NCBI GenBank assembly: GCA_025617375.2
Contig: JAMYGW020000004.1
Coordinates: 1,984,001-2,048,000, forward strand
Length of the DNA: 64,000 nt
Direction of reading: 5' to 3'
DNA from: Acarospora socialis
Taxonomy: Eukaryota > Ascomycota > Lecanoromycetes > Acarosporales > Acarosporaceae
The position numbers and the translations under genes were made by a program. Below the pieces are notes generated by a model that worked only from the letters and a program-made list of their open reading frames with translations, searched no databases and had not been told where the DNA came from. Positions 1 to 64,000 of the stretch are shown one piece after another; the stretch's first letter is position 1, and each line of letters begins with the position of its first letter.

Positions 1-470
1 TATTAAAAAGTAGTGAAGCACAATTTCAACAATTTGATTGATTCACTCAGACTGTTTATCAGTCTGCAGATGATAGACTGTGAAAGTAAGTAACTTAGTG
101 CTCAGACTTTCAAAGATAGTTTGTGAGAACAACAATAAGAACTTTTTATTGTGATCACTGATGATCTGTTGAGATATGCTTCAATTATGACTGATAAGTT
201 CTGAAAGCAAGACATTCACTTGCTTTACAGCAGTATAGATAGATTTATCAGATAGAAGTAACACCTGCTTTGTAAACTTATCTGTGACTGTAAAAATGTT
301 ATTGAATTAATCTGAATTGACTGGTGATAAGATGAGAATAAAATTCATGATAATAGTGTGAAATAATATCAACAATGTCAATATAAGATGTAGAGCTCTG
401 TAAGAAGCATAATACTTTATTTGATTAATATTGCATTCAGAGCAATGCAGAATATAGATTTTTAAAAAAT
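1..470 (-). mobile_element. Ty3/gypsy-like integrase remnant (fossil), cut by the window edge
   Basis: The - strand reading has the spacing of the region around a retroelement integrase zinc-binding domain, with CSEC and the following basic/aromatic stretch, running into the start of the catalytic core toward position 1. It is broken and heavily mutated, so it is old. It stops where LINE copy 1 begins. Family assignment is by pattern only; another integrase-bearing retroelement is possible. Confidence 0.5.
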
Positions 471-1793
471 AAGAGAGGGTAGAAAACCACAGAACCACAA
501 CCAAACCAGCTATCAAAATTCTGAATAGAGCAAATTCTTCATCTCATTCACTTTCATAAACTCTCAAAACAGCTTATCTTCATCATCAATACTGGTGGTG
601 AGGGACCTCAATTACCATTCTCCCAAAATTTTTCGCATACCTCCTCCCAAAAAACCAAAACAACATTTCAGACATCAACATCACCACAACCAATGTGTCT
701 TCAAAAATTCTGAATCAACAGTTTTCTTCACCTTGATCTCTTCTAAAATTCATACTATTACTGCTTTTTGATATCTTTATTGCTCACAAAGTTGTTGGAC
801 TGTTTAGTTGTACCCCTTAGTATCTAGTTTTTGAAGTTCGCAAATTTTCGCTTAATTTTCCTAGCTTGCTTGGCAGAATTTCTGCGCACCAAGCATCACC
901 AGACACCTCAACTAAGCCTCACTCACACCAAAACACCAAAAACACCAAAACAACCAAGAAAACACCAAAAACACCACTTTTACGCCAACTACGCAGCAAT
1001 TCCAGCCTATACACACCAAGCCACATCAATTCACGCATCATACAACATACCTACATAGCTCTACCATCAAAACAAGCTAGTTTATCAACAAAATCGACTA
1101 CTTTTCAGCTATTTTCGCTCAAAAACCAGCGTTTCAGGTCAAATTTCTAAGCGTTACAGGCTGAATTACACCAAATCGCTCAATTCCAGCAACTGCACGC
1201 AGTTTCCGCAAAAACTAGCCGCAAAATAGCCATTTCTTGACGGATTTAGCTGGAATTTGAGCATTTCTTCTGTCAATTGATTAGCGTTTTGCGTGCAGAA
1301 AGAACCTACCAGTGGAGACATACCCTACACTAGAAGCATCTCACAAAGACCTAGTGAAGAGTATAAGCAGGTAGCTATTTTCTAGCCCTACCTGCTGGTA
1401 AAAGCTCAGACTGGCAAACAATGTTGTCTGAGTAGTTGGGATATAAATATGAGGCTCCACGTGGAAATCTTGCCCTAGACGCATCTGCCCCAAGATCTAG
1501 TGATTGAGTGACTTATAGTATAGTCTTGCTTATAGTAGAGCTGGTAAAAGCCTATTGTAGAGTTTATCTACTCTAGGTGAATTGGGATATTAAGCAACAT
1601 CTGGATTAGACAATTGGGTACAGCCTATTCTAGATGAAATAAGGATCCAAAGCTTCTATAATCTAGAACCTCAGGAAAATCTAGTTTTTACCTTCAAAAA
1701 CTAGATAATTACTGCTAGACATAGACCTTCTGGACCTGGATTTGGATAGGATTTTGGATTTGGACAGGACGGACCCCAAAAACACCTCATATC
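471..1793 (+). other. LINE copy 1 5' UTR / internal promoter region
   Basis: This 1.3-kb stretch precedes ORF1 and is nearly identical, inverted, to 19572-20895. It keeps more CG and CC than the surrounding fossils, in keeping with a younger element. Small ORFs in it (for example 831-1058) also occur in the other copy but look like chance reading of a CA-rich tract. LINE promoters are internal in this family, so the promoter should lie here; I see no defined motif. Confidence 0.6.
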
Positions 1794-3383
1794 ATGACTT
1801 TTGCACTGGATTCCAGCAACTTCATGCAAGATTTCAACCTAGAAAACCCAAAAACACCTAAAAAACAACAAAAATCACCAAAAACAGCACTTCCACAACT
1901 CTTTATAAGTTCACCAGACCTGTTGGGATCACAAATCACCATGAAACCTTCTCAAAAGACTATTCTAAAGTCTAAAAAGAGAAGAGTCATTGCCAGTCCA
2001 GTACTAGAAGCTATTTCTTCTGATGAAGAATCAAATCAGCATGAAACTCATCATGCAAACTGCACAAACCTACACCCAAAAAGCCAAAATGGTGACAAAC
2101 TACTTCAACAAGCTAGAAACTACCTCAAGCAAGCTATTCAGCAATTCACAAACTCCATAGTTCAACAAGAACTAGAAACTAGCATCAAGACACTGAATCA
2201 AGCAAGACAAAATGCAAATCTAGACTCACTCAAACAGTCAGATGAAGCATTTCATCAGAAACTAGATGTTCAACAACAACTAGACAGCTTCAAAGATGAA
2301 GTCAACATCAAACTAGACAAAATTCTTCACACAATGTCTAAAACAAAGTCAGAAACCACAGAGAAATCAGCATTTGTCTTTCAGACAAACAAAACAAACC
2401 CTATCAACTTTGTACAGACAAACAAAACCAGCTTTGGACAACCAACATCAACAAAAACAGCCAAATCAGCTACATATGCATCAATTGCAAGCAGCAAAGA
2501 CCAAAATGCTCAAAACTCATGGACAACTGTTCAAAAAAAAGCACCAAAGCCAAAAGTAGTGAATAAACTCACTACTTTCAGAGAAAGACGTCTAGTTATG
2601 AAGTCAAAAACACCCACAACTACTATCAATGCCATAGACATGCGCAACAAAATCAACAACGCACTTAAAACAGCAAAAATAGACAATTTGCTGGTTTTCA
2701 CAGTTGCTATTTCACAATCCAAAGCTAGTATAGTGCTCACAACCAGTGAAGACACAGCAGAAGACTTGCTAAAACATCAACAAATCTGGAATTCATCATC
2801 TGAATTCATAGAAATCAAAAAGAATGAAAAGTGGTACAAAATAGTAGCACATGGAATTCCCACAGCTATTTTCAATGGCAAAGAAGGCATGCAACTAGTC
2901 AAAGATGAAGTAGAAACCTTCAATAAAGACATTAAACTAGCTGTTCTACCACACTGACTTACCTCAGAAGAAGCCAGACAAGAAAAACTGCATGGTTCTA
3001 TTGTTTTGACTGTCAAATCAGAACAAGAAATTCAGAAACTACTCAGAAACAGACTGATAATAGCTGGAACATCAGTCAGAACTGCAGTTTACAACACATG
3101 CAAGCCAACAGATCAATGCAGAAAGTGTCAGAAATTTGGACATTTGCAAACTGTATGCAAAAACAAAAACACTTGTCAATTCTGTGCAGAAAACCACAAT
3201 ACTAGAGAACATGACTGTTTTCTTTGTCCCACACAGTCAAAAGGAACCACTTGCGCACATATAGTCTATAAATGCAGCAATTGTGGTGAGAAACATCAAG
3301 CAAATAGTGCAGAATGCAGTGTTTTCAAAGCACTACAGCCTATTTCTTCAACAGCAGATCCACTATCTATGAAAATGTCATGA
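1794..3383 (+). pseudogene. LINE copy 1 ORF1 (gag-like, zinc-knuckle protein)
   Basis: This is a nucleic-acid-binding gag-like protein of a Tad1-clade LINE, 529 codons plus stop in one frame. The N-terminal two thirds are basic and Gln/Lys-rich. The C-terminal end carries a CX2CX4HX4C knuckle (CRKCQKFGHLQTVC), then two more Cys/His clusters (CQFC... and CSNCGEKH...). One in-frame TGA at 2955-2957 replaces the TGG present in copy 2; copy 2 in turn has its own TGA where this copy has TGG. The ORF1 stop overlaps the ORF2 start as ATGA (3380-3383), an arrangement suited to stop-restart translation. Confidence 0.88.
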
Positions 3384-6300
3384 ATAACACAACAAATTCA
3401 TCACAAATCACCATTCTACAACACAACTGTGCAAGATCTATGAATGTCATGTACTCATGTCTGAATTCAGCTACAAAAACTGCAGACATAGTTCTTCTTC
3501 AAGAACCATGAGTTGCAAGAGACAACAAAATCACTATTTCACATCCATCTTTTACTAGTTTGATACCCACATCTAATCTAGATATTAGACCTAGAACTAT
3601 GGCATTTGTGTCTAAAACTAAACAAGATTTAGTGTGTATACCAAGACCTGACTTGTCAAAAGACTCAGATTTGCAAATACTCAGTATTTCAGCAAATGGA
3701 ATTTCTAGTATACTGTTACTTAATATATACAATGAAAAGTCACAGCAAATCAACAATGATCAATGGACCATAGACAGATGTTTAACAGCAATTCAACTAC
3801 CACAAAGAGCTATTATCTGTGGGGATTTTAATGCACATCATGCATGGTGGAATTCATCAATAGAAAACTCTATAAGAGCTACTTCTTTGATAAACTGACT
3901 AGAAATTCACAACTGTGAACTGTTAAACACACCAGACATCAATATCTACACTCATTACTCAGAAAATTCAACTTCAGTGATTGATTTAACATTTGCAACA
4001 TCTTTACTTTGCAATTTCACAAGAAACTGGCAAGTAAAGCAAGATATGGAGTCTGGATCAGATCATGAAGTTATTCAGTTTGAATTAACTGCAAATGAGT
4101 CTGAATGAGTTGAAAGTCTACTGAGTGCATCATACAACATAGGCAAAGCAGACTGGGTTAAATTTGCAGAAACACTGCAAATAAACTCAACACAAGCTGG
4201 TACTCAAATTCAAAGCTTAATGCAAACACCATCAAACCAAAATCTAGAAGAAATAGCTATTTCTCTTAGAAATTTGATAGCAAATGCAGCAGATCTGCAT
4301 ATACCAAAGAGAAAACTCTGCTCAAAAGCTAAAGTATGGTGGTCTGAATCATTATCAGTACTTAGAACTGAAATGAGTGGTTTTAGAAGATACTGAAAAC
4401 ATCACAAATCACAAGAAAACTGGAATCAATTCAGAAATGCAAGAAATAGATACTTTCATGCAATTCAGAAAGCCAAACATATCTCATGGACTACTTTTCT
4501 GCAAGGTGCAGCTGGAAAAGATGTTTTTACAGCATATCATTACACTAAACCACGAAAAATAGAGAAAACACCTCCTATAAAGCATGAAAACAAAGTGGGA
4601 CTCACATTTAAAGACAAATGTGACTTGTTTCTTGAAGCTATGTTTTCAAAATCACCTCAAACAAGTTCAGTTAAGCTAGAATGTGATAATAGTCTCACAA
4701 AACCATGGTTTTCAGTCATTTCTAAGGAAATAAAACAAGCTATTATGACTTCATCAACAAAGAAAGCACCTGGGCCAGATGGATTGTCCTTTTTGATAAT
4801 TCAACATGCATATCAAGCTATATCTGAGTTATTTCACACTGTTTATTCAGTTTTAATAAATCAAGGCTATCATCCAGTATGCTGGCGTCAAGAAACTGGT
4901 GCAATTCTGAGAAAAGAAGACAAAGCAGACTACTCAATACTCAAAGCATATAGACCAATCACTCTACTAAATTGCTTGGGCAAAATATCTGAAAAGATAA
5001 TGACAACAAGACTTTCCTATTGGGCTGAAACCACAGACTTGCTATATCATGAGCAAATGAGTGGTAGAAAGCAAAGATCAGCTGTGGATGCAGCTATGTG
5101 TTTAACACATGACATTCAACAAGCAATCAACAACAACAAAGTCTTGACAGCTTTATTCCTGGATGTTAAGGGTGCATTTAACTATGTGTCTTTAAATCAA
5201 CTGCTAAAAGTCATGAAAAGACTACATTTACCACAAACTGTACTAAAATGGGTGCAATGCTTTCTTACAAATAGAACAATTGCTCTAGCTTTTGATGGTG
5301 AAAAGAATCACCCACAAAGTGTCAATTCTGAAATTCCACAAGGATCACCTATATCACCAATGCTATTTTTGATCTATATGTGATTTCTATTCACAAAAAT
5401 CAACAATAAACACACTCAACTAAAGCTACCAAGCTATATTGATGATGTGGCTATTATTGTGGAAGGAAAAACAGCTGCAGACAACAGCAAAACATTAGAA
5501 TCAGTCACAAAAACTGCATTTCAATGGGCTGAAGAAAATGCAGTTATATTTGATGACAGCAAGTCAGAACTCATTCATTTTCAGAAAGAAAATCAAGCTA
5601 TATCAACAGTAAAACTACCAAATAACACTGTTATACATCCTTCTAAAGTTGTATGCTGGCTAGGTGTTTGGTTTGACACTAAAATGTCTTTTAAGATACA
5701 TGTGCAAAAGAAAATAGCTTCTGCAACTAGAACATTGCATTTACTGCATAGACTGATGAATTCTGAATGGGGTTTATCAACATCAGCTGGAAAACAGCTG
5801 TACACAGTCTGCATCACATCTATAAGTGACTATGGAAGCCCAGTATGGTGGAAACAACAAAAGAATTTTGAAAAGCTGTTTCAAAAACTTCAAAATTCAG
5901 CAACTAGAAAAATTCTAGGTGCATTTAGGTCTTCACCATCAGCTGCTATGGAGCTAGAATCAGCTATATTATCACTCAGATTTAGACTTGATCAAAAAAC
6001 AGAGCTATATGCTTTAAGAATAGCTACTTTGTCAGAAAATCATCCAATTAGACAAAGAACTCCATACACCTACCCACCAGGACTTGAAACTGGATGTGAT
6101 ATTGATGAAGATCATTATCTTGACTGGAATCAACATTCAAACTCTCTCATTAAGAAGAAACACCCAACTCAGTTGATTAAAGTGCTATATAGCATTTGCA
6201 AATATCTATCAGAAACACTAAATTTGGAGGTTTCAACTCAAAATGAGTTATGCTGTGCACCTTGAAGTGTTTCACCAAACATAGACATTCAAATCAGCAA

Positions 6301-7255
6301 ATCTGACAAGAAACTAGCTACTTTGAAACATCTAAAGAAATTAGAAACACTTGTTTCTAAAGAAACTAGAGCAAGAAATGCTATTCTATACACAGATGAG
6401 TCAAAACTAGATGAAAATCTAGGTGCAGGTCTTTGCTACATGTATAAAGATATTATACATCAACAATCTTGAAATCTAGAAACCACCATGGAAGTCTATG
6501 AAGCTGAATTGTTTGGAATTTCACAGTCTTTGAAGTTAAGTCTCAAAGAAATCATGAAATATCAAAGAATCAAAGACATATGGATCTTTTCAGACAATCA
6601 AGCAACTATACAAAGAATTCAAACCACAAATCAAGGATCTGGACAGCATCTAGCTATTAAATGTCAAGAAACTCTTCAAAAACTCATAGATTATGAAGTT
6701 ACACCTCATATTCATTGGGTCCCTGAACATGAGAACATTAAAGACAATGAAATAGCAGATAAAGCTGCAAAATCAGGTGCAAAGCAGTCAATTTCACCAG
6801 ATATTGATAGATTTACATCTATTAGCTATATCAAACACAAAATCAAGGCCAAAGCACTGGAAAACTGAACCACCCACTGAAAAAAGACAACTCAAGGAAG
6901 ATACTATGCTCAGTTTGATCAAACACCTAGTTTTCACATCAAAGAAGATCTGAAAAGTGCAGACAGACTTTCATTTGCTACTTTCACACAAATGAAACTA
7001 GGTCATGGCTATTTCAAAGCACATCTGCATAGATTACCAGACTATAACAGCAAGAAATGCAATGGTGCATGCAACAAAGATCAAACTCCAGAGCATTTGT
7101 TGACAGCCTGTCAATATAACAAAAAGGAGCAAACTGAGCTGAAAAATCAGCTCAGAAACATCAATTTGCCATATACAGCAAAGGTGCTGTTTACTACCAA
7201 GGAAGGAATCAAAGCTACTTTGCTGTTTTTGAAAAAAAATCAAAGTAGCTACTAG
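3380..7255 (+). pseudogene. LINE copy 1 ORF2 (endonuclease, reverse transcriptase, RNase H)
   Basis: This is one frame of 1291 codons plus stop. In order it shows an APE-type endonuclease (ILQHNCARS near the start, GDFNAHH near 3830), a reverse transcriptase (AYRPITLLN, IPQGSP, and YIDD near 5440), an RNase H (YTD near 6395, SDNQ near 6590, DNEIADKAA near 6755) and a CX3CX7HX4C motif near 7060. Nine in-frame TGA codons break it and there is no frameshift. Six of them (3896, 4106, 4394, 6470, 6866, 6878) also occur in copy 2 at positions that look like tryptophans; 3509 and 6263 are TGG, and 5381 is CGA, in copy 2. Confidence 0.92.
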
Positions 7256-7496
7256 AAAATGGTTATTAGGAGAAGTTGAGGGTGAAGATGAGATTTAGAA
7301 AAGAAAAAAGATATTGATTGACAATCAGCATCAGATTGACTGAACAGAAGTGATCAAAAAGCATTCAGATTGATTATTCACATGTACAAGATTTTGAGTT
7401 TTGTTTTGTGTTTACATCTTTCACTATATGTCTATTAACTGCCATAGCTTTTATAGCTGCATGCATAGAATGAAGAATAAATAAATAAATAAATAA
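7256..7496 (+). other. LINE copy 1 3' UTR and (AAAT)n tail
   Basis: The 3' UTR ends GAATGAAGAATAAATAAATA followed by further AAAT units. A segment around 7335-7370 (GACTGAACAGAAGTGATCAA) and this tail are shared with the SINE copies at 12184-12655 and 23769-24000, which marks the likely reverse-transcriptase recognition end. Confidence 0.85.
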
Positions 7497-7507
7497 AATC
7501 TATTCAC
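7497..7507 (+). repeat. 11-bp target-site duplication, half A (displaced)
   Basis: AATCTATTCAC lies directly after the tail of LINE copy 1. The same 11 bp, in LINE orientation, lies directly before the 5' end of LINE copy 2 (20896-20906, reverse strand). A duplication normally flanks one element, so the split is best explained by an inversion of the interval between the LINEs. Confidence 0.8.
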
Positions 7508-7732
7508 TATCATCAATATGCTGTTGAATCTTACTTTTCATGCTGAATTCTTTGACAGTGATAGCTTCATAATGAAGTTCATGATAACTGACTTTCATGA
7601 TGTGTTTAATGCATTTAGTTGTGTTACTTCATCATATTGTTTATTTTGATTGATCTTGTTTCTTTGACATGAATTGCACACAGTGATCATTTTGATGATT
7701 CAATTTCTAAAATTATTAATGTTGCATCTTCT

Positions 7733-9300
7733 TCACACTAAATTCTCAGTGCACTTAACTTTTAAGTGTTCACCAGCTCTGTTGTAGTGACACATTTTAA
7801 TGAGTTCTTTGTTCATCAAGAAAGCTTGCTCTATCTTGTATATTGCTGCTAAGTCTTTCATGAGAACTTCTTTGTTGTCTTTGCTCAGAATTTCAATGTG
7901 TATTGTCTGTACATCTTCATGATCAGGTTGTCTACTCAAAGTGTTTACTTCATTATTTTCATTATTTTTCTTGTAATGAATCTGATTTTCATAGTCTGTC
8001 AACTGTTCTGCTCAATGAATCTGTTATTGATTAAGTTGCTTTGTTGTTGCAAAGTTTCTCAGATTCTTGTGATCTGTATAGATCTGAATTGATTTGCTTA
8101 TTTTTGTGAAATAAGATCTTCAATCTTGTAGTGTCTTCACTATTGCAAGAAGTTTCTTATCATGAATCTCATATCTTTTCTTAAGTTCTGATAACTTTCT
8201 AAATTAATATGCTATGAATCTTTGCTGTTCATTCTCAATCTGATACAAACATATTTTTACTGCAAAATCTGAAGCATTAGTTTTCAATGTTTTCTCACAT
8301 GCTGAATTGAGTATTCTCAGGTGTGCTGTTTCACTAAGACTTTTCTTTAATATGTAAAATGCATTCTTCTGTTCTTGATCTCAATGTTATTTTTTGCTTT
8401 TGCATGTCAAATGTGTCAGTGATTTCACAATTCTTGCATAGTTTGATACAAACTTTCAATAGTAGTTTGTCAATTCTAGAAAGACTTGTACTTTCTTGAT
8501 TCATTTTGATGTTGATCAGTTTCTGACTGCTTTTATCTTCTTTGAATTCTTCTTGATTTATTCAGGTTGAATTACATAATCTAGAAACTCAATTTTCTTG
8601 ATTTCAAATCTGCTTTTTGACTTTTTCATGTACAGAGCTCTCTCATTGAGTCTTGCTAATATCTTTTGCACATGTTCACAGTGCTGTTCAAGATCTTCTG
8701 AGTATATCAGAATATCATTGAGATATGTGATCACAAAGTCATTGAGATATTCTCTCAACATATTATTGATTAATCTTTGAAAGATGACTGAAACATTTTT
8801 TAGTTCAAACAGCATAACAGTGTATTCATAGTGTTCATATCTTGTTCAGAATGTCATCTTTCACTTTTTGTCTTCTTTCATTCTAACTCAGTAGTAGACA
8901 TTCTTAAGATCTAAGCTTGTGAATCATTTAGTCTTGTTTAATCAGTCTTGCAACTCTTCTATCAGTGATAGAGAATAATTATCTCAATGAGTTATCTCAT
9001 TGAGTTGTCTATAATCAACACATAGTCATTTCTTGTCATTCTTCTTCAATATGAACAGAATCAAATATCTCACTGATGATTTTGATGATCTTATGAATTT
9101 TCTTTTAAGATTCTTGTCAAGATAAGTTTTAACTTTCTTGAGTTAATTCTCACTCATTGAGTATAAAGACATTCACTTAGATTGCTTTTCATTCAATAGT
9201 GATATTTCATGATTTCATGACTTATACTCTGATAAGCTCATTTCTGATTATTTAGAAATCTTGTATGTGTCTTTAACTGCACATATTTCTTTTGTAATTC
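7733..9300 (-). pseudogene. Ty3/gypsy fossil: reverse transcriptase and RNase H region
   Basis: The - strand shows the finger/palm core of a Ty3/gypsy reverse transcriptase around 8560-8815, including a YxDD-type active-site box, followed downstream by RNase H and the connection leading to integrase (about 7733-8000). It is a multiply broken fossil. Limits are approximate. Confidence 0.75.
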
Positions 9301-10399
9301 AATCAATTCTTAAATTTCTTCTACACAATCAGAACATTTTTAGTACTGCATTGTATCTGATTGATTTCATAACATCAAACATTATCTTTTGTGAATTTTC
9401 AAGAATTGAGACTTTCACACAGATTTTCTCATTGATTCTTTCAATGACTTCATTTATCATTTGTATGTTGAATGAACAGCACACTCACTGTGTCACTAAT
9501 CTCAACATGTTGACTATTTATCAACTCATGATGTTGCTGTCTACTCTAAAATTCATCAATGCATTGATTTGATATTCATTAATTATGATCTTAATTCATA
9601 TCTGATGATTATTGTTCTGTCTTTGAGACATCACTAGCTTCTTATTCTCTAGTCTTGTTGAGAAAGTTCTTTGTTTTTTGACTCACTTGATCACTCAACT
9701 CATCTTCAAAGTTCTTAAAATCATTTTGATTCTCTTTCAACCATAAGATTCACATACTTTAGACTATATTGCTCAATGTGTTTTTCTGAGTGTAGTTGAG
9801 ATTCATACTGATTGTACTTCATCTGCAACTGACTTTCAAAGACTTTTATTCTTTGCAAAAATTCAGATGATATATATTCTTCACTGAAGATTCATCTGTC
9901 TTCATTCTGTGTGATATACTCTTCAGATAAGTGTATCTTGATCTTGTGACTTTTAGTCTTTTACACAAGAGATTCTGATATTGGTTCTTTCATAATTGTT
10001 TGTATGTTTTTCATTAAATCATCAAATTCTTTGCATATCTCTGCTTTCTGATCTTGAGTTTTTTGTTTTTTCTTCAGCATCTTCTTGCTGACTAATGCTG
10101 CTTTTCTTTGAGCACTTAGATCTTTCTCAATCTTTATTTAATATCTCTTTGAGAGTTCTGTCTCAGCATTGTTCAAACTTTCTTTTGTGAGTATATCACT
10201 ATCAGAAAATATTCAAGATTTATCAATCTGAGATTCATGATCATCAGTTTCTTTGATGTCATCTTTGAGAATATTGTCTTCTTTCTCAGCATCAAGAACT
10301 CTTTTCTTGATAAGAATAGCTAATTCTCTTTTGTAAGTTGATTGATTCATTGTGTTGTATCTGTTTCTCACATCTTTGTGTGATTTCTGAAGATATTAT

Positions 10400-11490
10400 T
10401 TGACTTTATCTTTTGTGCTCATATGTACTTTGCACATGTCATCATAACAGACTGTTTAGTTGAAAGTGTCATGCACTATGTGTGTATTCTTCTTGACTGT
10501 CACTGCAATGTTTTTTCTTTTCATTTGAGATCTGTTGCATTCTTAAGCAAGGTGTTTGAGTTTTCTGCAGTTGTAACATGTTTATATCTTGTTACACAGT
10601 GTTATCTGAGACTTAGTGAATCACTCTGACTGACATTCATACTTCATTTATTTAGTTCTTCATGACTTCTGACAGCACTTCTTAATTGTATTGAGATTCA
10701 TAAAGTCTGTTCTTCTATGTCTTATTGATGAAATGTATTGCTTCACTCATGATCAAAAGCTTTCTTCTTGATCTTCTATCATAAATGATATTCAATATTT
10801 TTTTTGTTTCATCTGTTGTTCTCACTGATAACTGTTGATATTAATACTCAAATTAATCATTCTCTAAAGATTGTCTGATTGTTCTGCTTAAGCTATTTTG
10901 TCTTTGATGAACTTTCTCAATTCACAATAGTACTGATAAATGAGTGCTTCATCATTTCATCTGATAAGTGCTGCTAACTGCTGAAATTTTATGACATATA
11001 CTGTTGCTGATTCACTCTGTCACAAAATGTAAACTTATTTCTCAGCTGCTCTTTCTTCATTGATTACTCTGAAAGCTTTTCTTAACTTTTTTTTAAACTG
11101 TGTGTAGTCATTGAACATAGACTTCATGTCTGTGTTGTGTTCTTTGTACTTCTTTTCTAGAAACTCATGCAGCTTGAGATTGACTCAATTGAAAGCTGCA
11201 TTCACAAGATAAATTGTTGTAAACAGTGTCTTTTCTTGATCAGTTTGAAACTTTAATTGATTAAATTCAATGTACAGATCAAGCTTAGCCACAAAGACTT
11301 GCAGCTTTTCTCTCTCTTCATCAAAGATATCTGGTATCTGTATCTTAGATGCACTCAAAGATAGTTGTATCATTGAGACTGACATTGCTGATTGTGCTGC
11401 TGCTCTATCTGAAGTAAATAGTAGAGATGAATTTGTCTGAGCTTGTTTCAAAAACAAAGTTGAGATGTTCTTCTGTGTGTCAGACATCAT
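10400..11490 (-). pseudogene. Ty3/gypsy fossil: gag region
   Basis: An open stretch of about 100 codons begins at 11490, just inside the 5' LTR, where gag should start. Further along, near 10540-10580, there is a zinc knuckle of CX2CX4HX4C type, as in gag nucleocapsids. The region is broken and old, and the end of gag is not defined. Confidence 0.65.
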
Positions 11491-11518
11491 ACTTGTTATA
11501 TTGTAAGAGTGTTCAAAG

Positions 11519-11870
11519 TGTAATGTTCTAATCTAAGATTTCTCAAGTATGTAGAACTAAAAGTTTGTGCTTATTGATATAACAGCTGGTCTGAAATGAT
11601 TCTGGTCTTTAACTCTTAGATGATTATTTAAGTTGAACATGATTCTTTTCATAAGAAAAATAATCATGACTATATACTAAGTCTGCTCATCAGTCTCACC
11701 ATTGAGTCTGTTGAGATGGCTCACTCATGTAATTTATTGAGCTTGCTCATCAAGCTCATCATCAAGCATGTCAAGATGTCACATGACTGCTGTCTAACAT
11801 TTTCTCAAATGTACATTCTTTCTGTGTACACATCAGTCTGCTTTAAGTTCATCTCAGCTTGATCATAACA
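11519..11870 (-). repeat. Ty3/gypsy 5' LTR (352 bp)
   Basis: This segment aligns end to end, inverted, with 22361-22712. Both are exactly 352 bp, begin TGTTATGAT and end in TACA. They differ at very roughly a tenth of positions, mostly by transitions, which suits an old and hypermutated insertion. The outer 5 bp (AAATG in element orientation) nearly match the 5 bp after the 3' LTR (AGATG), as expected of a 5-bp target duplication. Confidence 0.85.
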
Positions 11871-12169
11871 CATTTGAACTGTCTAATCACAACAGATAGA
11901 ATGAACTCAACAATTATGATATGAAGAATCACTTCTGTGTGAGAAACATCAGCTATTTTGATTTTAATTTTGATGTTAACTTCATTAAGATTAGTAATGG
12001 CAAGCAGATCTATCATAATGTTTTTTCTTTTATGAATTGAGTATGAGTCAAGACAACTATCATGAATGTGATCATTCTACAGAAAAATCTTAAGTTATGT
12101 CTATTGAACAAAGTCAATTACTGATACATGAAAGAACTTAGTCATCTTATCAAAGTTGAATTATAAAAT

Positions 12170-12183
12170 AACAACAAGAACAT
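12170..12183 (+). repeat. SINE target-site duplication, left
   Basis: AACAACAAGAACAT precedes the SINE body and is repeated without mismatch at 12656-12669 after the AAAT tail. Confidence 0.9.
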
Positions 12184-12655
12184 GAATGATCAAGTGGTAT
12201 AGTGAATGTATACTGCTTGAGTGAAAACCTAGAAAAGTAGTGATCTCACTAGTATATCACTTAATTTCAAAGGTCATGAGTTCAAATTTCACATTACCCA
12301 CCAAAAACCAATCACCAAGTCATCCAGTTGTATAAGAAAAACAAGTGATGAGAATTCTACAGATCATAGTTGTCTATAAAAGACACTATACACACAATCA
12401 TTTATCTATTATTTAGACATCAAACCTCAAATTTTCTTAACTATTGATCACTGAAACTCACAAGCAGGTTGACTGATCAGAAGTGATCAATAAGCAATTA
12501 GAATTATCAGAATAAATCTGTAATTCATATATTATACATATGAATTTGTCAGAATAAATCTGCATATTTCATCTAGTCTTATCACAAGTCTGTCATAATG
12601 TATATTGTTGCATATAGACTATAAAATGAAGAATAAATAAATAAATAAATAAATA
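12184..12655 (+). mobile_element. tRNA-headed SINE with LINE-like 3' tail, copy A
   Basis: This is a 472-bp element between two perfect 14-bp target duplications, so it is one retroposed insertion. The head has A-box-like (TGGTATAGTGAA, 12195-12206) and B-box-like (GAGTTCAAATTTC) sequences about 75 bp apart; both fit tRNA control boxes after C-to-T or G-to-A decay. The acceptor stem does not pair well, so the parent tRNA cannot be named. The 3' part shares GACTGATCAGAAGTGATCAA-like sequence and the ATGAAGAATAAATAAATAAA tail with the LINEs, which suggests mobilisation in trans by that LINE family. A second, 5'-truncated copy lies at 23769-24000. Confidence 0.8.
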
Positions 12656-12669
12656 AACAACAAGAACAT
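12656..12669 (+). repeat. SINE target-site duplication, right
   Basis: AACAACAAGAACAT is an exact repeat of 12170-12183 and follows the (AAAT)n tail directly. Confidence 0.9.
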
Positions 12670-13860
12670 TGAAAAGTGATGCAAGATCTTAAAAACTAAA
12701 TTTCATGATCTGTTTAGTCATGTCTTATTTATGCTTGAATTCTTATGCTATATCATTAATGACATATATCAATACAAAAACTCAATCAACTATATTCAAA
12801 ACATTATTCTTCACAGTAAAAACATCAATATCACTGCAGATAATCAATCTCAAGTTCTTTTAGTTTATGAGCATATGAACAGCAAATTATGTCTGCATCT
12901 ATCTTCATCAAATGATAAGTTGACAATTGAGAGTCTTATTGAGATCATAAATGCTCAAAAGAATATCTGATTCAACATTTATTTCAGAGATCAACATGTT
13001 TTAACATTGTTGAATAAATCATCACAGCAATATCAATAGCAATAGTCTCAGACATTCAGTAGAAATTGTTCATTTCAATTCTTCAATGTCAGATTTAATG
13101 AACTCAATCAATTTAGATCTTTCTATTATGATCAAGTTCCATATAACAATCAGTTTTCTTATGTTTCTTATGAAAATCAGTTTTCTAATAACTATGAACA
13201 ATGAAATAACTGTCAACAGAATTAGAACTGCAGCAATGCTGTCAAAAAATCATGTTAATATTCACTGTCACTACTGATGTCTTATCAGTCATTGCAAATA
13301 ACTTTTAAAAACAAAAAAATTGTTGTTTGAGCTGTATCAGAATACAAATCAATCTCATTACAATTTAAATGCTTCAAAATGATCTTATCAACCAAATTAT
13401 CTGTATCAGTCATATCAATCTTACTGTTCTTCATATCAGTATGATTGATTACAGATCTATCATGAAGATGATCAGCTTAATGAATAAAAGAAGTATCAAG
13501 CATACAAGAATGCATACTACAAAAATAACTCAACAGTTAATGAGAACATCATTGAGAGAGAGAAGAAAAAGAATGTTGAGTCAGATGTGACTGATAAAAA
13601 TGAGAACTCTGTTGATGTGAAACATGTTGTTAAATTATTTAAACTCAAATGTCAAGTCTGCTGTCAGTCTTTTCAGTTCAATAATCAGTTACATAAGCAT
13701 TTTTGTGCTGAGTGTAATCACAGTAAATTCATCATGAAACTGAATCTAAAGATGATGTGAATGCTGTTGATCTTAATATTTATCTACAACAAAATTATCA
13801 CTGTGAACAGTTCAGACAACTATATGTTGTTCATTACTCTTGTTAAATTCACTGTCATGA
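12670..13860 (+). mobile_element. Old retroelement debris with a C2H2-like motif
   Basis: Broken + strand readings run through this segment. Near 13640-13720 one contains a paired-Cys/His arrangement (CQVCC, then LHKHFC and CNH). I associate such a motif with the stretch ahead of the reverse transcriptase in some fungal gypsy-like elements, but only from memory. If the 7.5-13.86 kb interval is turned back, this debris falls on the same strand as the integrase remnant at 1-470, so both could be parts of one older element split by LINE copy 1. Family assignment is tentative. Confidence 0.4.
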
Positions 13861-14109
13861 ATTATTTATTTATTTATTATTTATTTATTCTTCATTCTAT
13901 GCATGCAGCTATAAAAGCTATGGCAGTTAATAGACATATAGTGAAAGATGTAGACACAAAACAAAACTCAAAATCTTGTACATGTGAATAATCAATCTGA
14001 ATGCTTTTTGATCACTTCTGTTCAGTCAATCTGATGCTGATTGTCAATCAATATCTTTTTTCTTTTCTAAATCTCATCTTCACCCTCAACTTCTCCTAAT
14101 AACCATTTT

Positions 14110-17100
14110 CTAGTAGCTACTTTGGTTTTTTTTCAAAAACAGCAAAGTAGCTTTGATTCCTTCCTTGGTAGTAAACAGCACCTTTGCTGTATATGGCAAA
14201 TTGATGTTTCTGAGCTGATTTTTCAGCTCAGTTTGCTCCTTTTTGTTATATTGACAGGCTGTCAACAAATGCTCTGGAGTTTGATCTTTGTTGCATGCAC
14301 CATTGCATTTCTTGCTGTTATAGTCTGGTAATCTATGCAGATGTGCTTTGAAATAGTCATGATCTAGTTTCATTTGTGTGAAAGTAGCAAATGAAAGTCT
14401 GTCTGCACTTTTCAGATCTTCTTTGATGTGAAAACTAGGTGTTTGATCAAACTGAGCATAGTATCTTCCTTGAGTTGTCTTTTTTCAGTGGGTGGTTCAG
14501 TTTTCCAGTGCTTTGGCCTTGATTTTGTGTTTGATATAGCTAATAGATGTAAATCTATCAATATCTGATGAAATTAACTGCTTTGCACCTGATTTTGCAG
14601 CTTTATCTGCTATTTCATTGTCTTTAATGTTCTCATGTTCAGGGACCCAATGAATATGAGGTGTAACTTCATAATCTATGAGTTTTTGAAGAGTTTCTTG
14701 ACATTTAATAGCTAGATGCTGTCCAGATCCTTGATTTGTGGTTTGAATTCTTTGTATAGCTGCTTGATTGTCTGAAAAGATCCATATGTCTTTGATTCTT
14801 TGATATTTCATGATTTCTTTGAGACTTAACTTCAAAGACTGTGAAATTCCAAACAATTCAGCATCATAGACTTTCATGGTGGTTTCTAGATTTCAAGATT
14901 GTTGATGTATAATATCTTTATACATGTAGCAAAGACCTGCACCTAGATTTTCATCTAGTTTTGACCCATCTGTGTATAGAATAGCATTTCTTGCTCTAGT
15001 TTCTTTAGAAACAAGTGTTTCTAATTTCTTTAGATGTTTCAAAGTAGCTAGTTTCTTGTCAGATTTGCTGATTTGAATGTCTATGTTTGGTGAAACACTC
15101 CAAGGTGCACAGCATAACTCATTTTGAGTTGAAACCTTCAAATTTAGTGTTTCTGATAGATATTTGCAAATGCTATATAGCACTTTAATCAACTGAGTTG
15201 GGTGTTTCTTCTTAATGAGAGAGTTTGAATGTTGATTCCAGTCAAGATAATGATCTTCATCAATATCACATCCAGTTTCAAGTCCTGGTGGGTAGGTGTA
15301 TGGAGTTCTTTGTCTAATTGGATGATTTTCTGACAAAGTAGCTATTCTTAAAGCATATAGCTCTGTTTTTTGATCAAGTCTAAATCTGAGTGATAATATA
15401 GCTGATTCTAGCTCCATAGCAGCTGATGGTGAAGACCTAAATGCACCTAGAATTTTTCTAGTTGCTGAATTTTGAAGTTTTTGAAACAGCTTTTCAAAAT
15501 TCTTTTGTTGTTTCCACCATACTGGGCTTTCATAGTCACTTATAGATGTGATGCAGGCTGTGTACAGCTGTTTTCCAGCTGATGTTGATAAACCCCATTC
15601 AGAATTCATCAGTCTATGCAGTAAATGCAATGTTCTAGTTGCAGAAGCTATTTTCTTTTGCACATGTATCTTAAAAGACATTTTAGTGTCAAACCAAACA
15701 CCTAGCCAGCATACAACTTTAGAAGGATGTATAACAGTGTTATTTGGTAGTTTTACTGTTGATATAGCTTGATTTCCTTTCTGAAAATGAATGAGTTCTG
15801 ACTTGCTGTCATCAAATATAACTGCATTTTCTTCAGCCCATTGAAATGCAGTTTTTGTGACTGATTCTAATGTTTTGCTGTTGTCTGCAGCTGTTTTTTC
15901 TTCCACAATAATAGCCACATCATCAATATAGCTTGGTAGCTTTAGTTGAGTGTGTTTATTGTTGATTTTTGTGAATAGAAATCGCATATAGATCAAAAAT
16001 AGCATTGGTGATATAGGTGATCCTTGTGGAATTCCAGAATTGACACTTTGTGGGTGATTTTTTTCACCATCAAAAGCTAGAGCAATTGTTCTATTTGTAA
16101 GAAAGCATTGCACCCATTTTAGTACAGTTTGTGGTAAATGTAGTCTTTTCATGACTTTTAGCAGTTGATTTAAAGACACATAGTTAAATGCACCCTTAAC
16201 ATCCAGGAATAAAGCTGTCAAGACTTTGTTGTTGTTGATTGCTTGTTGAATGTCATGTGTTAAACACATAGCTGCATCCACAGCTGATCTTTGCTTTCTA
16301 CCACCCATTTGCTCATGATATAGCAAGTCTGTGGTTTCAGCCCAATAGGAAAGTCTTGTTGTCATTATCTTTTCAGATATTTTGCTCAAGCAATTTAGTA
16401 AAGTGATTGGTCTATATGCTTTGAGTATTGAGTAGTCTGCTTTGTCTTCTTTTCTCAGAATTGCACCAGTTTCTTGACGCCAGCATACTGGATGATAGCC
16501 TTGATTTATTAAAACTGAATAAACAGTGTGAAATAACTCAGATATAGCTTGATATGCATGTTGAATTATCAAAAAGGACAATTCATCTGGCCCAGGTGCT
16601 TTCTTTGTTGATGAAGTCATAATAGCTTGTTTTATTTCCTTAGAAATGACTGAAAACCATGGTTTTGTGAGACTATTATCACATTCTAGCTTAACTGAAC
16701 TTGTTTGAGGTGGTTTTGAAAACATAGCTTCAAGAAACAAGTCACATTTGTCTTTAAATGTGAGTCCCACTTTGTTTTCATGCTTTATAGGAGGTGTTTT
16801 CTCTATTTTTCGTGGTTTAGTGTAATGATATGCTGTAAAAACATCTTTTCCAGCTGCACCTTGCAGAAAAGTAGTCCATGAGATATGTTTGGCTTTCTGA
16901 ATTGCATGAAAGTATCTATTTCTTGCATTTCTGAATTGATTTCAGTTTTCTTGTGATTTGTGATGTTTTCAGTATCTTCTAAAACCACTCATTTCAGTTC
17001 TAAGTACTGATAATGATTCAGACCACCATACTTTAGCTTTTGAGCAGAGTTTTCTCTTTGGTATATGCAGATCTGCTGCATTTGCTATCAAATTTCTAAG

Positions 17101-17985
17101 AGAAATAGCTATTTCTTCTAGATTTTGGTTTGATGGTGTTTGCATTAAGCTTTGAATTTGAGTACCAGCTTGTGTTGAGTTTATTTGCAGTGTTTCTGCA
17201 AATTTAACCCAGTCTGCTTTGCCTATGTTGTATGATGCACTCAGTGGACTTTCAACTCATTCAGACTCATTTGCAGTTAATTCAAACTGAATAACTTCAT
17301 GATCTGATCCAGACTCCATATCTTGCTTTACTTGCCAGTTTCTTGTGAAATTGCAAAGTAAAGATGTTGCAAATGTTAAATCAATCACTGAAGTTGAATT
17401 TTCTGAGTAATGAGTGTAGATATTGATGTCTGGTGTGTTTAACAGTTCACAGTTGTGAATTTCTAGTCAGTTTATCAAAGAAGTAGCTCTTATAGAGTTT
17501 TCTATTGATGAATTCCACCATGCATGATGTGCATTAAAATCCCCACAGATAATAGCTCTTTGTGGTAGTTGAATTGCTGTTAAACATCTGTCTATGGTCC
17601 ATTGATCATTGTTGATTTGCTGTGACTTTTCATTGTATATATTAAGTAACAGTATACTAGAAATTCCATTTGCTGAAATACTGAGTATTTGCAAATCTGA
17701 GTCTTTTGACAAGTCAGGTCTTGGTATACACACTAAATCTTGTTTAGTTTTAGACACAAATGCCATAGTTCTAGGTCTAATATCTAGATTAGATGTGGGT
17801 ATCAAACTAGTAAAAGATGGATGTGAAATAGTGGTTTTGTTGTCTCTTGCAACCCATGGTTCTTGAAGAAGAACTATGTCTGCAGTTTTTGTAGCTGAAT
17901 TCAGACATGAGTACATGACATTCATAGATCTTGCACAGTTGTGTTGTAGAATGGTGATTTGTGATGAATTTGTTGTGTTATTCAT
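14110..17985 (-). pseudogene. LINE copy 2 ORF2 (endonuclease, reverse transcriptase, RNase H)
   Basis: This is the 1291-codon counterpart of 3380-7255 with the same domains: endonuclease near 17.5-17.9 kb, reverse transcriptase with AYRPITLLN, IPQGSP and YIDD at about 15.9-16.6 kb, RNase H at 14.5-15.0 kb and the terminal CX3CX7HX4C near 14.3 kb. Only the six TGA codons shared with copy 1 interrupt it. No frameshift was seen. It is inactive as read with the standard code. Confidence 0.92.
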
Positions 17986-19571
17986 GACATTTTCATAGAT
18001 AGTGGATCTGCTGTTGAAGAAATAGACTGTAGTGCTTTGAAAACACTGCATTCTGCACTATTTGCTTGATGTTTCTCACCACAATTGCTGCATTTATAGA
18101 CTATATGTGCGCAAGTGGTTCCTTTTGACTGTGTGGGACAAAGAAAACAGTCATGTTCTCTAGTATTGTGGTTTCCTGCACAGAATTGACAAGTGTTTTT
18201 GTTTTTGCATACAGTTTGCAAATGTCCAAATTTCTGACACTTTCTGCATTGATCTGTTGGCTTGCATGTGTTGTAAACTGCAGTTCTGACTGATGTTCCA
18301 GCTATTATCAGTCTGTTTCTGAGTAGTTTCTGAATTTCTTGTTCTGATTTGACAGTCAAAACAATAGAACCATGCAGTTTTTCTTGTCTGGCTTCTTCTG
18401 AGGTAAGCCAGTGTGATAGAACAGCTAGTTTAATGTCTTTATTGAAGGTTTCTACTTCATCTTTGACTAGTTGCATGCCTTCTTTGCCGTTGAAAATAGC
18501 TGTGGGAATTCCATGTGCTACTATTTTGTACCACTTTTCATCCTTTTTGATTTCTATGAATTCAGATGATGAATTTCAGATTTGTTGATGTTTTAGCAAG
18601 TCTTCTGCTGTGTCTTCACTGGTTGTGAGCACTATACTAGCTTTGGATTGTGAAATAGCAACTGTGGAAACCAGCAAATTGTCTATTTTTGCTGTTTTAA
18701 GTGCGTTGTTGATTTTGTTGCGCATGTCTATGGCATTGATAGTAGTTGTGGGTGTTTTTGACTTCATAACTAGACGTCTTTCTCTGAAAGTAGTGAGTTT
18801 ATTCACTACTTTTGGCTTTGGTGCTTTTTTTTGAACAGTTGTCCATGAGTTTTGAGCATTTTGGTCTTTGCTGCTTGCAATTGATGCATATGTAGCTGGT
18901 TTGGCTGTTTTTGTTGATGTTGGTTGTCCAAAGCTGGTTTTGTTTGTCTGTACAAAGTTGATAGGGTTTGTTTTGTTTGTCTGAAAGACAAATGCTGATT
19001 TCTCTGTGGTTTCTGACTTTGTTTTAGACATTGTGTGAAGAATTTTGTCTAGTTTGATGTTGACTTCATCTTTGAAGCTGTCTAGTTGTTGTTGAACATC
19101 TAGTTTCTGATGAAATGCTTCATCTGACTGTTTGAGTGAGTCTAGATTTGCATTTTGTCTTGCTTGATCCAGTGTCTTGATGCTAGTTTCTAGTTCTTGT
19201 TGAACTATGGAGTTTGTGAATTGCTGAATAGCTTGCTTGAGGTAGTTTCTAGCTTGTTGAAGTAGTTTGTCACCATTTTGACTTTTTGGGTGTAGGTTTG
19301 TGCAGTTTGCATGATGAGTTTCATGCTGATTTGATTCTTCATCAGAAGAAATAGCTTCTAGTACTGGACTGGCAATGACTCTTCTCTTTTTAGACTTTAG
19401 AATAGTCTTTTGAGAAGGTTTCATGGTGATTTGTGATCCCAACAGGTCTGGTGAACTTATAAAGAGTTGTGGAAGTGCTGTTTTTGGTGATTTTTGTTGT
19501 TTTTTAGGTGTTTTTGGGTTTTCTAGGTTGAAATCTTGCATGAAGTTGCTGGAATCCAGTGCAAAAGTCAT
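17982..19571 (-). pseudogene. LINE copy 2 ORF1 (gag-like, zinc-knuckle protein)
   Basis: This is the counterpart of 1794-3383 at the same length of 1590 nt. It reads 331 codons to a TGA at about 18576-18578, where copy 1 has TGG, then stays open to the zinc-knuckle C terminus (CRKCQKFGHLQTVC). Substitutions against copy 1 include several CC-to-TC changes (for example Pro to Ser near the C-terminal end). It overlaps the ORF2 start by ATGA. Confidence 0.88.
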
Positions 19572-20895
19572 GATATGAGGTGTTTTTGGGGTCCATCCTG
19601 TCCAAATCCAAAATCCTATCCAAATCCAGGTCCAGAAGGTCTATGTCTAGCAGTAATTATCTAGTTTTTGAAGGTAAAAACTAGATTTTCCTGAGGTTCT
19701 AGATTATAGAAGCTTTGGATCCTTATTTCATCTAGAATAGGCTGTACCCAATTGTCTAATCCAGATGTTGCTTAATATCCCAATTCACCTAGAGTAGATA
19801 AACTCTACAATAGGCTTTTACCAGCTCTACTATAAGCAAGACTATACTATAAGTCACTCAATCACTAGATCTTGGGGCAGATGCGTCTAGGGCAAGATTT
19901 CCACATGGAGTCTCATATTTATATCCCAACTACTCAGACAACATTGTTTGCCAGTCTGAGCTTTTACCAGCAGGTAGGGCTAGAAAATAGCTACCTGCTT
20001 ATACTCTTCACTAGGTCTTTGTGAGATGCTTCTAGTGTAGGGTATGTCTCCACTGGTAGGTTCTTTCTGCACACAAAACGCTAATCAATTGACAGAAGAA
20101 ATGCTCAAATTCCAGCTAAATCCGTCAAGAAATGGCTATTTTGCGGCTAGTTTTTGCGGAAACTGCGTGCAGTTGCTGGAATTGAGCGATTTGGTGTAAT
20201 TCAGCCTGTAACGCTTAGAAATTTGACCTGAAACGCTGGTTTTTGAGCGAAAATAGCTGAAAAGTAGTCGATTTTGTTGATAAACTAGCTTGTTTTGATG
20301 GTAGAGCTATGTAGGTATGTTGTATGATGCGTGAATTGATGTGGCTTGGTGTGTATAGGCTGGAATTGCTGCGTAGTTGGCGTAAAAGTGGTGTTTTTGG
20401 TGTTTTCTTGGTTGTTTTGGTGTTTTTGGTGTTTTGGTGTGAGTGAGGCTTAGTTGAGGTGTCTGGTGATGCTTGGTGCGCAGAAATTCTGCCAAGCAAG
20501 CTAGGAAAATTAAGCAAAAATTTGCGAACTTCAAAAACTAGATACTAAGGGGTACAACTAAACAGTCCAACAACTTTGTGAGCAATAAAGATATCAAAAA
20601 GCAGTAATAGTATGAATTTTAGAAGAGATCAAGGTGAAGAAAACTGTTGATTCAGAATTTTTGAAGACGCATTGGTTGTGGCGATGTTGATGTCCGAAAT
20701 GTTGTTTTGGTTTTTTGGGAGGAGGTATGCGAAAAATTTTGGGAGAATGGTAATTGAGGTCCCTCACCACCAGTATTGATGATGAAGATAAGCTGTTTTG
20801 AGGGTTTATGAAAGTGAATGAGATGAAGAATTTGCTCTATTCAGAATTTTGATAGCTGGTTTGGTTGTGGTTCTGTGGTTTTCTACTCTCTCTTT

Positions 20896-20906
20896 GTGAA
20901 TAGATT
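20896..20906 (-). repeat. 11-bp target-site duplication, half B
   Basis: On the - strand this reads AATCTATTCAC and lies one base upstream of the 5' end of LINE copy 2. It is the partner of 7497-7507. Confidence 0.8.
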
Positions 20907-20979
20907 AATCAAGTACACAATGTTCATTTCATTCAAAGAAATCACAACAGCATCAGTATTGACATACATCATACTGCAA

Positions 20980-21800
20980 GAATTGATTAGCAATTACAGA
21001 CTATCAAAAGAATTTATCATCAACAGAGACAAGCTGTTTACAAGCAAGTTTTGAGAAATGCTCACAGCAGAACTCAAAATAAAGTATAAGATGTCAACAG
21101 CATATTATTTACAGACAGATGAGCAGAGCAAATGAATGAATCAGACAGTAAAAATGTACTTGAGACACTATGTCAGCAAAAGTCAAGACAACTGAATATG
21201 ACTGTTGCTGATGACACAGTTTGCATACAATAACACAAGAAATGAAATCACAAGAGAAATGTCTTTCTATGTGAACTATGACTACAACTCAAAGATATGA
21301 CAAGATTTCAAAGAACATGAATCACAGAGTCAAAAAGCAATTCTAGATATTGCTCAGATGAAGAAACTGTATCAAAATCTAATGAAATGAATCAAACAGC
21401 AGACAGAATGAATGACAGAGACAAGACTATTTGAGAAAGAAGAAAAGATATATCTAAAAATGAACAATATAAGAACTAAAGAAAGAAGCAAGAAGCTGAA
21501 AAACAAGAGTATTGAATCATTCAGAATCATATGAAACATCAAGAAATTAAGTTATGAGTTAGATTTACTCAAGAAAATGAGAATACATTCAGTATTTCAT
21601 GCATTCATGCTACAGCACTGCAATCAGTTCATATTACTTCAAATCAATGAAACACATGTTGAACTCAACAAAGAATACAAAGTCAAGAACATTCTAAAAA
21701 AGAGAATGATTAATGAGAAAGTTCACTATCTCATCAAGTGAAAAGATTACAATATTTCAGAGAATATCTGAAAATTCAGAGAGAATCTCAAGAACTGTGT
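20980..21800 (+). pseudogene. Ty3/gypsy fossil: integrase region, possible chromodomain end
   Basis: The reading shows the later half of an integrase core (a YxxQTDxQ-type stretch near 21100 and a FAYN-type stretch near 21225) and a C-terminal tail whose last part (about 21.7 kb) resembles a chromodomain. It is a multiply broken fossil with approximate limits. Confidence 0.7.
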
Positions 21801-22230
21801 GAGAACACTTCAACATTTTTAGAAAAAAAGTCAATATTAGTTCAGAAGAATGATGACATGAAGTTAACAAGTTGCAACATTGTTTGAGAATCTTCATTCT
21901 CAGTCTCATCATTATCACTATCAAGTTCAGCAACAAGACAGTCAGTCTTCTGTGAAGCACAGTGATTCATTTGATTCAGTGTTTTCTGAAGACATATGAC
22001 TTTTGAGAAAAGTGCAGCAAGCTCAGTGTGCTTGACTGTCAATTTGCTGTTTGCTTTACTTATTTTCTTATGAAGCAAAAGATGAGTTCTATTGAGAGAC
22101 TTTCACAATACATTGACACATGAATGATCACAACAAGTACACTTATTGCATTTCAGTCAAGATTTCATTACAAAACAGTTGATGCTGCAACAAGCACAAT
22201 AGTCACAAGAAAATAAGATGAGCACATCAT
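21757..22230 (-). pseudogene. Antisense accessory reading frame between integrase and 3' LTR
   Basis: On the - strand, opposite to the element, there is a coherent reading with a Cys-rich start (CNKCTCC, near 22.15 kb), then a Lys/Leu/Ala heptad-like region likely to form a coiled coil and an acidic end (LDSDNDETENED). Extra antisense ORFs in this position are known from some plant gypsy elements, and short Cys-rich plus coiled-coil frames are common in fungal repeats, but I cannot name a function. It is broken, like the rest of the element. Confidence 0.45.
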
Positions 22231-22360
22231 CAATCTGAATTTTCTTTGCAATTCTTAGATGATTTGAGTTTTTAGAAAGCATCATTGCTGACAACAAACA
22301 ATGTGAATATTCTCACTTATATAAATTCTAGAGAACTAGCATCTGAGAAGAAAAGAATAA

Positions 22361-22712
22361 TGTTATGATTAAGTTGAGATGAGCTTAAAGCAGACTGATA
22401 TGTACACAGAAAGAGTGTACATCTGGGAAAATGTTAGACAGCAGTCATGTGACATCTTGACATGCTTGATGATGAGCTTGGTGAGCAAGCTTGATGAGTT
22501 GCATGAACAAGTCATCTCAATGAGCTCAATGACAAGGTCAGTGAGCAGACTTAGTATATAGTCACAGTCATTTCTCTTATGAAAAGAATCATGTTCAACT
22601 TAAGTAATCATCTAAAAGTTAAAGACCAGAACTGTTTCAGACCAGTCATTATATCAATAAGCACAAACTCTTAGCTCTACATACTCAAGAAATCTCAGAT
22701 TAAAATGTTACA
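22361..22712 (+). repeat. Ty3/gypsy 3' LTR (352 bp)
   Basis: This is the partner of 11519-11870, with the same length, the same TG...CA ends and no apparent indels. It is followed by AGATG, the near match of the AAATG next to the 5' LTR. Confidence 0.85.
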
Positions 22713-23768
22713 AGATGAGTCTGATGAATTCAGTGAGTCAGTTTGATGTGTCATTAAAACTCTAACTATGATCTATTCAATTAACTGATCTAGTTGTTTC
22801 TGAGTCATAGTAATGAAATTATTATTCAGTAAATTGTTCAACATGTTAAACTCAATGTCAAAAAACTGATTTAATGATACTTCAGAAGATAGACTAAAGT
22901 CATAAATTATCTTTTTAATGAAACTAAATGAACATCATTCTTCAGACTGATATAAAGAAAATGAGATTGAGATAGAGATCTGTGAAATATTAAATTTGTG
23001 ACATTCATTAAATTGAGTGATCTGTCAATAATTCTTAATAAGTGTTCAAAGTCTCTTCACTGTACAGTTGTAGTCAGACTGATTAAGAACAGTATTGAGT
23101 ACTGATAGTGAACTAGATTTAGCTGATTAATGAGTAATGATGTTGATAAGATTTTAATTCAATGAATATAGCTTATCTAAATAGATAAAGTCTTGTCTGA
23201 TTAGTTCAACAAGTTGTTAGATGAATACAATAACATTATGAAGTGAATTCAGAGTAAGATAGATAGACATTAACAGCTCAATGAATTGAGAATGTCAATA
23301 AGAACTAAGTAGATTTGACAAAATAAATGAGTCAAGAAGATAAATAAGAAATAAGACAAGATAAAGTAACAAAACTGTCAACTGATCTACTGATCTAGAA
23401 TAATGAGATGAATATGAACAAGAAACAAACAAATAAAATAAAGACAACAATGTGATCATAACTCAATCTGAAGAATCTGATAGATTCATGACAATTAATG
23501 ATGTTGAGAATCTAGATGTGACAAATGATGAATCAATAATTGTTGTCATCATGATGAAGCTGTTGATGCTATCAAATTGCTATGCTCATAGACATGAGTG
23601 TGAAAGTGAAAGAAGAATGATATTTTCTAAGCTATGAAATCAGCTAGATATAGATGAGAAGTAAGCTTATAAGTAAGATGAATCACATGTTGTCAGCAAT
23701 CTAGTCAGCAACATCATGAGTGACTTTGTCAGCAACTTCATCAACAATCTTTAGTTACTAGTCATAAC
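22713..23768 (+). other. AT-rich decayed sequence, probably retroelement debris
   Basis: No intact gene is present. Broken + strand readings from about 23.15 to 23.65 kb are Lys/Asn/Gln-rich and look like a worn gag-like region, but no motif supports a family. CC, GG and CG are nearly absent. Confidence 0.35.
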
Positions 23769-24000
23769 AGCATCAAATCTCAAATTTTCTTAACTATTAA
23801 TCACTGAGACCCACAATCAGATTGACTGTTCAGAAGTGATCAATAAGCAATTAGAATTATCAGAATAAATCTGTAATTCATATATCATACATATGAATTG
23901 TCAGAATAAATCTGCATATTCAATAAATATATTTATCACAAGTCATTATAGTGCATGTTTGCTGATATAGACTATAAAAGAAAGAATAAATAAATAAACA
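23769..24000 (+). mobile_element. SINE copy B, 5'-truncated
   Basis: From ATCAAATCTCAAATTTTC this copy follows SINE copy A (from about 12418) through the shared AGAAGTGATCAATAAGCAAT segment, the repeated TCAGAATAAATCTG motif and an AGAATAAATAAATAAA tail. The tRNA-like head is missing, as after incomplete reverse transcription. No clear target duplication was found. Confidence 0.7.
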
Positions 24001-24318
24001 CAGACTGTTAATAAGCATTGTTAAGTGAGAATCTATAAGTATGAGACTTCTTTGCATATAAAATTCTTTAGAGATTAGTTTTGACATCAATGAAGATATA
24101 TTGTGTTGTTTTATCATCAAATAGTCTGTGCATTGTCATATCTCACACTATCATAAATCTATTCTAGCAATCTATACTTGGTGGTAGGTATTGAGACTTA
24201 CAAATTTGTTGTAAAAGTCTTTAACAGTCTGCTTTATATAATCTTACAAGCAAGAAATAAAACTCTCAAGTAACTGCTGTTTAACATCATAATATGCTAG
24301 ATTTTTTATGAATTGATA
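24001..24318. other. AT-rich spacer at the compartment boundary
   Basis: There is no gene here. It should hold the 3' UTR of DAL3. Base composition switches to the balanced level of the gene-bearing half within a few tens of bases of the DAL3 stop codon. Confidence 0.5.
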
Positions 24319-25116
24319 CTATAATTTATTGATTCTGGGTATTGTCACACACACACCAGTGTTACTAACAGGCCATAGCTCAACCTCCTGGCAGTCCTCC
24401 TCATGGATGCCGTTTGCAGATTGATATACCACAAAAACAATATCCCTTTCTCCGATCACTGCCATAGGTGCGTGCCAAGTGCCAGCTCCATAGGTTATGG
24501 CTTGTGAGCCGACAGCCAGGAAAGCCCTGATATGGCGCAAATCGGGCATGCCGGGCAGCAATGCGACTTGGCGCCTTTCTGGCTGCGGCGACCTCAAGGG
24601 CGACCCCTCCTCCGGAGATTTGAACTCTGGTGAAGGGGTGACCATGGAAGTTGAGTCAGGTATTGTCGGCGCAACGATCACGAGATAACGTGTCTTTAGA
24701 TCCACAGAGCTTTGACCCATAGGTATGAACGTTTGCGTGGTGAAAGGATGCCGCTCCAGAATCTTGACATCGAACAAACGGTCTGAAGCCTCGGGACCCA
24801 CCCCCAATCTCGAGCGATGCACCTCCGCAACCCGTAGGCGCCTGGGTCTACAAACGAACAGGTTCATAAGTGGGACTGCCTTGCGTTGACTTGGAGCATG
24901 CCGATAGAGATCAACTAATTGAGTGACATTAGGGTACTTCAATGCTGTACCCTGGTTTGCAGCAACGGGTCGTATCTCCGAAGGAATATCGCTTTGGTCC
25001 CACCCGAATGTTGAGCATGCAGGGTTTTCGATTACTGTGCCATATTGCGAGAAAGCAGACTGACACAAAGGTTCCACATCTATTCGTAAGAAAGAAGCAG
25101 GTAACCGCAAAGTCAT
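24319..25116 (-). CDS. DAL3: Ureidoglycolate lyase
   Basis: This cytosolic enzyme of purine/allantoin breakdown cleaves ureidoglycolate to glyoxylate and urea (EC 4.3.2.3). The single-exon 265-residue protein shows family stretches in order: an N-terminal FGxVIENP-like segment (about 24-33), NQGTALKY (about 57-64), an ILERHPFTTQTFIPMG stretch (about 115-131), YLVIVAP (about 140), and FLAVGSQAITYGAGTWHAPM (about 194-213), whose His belongs to the cupin-like active site. A low-complexity Pro/Ser insert lies between YLVIVAP and the last block. I chose the ATG at 25116; an upstream TTG keeps the frame open but is not a likely start. No other allantoin gene lies nearby. The last codons run into the AT-rich block. 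A MITE sits about 140 bp upstream of the start. Confidence 0.92.
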   Translation of the reverse strand: MTLRLPASFLRIDVEPLCQSAFSQYGTVIENPACSTFGWDQSDIPSEIRPVAANQGTALKYPNVTQLVDLYRHAPSQRKAVPLMNLFVCRPRRLRVAEVHRSRLGVGPEASDRLFDVKILERHPFTTQTFIPMGQSSVDLKTRYLVIVAPTIPDSTSMVTPSPEFKSPEEGSPLRSPQPERRQVALLPGMPDLRHIRAFLAVGSQAITYGAGTWHAPMAVIGERDIVFVVYQSANGIHEEDCQEVELWPVSNTGVCVTIPRINKL

Positions 25117-25257
25117 CCTGATTTCGAAGGCACTGAGCAACCCACTTCACATCAAAAGCTTAGGGGCAACGAACCCTAGAAAGGCCTGGATCCCTCCAGA
25201 CAAGTTGTGGGCTCTGCCGCACGGGCTCTTGCAGTATGATCATACCTACCTAGGTAC

Positions 25258-25374
25258 TACGGCAAATATCTAAAACCTACCCACAAATTTGAGTTCACGT
25301 CTAGAATGTACCCAAATCTAAAGAAACTTCAGTAATCTACCCCACCCCGTCTACCCCTCCCTATTTGCACCTAA
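25258..25374 (+). repeat. MITE left terminal inverted repeat
   Basis: It starts TACGGCAAATATCTAAA and ends TATTTGCACCTAA. It pairs with 25566-25679 with scattered mismatches and one or two small gaps. Confidence 0.85.
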
Positions 25375-25565
25375 ACATTCATGTCTCTGCACCTAAAACC
25401 ACACCTAAACCCACGCCCAAATCCACGCCTGATTCTATGCTTAAATTACAACTAGAAATCACACCTACATTCAGCCAACTCACACGACAGTCATGCCAAC
25501 TTGGATGTAGACTCAAGTCCAAGAATGAGTTTGAACATGACTTTAGCAAGATATTCTCCTGAGTC

Positions 25566-25679
25566 TTAGGTGCAAATAGAAGGGGTAGACAGGATGGGAT
25601 AGAGTACTGGAATTACTTTAGATATGGGTAGATTCTAGAACTGAATCCAATTTGCGGGTAGATTTAGATATTTGCCGTA
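25566..25679 (-). repeat. MITE right terminal inverted repeat
   Basis: It begins TTAGGTGCAAATAGA and ends AGATATTTGCCGTA, the reverse complement of the left repeat. Confidence 0.85.
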
Positions 25680-26036
25680 CCTCACCTGTTGCGTAAGTGA
25701 GCGAAGCTCAATTCCAACATCTCTTCACGGGACCACGCAAGTTCAGTGATACCGCTCAGCGATCGGTCGGTCATAGACCCCACTTTAATTACAGTATCGG
25801 CTATACATATCTATTTGAGGCGGGACGTATTGTGGAAGGGCCAATAGCTATGATTGACTTGTACCCCTTACGAGTTCGATAGGGCACAAGTGTGCCTTGG
25901 TCGATGGATTACAAGGTGGAAGTAGCCCTTGTTGTAAGGAGTAGCTGATTTGCAGCTAACAACCAACAAGGCTGCGCACTACCCATCTCTGACACTAAAG
26001 TTCTCCTCTAAAATCACCAAGGGCCTCCTCTTCCGC
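25680..26036. other. Intergenic, between DAL3/MITE and the next gene
   Basis: A 61-codon ORF at 25697-25882 has no recognisable features. The segment lies downstream of the minus-strand gene at 26037 and upstream of DAL3, so it may hold a distal part of the DAL3 promoter displaced by the MITE. I see no defined motif. Confidence 0.4.
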
Positions 26037-26686
26037 CTAGCTGGCTGTCTTCAATCTTTTCTTTCGCGGCTTGCTATCTGGACCCGATTCGTCCTGGTGC
26101 CCAATGACCGCGTCCGGACCTCGACCGTCCCCTTGAGTCCCACTTAGAATATCCGTCACTAAGCTACCCAACTTATCCGCTACCCCTTGTTCGTACCTAC
26201 TCAGATGACGCCGGTAGAGATCGTTTTCGAGCTCCAAACGTTGAAGATATCGCTTATTGACGATAACGCTGGATGGCTTGCAGCGAAGTGCAGGATGTTG
26301 ACTCTTCACTGGCTGTTTCACGTCCGGTTGTATCCTCGCAGTGTCCAAGAGCTTTAGCGCGTCTTCGTCCTTTTGTGCTCTCGCCTGTTCCTCATCTACA
26401 GACCTTAGATGTCAGCCCAGAACTGTGACAAAAGCACAGGGCAGAGACCAAGCTTGTCGACGTAGCCTTGCCCAACTATGGCCTCCCATTGCTTGATCTT
26501 TGCCGCGGCAACGACCATGACGCCGACCTTATTTAACGGCAACCCTTGTGCTTGATGGTCGATCATGTCTACGGCCTCGAACAAGTTCACCCCCTTTCCT
26601 CGGTTGAGAGGCCCGTAGCGTTCCACCAAGTCATGGAGCTGGCGATAGGCATCATCCAAGGCAAGCTGGGCATCTCCAGGTGACAT
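26037..26686 (-). CDS. Unrecognised small protein, two exons
   Basis: The function is not recognised. The model is exon 26686-26449, intron 26448-26396 (53 nt, branch GCTGAC, acceptor GTAG) and exon 26395-26037, giving 198 residues in frame. The join reads VDKL then DEEQARAQ. The donor (GTCTCT) is weak, so this splice is inferred from frame, length and branch site. The N-terminal part (about 1-80) is predicted mainly helical; the C-terminal end is Lys/Arg-rich (PRKKRLK), a possible nuclear localisation signal. An ATG at the start of the open frame follows an upstream stop region. Confidence 0.6.
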
Positions 26687-27215
26687 GGCGATATACAGTC
26701 CAGTCCGACGACTGAACGTTTAGCTGAAGCTGCGCACAGTGCGAGGGACTGTCTAATCTTGAGTGAGTTTGAAGTGCGAACTCTAGGTCGAATTCATGAG
26801 AGGAACCTTATCTGCTTTTCTAATGAACTCATCCGACATGTGTGATTATGTCTCAGTTAAGTCGCCAGGTGTACAAGCACTTGCAGACAGTGAACTTGAG
26901 ATGAGAGTAACAACGAAGCGAAGAAGCAACAAACAGTGGTGTCAAACTGGCAGATCTAAAGAGCCTTACTTCTAGAACTCCTGCCTTGCAACACAGACAC
27001 TCTAATCCTCACTTCCGGGAAGAGTGAATTCGCTTCTTCACTCAGTGACCGCCCACACTTGTGTTCTGAAACTCTAGATTGAAATTGCAGTTATTGTTGT
27101 AGTATGGCTCATGTATCTGATTCTGACGGAACAGTGCTTCATTACCTACTCTGAGCGCATAGAGACAAGCTCCTTCTAAAGCGACCGACTGCTATCTCCG
27201 TCGCCCTGTCCATGA
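26687..27215. other. Intergenic
   Basis: This 529-bp spacer lies between two minus-strand genes. No ORF, tRNA or repeat was recognised. Confidence 0.4.
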
Positions 27216-29018
27216 CTAGAGCCTGCCATGACTTCCAAGGGGAGTTGGCCCTGATGAACTCTTCTCTATCCACTGGCTGCTCTGACAGCGGATTGATGCA
27301 GATAGCTCTGCTCCCGACCCTTTGGGAAGTACCTCAGTCGCAGCTCTCGCCGCTGCCACGGCCGCCACATTACGTGTCATACGTTTCGCTAACTCTTGCC
27401 GTTGAAAATTGCCTGAGCTAGCGAGGCTTTCTCTTTTCGAGGCTGACGATCTCATATTACCGTTACGTCTAATAACTGTTATAGTGCTCCTACCGGAGTT
27501 ATCACGCTGTGGGACACCCAGACTAGAGGGCGGGGATGGCGTTTGCATTCTTGACACACCTCTAAAGTTTGATATGGTGTGTTGGCTCGCATCGCCGTAT
27601 AGAGGGTGTACGTCACAAGTTGTAACTTTTAGCCAGAGGGATCGAAAGCGGGAGTGCACGTGCCACCAGGTGCTCTGTGTCAGGCTGCCTGACGCCTGGT
27701 CTGTGCGAGAGCTGCCCAGCACTCTGAGGATCAGCAGGCTTTGTATCATCCCCTGGCTGGAAGGAAAAGCCACGTTGACGTTGTGTGAAGAGTCTGTGTC
27801 TGTTCAGCCCCCAAAAATCATCCTCTAATATATGCCTTCTAAGTGTAAAGGAGCTCGTGGTGTCAAAGTTGCTGGAAGGACTCCGTGAAAGAGGTATATG
27901 TGGTGAGTTCTGCGCGCGACTGTTCCACACACTCCCGGGTGTGGCCATTGCTGTCTCTTCTAAGATAGCTGTTTAGATCACTATGCCATTAGAACATCAT
28001 GAGGTAGCGGTACCTGTTGTGTCTGCAAGCCAGGTTGATAGTCGGTAAGACATGTTCAAATCACCATTCAAGCTGCGCAGGCCGGCACAGCGTTGTGAAT
28101 TCCCTTTCCTGTTTGACCAATCTTCGGCAGAGGGGTTGTCGTCGATGAGCGCAGCCTCAGGACTGGAAAGTCTTTGATCTTGGCGGTCCAAGCTCAAGGT
28201 TGCAGCGGCTTGTGCACTAGGTGGAAGTCCGTGGCCGCTGGCAAATTGTACGCTTTGTTGACGCTCAGCACTGTGATCTGATAGAGAAGTTCTATCAGAA
28301 GGGGACAATTGCCATGGCTGCGCTATATTTACTCGGTCAGTAGGGGATCTTCTGTTGGAAAACAATGCGCAAACATACCGTCGACTGTCAGAAAGCTCTT
28401 GTTCGTCCTCTGCTCAAGGGCTTTCAAAGCACCGCCCACCGTCATCTCAGTTAACGTCAAGCTAGCCGCCGGTCCCTGCTCGATCGAGCTGTCGCAGCCC
28501 GGACCTGCCGATATTGGTACGGTGAAACCTGGGCATCCGAGGAGAGACTGCAGTCGTCTGATCTCGCCCATGTGAGTTCGCTTATCTTCCAGCCGCAAAG
28601 CTTCAACCCTTTCGAACTGTGCTGCCAATTCCTGATAAGCGTGAGTTTCCGTGTCGAGCTTTTGGTGCAGGTTTTCCACATCGCGTTGCAAGTTCCTGTA
28701 GGATTCGAAAACATGCATGAGAAAGCTATTATGCTCTGGCGGCAGCCCTTCTGCTGGACGCCCAAGCAATCGTGTCAGCATGGTCGTGATCATCTGCTCA
28801 GGTTCAGGACTGTAGACATGATCCCCGCTCCTGGGCACAAGGAGTACGAAGGGTTGCAAGTCCAGTCTTTCGAGCGATAAGTTCGAGCGGTGAGTAGACA
28901 GGCACGAACTAAGTCTGCTCTTTGGTCGTGTCCTCGTTCGATAAGTAGGTGCACTGCCCTAATTGGGTTTTCCTCTTGACACGTCAGTGCGCCGAGGTCC
29001 TGTTGATATATCCGCCAT
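27216..29018 (-). CDS. Unrecognised coiled-coil protein, five exons
   Basis: The function is not recognised. Proposed exons are 29018-28983, 28919-28379, 28322-28014, 27950-27617 and 27561-27216, which keep frame and give 521 residues; introns are 55-63 nt. Donors include GTATGT and GTACCG; the first (GTGTCA) and last (GTGACG) introns are less certain. The start ATG has a good context (AACCATGG). Residues about 70-140 (HVFESYRNLQRDVENLHQKL and onward) look like a coiled coil. The rest is Ser/Pro/Arg-rich and probably disordered, with a basic stretch (RQELAKRMTRN) near the C terminus. Such a layout fits a scaffold or cytoskeletal/nuclear regulator, but that is only an impression. Confidence 0.6.
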
Positions 29019-30350
29019 GGGTTAAACTTCAGACAGAAGCTCGTGCTCACTGATATTACAATACGTTTCAGCAAAGCAGGTAGTTAGTTGTGAGAGTTGA
29101 CCACTTCCAGAGTTTCTTTAAGGCAAATCTAGACAAGTATCCGTAAACTGAGACACTGAAAGAGGAACCGGAATTGGGAGAGCCGAAAGTGGAGTAATTG
29201 TCGAGGTAAGTTTCGAGGGTGATGAAGAGTTGCTGAGACCTTGACTACCTTACCGTAAGGTAGGTACCAGGTAAGGTAGCTACCACCTTGTGTGAGAAGA
29301 AGACCTTGCCCTGAGGGTGTTAGTGATTTCACTCTACTAGGGTAGGCATTTACCTTACCAACAACTAAGGTACCTAGCTACCTAGGCAGGGAAGAGATTA
29401 TGTGCTTCTCTAAACCTCTTACTCGGTCCGTCTTGAGATTAAGCTCATATGTCCGCATGCATGCTTGTTGTCCGAAACCGACACCACATTCAAGGCCCAG
29501 TACCATTGCTTCAACCCAGGAAGGATGAGCTTGGTAAGGGGACTGTTTGTTTCCATGAAATGGCAACTTTATGGAGCACGACACCGGGATGATCACACAT
29601 ATGACTTCATCCATAATGGGACACTTTGCATCGCGAACAATACCTGAAGACGTTGGAAAGTATCTGGAGATACTCGCTGAAGAGAACGGAAGTTTTGCTG
29701 GAAAACGATGACCCAGCGTGAATCAATGAAAGCAGGTTATGTGCTTGCTGACCTACGGAGGACAGCTCCAGTTTCCCAGTCTTCACCATGGAAATGACGT
29801 GTTCTGACATCGCGAGTATTCTCGGGTCACCAGCACCTGAGCCGAATGCCGTGGCGTACCAGCTGCGTGGACGAGAATACGGGTGAAGCTGTATTAGTAA
29901 GGCCGATACATCAAACCTCGACCTCCAACAGCGAAGGACAACTGGTTAATCGTTGTCGTGAATGTCATAGCCTGAACAGCCCCGAGCGGAAGATGCTTAA
30001 TCGGTCCACTGCTGCGTAGCCCCACCATCGATTGATAAGCTCTGATATTGTGAGATCATCTGTTTGTAAATTGAGCCCGTACATGTTTTGATTTATGCAG
30101 CGATGTCCGTGGTGCACAGCCGGGACAACAAGTGGAGTTGAGGAAGGCGCCTGCGTTTCATCTTGATTACTCATCCTTAAGTTCGTCTTCAATGTCAACA
30201 CAATGTTGCTGTTTACGCGCTCCCTTTCTCATCCCAGCCATCCTGCAATCACCTGTTGCTCGGTCACCCGGTACATTCGAATGTAATACTGTCCGCAAGA
30301 ATCGAGAAACTGGATTTGTGAGGGACCATCGGTTGGCGAAGAATGTCTGC
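29019..30350. other. Intergenic with AGGTA/TACCT repeats
   Basis: No gene is supported. About 29250-29395 is rich in CTTACC/AGGTA units, including TACCTTACCGTAAGGTAGG and CTACCTAGG. These blocks recur in most longer spacers of the right half. Small ORFs here have no features. Confidence 0.5.
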
Positions 30351-31640
30351 TTAGTCTAGGCCGCCCAGCGTGAGTTGAGCCAGTCGATTGTACCTTGTTT
30401 CGAACGGATATAGTTCATCTTTTGCGCGGTACAGTAGCTCCTCTATCTCAAACCCAGTGGTGACTCGCCAGAACAGCGGATTGGTCTCACAGAGGCAATT
30501 CTCCTCTGGCTCTCCCGCGCAAAGGGGCGCACACAAACAATCTGGGTCACACAGACATGGATATTCCAGAGCCTTAGAATCTTCCAACTTGTTTATCCGG
30601 TCGGTCAGGTCGTGAAGGTTTGGATTCGTGCCGTATTCACCAGGCAGCCGAAGATTGTCACCCTGATTTGATCCTCCACAGAGCTTCAGGAGAGCCTGGC
30701 CCCGGTAGTATTGAACTCTATGGAGCCGACGCATCTTTCCTTCTTGCGCCCTTTCAGCTGCTTCAATGGTACGGCGTTTCTCGCCAAGAGCCGTGAATAT
30801 CGTGGCGCAACTCTTCTGTCTCATATCCTGCAATCCCGAAGCTTCGAGGGCCGAACCGGATGTGAGGAGATTTTTGTCCCCTTCCAAGGTAAAGAGCATG
30901 TTCTTCCGCAGAATTGCTCTGTTCAGGGGGTTAAGGATCTCGCCGCCGTAAAGCGCAGCCTCCGTGGCAATCAAAGTCGAGAAGAAATCATTCAACGAAA
31001 CAGAGCCAGCGGTAGAGGCACCGAAACCGCGGAAATGGATGTACGCTTCCTCAGGCTTAGTGAAGCCATGTTTCAAGTGGATCTCGGCGCATTGACGCAG
31101 GTCTTTGGTTATGCCGCACACCGCATAATAAAGGTCCTCCATGTCGCTCAGATGAAATTCTGGGGCGTAGAACCCGTCAGGCCCTAGATGCGAGTTGAGA
31201 CGCTGAATATGGAATATGAGATTGGTCGTGCCTGTGCCGATCCTCTATCTCGCCCGTTAGTATTGAGAACCAGGCACCATTAAGCAGTATAATCCGACCT
31301 GTCCGTCAATTGCCTCCATTACTTGCAATAGCAACCTTGCTAGGGAGTAGATCTCACACCCAACCTTCGCTTTCGCTGCCATTTCGGTAGCCGTACTAAC
31401 TGTGTTTCATCAGATCTACATTTCACAAGAGAAAGTATCTGAAAACTGACTGTGGTTCTTATAGTACAACTCTGGCGAGACCAGCTCTTTCAGTAGCGCC
31501 CTCTTCTGCTCAATTGTTTCATGCATGTTCCGTTCGAGGAGGTTATCTCGTAAAGACACTGACTTGCCGAGCTGCTGTTTCAATGGTGATGTGACAGGAA
31601 TCATGAGAGAGTGAGAAGGAAGGCAAAGGGCAGATGGCAT
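30351..31640 (-). CDS. Unrecognised Cys-rich-tailed protein, three exons
   Basis: The function is not recognised. Exons 31640-31451, 31399-31299 and 31244-30351 join in frame to 394 residues. Introns are 51 and 54 nt, the second with a perfect TACTAAC branch site; both donors are unusual (GTCAGT, GTCGGA). The N-terminal part (exon 1, LERNMHETIEQKRALLKEL) is helical; the middle resembles a helical repeat protein (GLQDMRQKSCATIF near 190). Residues about 320-350 hold a dense cysteine cluster (CLCDPDCLCAPLC, then CLC) that could bind zinc or form a compact motif. Conserved-looking length and clean splicing argue for a real gene. Confidence 0.7.
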
Positions 31641-32657
31641 AGGATACAAGATCCAAGAACTGCTCAAGTTTAAGGAGGTTGGTTTTTTCTGCGGAGCCTG
31701 AATAAAGTTTTAGAATGAAAGAGTCCGTTAGACATTATTCTTATTGTCGTTGTGCGTTGGAAAGTAAGGAGGTTGGTTGCTTCTATTGACACTGCCCTAA
31801 TGGAATGACTGCGCTGCTAGTTTGCAGCCACTATCTTGGGAGAAGTCTGTTCGGAAGCTCTTGGAATTCTGCGAAAAGCAAAGCATCTACTCTATCTCAT
31901 TGAAATTTGTGCCTGCGCGAGCTACCCCTGGCTCAGAATGATGTTATGTGGCGCAGCATAGGTTAAGTCGGATAGGCTCGATACATCCATTCGTGATCTA
32001 AGCGGACCAACTTGACCGCCGACAGTTATGTCTATCTGACCCGTTTAAGCACAAATTGGCTTGAAATCACGGGATGCGTAGCCTACCCTACTTCTCCATG
32101 CTTAAGGTGTGTTTACAACTCTCAAGCTAAGCCTATATATTTAGACCAACATTCATGTCACCACCTGATTACTCCATGACCATTGCCTTGGTAGGATCTA
32201 ATACTACACATGCCCCCTAATTTACTTTATAGGGCAAGCATCACCCAACGGAGTATATGACGCTGCCGAAATTAGACAGATAGGTAAGATATCTACACAG
32301 TGGCTCTATACTAGCATGTCAAAACTGTTTCGTACTAATTTGACCACAAAATAGTTAGTTTCTTAAGGGCCGTGTCAATCGAGTTTATCATGTTGCTATA
32401 CCTAGGTAACATGTGCCACGTCAGGACACAATAGCTTAAATATCAAGCTCCAAAATATTTCTCATACCGCACAAAGGGATATCTTCAGACGAACTAGACT
32501 TATGTGATTTCTAGCGCTATCAGGTTCTCATATACAGCAATTCACACAGCTGCTTCAAGACACTGTCAAGGTTATCCTTCCTTTGCATTGGTGCTAATAA
32601 CTTCATGTTACAGAAACAAATGTTCAATGCGCGTAAAAACACCGGGTCCCCATTAGG
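31641..32657. other. Intergenic
   Basis: This is a 1.0-kb AT-leaning spacer between two minus-strand genes. It must hold the promoter of the 30351-31640 gene and the 3' end of the F-box gene. No gene, repeat or RNA was recognised. Confidence 0.4.
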
Positions 32658-33636
32658 TTATTTGTATTCGGGGTCAACCTCGATCATATCTGGATTGGGG
32701 CTATCCGAGCTATGTGGCAAGGTCAAACCATGGATGTGCCATTCTTCAGCGTTCAGCTTCTTGATGAAGTCGTTATCAAGGTTGCTGCAGCCATGAAAAG
32801 AGAGAGACTATAATGGAGTTAGCAGCCGTGGAAGACAGCCCGTCCGTGTGTGGACTTGCCTTTAACTTTCGAAGCTTAGCAATGTGCTTGAGAACCCTCT
32901 CGTCAATCTCGTCACGATTCGTCTTTGTGACATGCAGCACCTCGAGCCTCTCGCGCACGTCGCTATCGCCCAAATACTCAAAGGTCTCTTCCGTTATGTT
33001 TAGACACTTCTGCAGCTTTAACTCGGTCAGTCGCGGATTGTTTTGGAGGATCTGTCGCAGCTGGTAATCCGTAATCCCCGAACGTTCGAGATTCAAACTT
33101 TCCAAGCGACCGAAAGACTTGCCCTTCCCAGGCTGAGCGGCGAGATTGTTCCACGCCGTCGAACCCGGGGAGGTATCCCAAAAGGACTTATCCAGATCCC
33201 GATGCCGAGTGTATGGATGGTCGAAGCGAAGGGATAGGTGGCGAAGATTTCGAAGCTCCGCCAGGGAGACCGAAGTCGCCTCGGTGAGGTTCCACATCAC
33301 CAGCTCCAGATCTCGAAGCGTGTGCCGATACCGGTCCAGAACAGATCGAACCGTGTTGTTCTGATGCCAAATGACTTGTTCCTTCGTTCGCGATTCGTTC
33401 CGAGTGAGGATGACTGGTACGCTGCGTGTGCTGCTCCGTTTCGAAGAGGATTCGATGAAAGAGATCATGCCGCTCAGGGGGGAGTGAAAGACTCCGAGTT
33501 GAAGTGTCGAGAGGGAGACGGCTTGTATGGCATGGTTCTCCTTCGAAGTGAGACCAAAAGACAGTAGGGACGGTATTGGTAGGTAGTTGATTATCTCCCT
33601 CGTTAGCTCCGGAGGTAACGAAGTAAGATTGGCCAT
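32658..33636 (-). CDS. F-box protein with leucine-rich repeats
   Basis: This is a likely substrate-recognition subunit of an SCF ubiquitin ligase. The N terminus carries an F-box (LTSLPPELTREIINYLPIPS, residues about 4-23, continuing LLSFGLTSKENHAI). Residues about 120-290 hold irregular leucine-rich repeats (LRNLRHLSLRF, LESLNLERSGITDYQLRQIL, LTELKLQKCLNITEETFEYL). The ATG at 33636 sits just before the F-box; an upstream TTG frame is not a likely start. The C terminus needs an intron: exon 33636-32867, then 32784-32658, with branch GCTAAC and acceptor CTGCAG, giving 298 residues. The donor (GTTAAA) is uncertain; a few residues could change. Confidence 0.75.
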
Positions 33637-34817
33637 TGCCCTGACACTTCCTGAAGCAGGGTACCTTATATCATCAGTCAACGGTTATCGGTCTCAAGTC
33701 ACGGTATCACATACCCGTACCACTTCGGCGCCTTACCGGATAGATCACGCTTTGATCTAGGTAGCGGATGGCGAAGGAGCTGAGCTCACGCCTTTGAACA
33801 GTCTCCGGCAAACCGTAGATGATGTATATGATCTTGTGTCGAGGAAGATCACCAGGTTGCAGCGCAGTAGGTATCTGTGGCAGTGGGCATGAAACGGATG
33901 TTGCGCGATGCAGTCCAGAGGCAATACTTAACCTCCAGCGACCGTGGCCACATCTCTTCGTCACCGGAGCTTCTCCGCGAGCACGCGCAACCATCATCCA
34001 TACGTTCACGCAAAGTACGCAAGTAAGGTAGTGGACAGCATGGTGGACAGTCCACCGCGCACACTGCTCCATTATCCGGCGATGAGGTCATACGATAGAC
34101 CCATAGGGCTTGAGTGAAGGATTCAAACCTGATCCTCGGCCATACCGGCAAGTCAGAACTATCGGAGCATGAGTCCGGGGCACTTCGGGCCTTGTCACTT
34201 TGGTCGTTGACCCTTTCCAGCTTCCGCGTCCTTGGGTCTCCCCGGAAACGTGGTTGATCTGGGGCTGAGAAGACCATTGGATGGATACCTAGTTGCCATA
34301 AGCGAGAGGATAGGAGTGACTAGACAGACGAAACTTCAGACGCCAACTAGAACACAAGATGCCGATCATCGGGTTTGTTGTCTTAGAGCGCATGACCACA
34401 CTGCCTGATCCGCCACCAAGGCCTCGGAGCGACCTCCGAAGTACTCGTACTGTACCCACTTACCTTAAGGTACCGCGTATAGGTACTTTTAATTCATACA
34501 GGCTTCAGCACTAGGGCAGGGTACCTTAAGTATTTGGAGGACACACAACGGCGTTAGAGAAGAGACGTCATTGAATGGGCCGCTTCCCGCTGTCGTTCTG
34601 TTATCCGTTACTTACAGAAGTCTTGTCTTGTGATAGGCACATTTGTTCGGATGACGCTCCGTCCACCATAAGATATGGTACGAAGTACGAAGGCTGTGAG
34701 GAAGTTTCTACGCCACCTCGCAGCTTTCGCTGTCATGTAGAGACTGACAAATATCTTGAGTAAACACACTTATCTCAGCTCACGATGAGTGTTCTTCTAG
34801 TGGCAACAGTCTATGGA
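33637..34817. other. Intergenic
   Basis: A 142-codon minus-strand ORF (33849-34277) has no recognisable feature and is not called. Around 34450-34520 there are TACCTTAAGGTACC-type repeats, and near 34680 a TACGAAGTACGAAG motif. The segment includes the promoter of the F-box gene. Confidence 0.4.
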
Positions 34818-37800
34818 TCACTCGGCAAAGTCATTTGAGCAGTTGTATCTGTCAAAGTCAACCGTGGTTGGAAGCCCTTTGGTCTCTTGAATCAGCTTTT
34901 TGGGGTGGCGTAGAAACTTGCTCACCGCCTTCCTAGGAAGGTGGATAACCAAAAGTTTTATCCAACACTTACAAAGCGCTCTAGTCTCCTTGCCAAACAA
35001 GACCTCCAGATTCTCTGAAGTACCTTTGCCGCACCGATGATCCGCTCCCTGGTCAAGACCACCACTTGACAATCGTAAGCAAGCTTCATCAGCACATAAC
35101 GCCTGTGGAGGTGTCGACGGCCGAGAGTACGACGATACGCTTGCTGAATTACGAGCGTCGCGCGACAAACTCTGGAGGCGCCGAGCAGGCGTGATGCAAG
35201 AAACGCAAGTGCTGCCAGCATAAATTCACGGTCAAAGACGTGACCAGTGTGGGTTGTTCGGCCGAAAATCGAGACTTCTTGGTGTCAGTAGACAGGACGT
35301 AACGGCAACATCACCACACTGGGTTCTAAAACATAACTCGCTGGTGGGAGGGGCTACATACCAAAGTATCGATTGCAACCCAGTCTTCTCAGTTTGGTCT
35401 GTAGGTCAGTTGACTTCGAGCGTGTGTGAACGTGTTCGTTATGCAAATACGGCAGGTACGCGGCATATTCGTCAACGATCTTTTCGAAGATCTTCCCATC
35501 TGCGAATGCCGCTGGGATATTTTCGAAACTCAGCTGGTGTAGTCGAGCGATGCTACCGGCCCAGGCGATAAGTGCTGACGCCGGCTCGTCAGGCCTTTCC
35601 TGGGACCGTCGTTCAGTTTCACGATCGTTCGGATCCTGGGAAGATCGCTTCTGAAGCCTACACGTCTCCTTCTCCAACTCCTTCCAGTTTACCAGCGTGC
35701 CTAGTCCAAATCGACTGATAAGAGCCCACAGCAGCCCGACTGTCTTTTCGCGATGACCGTCGACGATGTCTTGGGCTCTCAGGATCTTGGCTACACTGCT
35801 CACCGCTGTGACGCCGCGCAGCGCATCGAGAGCAATTTGGACATTATGAACTTTCAGTGATTTGGAAGCGCATGGCAGCTTCATGCGAGAGGATAGTGCC
35901 CGGACATCCTCCTGCTGTACGGACTCGAGGGGGAGTGTGTCGTCAGGGGTCTGAACTGTTGCTGCCGAAGGGCACAGCAGCAACTCTACGAGATGCGTAA
36001 GTCTTACGCCATCCCGTAAGTCTGTGGCTAAGTTCTCAATTCGGTATCGATACTCCTGAAGAGGGTGTTGTACATGGTGCACGACATAACCAAGCTGACG
36101 TAGAGCGCGATGCACATCACCGACTGATGGGAAGAGCAATTTCTTCAGTGCGTTCACAACGGAAGCAGATGACTTGTGGGAGGAGGAGGGGAGGAAAAGG
36201 CACGAGGAGATGGCCGTTGTCTGCTTGGCCTTGTCGAGGAGCAGTATTAACAGAAGACTGCGAAGAATTGTGCGTTGTCCCAAACGGCCGGCCCTGCCAA
36301 AATGAAAATCTGTCTGCTGGCCATGACCCGTCTCTTCAACACCGTGCCTCTTCTGAGAGATATCTTCATTCCGTAACAAGAACACATCGAGAAAAGTTCT
36401 CAAAGCAAGCGTCCTTTGCTTTGCTCCTCGTTGTCCACCGCTGGTCAGTGCATCCGACCGTTCGGACGGTTCTTCGAGCTTACGGCCGATGACAGCTTCT
36501 GTAGCTGCTTGGAGTGGTGTTGGTTCATATGTTCGAATCCATAGGTCCAAGAACTCCCTACGGAGCCCAATGTCGCTCCCGAGCTTCGAGGCATTGCAGG
36601 TGATACCTTTCGGGGCATTGAGTGCACCGTGAAGTAATGACGCTTGAAGTTGTTGATTCAATCTCGGAAAAGGAGGCTCATGATATATGTGGACGAGCTC
36701 TTTCGTGAGGTTGACATTCTTTAATCCCATGGCCCACTTGTCGTCCTCGAATGACTCGAACACACAATTCACCAGCTGGGTGATGGCCGCCTCTTGATGA
36801 GCAAGCCAGTCCTCCTCGTAAAGTTCAGGCCTAGAAATTTCGCTGAGTAAGGGGTAGGATTCACTGTGGCCCTGCGGGGAGTGAGCCACTACAGGCTTGT
36901 CTAGCTCTTTAGGTGATCCCCCGCATGCTTGATTCCATACTACTTTGGTCGGACCGTCCCGGTGTTGAAAACACTGGGTCTCTGTTGTGCTTCGAAAGCC
37001 ATGCTTTTCTAGCAATGGGCTCAGGTTTCGCGACTTTCGAAGTCTATCGCACCGATTTCTCTTCTTGGAACGGACGGTCTTTGAAACAGCAGGTGGTCCG
37101 CGACCGGCATCGCCCAGGTCATTGGCATCAGCTTCTACTCGATCCGTTGTCGAATCTGATTTGCAGTCTTGGCCAGTGCTGACAGTTCCTTCAGCCTTAG
37201 ACAAGCAAAGCGGTCTTCCCAATCCGGCAGGGGGGATGTTCTCTTTCCCACCTCCATTCCCAAACCTGTCTGGTATCGCTGTGGTTTCCTGCTTGAGTGT
37301 CGACAATGTCTGAAGTGGTACTCTGCTCGCTGCGATCGCCCCTGCAGACTTCTTTACCCTTTCCCTGAAGGTTCTCACATTGACATTTTGGCTGTTGGCT
37401 AGAATCAACGCTGGAGAGTTCCACTCCAAAGAATCAAGCTGTCCTGAGACCTCGTTGCTACACGAGATCATCCTAGGATGGATGGTCTGGATTGTAGTGT
37501 CATCTGACGGTATATAAATGGTCATCCGCCTGGGCCTCCGTTTTATAGTGTGTCGCTGAACGAAGCCCTCCGGCTCCATGCAAGACGTAGCGGCAGCCTT
37601 CTTGTCGATATCATTTTGCCTTTCTGCCAGCAGGGCCGAGACACTGCGTCTGGGGCTCGTTATTTTGCTGATTTTCGCTCCAGCCCGGCCAGTCAATTCT
37701 TGCGCCGGCTGCGGGGCCCCAATCTCCATCGGGACTTCCTCTCGTCTTTTAGAGACGTTCTCACTAGATCTGAAACCGTGGCGGGACGTTGCATCACGTC

Positions 37801-37867
37801 CACTGCCAGGAACTAATATACCTCCCACACGATCTCCATATATTCCACTATTGGGACCGCTGCTCAT
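34818..37867 (-). CDS. Abnormal spindle-like (ASPM/Sha1-type) calponin-homology and IQ protein
   Basis: This is a spindle/microtubule-associated protein that should bind calmodulin. Exons are 37867-35362, 35277-34973 and 34928-34818 (973 residues); the last acceptor could instead be at 34916 (969 residues). The N-terminal ~350 residues are basic and disordered, with a KENIPP motif and many SP/TP-type sites typical of cell-cycle proteins. A central helical region follows (LYEEDWLAHQEAAITQLVN). The calponin-homology domain lies at about 610-770 (IENLATDLRDGVRLTHLVEL, VHNVQIALDAL, VGLLWALISRFGL). The C-terminal exon has two IQ motifs (LVIQQAYRRTLGRRHLHRR and AKVLQRIWRSCLARR). Far fewer IQ motifs than animal ASPM is usual in fungi. 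Confidence 0.85.
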
Positions 37868-38900
37868 CTTCCTAGGCGCGACTTTGGTCCTCTTGGCGCG
37901 GTGTTTCTGAAAATACGCGTACAGTTCGGTGGTGGAATTCAGTATATTCAGTCCTCTCGTCGACCATCGCGTACGGCCGGTTGTCCGCTTTCAAGCTGCT
38001 ATGGGCGTTCGAGAGACTCAAGCGCTCTATGTTGACCATTCAGACGATCTTTTGGGCACAATATTCCTTCTTTAGATGTAAAACATGGTAGTGTTTGCGC
38101 GACCTGACAGCAACGTGGGATGCGACAGTTTGCGGTAATTTTTACGTAGGCACGGAGTTGACAACTTGAGCGGTTGCCCCGACAACCAGCTTTGAAAAGG
38201 GATGCAGCATAAGATAACGATGACCTTTGATTATCGCAAGTATACACTCACTACCTTTACACCTTGGATAGTTAAATTAGAGAGAGAAGAGTGACATTTT
38301 CGGACCTAAAAGTACTTTGAATATGCTCAACTTCAATTCTCCTCTCAGTTATGAGCTTGACTCATGTACTGGGAAGGCAGAGTGCTTCTACCGAGATATA
38401 TGAGCTTCAACGACTTTTCCTCAGACCATTCCCCTGGAGGATAATTGTGGTCATAACTACTAGTGGTGAAAGTTGCCCCGAACCTGTTTGAAATGTTGCA
38501 ATCGATATAATAGTATTCTGCCAATGATGAAACCATGCCATGAACGCCGGTGCCCATACAGCTACAAATAGATCAAGACAAGGACATGTCCCTGAGATAA
38601 TCACTGTCAGTTGAACTGGAACAAAAGAGATGAGCCATTTGACGCCTGAAGAGCTGTTTGCCATACATTTGTTATGAAGTATGATAACAAACATATGCAC
38701 CATCGATAAGAGCCAAGACCGCCCTCATGAGCGACTTAGTGGCCCATGACGACTACTTCATGCAAAAGAGCTCGTAATCGATACTGCCGTATAGCGTCAT
38801 CTTCCGCGTAACTCAAGAGGCATGGAGTGATGGCGCAGTCATAGCCACGTGGGCGAGAAGTATCTGGTAAATGCAACACCAGTTCCCGGGATTTCGGACT
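37868..38900. other. Intergenic
   Basis: This is a 1.0-kb spacer, with the ASPM-like promoter on one side and the VTS1 3' end on the other. The open frame of the ASPM-like gene extends upstream of its first ATG without a stop for about 25 codons, but no earlier ATG was found in frame. Small ORFs (38345-38703) look random. Confidence 0.4.
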
Positions 38901-40906
38901 TCAAAGCTTTCCGTCTGCTTTTGCTTCCTTAACTTGTTCAAAAACCTGTGAAGTTACATTTTAGCTTGCGAATGATATGGGAATGCTTGTGGATCATACT
39001 TTAAGCATCTTCCTTCGAGCGCCCAATGCATTGACGCCACGATCTTCCAAACCTTGGTCATCCAGCTCGACAAGGTCGGACCATTTGAGGTCCTTCAAGT
39101 TATCAGTGTATTTGTGAAGTCGCAAGCTCCTTAGCCAGCTTGGGATATCCTGGAGAAGACTTGGGTCGGTGGGGTCTTCGGGAGGCTTTGAGCTTCCTCT
39201 TCGACCACGAGGAGACCTCCCTCTTGCCATTTCAGAGTGATCGGACAAGTAGCCTTCATGACTTCCCGGTCTTCCAATACTATACTGACTGAGATTGATG
39301 CCGGAAATACCGTTGTTCAGGAGAGAAGAGCTGTCATATGCTGCCAGGTACCCATTGTTCTGGGGAGGTGCGAAACCGATACCGCCAAAACTGGAGCCTT
39401 GCATAGCCAAGCCAGGAGAGCTGGGGCGAGATCGACCGCCAGCTAATGCTGCTTGCTGTTGTGCCTGCAGAATGGCGATCTGCTGTGTGCTAAACTGCTG
39501 AGGGTTCAACACCTGACCAGTCTCGTTGATCATGATGACGTTGGCGGATGGCACGTTCTGCCCTGGGAAAGTAGGAGACAGTGGCACTTGGTTCACGTTG
39601 CCCTGGCGGTCACTGGAGCGAGCGCGACGGTATTTGCGAACGTCGTCGAGCGCGATACGGTTGTTGACTGTGGAAAGAGCAGCTAGTTTCATAGCCGTAG
39701 CGTTTGCGACCATATCCGCTTGATTTGTACCCTGCTGATTACTGAAGCTAGGCACCATAGGAGTATTCGACATGGAAGCCCAACTGCCGTTGCCCACATT
39801 GTAAGGAGATAACAATGGTAATTCAGTGTTGTTGTGTTGGGCAACACCGATGGCAGTGTTGTGCAAGGAAGAGCCACCAGAGAGTTGAGGAGGTCTCGGT
39901 GATCGCAAGCCAGCGGACGGGGGAGGCTGGCTGAACTGGCCCATGGGCTGTTGTCCGGAAGAGGATTTGGGTCGTGAAACGTTTTGATGAGTGTCAGAGC
40001 CACGCTGGGCCCAAGGGGATGGCGAGGGTAGGGGCGCATTATCCTTGCTGGTGTCCCCGAGAGCGGAGATAGTTGGTGCAACCAGTGACGAGCGGTCTCC
40101 GAAAGCAGCGCTGTTACGGTTGGATGTGGGCATATTCCCAGTCTGTTGAGTGTATTCAGCTTTCTTCTTTGCAATTGCCGCCGCAGCATCCGGGAACATT
40201 GCATTGATTGTTGACGGATCCAGACCCGAGTTGCGTTTGTTACCAGGAGACGGTGGGGGTCGACCGAAGGAGTTACGGGAGCCCTCCACATTCAGCTTAC
40301 TCATCGCATCACTCAGACGGTTAGACATGGCGTCTGTGAGGATGTTAGCCTCCCACATTAAGTTCTCGACAAAGAACCTGCAGGGTCGCCACCTTTTTCA
40401 CCGAAATTAGCAGGGGAAAGCACGCCGGACATGGGGTGGCTTTTAGCCATCTGTTGTAGAACCTGGATAAAGAAGCGTATCTGAACCTGCGTGGTCTGTT
40501 GCAACAGTGCGTAAAGCGCCGCAGTCCTCTCGGCTTCGCTCAGGACCCTAAACCACTGCTCTATCGCACTCAATTCATCCTTGAAATCCTGGTCGAGGGT
40601 CGCCGCTGCCATCTCTTCCAAAGTGGTTTCGTATTGGTCGATGTCGGCAATCCATTGCTGAGCAGCTTTGTCCATCGCATCGTCCGCGTTACTCTGGCCC
40701 TGTGACTGTTGACTTTGGTTGAAATACACCTCCGATGAAGGCCGGATGTTCCGGCTTAGAAGAGGCGAGGACGAGAAGACGGACATGTCCGCAGAGGCAC
40801 GAAGATGGTGACCGGACCCGATAGCGCGGGATGATGGAGGACGGAGTGAGGAGTTGGAGACCTCGGGTGTGCTATTGCGATTGCCGATAATCTGACTTGC
40901 CGACAT
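38901..40906 (-). CDS. VTS1: SAM-domain RNA-binding protein Vts1 (Smaug family)
   Basis: This is a post-transcriptional regulator that binds CNGG-loop hairpins in mRNA through a SAM domain and recruits deadenylation. Exons 40906-40378, 40333-39000 and 38945-38901 give 635 residues; introns are 44 and 54 nt. The N-terminal helical domain (about 65-175: [40 protein letters not shown]) is the conserved Vts1 region. A long Ser/Pro/Gln/Asn-rich linker follows. The SAM domain is at the extreme C terminus (about 567-635), including [17 protein letters not shown] and [20 protein letters not shown]; the last 15 residues come from the short third exon. The ATG at 40906 starts MSASQIIG. It is divergent from TFC4. 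Confidence 0.95.
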
Positions 40907-42111
40907 CTTGTAACAGATGTGATGCTCGTGCACTTCGTAGTTGTTGAAGTTGGATCTGGCACCAGAATGCGTTTATCACCAACGGTATGTAACTCCTGCA
41001 GTACCTGCTGACCTCAAAGGAGCTTCACTGATGGCTGCTGGGGAACTTCCAAGCTGTCTACAGAGCGAGGTTCTGAGGCCGTCAAATGCCCGAGCTGTGA
41101 CAGTGTGCGTAGGTTTGGTACGCGATGACGAGTGACCGAGATCTAGCAAACAACCAAGCCAGTGGCGAATGCTTGACCGAGTAAGGTAGTCAGAGAAGCA
41201 CCAGGTAGGAACTGATATATTGGTCTCTTTAGGGCGCTCGTTTGTGTGTAAGTGTACATCCACCTGCTTCGAACTCGAGAGCAAGGCAAGTTGAGCAAAT
41301 ATCTCAGCACCGAACAGCCCGATGAGAAACGAGAGAAGTTGCTACTGTAAGGAGAGAGATGATGGGGAAGAGATCAGAGATGGGAAGGTTTAGGTAAGGT
41401 GAAGGGTAAGGTAGGGAAAGAATGTGCTCTCGCTGACTGGGATGGGTACGGTACGTATGGAATTCGATTGGAGGTATGGTAAATTATACTTGAATGAGGT
41501 GAGGTCCTACGCTAGTGACAGGTCTAATTATAGGATACCGACACTTCGCTACCTTTGGTACCTTCGTACTTCGTACCTATCTTGAGAACCTGCAAGTGCC
41601 TCCAACTAATTCCAATATGTGTAGGTAGATTTCTACATTGCACAGAGAAGGCGTCTCAGGTGTTGAATGAACAGGGATCTGGTCTATGAGTGTGATTTGA
41701 ATATCTCCGCACTTGCATGTATCGTACGAACTACTGGGAACAGGCCCAAACTCGATCATCAAGTCTGTATGGGAGGGATTTGAACACCAATACCTCATCT
41801 CAAGAGCCGCATAGTCTTGTGTAAGGATCAGCTTGCTAGAATTGGGTGTAAAGAGGAGGGCGATTCATCTTCAGTAGTACCACGCATCCGACACTGCTAC
41901 CGGATCATCTTCCCTCCAGGCACCTCACACCACCATGTCACATCAGGAGCATCCTCTTTAGTTTGTTCCTAGAGTATGGCTGATTCGCTGAAAGCTCACA
42001 CACATGAACGCTACATGATAGTCGATGTTTACGGAGAAAAAGGGTATTGTGGATAGAGATCCGCCTTTAACTTGAATAAGGACAAACGAACAGATTCATA
42101 TAGCAGTCCTG
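40907..42111. promoter_or_regulatory. Divergent intergenic region between VTS1 and TFC4
   Basis: This 1.2-kb region must contain both promoters. It holds a purine-rich stretch with AAGGTAAGGTAGG-like units (41370-41430), TACCTTCGTACTTCGTACC (about 41560) and, just inside the TFC4 start, TACTCCGTAC. I recognise no specific factor site. Confidence 0.5.
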
Positions 42112-45100
42112 ATGGAGCGATCTAACTATACTCCGTACCACGGCGCTGAAGAGGAGGGCACGTACCCAGAGCCAGATTACATACCTGCATATCCATGGCT
42201 TGGCAGTAAGGAACATGGTGGGCGTCCACTTTCTCCAACCCATCCCATACGAGACAGTTGTCCCATGCTGGCTGAGGGCTTCGGTCCGCAAAACTATGAC
42301 AGCGGAGTGGGAAGACCTGGCCTTGTCATCAACGATGAAATGGATCAACATTCCTTTCCTCCTAGTCCTTTGCGACAGCCTGATGATCCGGCAGTCGACC
42401 CTGACTTCGAGGTATCTGAAGGGAGCAGAATGTGCGTGTAAATTGCTCGGCCTCTACAAAGCTAACCCTTGAGCCAGGAGTGATGTACAGCTGTCCGAAG
42501 TGGACTCGGAAGCTTTCTCTGAGTCACTTGAAGACCGTCCTACACGGGGAAACCGTAGAGCTAAACGTGGGCGTCCCTCGGGTCGTGGAGGTAGAGGGCG
42601 TGGGGCAAGAGGAGGAGCAGCTTGGAAAGGCATCAAGAGAGGCCCTCGGAAACCGGCAGAGCCGAGTCAGGAGTTCAAGATCCTACATTCCGAAGCTACG
42701 ACAGCATTCATAGACCACGATTACGATAGAGCAGATGACTTCGCTCAGCGAGCTATCCTTGCAAACCCTGAGATGTTTGCAGCTCACTCGTTGCTCTCCG
42801 AGATCCATCTGGCACGGGGAGACAAAGACAAGGCTCTGGCGGCGCTTTTCAATGGCGCTCACACCAGACCCAAAGACGTTCAAGTCTGGTCTAGGGTAGC
42901 AAATCTTATTATGGAGCGAGCGGGAGACGATCGAACGGCAGCTCTTAACGACGCGATTTATTGCTATAACAGGATTATCGGGGTGGATGCTACGAACATG
43001 CATGCACGATATCAAAGAGCGGCCCTCAATCGTGAACTCGGGTACAATGGCAGAGCAGTCCTCGAATATGAGCGCATGCTGAAACTGCTACCTCACGATA
43101 CCACCGTTCTCCGCCATCTTACGGAAGTCTGTATAGACCTAGGGGAGGTGGAAAGGGCCAAGGACCACTACGACGTTAGTATTGCGTACTATCTGTCCGA
43201 CGAGAAAGCTAGCGGCATGGAGTTATCTTGGTCGGACATCAATATATACGGAGAGCTCTTCAGCTTCCTGCGTCAATATGCGGAAGGAATCTCTAAGCTC
43301 AAGTTATTGTCCAGATCGTTGTTGGGCAGAGGGCGAGAGACTTACTGGGATGATATTGTAGAAGATGACCGAGAATGGGATTCTGAGGATATCCCACGAC
43401 GGTCACAAGTTCAACAATTCGCCGCAGGTCAGTACGGCTCTACTACTTACGGCGATGGTCTACCGCTTGAAATTCGAATCAAACTTGGCATATATCGCCT
43501 GAAGCTTGGAAGCCATGTCAAAGAAGCTTTGGTAAGAACTCTCGATTCATTCACCGGAATGCTAGGCGGGGTCTTTCCTAACGACGGCTTAGCACCACTT
43601 TGATTGGCTTGATGCGGAAGACGATCAACCTGGCGCGAAATTGTTTGATTACCCCGATCTGTTTCGTGAAACTGCTGATGCTCTCAGCGAGGAGGGACTT
43701 TATCACGAAGCTCTTCGCTTTTACGAGCCACTGCAACAGGTGAAGGACTACACGGATGCCTCCTTCTACCATGCGATGGCTGCATGCTATAGAGCGGTAG
43801 GCTTAGTCACCGAAGCCGAAGATTGTTACCAGACTATTATCGAGCACGACGAAGAGAATGTTGATGCACGTGTGCAATTGGCGAAGATGTTTGAGGAGCT
43901 CGGTATGCCTGAGCAAGCCTTTACGTATGTCACTGAGGTAATGTTGCTTGGCCAGCAGCACATGGACCCTTTAAAGAAAGTCGAAATTGCAGCAGGCCCG
44001 GCTATAGCTGAGGCCGAATTTCCTATGCCTACCATGCTTGCTCATCGCACTAGCCGACCAGGAGCACGAAAGCCAAAAACTAATCTCAGCATCACCGAGA
44101 AGGCAGTCCTAGAGCGCACTCGCGACGGTACTATCCGAATACTTCACCAACGTTTCTTGGAACTACGCGAGGCGATGCTTGCTGGTGATAAGGACTCCAC
44201 AGTACAATGGCTTGATGCTACCAGAGGTCTAATTCTAGATTTCAAATCGAATAAAGTCTTCTTCCCATGGGACAAGTACATCAAGTTCCAGGGATATTCC
44301 AAAGAAGGTCGGAATAAAACGACAAAACCAAACACGAGTGAGGCGATAGATGAAATGGAAGCTATGGCTGAGAGACTACAAAACTCTTTAGGTATGGATA
44401 GTCCATAACGTGCCCATCACGATTCACTGATGCTATACAGGTGAACAGGAAGAGCCGGTTGTGTCAGCGACTCCATCCGTACCTACGGACTACCGGGGCG
44501 TCTCTTTCGAGATGTGGCTGGACATCTTCCTCGAGTATGCCTTGTACCTCTCCCGAGGCGGTGATATCGAGGGAGCTTATGAGACTATCACCACTGCCAC
44601 AGATGCCAGTGTCTTTTATCACAATCATCAATTCATGTACTTGATCCACGTCTGCTGGTTCAGTATGTGCAATCTTTCTCGCAATTGGGACGTTCAAAGC
44701 TAATCCCGATCAGCGTGCGCATTATATACCGATGACGAGGAGGCTCTTTGCAATATTTCTCGCTGGTTCATGAAAGAGTACCAATTCTCCACCGATAGCT
44801 ATCGTCTGTTCTCTGCTCTGAATCGTCTGTGCAATGCTCCGATGTCTTGGTACAACTCCGGACCATCTCAGAAGTTCATTCTCCGACAGATCAAGGCAAT
44901 GGACTTCTCACTGCTTGGTGACGAAGCTGGCGGAAGCATATTTCACGAGAAAGCCTCTTATTCCACCAAAGATGAGAATGGCAATCCGGTTCCGGCCCAG
45001 GACATGGACGTAGCCCTCTTGATGCTCTACGGCCATATCCTATATACTGGAACGAGTTACTCATACGCACTGAGTGAGCTTCAGATAATCCCGACAATGT

Positions 45101-45556
45101 CTTTCAAAAACTTGTGTCTGACCATAACAACTAGATTACTTTTTTCGAGCCTTCGCCCTCGATCCAACGAATCATATGATAAATCTATCACTAGCTCTGG
45201 GTTACATCCATTACGCACTGAAACGGCAATCCGAAAATCGGCATTATCTCATCATGCAGGGACTCTCATTCCTCTTCGTATACTACGATCTCCGGCATTC
45301 CTCTAAATCTTTGCAAGAGAAACAGGAGGCGGAGTACAATGTTGCACGCGCCTATCACATGCTAGGTTTGACACATCTAGCGATCCCTTACTACCAAAAG
45401 TGCCTCGACCTTAGTCAAGACCTACACGATTCCGAGACCAACGATTTCATGGATGATTTTGGCAGGGACGCAGCGATGGCTTTGCAAGGGATATGGGCTC
45501 AAGGCGGCAATACTGAGATGGCGACAGCCGTCACAGAAAGGTGGCTGATAATATGA
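42112..45556 (+). CDS. TFC4: Transcription factor TFIIIC subunit tau131 (TPR protein)
   Basis: This TFIIIC subunit bridges the tau-A module to TFIIIB at RNA polymerase III genes (yeast Tfc4, fission yeast Sfc4). Exons 42112-42431, 42478-43531, 43593-44391, 44441-44662, 44714-45073 and 45135-45556 join in frame to 1058 residues; five introns of 46-61 nt have normal donors (GTGCGT, GTAAGA, GTATGG, GTATGT, GTGAGC). The N terminus is acidic, then comes an Arg/Gly-rich stretch (about 130-150: KRGRPSGRGGRGRGARGG). TPR repeats follow from about 165 (AHSLLSEIHLARGDKDKAL) and, after a break, from about 510 to the C terminus (FYHAMAACYRAVGLVTEAED; YNVARAYHMLGLTHLAIPYY). The protein ends in ERWLII, like its orthologues. 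Confidence 0.93.
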
Positions 45557-46961
45557 GAATGCAGTTGTGTTCGATGACGTGAGGTAATGTGATCAAGCTC
45601 ACGAAGTGTACGGGTCTCCACCATGGCTAAACTTGCGTAGCTTGATATGCTGCATCTAACTCATTCAGTACAATCAGGACTAGACAGTGGTGCCTATTGG
45701 AATGCGGCAGCATCTTACCTAGTGAGAACGAGGTTAGCTGGATGCAAAGCAGGCGTTGGGCACGCTTCACGTAAAGGGCAGTAACACGACGCAGGGCTTG
45801 CCCAGCATCTGGTGAACATCTGAGAGATGTGCTCGTTGGCGTCAGATTCTAGAGGCCAAACAGATGGATCATAACGGCCAAGTTAAAGACACATCGGCAT
45901 AGGAGCTCGGACCTAGATGTCTGGCTTCAATATCCTGAGTGAGGAGACCTGTTTTTACCAATCAACAGGGTAACATTAGTCGGTGCGGCGCTCAGAGCAG
46001 TAGCATTGATGATGGCGCATACTGAGAGTCAGATGAGGAGATGGTCTCTACAGATGAAATACCGTACTTTAGTTGGCGTACTGTCGTTTGTACCCGGGTG
46101 CTGGCAGTTGTATAGGATTAGAAAAAGAGGTTGACGAATGAGGTAGTTCGTGGATTCTCTACCTTATATATATAGGAACGTCTTCTAGAGGGGAAAGGTA
46201 ATCAAGCAGTCCAAAACCCCGCACAAAGTAATCCCTAGTTGACTGGAAGCTTTGTCCATGACTATCTAAAACAATGCGTACAATGTGAACATTGGTAAGG
46301 CATAAATGGTTCTAAGGAGAGCTGAGAACGAGAGTGACATCCCAAACGAAGAGGACAGGCACCAGCATTTTGGGCAGCAGTGTGGTATGAAGCAATTGGT
46401 ACTTCGCAGGTCGCTATCCACCGTAATACACATGTTAGGTATGGAGCCCTTCGCTCAAATTCTGTTGTAGACATATAGTGTAAAGCTCTCTATGAAGTAA
46501 GGCCGGAACGTCGAGGTGTATGTAACCTCTGCTGATTCCCAATTTCTCAGAAGGGCCGAAACAACCACTCAAAATCAGGCGCCCAGCCATGGGTGCATAT
46601 CTTTGCGCAGCGCGAAAACAACCTGGATACGAAGGATCCCAGAGGTTGCCGTAAGTAATGTGTTTTTGTTTGCTGGCAATAATAATTTTGTAAAGGAAGG
46701 AAGACCGGAAGCGAAAAGATGGCTGAGGAACCTTCAGTCTAAACTCGATATGTATTAGCCCCAATCTTCACTGCATCTGGCTTGGAACCGCGATCTGGCT
46801 AAATGTCAAATCTCACAGCGACGTTATTACGAATCACATAATCCACAGCTTGTTGTCTACAATCTGAAGGACACAAATACCTAAACACTGAAGCTGAGCA
46901 TTTTCGTCAGTGTCAGCGCCAGCGAGAGTGCAGTACGGGAACAAATAGGCACCTGTTGAAG
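45557..46961. other. Intergenic
   Basis: This 1.4-kb spacer lies between the tandem genes TFC4 and SEC23 and holds the SEC23 promoter. No gene or RNA was recognised; a short TATA-like tract (TTATATATATAG, near 46165) is distant from the SEC23 start. Confidence 0.4.
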
Positions 46962-49605
<2,644 letters not shown>

Positions 49606-49965
49606 AAAGGTCGGCTGGTTTTACGACTCGGCGCAAGTCATACTGTGAAGGTTTGGTCTGGTAGATGATGAGTAGACCAGGAGACTCAGGTACTATTGAT
49701 AGTTTATATATTTCGCAGCATTGCTCTTGTAACACCAGCCCAGATTTGGTCATCTTTCCTAGGAGTAAATCACTCACATAAGTAAGATGAGAATGCTTCT
49801 CTGCGCGGTCGAAGGCGAGTTGTTTGGCAGCCGGGTTAGGGAACCTTACCCACTTAGCTTAGTAAGCAAACTAGTATTTCGCACAAAACACCAAATTGCG
49901 CTTAAAGAAATTCAATACTCAACACGCCGACAATCTAGAGCGATTGACTACCTTTCGCATTCGCC
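49606..49965. promoter_or_regulatory. Short SEC23-RPL12 spacer
   Basis: Only 360 bp separate the SEC23 stop from the RPL12 start on the same strand, so the SEC23 terminator and RPL12 promoter are compact. No named ribosomal-protein promoter element was recognised. Confidence 0.5.
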
Positions 49966-50750
<785 letters not shown>

Positions 50751-52855
50751 TGTTCTTCACTCGGTAAAACCTGGGCTTTAGCAAAATCCAAGGTTTCCTC
50801 CACTAGCTGTTGAACGTGACTTCCTCACTGTGTCCTTTAACCACCTCGACTTCATCGTTTCGTGAGTTGCACGTGGCGAAGCTGTTTTCATTCTAGGCTT
50901 CACTTTGCCAACACTCTGGCCCTAATCCCTTTCCCTCGAGGATTGGTCCACTCAATGGTTAGGGCCTATTTTGGTGCAAAGAAGACGATGTCCGTTCGGA
51001 CAGGCCAACTACTCACCACGGCCTCCGCCCGTCAGGGTATGGATGCAGTGGTCCATCTTATGAGGCCTACACGTGTTGCTGTCTGAAAAAGGTCGGCACG
51101 GATCCGCCGAGGTCGCTTGTCCGCTCTAAGGAGAGGATTCTCATCTTTCCAGATATGGTTCTCCACTGGGTTGCTCAAGTGCTCGGTATCTATCGTGAAG
51201 AGTATCCGACGACGATCTGACCTGTGCGGACTATATGTTGCATTGATTTTGAAACGTGAAGGTCTGGCAAAACTGTAACCTATGGCCGAGCTCATTTGCG
51301 CCCGCTTACGTGCACCGGGCGATCTTTCTACAAGCTGCAGTGGTCCGCACGTTTTGTCGACCGACCACTCCAGGGTAAGTACATGTAAGGTCGGTGCCAG
51401 GAGGGATACCGGGTATGGGTGACACCGGGAGTCTGTAACGAAGGTGTTGAGGCTTGCATATTAGTGGCATTTAGGGTAGCCACAGGGCGTTGACAGGGAA
51501 CGCCTTCCTGCAGGTTATAGACTTCTCTAAGGTAGTATAAGGTAATTCGTGGAGGGCGGTTATCGGTACTCGTAGGTAGGTAGAGTACTCCAACACTAGG
51601 TATGTACCTGGTACACTTACATACCTTACCATCGTCCATGCCGCATACCTAATCAAGAGTGGGTGCAGCTTGAAAGCAACCTCGACTATTTGTGCCGGCC
51701 ATACTTTGGATGACACTGACAGAAAGATTGCACCCCGATGTCTCACTTTCTTTTGCAGACTTCATGAAACTGCCTTACCATTGCCGGTCCGTTACCTCAG
51801 GTATTCGTACCTACCTAAGTAGGAACGGAGGGCATGTGTGCACTGATGATGCAGAGTATAGCAAGTAGTGGATGGTAGCTAAAGCCAGGATCGGCATGTC
51901 TCGACATGGGATGATTCGACAGCATTGGCTTCACCGTTTCCATGTGGCTGCGTACTCCATGCACTCGACCCCCCCCCATATCAAGCCATAAGCATTTCAA
52001 AGTTCCAAATCCACGCACATCGTACATAGTACCTTTTGGAGATATTTGGAGATAGCAGGTATCACTATCATGTCGCCATTATTGTGGAATCTAGAAACGT
52101 GCTGTGTCAAGATCCATCCTTCGTGCTGATTTGTTTGAACCGAGTCAAATCCATTCGACGTCGGGTGTGCAACATCCAGTTTCTCAGCCCGCCATAAGCC
52201 ACCAGGAGAAAGCACTAGGATATGAGGTGCATGTACAAGGACGAGTAACCTATCTTACTGGAATCTTTCTTGTAGCCAGTCATTCCTGGAGTTACCGGTT
52301 TCGTTTTTTCGGTGCATTTCAGAACCCAAAGCTACACGTTGCCTCCCGGTCGACATTGGTTATCGCCCTCTGATGATCCGCGACAATACATAAGCGTGGC
52401 GACTTCCTCCATATCATATCCAAGTAGCCAGCCGAACGAGTCTAGTTAGGGACCCGCGCTGCACCTGTGCCTAGGCTCCTTGCATATGAGGGAATCTTAG
52501 GAACTCCAAAAGGCTTCCAAGTTCAAAAACATCGACGGTATCTCCTGGGCGATATTCCAGACCTCTGCTAAGCAGACCCAGCACCTGTCAACCAGCCAGC
52601 CGCTTCTCGTTCAGCTCGGCTTTGGTGAAGATAGAGCTCACCATCCGTCCGACGAGTCTGAAGATGCGATGCCCTCGCATTGCAATGGAGGAGCTCGAAT
52701 GAAACCAGACGGTGGACGACTGCTTGTGCGCTGCTGTTGGGGACAACGTTCGTATGCTCTCTGGTGGCCATGTGAAGGGTTGGTGACGACTGAAGCTTAC
52801 CGCTATTCAGAGACGACCAAGCTAAGGTCTCGCGAAGCCTAAACTTTACCTCGCG
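50751..52855. other. Intergenic with AGGTA/TACCT repeats
   Basis: This is a 2.1-kb spacer. About 51520-51640 and 51790-51830 hold AGGTAAGG, TACCTACC and CTACCTAAGTAGG units. A C8 run lies at about 51969. ORFs of 70-120 codons are present on both strands but none has a recognisable motif or splicing partner. The segment must contain the promoter of the OGT-like gene. Confidence 0.4.
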
Positions 52856-55800
52856 ATGATGTTTTCGGATGTTGCCTACCCGCAACGCAACCGCCGTGAC
52901 GTTCACAGCCGGTTTCATTCGCGACCACATCAACTAGAGAATCGCGCCGGTGTGGGCTATCTCGATTCCTTACCTACCTCTCCGGCCGTGACAACACCGC
53001 GAGAGCTTCCATACAATGGATTACATGTTTGGCGGTCTGGCCGGGTATTCGCTGAATCGTCAGGCCGAGATGGGTCGCCGCTGCAAAGAACGAATTCCTT
53101 TCCCCCTCAAAAGCCGGATGGAAGTCCACGAGACGGAAGATTGGATGCGTCGGAACACATGCTGCGGAGAAAAACTCCCAGTGGGACATTGGCTGCCGGT
53201 TACGATGGTACCCCCGTGGAGTGGGCTTCTAACTCGCACGCTATAAAGGACGTTCTGGTACCCTCGCCGAACATAAACAACGCGCAGATGGCTCATCAAC
53301 GGTTCCCTCCTAGTTTTAACCAATATCGGTCTCTAACGACAGCGGCAAATCATACCCGGCCAGAACATGCGAAGCTATACGGCCACACTGGCCATGGCAA
53401 CTGGGAAGCGGGCTCGGAGGATATTGAAAAGATGATGAGGGTCAATTGCCTGCACAAACCTGAATATTCACCGGGTATCGATTCTTTCTTGGACCAAGTC
53501 CCAGGTCATCGGGGCCTAGCCTATCTTCTACCGAACGGACAGCAAGTTCCTACTGTGATGCAACCGACATGGCAGCCGTGTCCCGGCCCAACCGCGTCCG
53601 ACGACCCTGGGCCTTATGGCCCGTATTGGCCCAATGGGTCGTTCGTACCTTACCGACCGGCCGCTTTGCGAGATCCACGCTTCTTCTCGCATGCTGGTCG
53701 AGCTTGGGTTCCGGCCAACGGCGGTAAATGGACAAATTACCGTGAGCGAGGCTGGCAGTCAGCTGTCGGGCCACGGTCATTTACTCCTACTAACAACGAC
53801 GATCCTGGCCCTTACCCGCAACAACTGACGTTCGACCGTGCGCACAGCTCTGACATGCCACCATCTACCGAGTATCCGTTCCGCCACCCGCCTAGGCCTT
53901 ATGTTGTGCAAGAATCGCGAGCTACCTATGAGCTTGACGATGGTACCCGAGGCTATCAAGCTTACCTGGGCCGTGCCACCCAGCACCGACCACCCGCTCC
54001 TAATGGCCGTGACACCGGTAACCAGGAAGGAAGTCATACTGGTTATTCGACACCGCTTACGTCAGTTGTTCATTACGATAAGGAACAGCCGCCTGTCCCG
54101 GAACTTGGTTTAATGGCCAGCGATGCACAATTCAAGGAGAAAGTATTATCCTGGGCCCACCGGGTCTACATTGATCTGTTGGCTTCCCTCCATCAGTCTC
54201 GAAGAGCGAGTCTTCATGGCAAACATGTTGACAGCAGACAGAATTTGCTGCGAGCCAACATCTATCCGAGACCACCACGACAGCCGCTGTCCGACTTCTC
54301 GACGCAATTCAGTAATCAGAGTTCATTGAGCGACAGAAGCCCACCGGCTCAGGATTCCTGCCGCATGACTCATGAAGAACACATTAGTAAAAAGCCAAGG
54401 CAGGATGATGGTCATCACCATTGTTTTGCAGGTGTTGTTGGTAACGGACGCCACAGAGACTCTTTGAGCTTTCCAAGCACCGACTCCGTTGCGACCCACC
54501 AAAATGACCACCGGTACAGGGAGCGTTTGCCGCCAACCTTCTCATTTCAGTCATCTACGCCTGGCGGCTTCTGCAACATACGTAGACTCGCCGGAGCGAG
54601 GCCTTCCTTACCTACTACGCCGTCCGAACAAGGACCATCCTCATCATCAGATGCTGTGGCTGCCTTAGAGATGCTGACTAGACTGTGCCAGGAGAGTGGA
54701 TGGTTATGGATTGATGGTATGCTACTAGGAGGCTGTCTTGCCTACGGTTTGGGTGAATACAACAAAGCATCACGGTGGTATTCCAGAATCCTCACGAACG
54801 ATCCCAGGTGAGTCAGTCCGATGTCCCCATTGAGCCCAGCTGATTATAGTCAGCCATGTAGAGGCCATGTCAAACTTAGCGGCATCGCTATTATCCCTCA
54901 ATCGACGCGAAGAAGCCGAACAGTACTGGCTCCGATCCGTGAGGTTGCGTCCAAGCTTTTTCGAAGCCACAGAACACCTCATCGGGCTCCTGTGCGGAGA
55001 TCAGAGAGGCAAACAAGCCGTCGGAATAATCGACTATGTTGAGGGTGCGCTTCGCCTTGACCGGCATGGCGAGTGTCAGAAAGCCGTAGATGGAATCAGC
55101 GAAACTTCTAGTGAGAAGAGCAGATCCCCGAGTGTGTCCATGTCAGAAGTTTCTGACAGGCTAACATTCGATTTTGACCTGGAGGATGATACCTACATGA
55201 AAGCTAATTCAGAGGTTGATGCAACAAGGTGCCAGCCAGGTTTCGGGTCCAGTGGGTACGCCATACCTGGGTCTGAGAATGGTAGGATGCTCGCACTGGT
55301 GCATGCTAAAGGGAACATGCTTTATGGGCTTGGGGACAATGCAGGGGCTGCCAAAGCATTCGAAGATGCCGTACTGATTGGGTCTGGGAGGAGACAGCAT
55401 GGTATTCATGGACTAATCAAACGAATCCTCACCGTCGTTTCCCACGAGGCAACGTCCGAGACAAAGCCAATCAGAACGGACGGGCATTGCAAGGAACCCG
55501 TACTGTTACTGCCTGAGAAAGCATTGCAGACTTCCAAGCTTGTCTTTCCAGCTCAGGGCGAGCTACCCGGGCTGAGGGACGTGCCCCAGGGTATCGCCAA
55601 AAGAGCAGCAATCTCAACAACCAGTAACTCGTTGCTATCTCTTGCGAAGATCTATCAGGATGGAATGTCGTCAAGTGCTGCTCCGACAAGCGGACCGAGG
55701 GCAACATCTGGGGTACGAGACATTCTAGCGTTGTACTACCTGTCACTAGCCCTTCAACCCAGTCCATCGACCGCAAATAATGTTGGCATTCTCCTGGCAA

Positions 55801-58171
55801 GCGTTCAACCGTCTGCACCGTTCAAAACGCCAATATCCAATGTTTCCCAAAGGCCCGCGATACCAGGTATCACACCTGGAAGCGGAATCGCGCTTGCTTT
55901 GGCTTATTATAACTACGGCTTAAATCTAGACTCACGGCATGCTCATCTCTACACGAATCTCGGCAGCTTGCTGAAAGATATTGGTCAGCTAGCCGCCGCG
56001 ATCAAGATGTATGAACAAGCTGTCGCATGCGACGGGAGCTTTGATATTGCCTTGGCAAATCTAGCAAATGCCGTCAAAGACCAGGGGCGGATCAGTGATG
56101 CGATAAATTACTACAGGAGAGCTGTGGCAGCAAGTCCAGACTTCGCAGAAGCAGTATGTGGACTAGCGAACGCGCTAAACTCGGTTTGTGGCTGGACCGG
56201 AAGAGGTGGTGTTGTGTTCTCGGGCAACGGCAAAAGAGACCAGTGGCACGTTGACGATCAGGGCATGCCTATGGACGCCAGAATCGTCCCCGGAAAGGGC
56301 TCTGGCTGGATCAAGCGCGTCGTCGACATAGTCGAGAAACAACTCCGGGACGGAGAGAGCTGGGGAAGAGGACTCTTGCGAGGCGAATCACTAGACTTCG
56401 TACTCAAACAACTGGAAGCAGCAGATGTTGGTGCTAGCTGGTCGACTGTGAGGCGCAAATCGTTGAGAAATGCCATTCAACAGTGGACCGGACGCAGCTG
56501 GGAAGGGGCCAAGGCTGTACGGCTTGTAGAACGCGCCACAAAACTCCTGAGTTGGTGGTGGTACCAAGAGAGATATGTTCAGGATAGAGAGTACCGAGCG
56601 GCGAGGTATACCAGGCCACAGCTACCCGGTATACTCGCCGTGCCAAGTGCGCCAACTGTCCTCCCGTTCCATACATTCACCTGCCCCTTGTCCGCAGATC
56701 AGGTTCGCAAAATCTCGCAACGCAATGCTCTCCGGATCTCATGCTCGACTCTTCGCGCACCTTGGCTGTCAAAGACGGTTTACAGGCCTCCTGCACCACC
56801 GCGGCCTCATCTGAACGTTGGTTATGTGTCGTCTGATTTCAATAACCATCCTTTAGCGCACTTGATGCAGTCAGTCTTTGGCCTGCACAATCCTGCGCGT
56901 GTCAAGGCGTTCTGTTACGCCACTACAGCAAGCGACAACTCCGCTCACCGCCAACAAATCGAGCGTGAAGCTCCACGATTTTACGACGCGAGCAGCTGGT
57001 CGATCGATGTCCTGGTCAAACAAATTGTGGAGGATGGCATACACATCCTTATCAACCTAAACGGCTATACTCGTGGAGCACGCAACGAGGTATTCGCCGC
57101 ACGGCCCGCGCCAATCCAGATGTCTTTCATGGGATTCGCAGGTACGTTGGGTGCGGAGTGGTGTGACTATCTCCTCGCAGACGAGACCGCGATTCCGCCG
57201 GAAACGCTAAGGCCTGGGAGGCAAAACGTCAACTTGGAAGATCAGATGAACGATGAAAATAATGGGGATGACCTTGATGAATGGATATACTCCGAAAACA
57301 TCATCTTCTCTAGGGATACATTCTTTTGCTGCGATCACCGGCAAAGCGCGCCTGATTCCCAAGGCAAGCAGTTGAGCTGGGGTGAAGAGCAAGTGCGGCG
57401 ATGGAAGATGCGGAAGGAACTGTTTCCGGACCTGGCTGACAACGCTGTCATTCTAGGGAATTTCAATCAGTTGTACAAGGTGTGCCGTTATGTGCTTCCC
57501 GTGGGGAGAGGAGACTGACAGAGTTGCGCCTACAGATCGATCCGACCACCTTCAGAAGCTGGCTTCGAATACTGGCGCGACTTCCCAACGCAGTGCTCTG
57601 GCTCTTGCGCTTCCCAGAGCTTGGTGAAAGTAACCTCAAACAGACGGCAATCCGCTGGGCGGGCTCCGAAGTCGCATCCCGGATCATCTTCACGGACGTG
57701 GCACCAAAGCACCAGCACATCTCTCGTGCGCGAGTCTGCGATCTGTTTCTCGACACGCCCGAGTGCAACGCTCATACTACAGCCGCCGATGTGTTGTGGT
57801 CTGGGACACCGTTACTAACTTTACCACGATACAAGTATAAGATGTGCTCGAGGATGGCCGCTTCCATCTTGAAAGGCGCATTACCCCAGACGGCCCAGGG
57901 CAAAGCAGCGGCTATGGAGTTGATCGCCGATAGCGACGAGGAGTATGAGGAGCGTGCAGTCGCCCTCGGCGATGACCTCGTTTACAGCACCGAGCCCGAA
58001 GAACTCGGGATGGGACATGGTAGACTGGTCGAGCTCAGGAAAATCTTGTACGAGAGTCGATGGACCAGTGCTCTCTTCGACACGAAGCGGTGGGTGCGAG
58101 ACATCGAGGCCGCTTATGCCGAAGCATGGCGGAAGTGGGTCGCAGGAGAAGGTGGAGATATTTGGCTGTAG
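52856..58171 (+). CDS. OGT: O-GlcNAc transferase-like (GT41, Spindly-type) TPR glycosyltransferase
   Basis: This is a nucleocytoplasmic glycosyltransferase expected to put a single sugar (GlcNAc or fucose) on Ser/Thr of proteins. Exons 52856-54807, 54854-57479 and 57536-58171 join in frame to 1737 residues. The first ~590 residues are Pro/Asn/Gly-rich and look disordered. TPR units begin near 600 (AVAALEMLTRLCQESG; HVEAMSNLAASLLSLNRREE) and continue at about 985-1090 (LYTNLGSLLKDIGQLAAAI; IALANLANAVKDQGRISDAI). The GT41 catalytic halves are at about 1300-1440 (NVGYVSSDFNNHPLAHLM, including the HP motif) and 1527-1660 (FTDVAPKHQHISRARVCDLF; CNAHTTAADVLWSGTPLL, with the UDP-binding HTT). An acidic insert splits the two halves. 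Substrate sugar cannot be told from sequence alone. Confidence 0.92.
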
Positions 58172-61100
58172 TAGCCACAGACTTACATGTTTGGCAAGGT
58201 AGTTGTTATAAGGTAGTTGTTACTTCGGATGGAAGGGACGGGAGGGCGCATCTGGCATAGGGCACGGAGTTTGGAAGACGGCTCATCCAAGATACCACTT
58301 TGGCGAACTCGGCGGGACAGGTCTTGGTGTAGCAAACACCCAGGGCCACTTTACATTTATTGAGGCGCAATCGGATGAGTGGTTTGTGTGCAAGCCGCCT
58401 GTGAGCGAATATCGGTGCCTAGCAGGAGAGGATCGGGCACCCTCCCAACACTGTTCCTCGAAACCGGAGATAAAAGTCCAGAGCGCTCGGCGATATAGCG
58501 CCGCTCAGCCAACGGGATGCCACGCGTAACCCGAGCTGTCAGGTAGGCACGATCAATCTTCCCGATGCACATCGATTATGGCCGAGGAGGAGGCTGGAGA
58601 TCAAGTCATCATTGCTGATCATCTTAAATCAGTCGTGACAACTCAAATCAGTACACTACACGATGGAAGGTAATAGTGGGAGTCCAATCCCACATGACTA
58701 AATTGGATAATGTGGGCCCAGCGATGCCCGAGTAGAAGGACCTTGTCCACCAAGTGGAAGGGCCGGCTTACCCTTCTCCCGGTGAGTTCAGACAGAACTA
58801 CAAGTGTCCTTGTTCAGCCTGCTATAACAAGCGGAGAGAAGTACATGCATAAAACGTAGTTGGGGGAGAGGTTCAGGACTAAACACATCAATCTACACCG
58901 GGTGAGTCGAGTTGAAGCCATGCCTTTTGGCTCGTCTTTCGAACGCGAACATCCTTTCCAGACGGTCAACAAATAGACGACCATGTACCAGCAGCCCCCC
59001 ATACACACGCAAACACATCAAGCTAGAGAGGAATTCGTCTGCAGCAAGTCCTGTCTTGTGGGTCAGTCTAACCTGTGCGGAAGGCACCCAATTGGGGGGT
59101 GGGAAGATTTCAATCATGGGTGAAGCTGCACCGGTATGGATCGGCAGGATGGACAGGATGGCTCAGGATCACCTGCACCATTGATCTCAGCGGACGAGCG
59201 GGCTCCGATCCTGCTTGTCACCTCAAAAAACATCTGGGCTCCCGCCAACGAGCTTGACCTCACCTGGGGCCCTGTTTCATGAGTTGTTACGAGAGAGCGT
59301 GAAGGGTGTCATGACCAAAGGTAAAGTCAACAAGCCGGTGACAGCCACCAACAGCTGAGGTCGGGTGCCATGGAGCTTGATTGGTGGTTTGGTGACCGTG
59401 TGCGACACGAGATACAGTCCTGTCGCCATCTCCGTTTCCCTCCCATCTCTTCCACCTTGGCCTTCATGTCAGAAGAATTTGGCCATAGAAGACCCAGTAG
59501 TCGAACGATTCGCGTACACGGTACAAAGTAAGTCGTGTGGCGGAAGACCATCATTTGTCGTATCAAGACTCCGCTGAAGGTTAGTGACGTCGAAATACTT
59601 TTCTAAGATTAAGGTCGGATTATGTCAGATGTCGACCAGGATGACAACAGCCGGCGACAGTTGGGCCCAGCTCCTCCTCATCCTTAGCGAGAGTGCGTCC
59701 CTTGGAGTCGGAATGCCTGTGGCGCTCGATGCCGTCCGCCAAGCCTGAAACGCGCAGCAAGCTGACGGTCAAGAGTACACATAACTTCTGATGGATACTG
59801 CGTTAACCTACCTAGGTACCTTATGATTCGGATGATATATCACAGTGTGCTGTATACGGAGCTCATGTCCTGAATGTCTTAGCCACTCTACGAGTCGAGT
59901 ACGTTTGATTTCGCTGGTAGGTCCGTACGGAAGCTCTCTTCTAGAAGCACCATCTCGCACTCCCGCCAGCCGACGAGCGCCCGAGGGAATGCGTTGGGTT
60001 GGGACTGACTGTCCCGAGCCACCGAACAAGCCATGGTGTGTCCCACAAGGCTCTGGTTGTGGTCTGATCGATGGTTCTGGGCCGCGCCAAAAGGTGACAG
60101 TCGCATCCAACGGGCCCAAGACCTGTAGGTACGCAGTACGGAGTCGGTGGGTAGGATCCTAAGGTAAGGTAGAGATCTCAGGCCCTTGTGATGCAAGATA
60201 GAGTTTGGTGACCTTTGGTTGAACTGCACACCAAGTCTCCATGTCCGAGTCGAGCGAAAGTCGAGGCTTTGGTAAGGTACTCTACTACTAGGTAGGCAGT
60301 TCTCCTTTGTACGATTATGTACTCATACATCGCTTGCGCTTCTCATTTCGGTGTGTCGACTTGACTACGATACAGAGTCATACAGGGTCGAAGTACTCGT
60401 ATCTACCTAGTCTATGTACTTCGTAGTGGTGGATGCCCTGATGGATTCAATATATACTCCGTATGATCGAGGATGAAGTGGAAGCATCTGTTCGGGAGCG
60501 AATAAGCGAAGCAGGGCCGGAGCAAGTTCCGGATTCGTTCAGGGTGTCATCATCGTGCAGGAGAAAAGTCTGGTGTAGGTACCGACCAGGCTCGAGCGAG
60601 ATCAGGTAAGGTAAGGTACTTTGACAGTCCCCGATCGCGGCAAAGCCGTTGGAAGACGCGCATAATCGTCGATGGTGGCGTTGGCCAGACCCGGCGGTCC
60701 TTTTCGTTCCTTTCCAACTTTCTCACCCTTGTCGCTCACACTTCGAGCCGGTCTCTCGGGGCTGCCGAAGAGGTGCCCTGGTGGGGTGCATCGAACTGGT
60801 GCAGAGCTTGGAAATTGAATCTGCACAGTCAGTACGGTATCATGCTTTTACCCTGCGTTGTTATTACATACGCTTGGTGGTCTTGTCTATTCGAAGATAT
60901 TTGTACCTTGCCTTTCTGCAACTGCCTTCCACACCACGTACAGTACTCACGATTCCTTGTGGATAATAATATGCTTTGGCATGGATTGTTATCCTCACGG
61001 TCAATATGATTGGAACTCCGCTCAACACCCCAGACTCGACGCAGGTCCTCTTACACACCCTTGTACAGCCAGGAGAATCGTACAAGATGACTTCTCCATG

Positions 61101-64000
61101 ACCCTGTCGAATCCCTTTCATGGAGGTGATGTGGTCTATCTCCTTGATTATTGTAGGTAGAGTGACCCCTGCTATGATGAGCATTGGGTATGATGGAATA
61201 CATCTCTTGGATTGACGGTTCCAGCACCGATCGAATGTCTCGGATCGCTGGCAACGTCTAGTTTGCATTGGCCGCTGTTTCTGGCGCGTCAGGCGCTCTG
61301 CGTCTTTTGGTTCGGTAATGCAATTGCCGGACGAGGGACGGACTCAGGACTCACCACCTTACTTCTACCCGAGTTAGCCGTCAGGTTCCGTAGGTAGAGT
61401 TAAGGGAAAACGCAAGGTCGTCCTCCGTACCTACCTAGGTAGTGAGTAATCGATTAAAGAATCGATAGCGTCGTTATCAGAGTATATCCAATATTCCTCG
61501 AAGCAATACCTTACCCACATACCTATACATAGGGTATGACTCTGTGCGAGCACTTTATCCCTAGTACCTACCTAAGGTAAGGTATACCTACCTAGGTAGC
61601 TTCGTACCGTTTTGGATGATTTGAGTTCCCTTGCATGACACTCCCACCTGATTGGCACACGACGCACGAGCCCCGACCCAAAGGAAGGGCCAAGAGATCT
61701 AACGAACGCGCCGCTCAAACCCGTTTGCCCGCCAATCTGTCCGCGATCTTAGCGTCATCTCCCGAAAAGCGAAAAAGGGGGGGGGGGGCCGGCGGTGTCG
61801 AAGCGAGAAGTCGAAGTATTACCTTATTACTTACAGTACCCACGAATACCTTACATCTCCAAGACCTCCACTTGGAACCGTCCTCGTATCTAGAGTACCT
61901 TACTACCTTATGTGTAAGAGTAGAGTAATTGAGAAGAGTAAGGAGCCCTTTATTGGAACGGAGAGTAGGTACTGTAACTACCGTGATGTAAAGTACGCTT
62001 AATATTTCACTCAATCCGGCATCGCATCAGCCAATAGTTACATTATTCCCGTCCTCGTACTCGCCTCGTTCCACTACCTTACCAAGCGCTCTGCACGCCC
62101 CTATTGTTCGGTATTATCCTGCACCGTCGACGGGGTACTTGGTTCGAACAGCGTTCCTAACGTCCATGCGGGAGGTCCCAGTACCCCAGTTCATGAGATC
62201 TGGTCCTCGGTCTCGGGATATCCACACACAACAGTATCACCGATGTTCAACGTTGCTACCAAGCCCCACCCAACACGCTCTTATTGACCGCTGAGGGTGG
62301 GAGTTGGGATGTAGACCACTCTAGTAGTGTCAAGGCTACCTTACTACTCGGGAGTATCGTGTCCGTAGCGATACCTTATGGACGAAAGCGAGGACGACGA
62401 ATTCATGAGTGCTGCCATACTCTGCATCTTTTCTAACCTCCAAGACCCCGGCGACCATGTTGTTTCCCCCCGTGCTTCCGAAAAAGCGAAAGGTGCAGAG
62501 TCTCCAGGGTGGTGCATGTAGCATGTGCATGCAAGCCGCGCGACACGGCTCGTCAGGATGAGCTGCAAAGATTTGGGAAATGTTCGGACATCTTCGTTCG
62601 AGCTGGGATGAGCTTCGGCTTGGTTCCCGAAATTTTCCCCCGGGGTTGAGATCGAAAGAAATTCAGGGAAGGGGGTTTTCAACCACTCCTTTTCTGCCCT
62701 ACGACGTGCGCTCTCCAAGTACTGGGAGGTGTTCGTTATGGTAGGTAGCGTCCTGAAGCATCTACAAATTACCGTTCGACGGCAAACAGCCAATAATAAT
62801 CAACTCACCGAATACCGAGCAACCACACCACCCCCAACCGGAGTTTAAAACGACAACTGGACCACCCCAAGCTTCATTCGGTCGTTCGTTCATACCATGG
62901 CTGGCTGACGCGTCCTCCATCATTTGCCTTTGACCACGGTACGAGTATGAAATATTATTGCGGTTACAGCCACAACGCCTACCAGTACTGTACCGTACCA
63001 TTCCCGTACCGTACTATACCGTAACGTTACACACCACATCGTACTTCCCGGGTCTTCGTGGATGATGATTAATGGATCAACCCTGGTTGACTGAAGCTGA
63101 CCGATGAAGAAGACGGAGCACGAGAATAATACCGACGAACCAAATCTATGCCTCAAGAAATACGCCACCTAAGCCGATTGACCTTGAATTCGCTCGGTAC
63201 GAGTACTTGTCAATTGAATAATGTCACGGTGGCCTTCCCTCTGGCCGTTGTAGACCCAATTGGTACGACAGACTGACCACATTCTGACTGTCTCCTTCCT
63301 CTTGCCGCAAGCCACCGAACCTGCCGTAACTTAGCTTTCCCAAGTCCGGGTACATCGCTCGACATCATCGTCGATCCGTTGCCGCCGAGTGAGCCGACAG
63401 ACAGCGCAGATGTGGACGCTCTTGCGGGCGGAGTCCGCCGTGATGCTCTAGGTATGTACGTGGCACTCGACGATGATCTGAATGATCGTCGTCTGGCGAC
63501 TTCTTCACCAATGATAGTGACAAGCTGGAGGTGCATGCAACGGGCATTTCGCTCCCCCGAATGCTCTACTGTTACATGATTCATGACTAGGGAAGATTAC
63601 GAAAGAGAGACAGACACCAACTGCATCATTAGCTGTATTATTCCTTACCCGTACTGTACGGTTCGACGGGCACGAGCCCATGTACGAAGTAACGAACGCT
63701 CGAATCAACTGTATCTCGATTCAATTGCCGTAACGAGAGTTCATGATAGATTTAGTGTGAACCATCGTCCCGTCCGTCAGGAACCCTGCTGCGCATCCCA
63801 TATCTCAAATTCCGATCATCTGGATCCGCCCGGGGGTGGCTCGTACATGATTTGAGAGACCCGGTGACGGACTTGATGCCTCTTTGGGACCCAAGAAATA
63901 CAAATCCTGAATGGCGCCCTCTCCAATCTCGTCTGCTTTCAGCACTGGCCATGCCGGTTGCTCGACGCCCGCTTTCCTGTTCCTCGTACTCTTCAGCTCT
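58172..64000. other. Gene-poor right end (5.8 kb)
   Basis: I cannot support any gene here. The longest ORFs (62344-62793 and 63210-63584, both -) have no motif or splicing partner. The segment is rich in AGGTA/TACCT blocks (60270-60300, 60600-60620, 61420-61620, 61815-61990, 62080) and TACTCCGTA/TACTTCGTA-like words (60410-60460). A G10 run lies near 61780. A small hairpin (GTGGGAGTCCAATCCCAC) lies near 58677. It could be a long upstream region of a gene beyond the window, or hold a non-coding RNA. Confidence 0.45.
61415..61615. repeat. Cluster of TACCTAGGTA palindromes
   Basis: GTACCTACCTAGGTAGTGAG (about 61427) and TACCTACCTAGGTAGCTTCG (about 61588) bracket further TACCTTACC and TACCTACCTAAGG units. 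The words are self-complementary and could form short hairpins. This is the densest example in the window of a motif repeated in most spacers. Confidence 0.6.

What the first reader, a model, noticed from the sequence alone, without database searches (positions are those of the whole stretch)
1..24318. Hypermutation of transposons at CpC and CpG instead of the classical CpA of RIP
In the oldest repeats CC, GG and CG are almost absent while CA and TG stay common. Comparing the two LINE copies base by base, of about two dozen differences I read, all but two or three are CC to TC (GG to GA) or CG to TG; examples in copy 1 lie near 2699, 2957, 3190, 3511, 3532, 4979, 5058 and 5332. Classical ascomycete RIP prefers CpA to TpA. 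Every stop that breaks the LINE ORFs except one is TGG to TGA, as CpC targeting on the other strand predicts. This suggests a genome-defence mutator with a different sequence preference.
Basis: partly seen in the sequence, partly recalled or inferred. Interest (0 to 1): 0.88.

Follow-up and report, generated by a model that had tools for sequence, protein, structure and literature searches.

The report
CpC/CpG-targeted transposon hypermutation in a fungus
Transposons in this fungal DNA have lost nearly every cytosine that stood before a C or a G, a real repeat-mutation pattern almost opposite to the textbook one, but the same two targets have already been reported in the fungus Coccidioides.

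Summary
The two 7,018-nt LINE copies differ at 49 sites: 48 transitions, 1 transversion. By 3' neighbour, C was lost at CpC 33 of 351, CpG 9 of 64, CpT 4 of 950, CpA 2 of 1175. The LTR pair of an older Gypsy element has 50 transitions and no transversion; where the context is unambiguous, CpC changed at 5 of 7 sites, CpT 12 of 56, CpA 6 of 56, and no CpG survives. The oldest 10.3 kb keeps 0 CpG and 40 CpC, 31 of them ACC, so a 5' A protects. Adjacent gene-bearing DNA is normal. Simulation fits CpG and CpC near saturation, some CpT, no CpA. In the LINEs CpS change is about 710 times the transversion rate, against mere decay of methylated cytosine. Best reading: RIP-like hypermutation with nearly the inverse of the Neurospora preference. 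[quoted passage not shown] Common CpA-based RIP criteria flag none of this block. Host and enzyme were not testable.

The parts
471..7488 (+). LINE copy 1, non-LTR retrotransposon (endonuclease, RT, RNase H), 7,018 nt, ends in a TAAA-type tail
   Evidence: inverted repeat, 99%; Pfam Exo_endo_phos_2, RVT_1, RNase_H; tail
13877..20894 (-). LINE copy 2, same element, opposite orientation; 49 differences from copy 1
3308..7252 (+). LINE ORF2 of copy 1 (my delimitation); its internal stops are all TGA (6 shared with copy 2, 3 private to copy 1)
7489..11870 (-). 5' part of an old Gypsy element: gag-like DUF4939 about 11379-11113 (weak, below cut-off), RT about 9031-8576, RNase H about 8290-7991, integrase zinc domain about 7810-7652
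   Evidence: Pfam with X at stops; stops
20895..22712 (+). 3' part of the same Gypsy element: Tf2-1-like SH3 about 21442-21621, chromodomain about 21676-21828 (weak, E 0.0038, below cut-off)
   Evidence: that it continues the 5' part is inferred from domain order and the inverted LTR pair
11519..11870 (-). 5' LTR (TG...CA), 352 nt
22361..22712 (+). 3' LTR, 352 nt, 86% identical; 50 of 50 differing bases are transitions
12418..12645 (+). old relic resembling the LINE 3' end (copy a)
23771..23998 (+). old relic resembling the LINE 3' end (copy b)
7497..7507 (+). AATCTATTCAC in the 3' flank of copy 1, partner of the 11-mer at 20896-20906 (exchanged target-site duplication, inferred)
20896..20906 (-). 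AATCTATTCAC in the 5' flank of copy 2
24411..64000 (.). gene-bearing DNA with normal CC and CG: internal control (ureidoglycolate lyase, Sec23 and others)
25258..25679 (.). short inverted repeat (arms 117 and 114 nt, 85%) that keeps many CC and some CG, but whose arms differ by CpS-biased transitions (CpC 7 of 20, CpG 2 of 6, CpT 1 of 13, CpA 0 of 9) and by 6 transversions

Best explanation
This is a repeat-targeted, RIP-like hypermutation of cytosine to thymine on both strands. The target is read mainly from the 3' neighbour: CpG and CpC are converted to near completion, CpT slowly and CpA least, and a 5' A partly protects CpC. Shown in this window: the substitution type, its context, near-saturation in the old copies, normal composition of the adjacent gene-bearing DNA, and, for the LINEs, a rate far above transversion. 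Inferred: the agent is a DNA cytosine-methyltransferase-type enzyme (RID/Masc1 or DIM-2 class) acting on duplicated DNA with a changed target preference. Also inferred: the fungus is Coccidioides or a close relative in the Onygenales, where CpG plus CpC repeat mutation is already reported.
For: LINE pair: CpC 33 of 351, CpG 9 of 64, CpT 4 of 950, CpA 2 of 1175, contexts unambiguous. LTR pair: 50 transitions, 0 transversions; unambiguous contexts CpC 5 of 7, CpT 12 of 56, CpA 6 of 56. CpS change in the LINEs about 710 times transversion (127 to 28,000). Composition fit over 1,296 rate combinations best at CpA 0, CpC 0.97, CpG 0.999, CpT 0.25 (KL 0.002), against 0.66 for CpA only and 0.52 for a Neurospora-like order. 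The 6 private LINE stops are all TGA. Adjacent DNA normal. ACC protected in LINEs and old DNA. The Coccidioides review names CpG and CpC; TE G+C of 28-39% there, 28.0-37.6% here.
Against: No mutator gene, cross or genome-wide count could be examined. Only one repeat pair (the LINEs) gives a fully unambiguous tally. In the LTRs no CpG survives, so 'CpG 20 of 20' is inferred from discordant sites, and 18 of the 23 unambiguous LTR changes are CpT or CpA. A 117-nt repeat in gene-bearing DNA also shows CpS-biased transitions but with 6 transversions, as slow decay would give. Private LINE changes show no strand runs, unlike a single round of Neurospora RIP as I recall it. LINE CpG loss is mostly shared, so an earlier CpG process may have acted. 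TGA is the commonest stop in all three frames of the old DNA, so its excess there is only partly informative. Host identity rests on composition and signature.
Confidence: 0.77

Rival explanations
1. Passive decay: heterochromatic repeats are methylated at CpG and CpC, and 5-methylcytosine deaminates spontaneously over long times, with no active mutator.
For: CpG is the fastest site per base; no strand runs; LINE CpG loss is largely shared and old; the short 117-nt repeat has CpS-biased transitions (9 of 26 sites) beside 6 transversions in 117 columns, an excess of only about sevenfold.
Against: CpS change is about 710 (at least 127) times the transversion rate in the LINEs, and the LTRs have 50 transitions to 0 transversions. 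Passive 5mC decay raises CpG transitions by a few tens of fold at most (recalled). CpC, which is not a symmetric site, is hit almost as hard as CpG.
Confidence: 0.15
2. An APOBEC/AID-like deaminase acting on single-stranded DNA or retrotransposon cDNA.
For: C-to-T on either strand; retroelements are the targets identified here.
Against: Such enzymes choose by the 5' base (recalled). Here the 3' base gives the strongest effect (CpC 9.4%, CpG 14%, CpA 0.2%), while rates by 5' base range from 1.3 to 2.3%. Both strands are hit: 12 plus and 13 minus events in copy 1, 10 and 13 in copy 2.
Confidence: 0.04
3. The composition was inherited: the elements come from a CpG- and CpC-poor source, and no mutation took place here.
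For: LINE CpG O/E of 0.12 is shared by both copies, with no adjacent TG/CA discordance between them. So the LINE source was probably already CpG-poor.
Against: Changes private to one copy are CpS in 42 of 48 transitions. In the LTR pair, 6 of 12 adjacent double differences are TG against CA, as expected at former CpG sites mutated on opposite strands.
Confidence: 0.03
4. Classical CpA-preferring RIP, or UV-type dipyrimidine damage.
For: C-to-T transitions in repeats.
Against: CpA 2 of 1175 in the LINEs; TA O/E in the old DNA is 0.53-0.75, not raised; KL 0.66 for CpA only. Against UV: TCA and TCT, preferred UV sites (recalled), are the commonest surviving cytosine contexts in the old DNA.
Confidence: 0.01

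Closest known systems
Repeat-induced mutation at CpG and CpC in Coccidioides (genome study of ten C. immitis and ten C. posadasii strains, cited as [120] in PMC9409882; recalled as Neafsey et al. 2010)
   Same: Same two target dinucleotides in repetitive DNA; TE G+C 28-39%
   Different: Only one sentence of a review was seen; the original is not held. I cannot say whether rates, the ACC effect or the CpT/CpA order were reported there. Host identity of this window is unproven.
Neurospora crassa RIP (RID-dependent)
   Same: C-to-T on both strands of duplicated DNA; stops in ORFs
   Different: Preference CpA>CpT>CpG>CpC (as quoted in PMC5496416), nearly the reverse of the order here
Trichoderma reesei RIP
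   Same: Repeat-targeted C-to-T, CpG used strongly
   Different: CpC is the least used there (passage)
CpG-type signatures in Microbotryum, rusts and Tuber (Amselem et al. 2015, PMC4352252)
   Same: CpG to TpG in transposons
   Different: That survey of 10 genomes reports CpA, CpT and CpG signatures; the term CpC does not occur in its main text
DIM-2-dependent mutation in Zymoseptoria tritici (PMC8016269)
   Same: Methyltransferase-dependent C-to-T in repeats
   Different: Mutations are at CA, though CG is the most methylated site (passages)

Membership tests
RIP (repeat-induced point mutation) | C:G to T:A transitions, on both strands | tested here: met
   48 of 49 LINE differences and 50 of 50 LTR differences are transitions, on both strands; the 129-nt relic pair has 2 non-transitions
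RIP (repeat-induced point mutation) | Limited to duplicated DNA | tested here: met
   Depleted block holds LINE and Gypsy copies (parts of it unidentified); 24411-64000 normal. Window only, no genome-wide test
RIP (repeat-induced point mutation) | CpA preference (classical form) | tested here: not met
   CpA 2 of 1175 against CpC 33 of 351; 0 windows of the block pass CpA-based criteria
RIP (repeat-induced point mutation) | Length threshold of a few hundred bp | tested here: inconclusive
   A 117-nt repeat keeps many CC and CG, but its arms differ by CpS-biased transitions (9 of 10) and 6 transversions
RIP (repeat-induced point mutation) | Dependence on RID/Masc1 or DIM-2 | not testable with these tools
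   No genome held
RIP (repeat-induced point mutation) | Acts before meiosis in a cross | not testable with these tools
   Needs progeny
Coccidioides-type CpG/CpC repeat mutation | CpG and CpC are the affected dinucleotides | tested here: met
   against the statement read
Coccidioides-type CpG/CpC repeat mutation | TE G+C 28-39% | tested here: met
   28.0-37.6% per 2 kb over 1-24000; paper passage
Coccidioides-type CpG/CpC repeat mutation | Host is Coccidioides | not testable with these tools
   No eukaryote sequence collection; PDB hits for Sec23 and OGT name the molecule but no organism
APOBEC/AID-type editing | Choice by the 5' base | tested here: not met
   rates by 5' base 1.3-2.3%, by 3' base 0.2-14%; within CpC a 5' A does matter (7 of 153 against 26 of 198)

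The most novel reading that the evidence does not exclude
The mutator is a RID- or DIM-2-class (or other) enzyme whose recognition has switched to [C/G/T]pCpS, nearly the inverse of Neurospora, with the 5'-A exclusion as a second determinant; and CpA-based surveys have missed a whole class of strongly mutating fungi.
Probability: 0.3. Interest if true: 0.6.

Novelty: already known. Interest (0 to 1): 0.38.

Why it matters
It is a clean case in which the target preference of a repeat mutator can be read quantitatively, and it is almost the mirror image of Neurospora. Comparing the responsible enzymes could show what sets the preference. It also exposes a practical blind spot: CpA-based RIP indices score this block as less RIP-like than the neighbouring genes (composite -1.07 and -0.98 in the old regions, -0.36 in host DNA), so surveys built on them could call such fungi RIP-free. 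The main text of the van Wyk 2021 survey does not mention Coccidioides or Onygenales (supplements not seen).

Tried and rejected
No genome is held for the window; laying the file and the own-genome search both failed. Relatives of the LINE RT and of the Gypsy RT in viral contigs, and of the LINE RT in prokaryote genome contigs: none found. PDB comparison gave no taxonomic resolution. No tRNA by ARAGORN with the bacterial code; one snoRNA hit. The strand-run test found no clustering. I first read the 117-nt repeat as spared; the tally shows that it is not clean, and the report was changed (confidence 0.80 to 0.77, passive decay 0.12 to 0.15). Rejected as main process: CpA-type RIP, UV damage, APOBEC-like editing and inheritance alone, for the reasons given under rivals.

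Literature: ten searches. Several lists were cut (31 of 33 papers, 15 of 34, 30 of 304, 40 of 48), and I opened only some of the papers listed (7 of the 31). Among what I saw, only led to a CpC-plus-CpG report, the Coccidioides review. Two originals, recalled as Clutterbuck 2011 and Neafsey 2010, are not held and were not read. I make no claim that the 5'-A effect or the rate order is absent from print.

What I saw of papers. Passages only: PMC5602860, PMC2621366, PMC5555474, PMC12542154, PMC7882544, PMC5496416, PMC4014442, PMC4522978, PMC6300479, PMC8016269, PMC3017866, PMC9409882. Abstract and passages: PMC4352252, PMC5872316. All others: search listings with the start of the abstract.
Full report
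What is there. The window has two parts: an AT-rich block, 1 to about 24,400 (28.0-37.6% G+C per 2 kb over 1-24000), and gene-bearing DNA (50.8% G+C) to its end. The block holds two inverted LINE copies, 471-7488 and 13877-20894, each 7,018 nt, with endonuclease, reverse transcriptase and RNase H domains. It also holds an old Gypsy element. Its LTR, a weak gag-like match, RT, RNase H and integrase zinc domain lie on the minus strand, 11870-7489. A Tf2-1-like SH3 domain, a weak chromodomain match (below Pfam's cut-off) and the second LTR lie on the plus strand, 20895-22712. Two relics, 12418-12645 and 23771-23998, resemble the LINE 3' end. The rest of the block, including 1-470, is unidentified.

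The LINE pair. There are 49 differences: 48 transitions and one A/T transversion. By 3' neighbour of the lost C, out of all C on both strands: CpC 33 of 351, CpG 9 of 64, CpT 4 of 950, CpA 2 of 1175. In all 48 the 3' neighbour is the same in both copies. CpS against CpW gives an odds ratio of 39.8, P = 7e-28. Both strands are hit: 12 plus and 13 minus events in copy 1, 10 and 13 in copy 2.

The LTR pair. The two 352-nt LTRs, identical at insertion by the usual model, differ at 50 bases, all transitions. With C taken as the older state, the counts are CpG 20 of 20, CpC 12 of 15, CpT 12 of 56, CpA 6 of 56. This tally leans on inferred neighbours: neither LTR keeps any CpG, so CpG sites are seen only where the copies disagree. 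Counting only changes whose 3' neighbour is the same in both LTRs leaves CpC 5 of 7, CpT 12 of 56, CpA 6 of 56, so by number 18 of 23 are CpW although per site CpC is by far the fastest. Of 12 adjacent double differences, 6 are TG against CA, the mark of a CpG mutated on opposite strands; the other 6 are GT/AC, GA/AG or TC/CT types. The 129-nt relic pair is too small to weigh: CpC 3 of 4, CpA 2 of 20, CpT 1 of 13, no CpG sites, 2 non-transitions.

Saturation. In 10,264 bases of old DNA there are 0 CpG and 40 CpC (both strands), against 1,705 CpA and 1,338 CpT. Of the 40 surviving CpC, 31 are ACC (host 1306 of 4815; P = 5e-11). In the LINE pair ACC was hit 7 of 153 times, other NCC 26 of 198 (P = 0.009). 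So a 5' A protects.

Stops. The 6 stops private to one LINE copy are all TGA (5 from TGG, 1 from CGA). The 6 shared ones within ORF2 are all TGA too; I count ORF2 as 3308-7252, and the shared stops just before it (TAG, TGA, TAA, TGA, TAG) as lying between the ORFs. In the Gypsy pol frame there are 21 TGA, 6 TAA and 0 TAG over about 630 codons, and in the frame of the 3' part 10 TGA and no other stop over the first 900 nt. As a control, TGA is also the commonest stop over the whole 6.4 kb in each frame of that strand (108 of 162, 100 of 183, 106 of 200), so the Gypsy stops are only partly informative.

Simulation. Applying C-to-T by 3' neighbour to 20 kb of host DNA over 1,296 rate combinations, the best fit to the old DNA is CpA 0, CpC 0.97, CpG 0.999, CpT 0.25 (KL 0.0021, G+C 0.289 against 0.301 observed). 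CpC plus CpG alone gives 0.007, CpC only 0.094, CpG only 0.124, no mutation 0.243, a Neurospora-like order 0.517, CpA only 0.659. It assumes that the elements began with host-like composition.

Rate. CpS sites in the LINE pair changed at 0.101 per site, transversions at 0.00014: a ratio of 710 (127 to 28,000, from the interval on one event). With 50 to 0 in the LTRs this argues for active hypermutation, not slow decay of methylated cytosine (typical excess recalled, not measured here).

Results against a simple story. The LINE CpG shortage (O/E 0.12) is shared by both copies, and no adjacent TG/CA discordance exists between them, so it arose before they separated or was evened out by exchange. 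In the private changes CpG exceeds CpC only 1.5-fold, so a separate earlier CpG loss is possible. No strand runs were found. A 117-nt inverted repeat in the gene-bearing part has CpS-biased transitions between its arms (CpC 7 of 20, CpG 2 of 6, CpT 1 of 13, CpA 0 of 9) with 6 transversions: either the mutator also touches short repeats, or a slower CpS-biased decay exists in this genome.

Comparison with print. N. crassa is quoted as CpA>CpT>CpG>CpC, and T. reesei also has CpC last (passages). A ten-genome survey lists CpA, CpT and CpG signatures, and CpC does not occur in its text. [quoted passage not shown] I recall the original as Neafsey et al. 2010 and its abstract as announcing a RIP process unlike that of Neurospora; it is not held. 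Host identity is an inference: signature and TE G+C fit Coccidioides or a close relative, at perhaps 0.6; that the genes look like those of filamentous ascomycetes is my recalled impression, not a test.

Blind spot. With common thresholds (product over 1.1, substrate under 0.75, composite over 0; recalled), 1 of 127 windows of 1 kb is called RIP-positive, and it lies at 61501 in gene-bearing DNA; none lies in the mutated block.

Verdict. Observation confirmed; interpretation supported. The kind is already reported, so the value here is the quantification, the 5'-A effect, the rate argument and the demonstration that CpA-based indices miss it.

Noticed in passing
7489-20906: The 3' flank of LINE copy 1 and the 5' flank of copy 2 share the 11-mer AATCTATTCAC, and the Gypsy element appears to continue from one flank to the other in inverted orientation, with near-matching 5-bp ends (AAATG/AGATG). 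Recombination between the inverted LINE copies may have flipped the segment between them, or the assembly did.
   Followed up: partly
25258-25679: A 117-nt inverted repeat, 85% identical, in gene-bearing DNA keeps many CC and CG, yet 9 of the 10 transitions between its arms are CpC or CpG, beside 6 transversions.
   Followed up: partly
471-7488: LINE CpG shortage (O/E 0.12) is common to both copies and strongest in ORF2 (3 CpG in 3,947 nt) while the 5' 1,254 nt keep 23, as if the source lineage had already been through or adapted to the mutator.
   Followed up: partly
50899-51072: snR80-like H/ACA snoRNA, 41.6 bits against a gathering score of 40.
   Followed up: no
61501-62500: The only 1-kb window that passes CpA-type RIP criteria lies in gene-bearing DNA; probably chance.
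   Followed up: no
24319-24410: The last CpG-free stretch overlaps the 3' end of the ureidoglycolate lyase reading frame, so the border of the mutated block runs into or just up to the gene end; no wider leakage is visible.
   Followed up: partly
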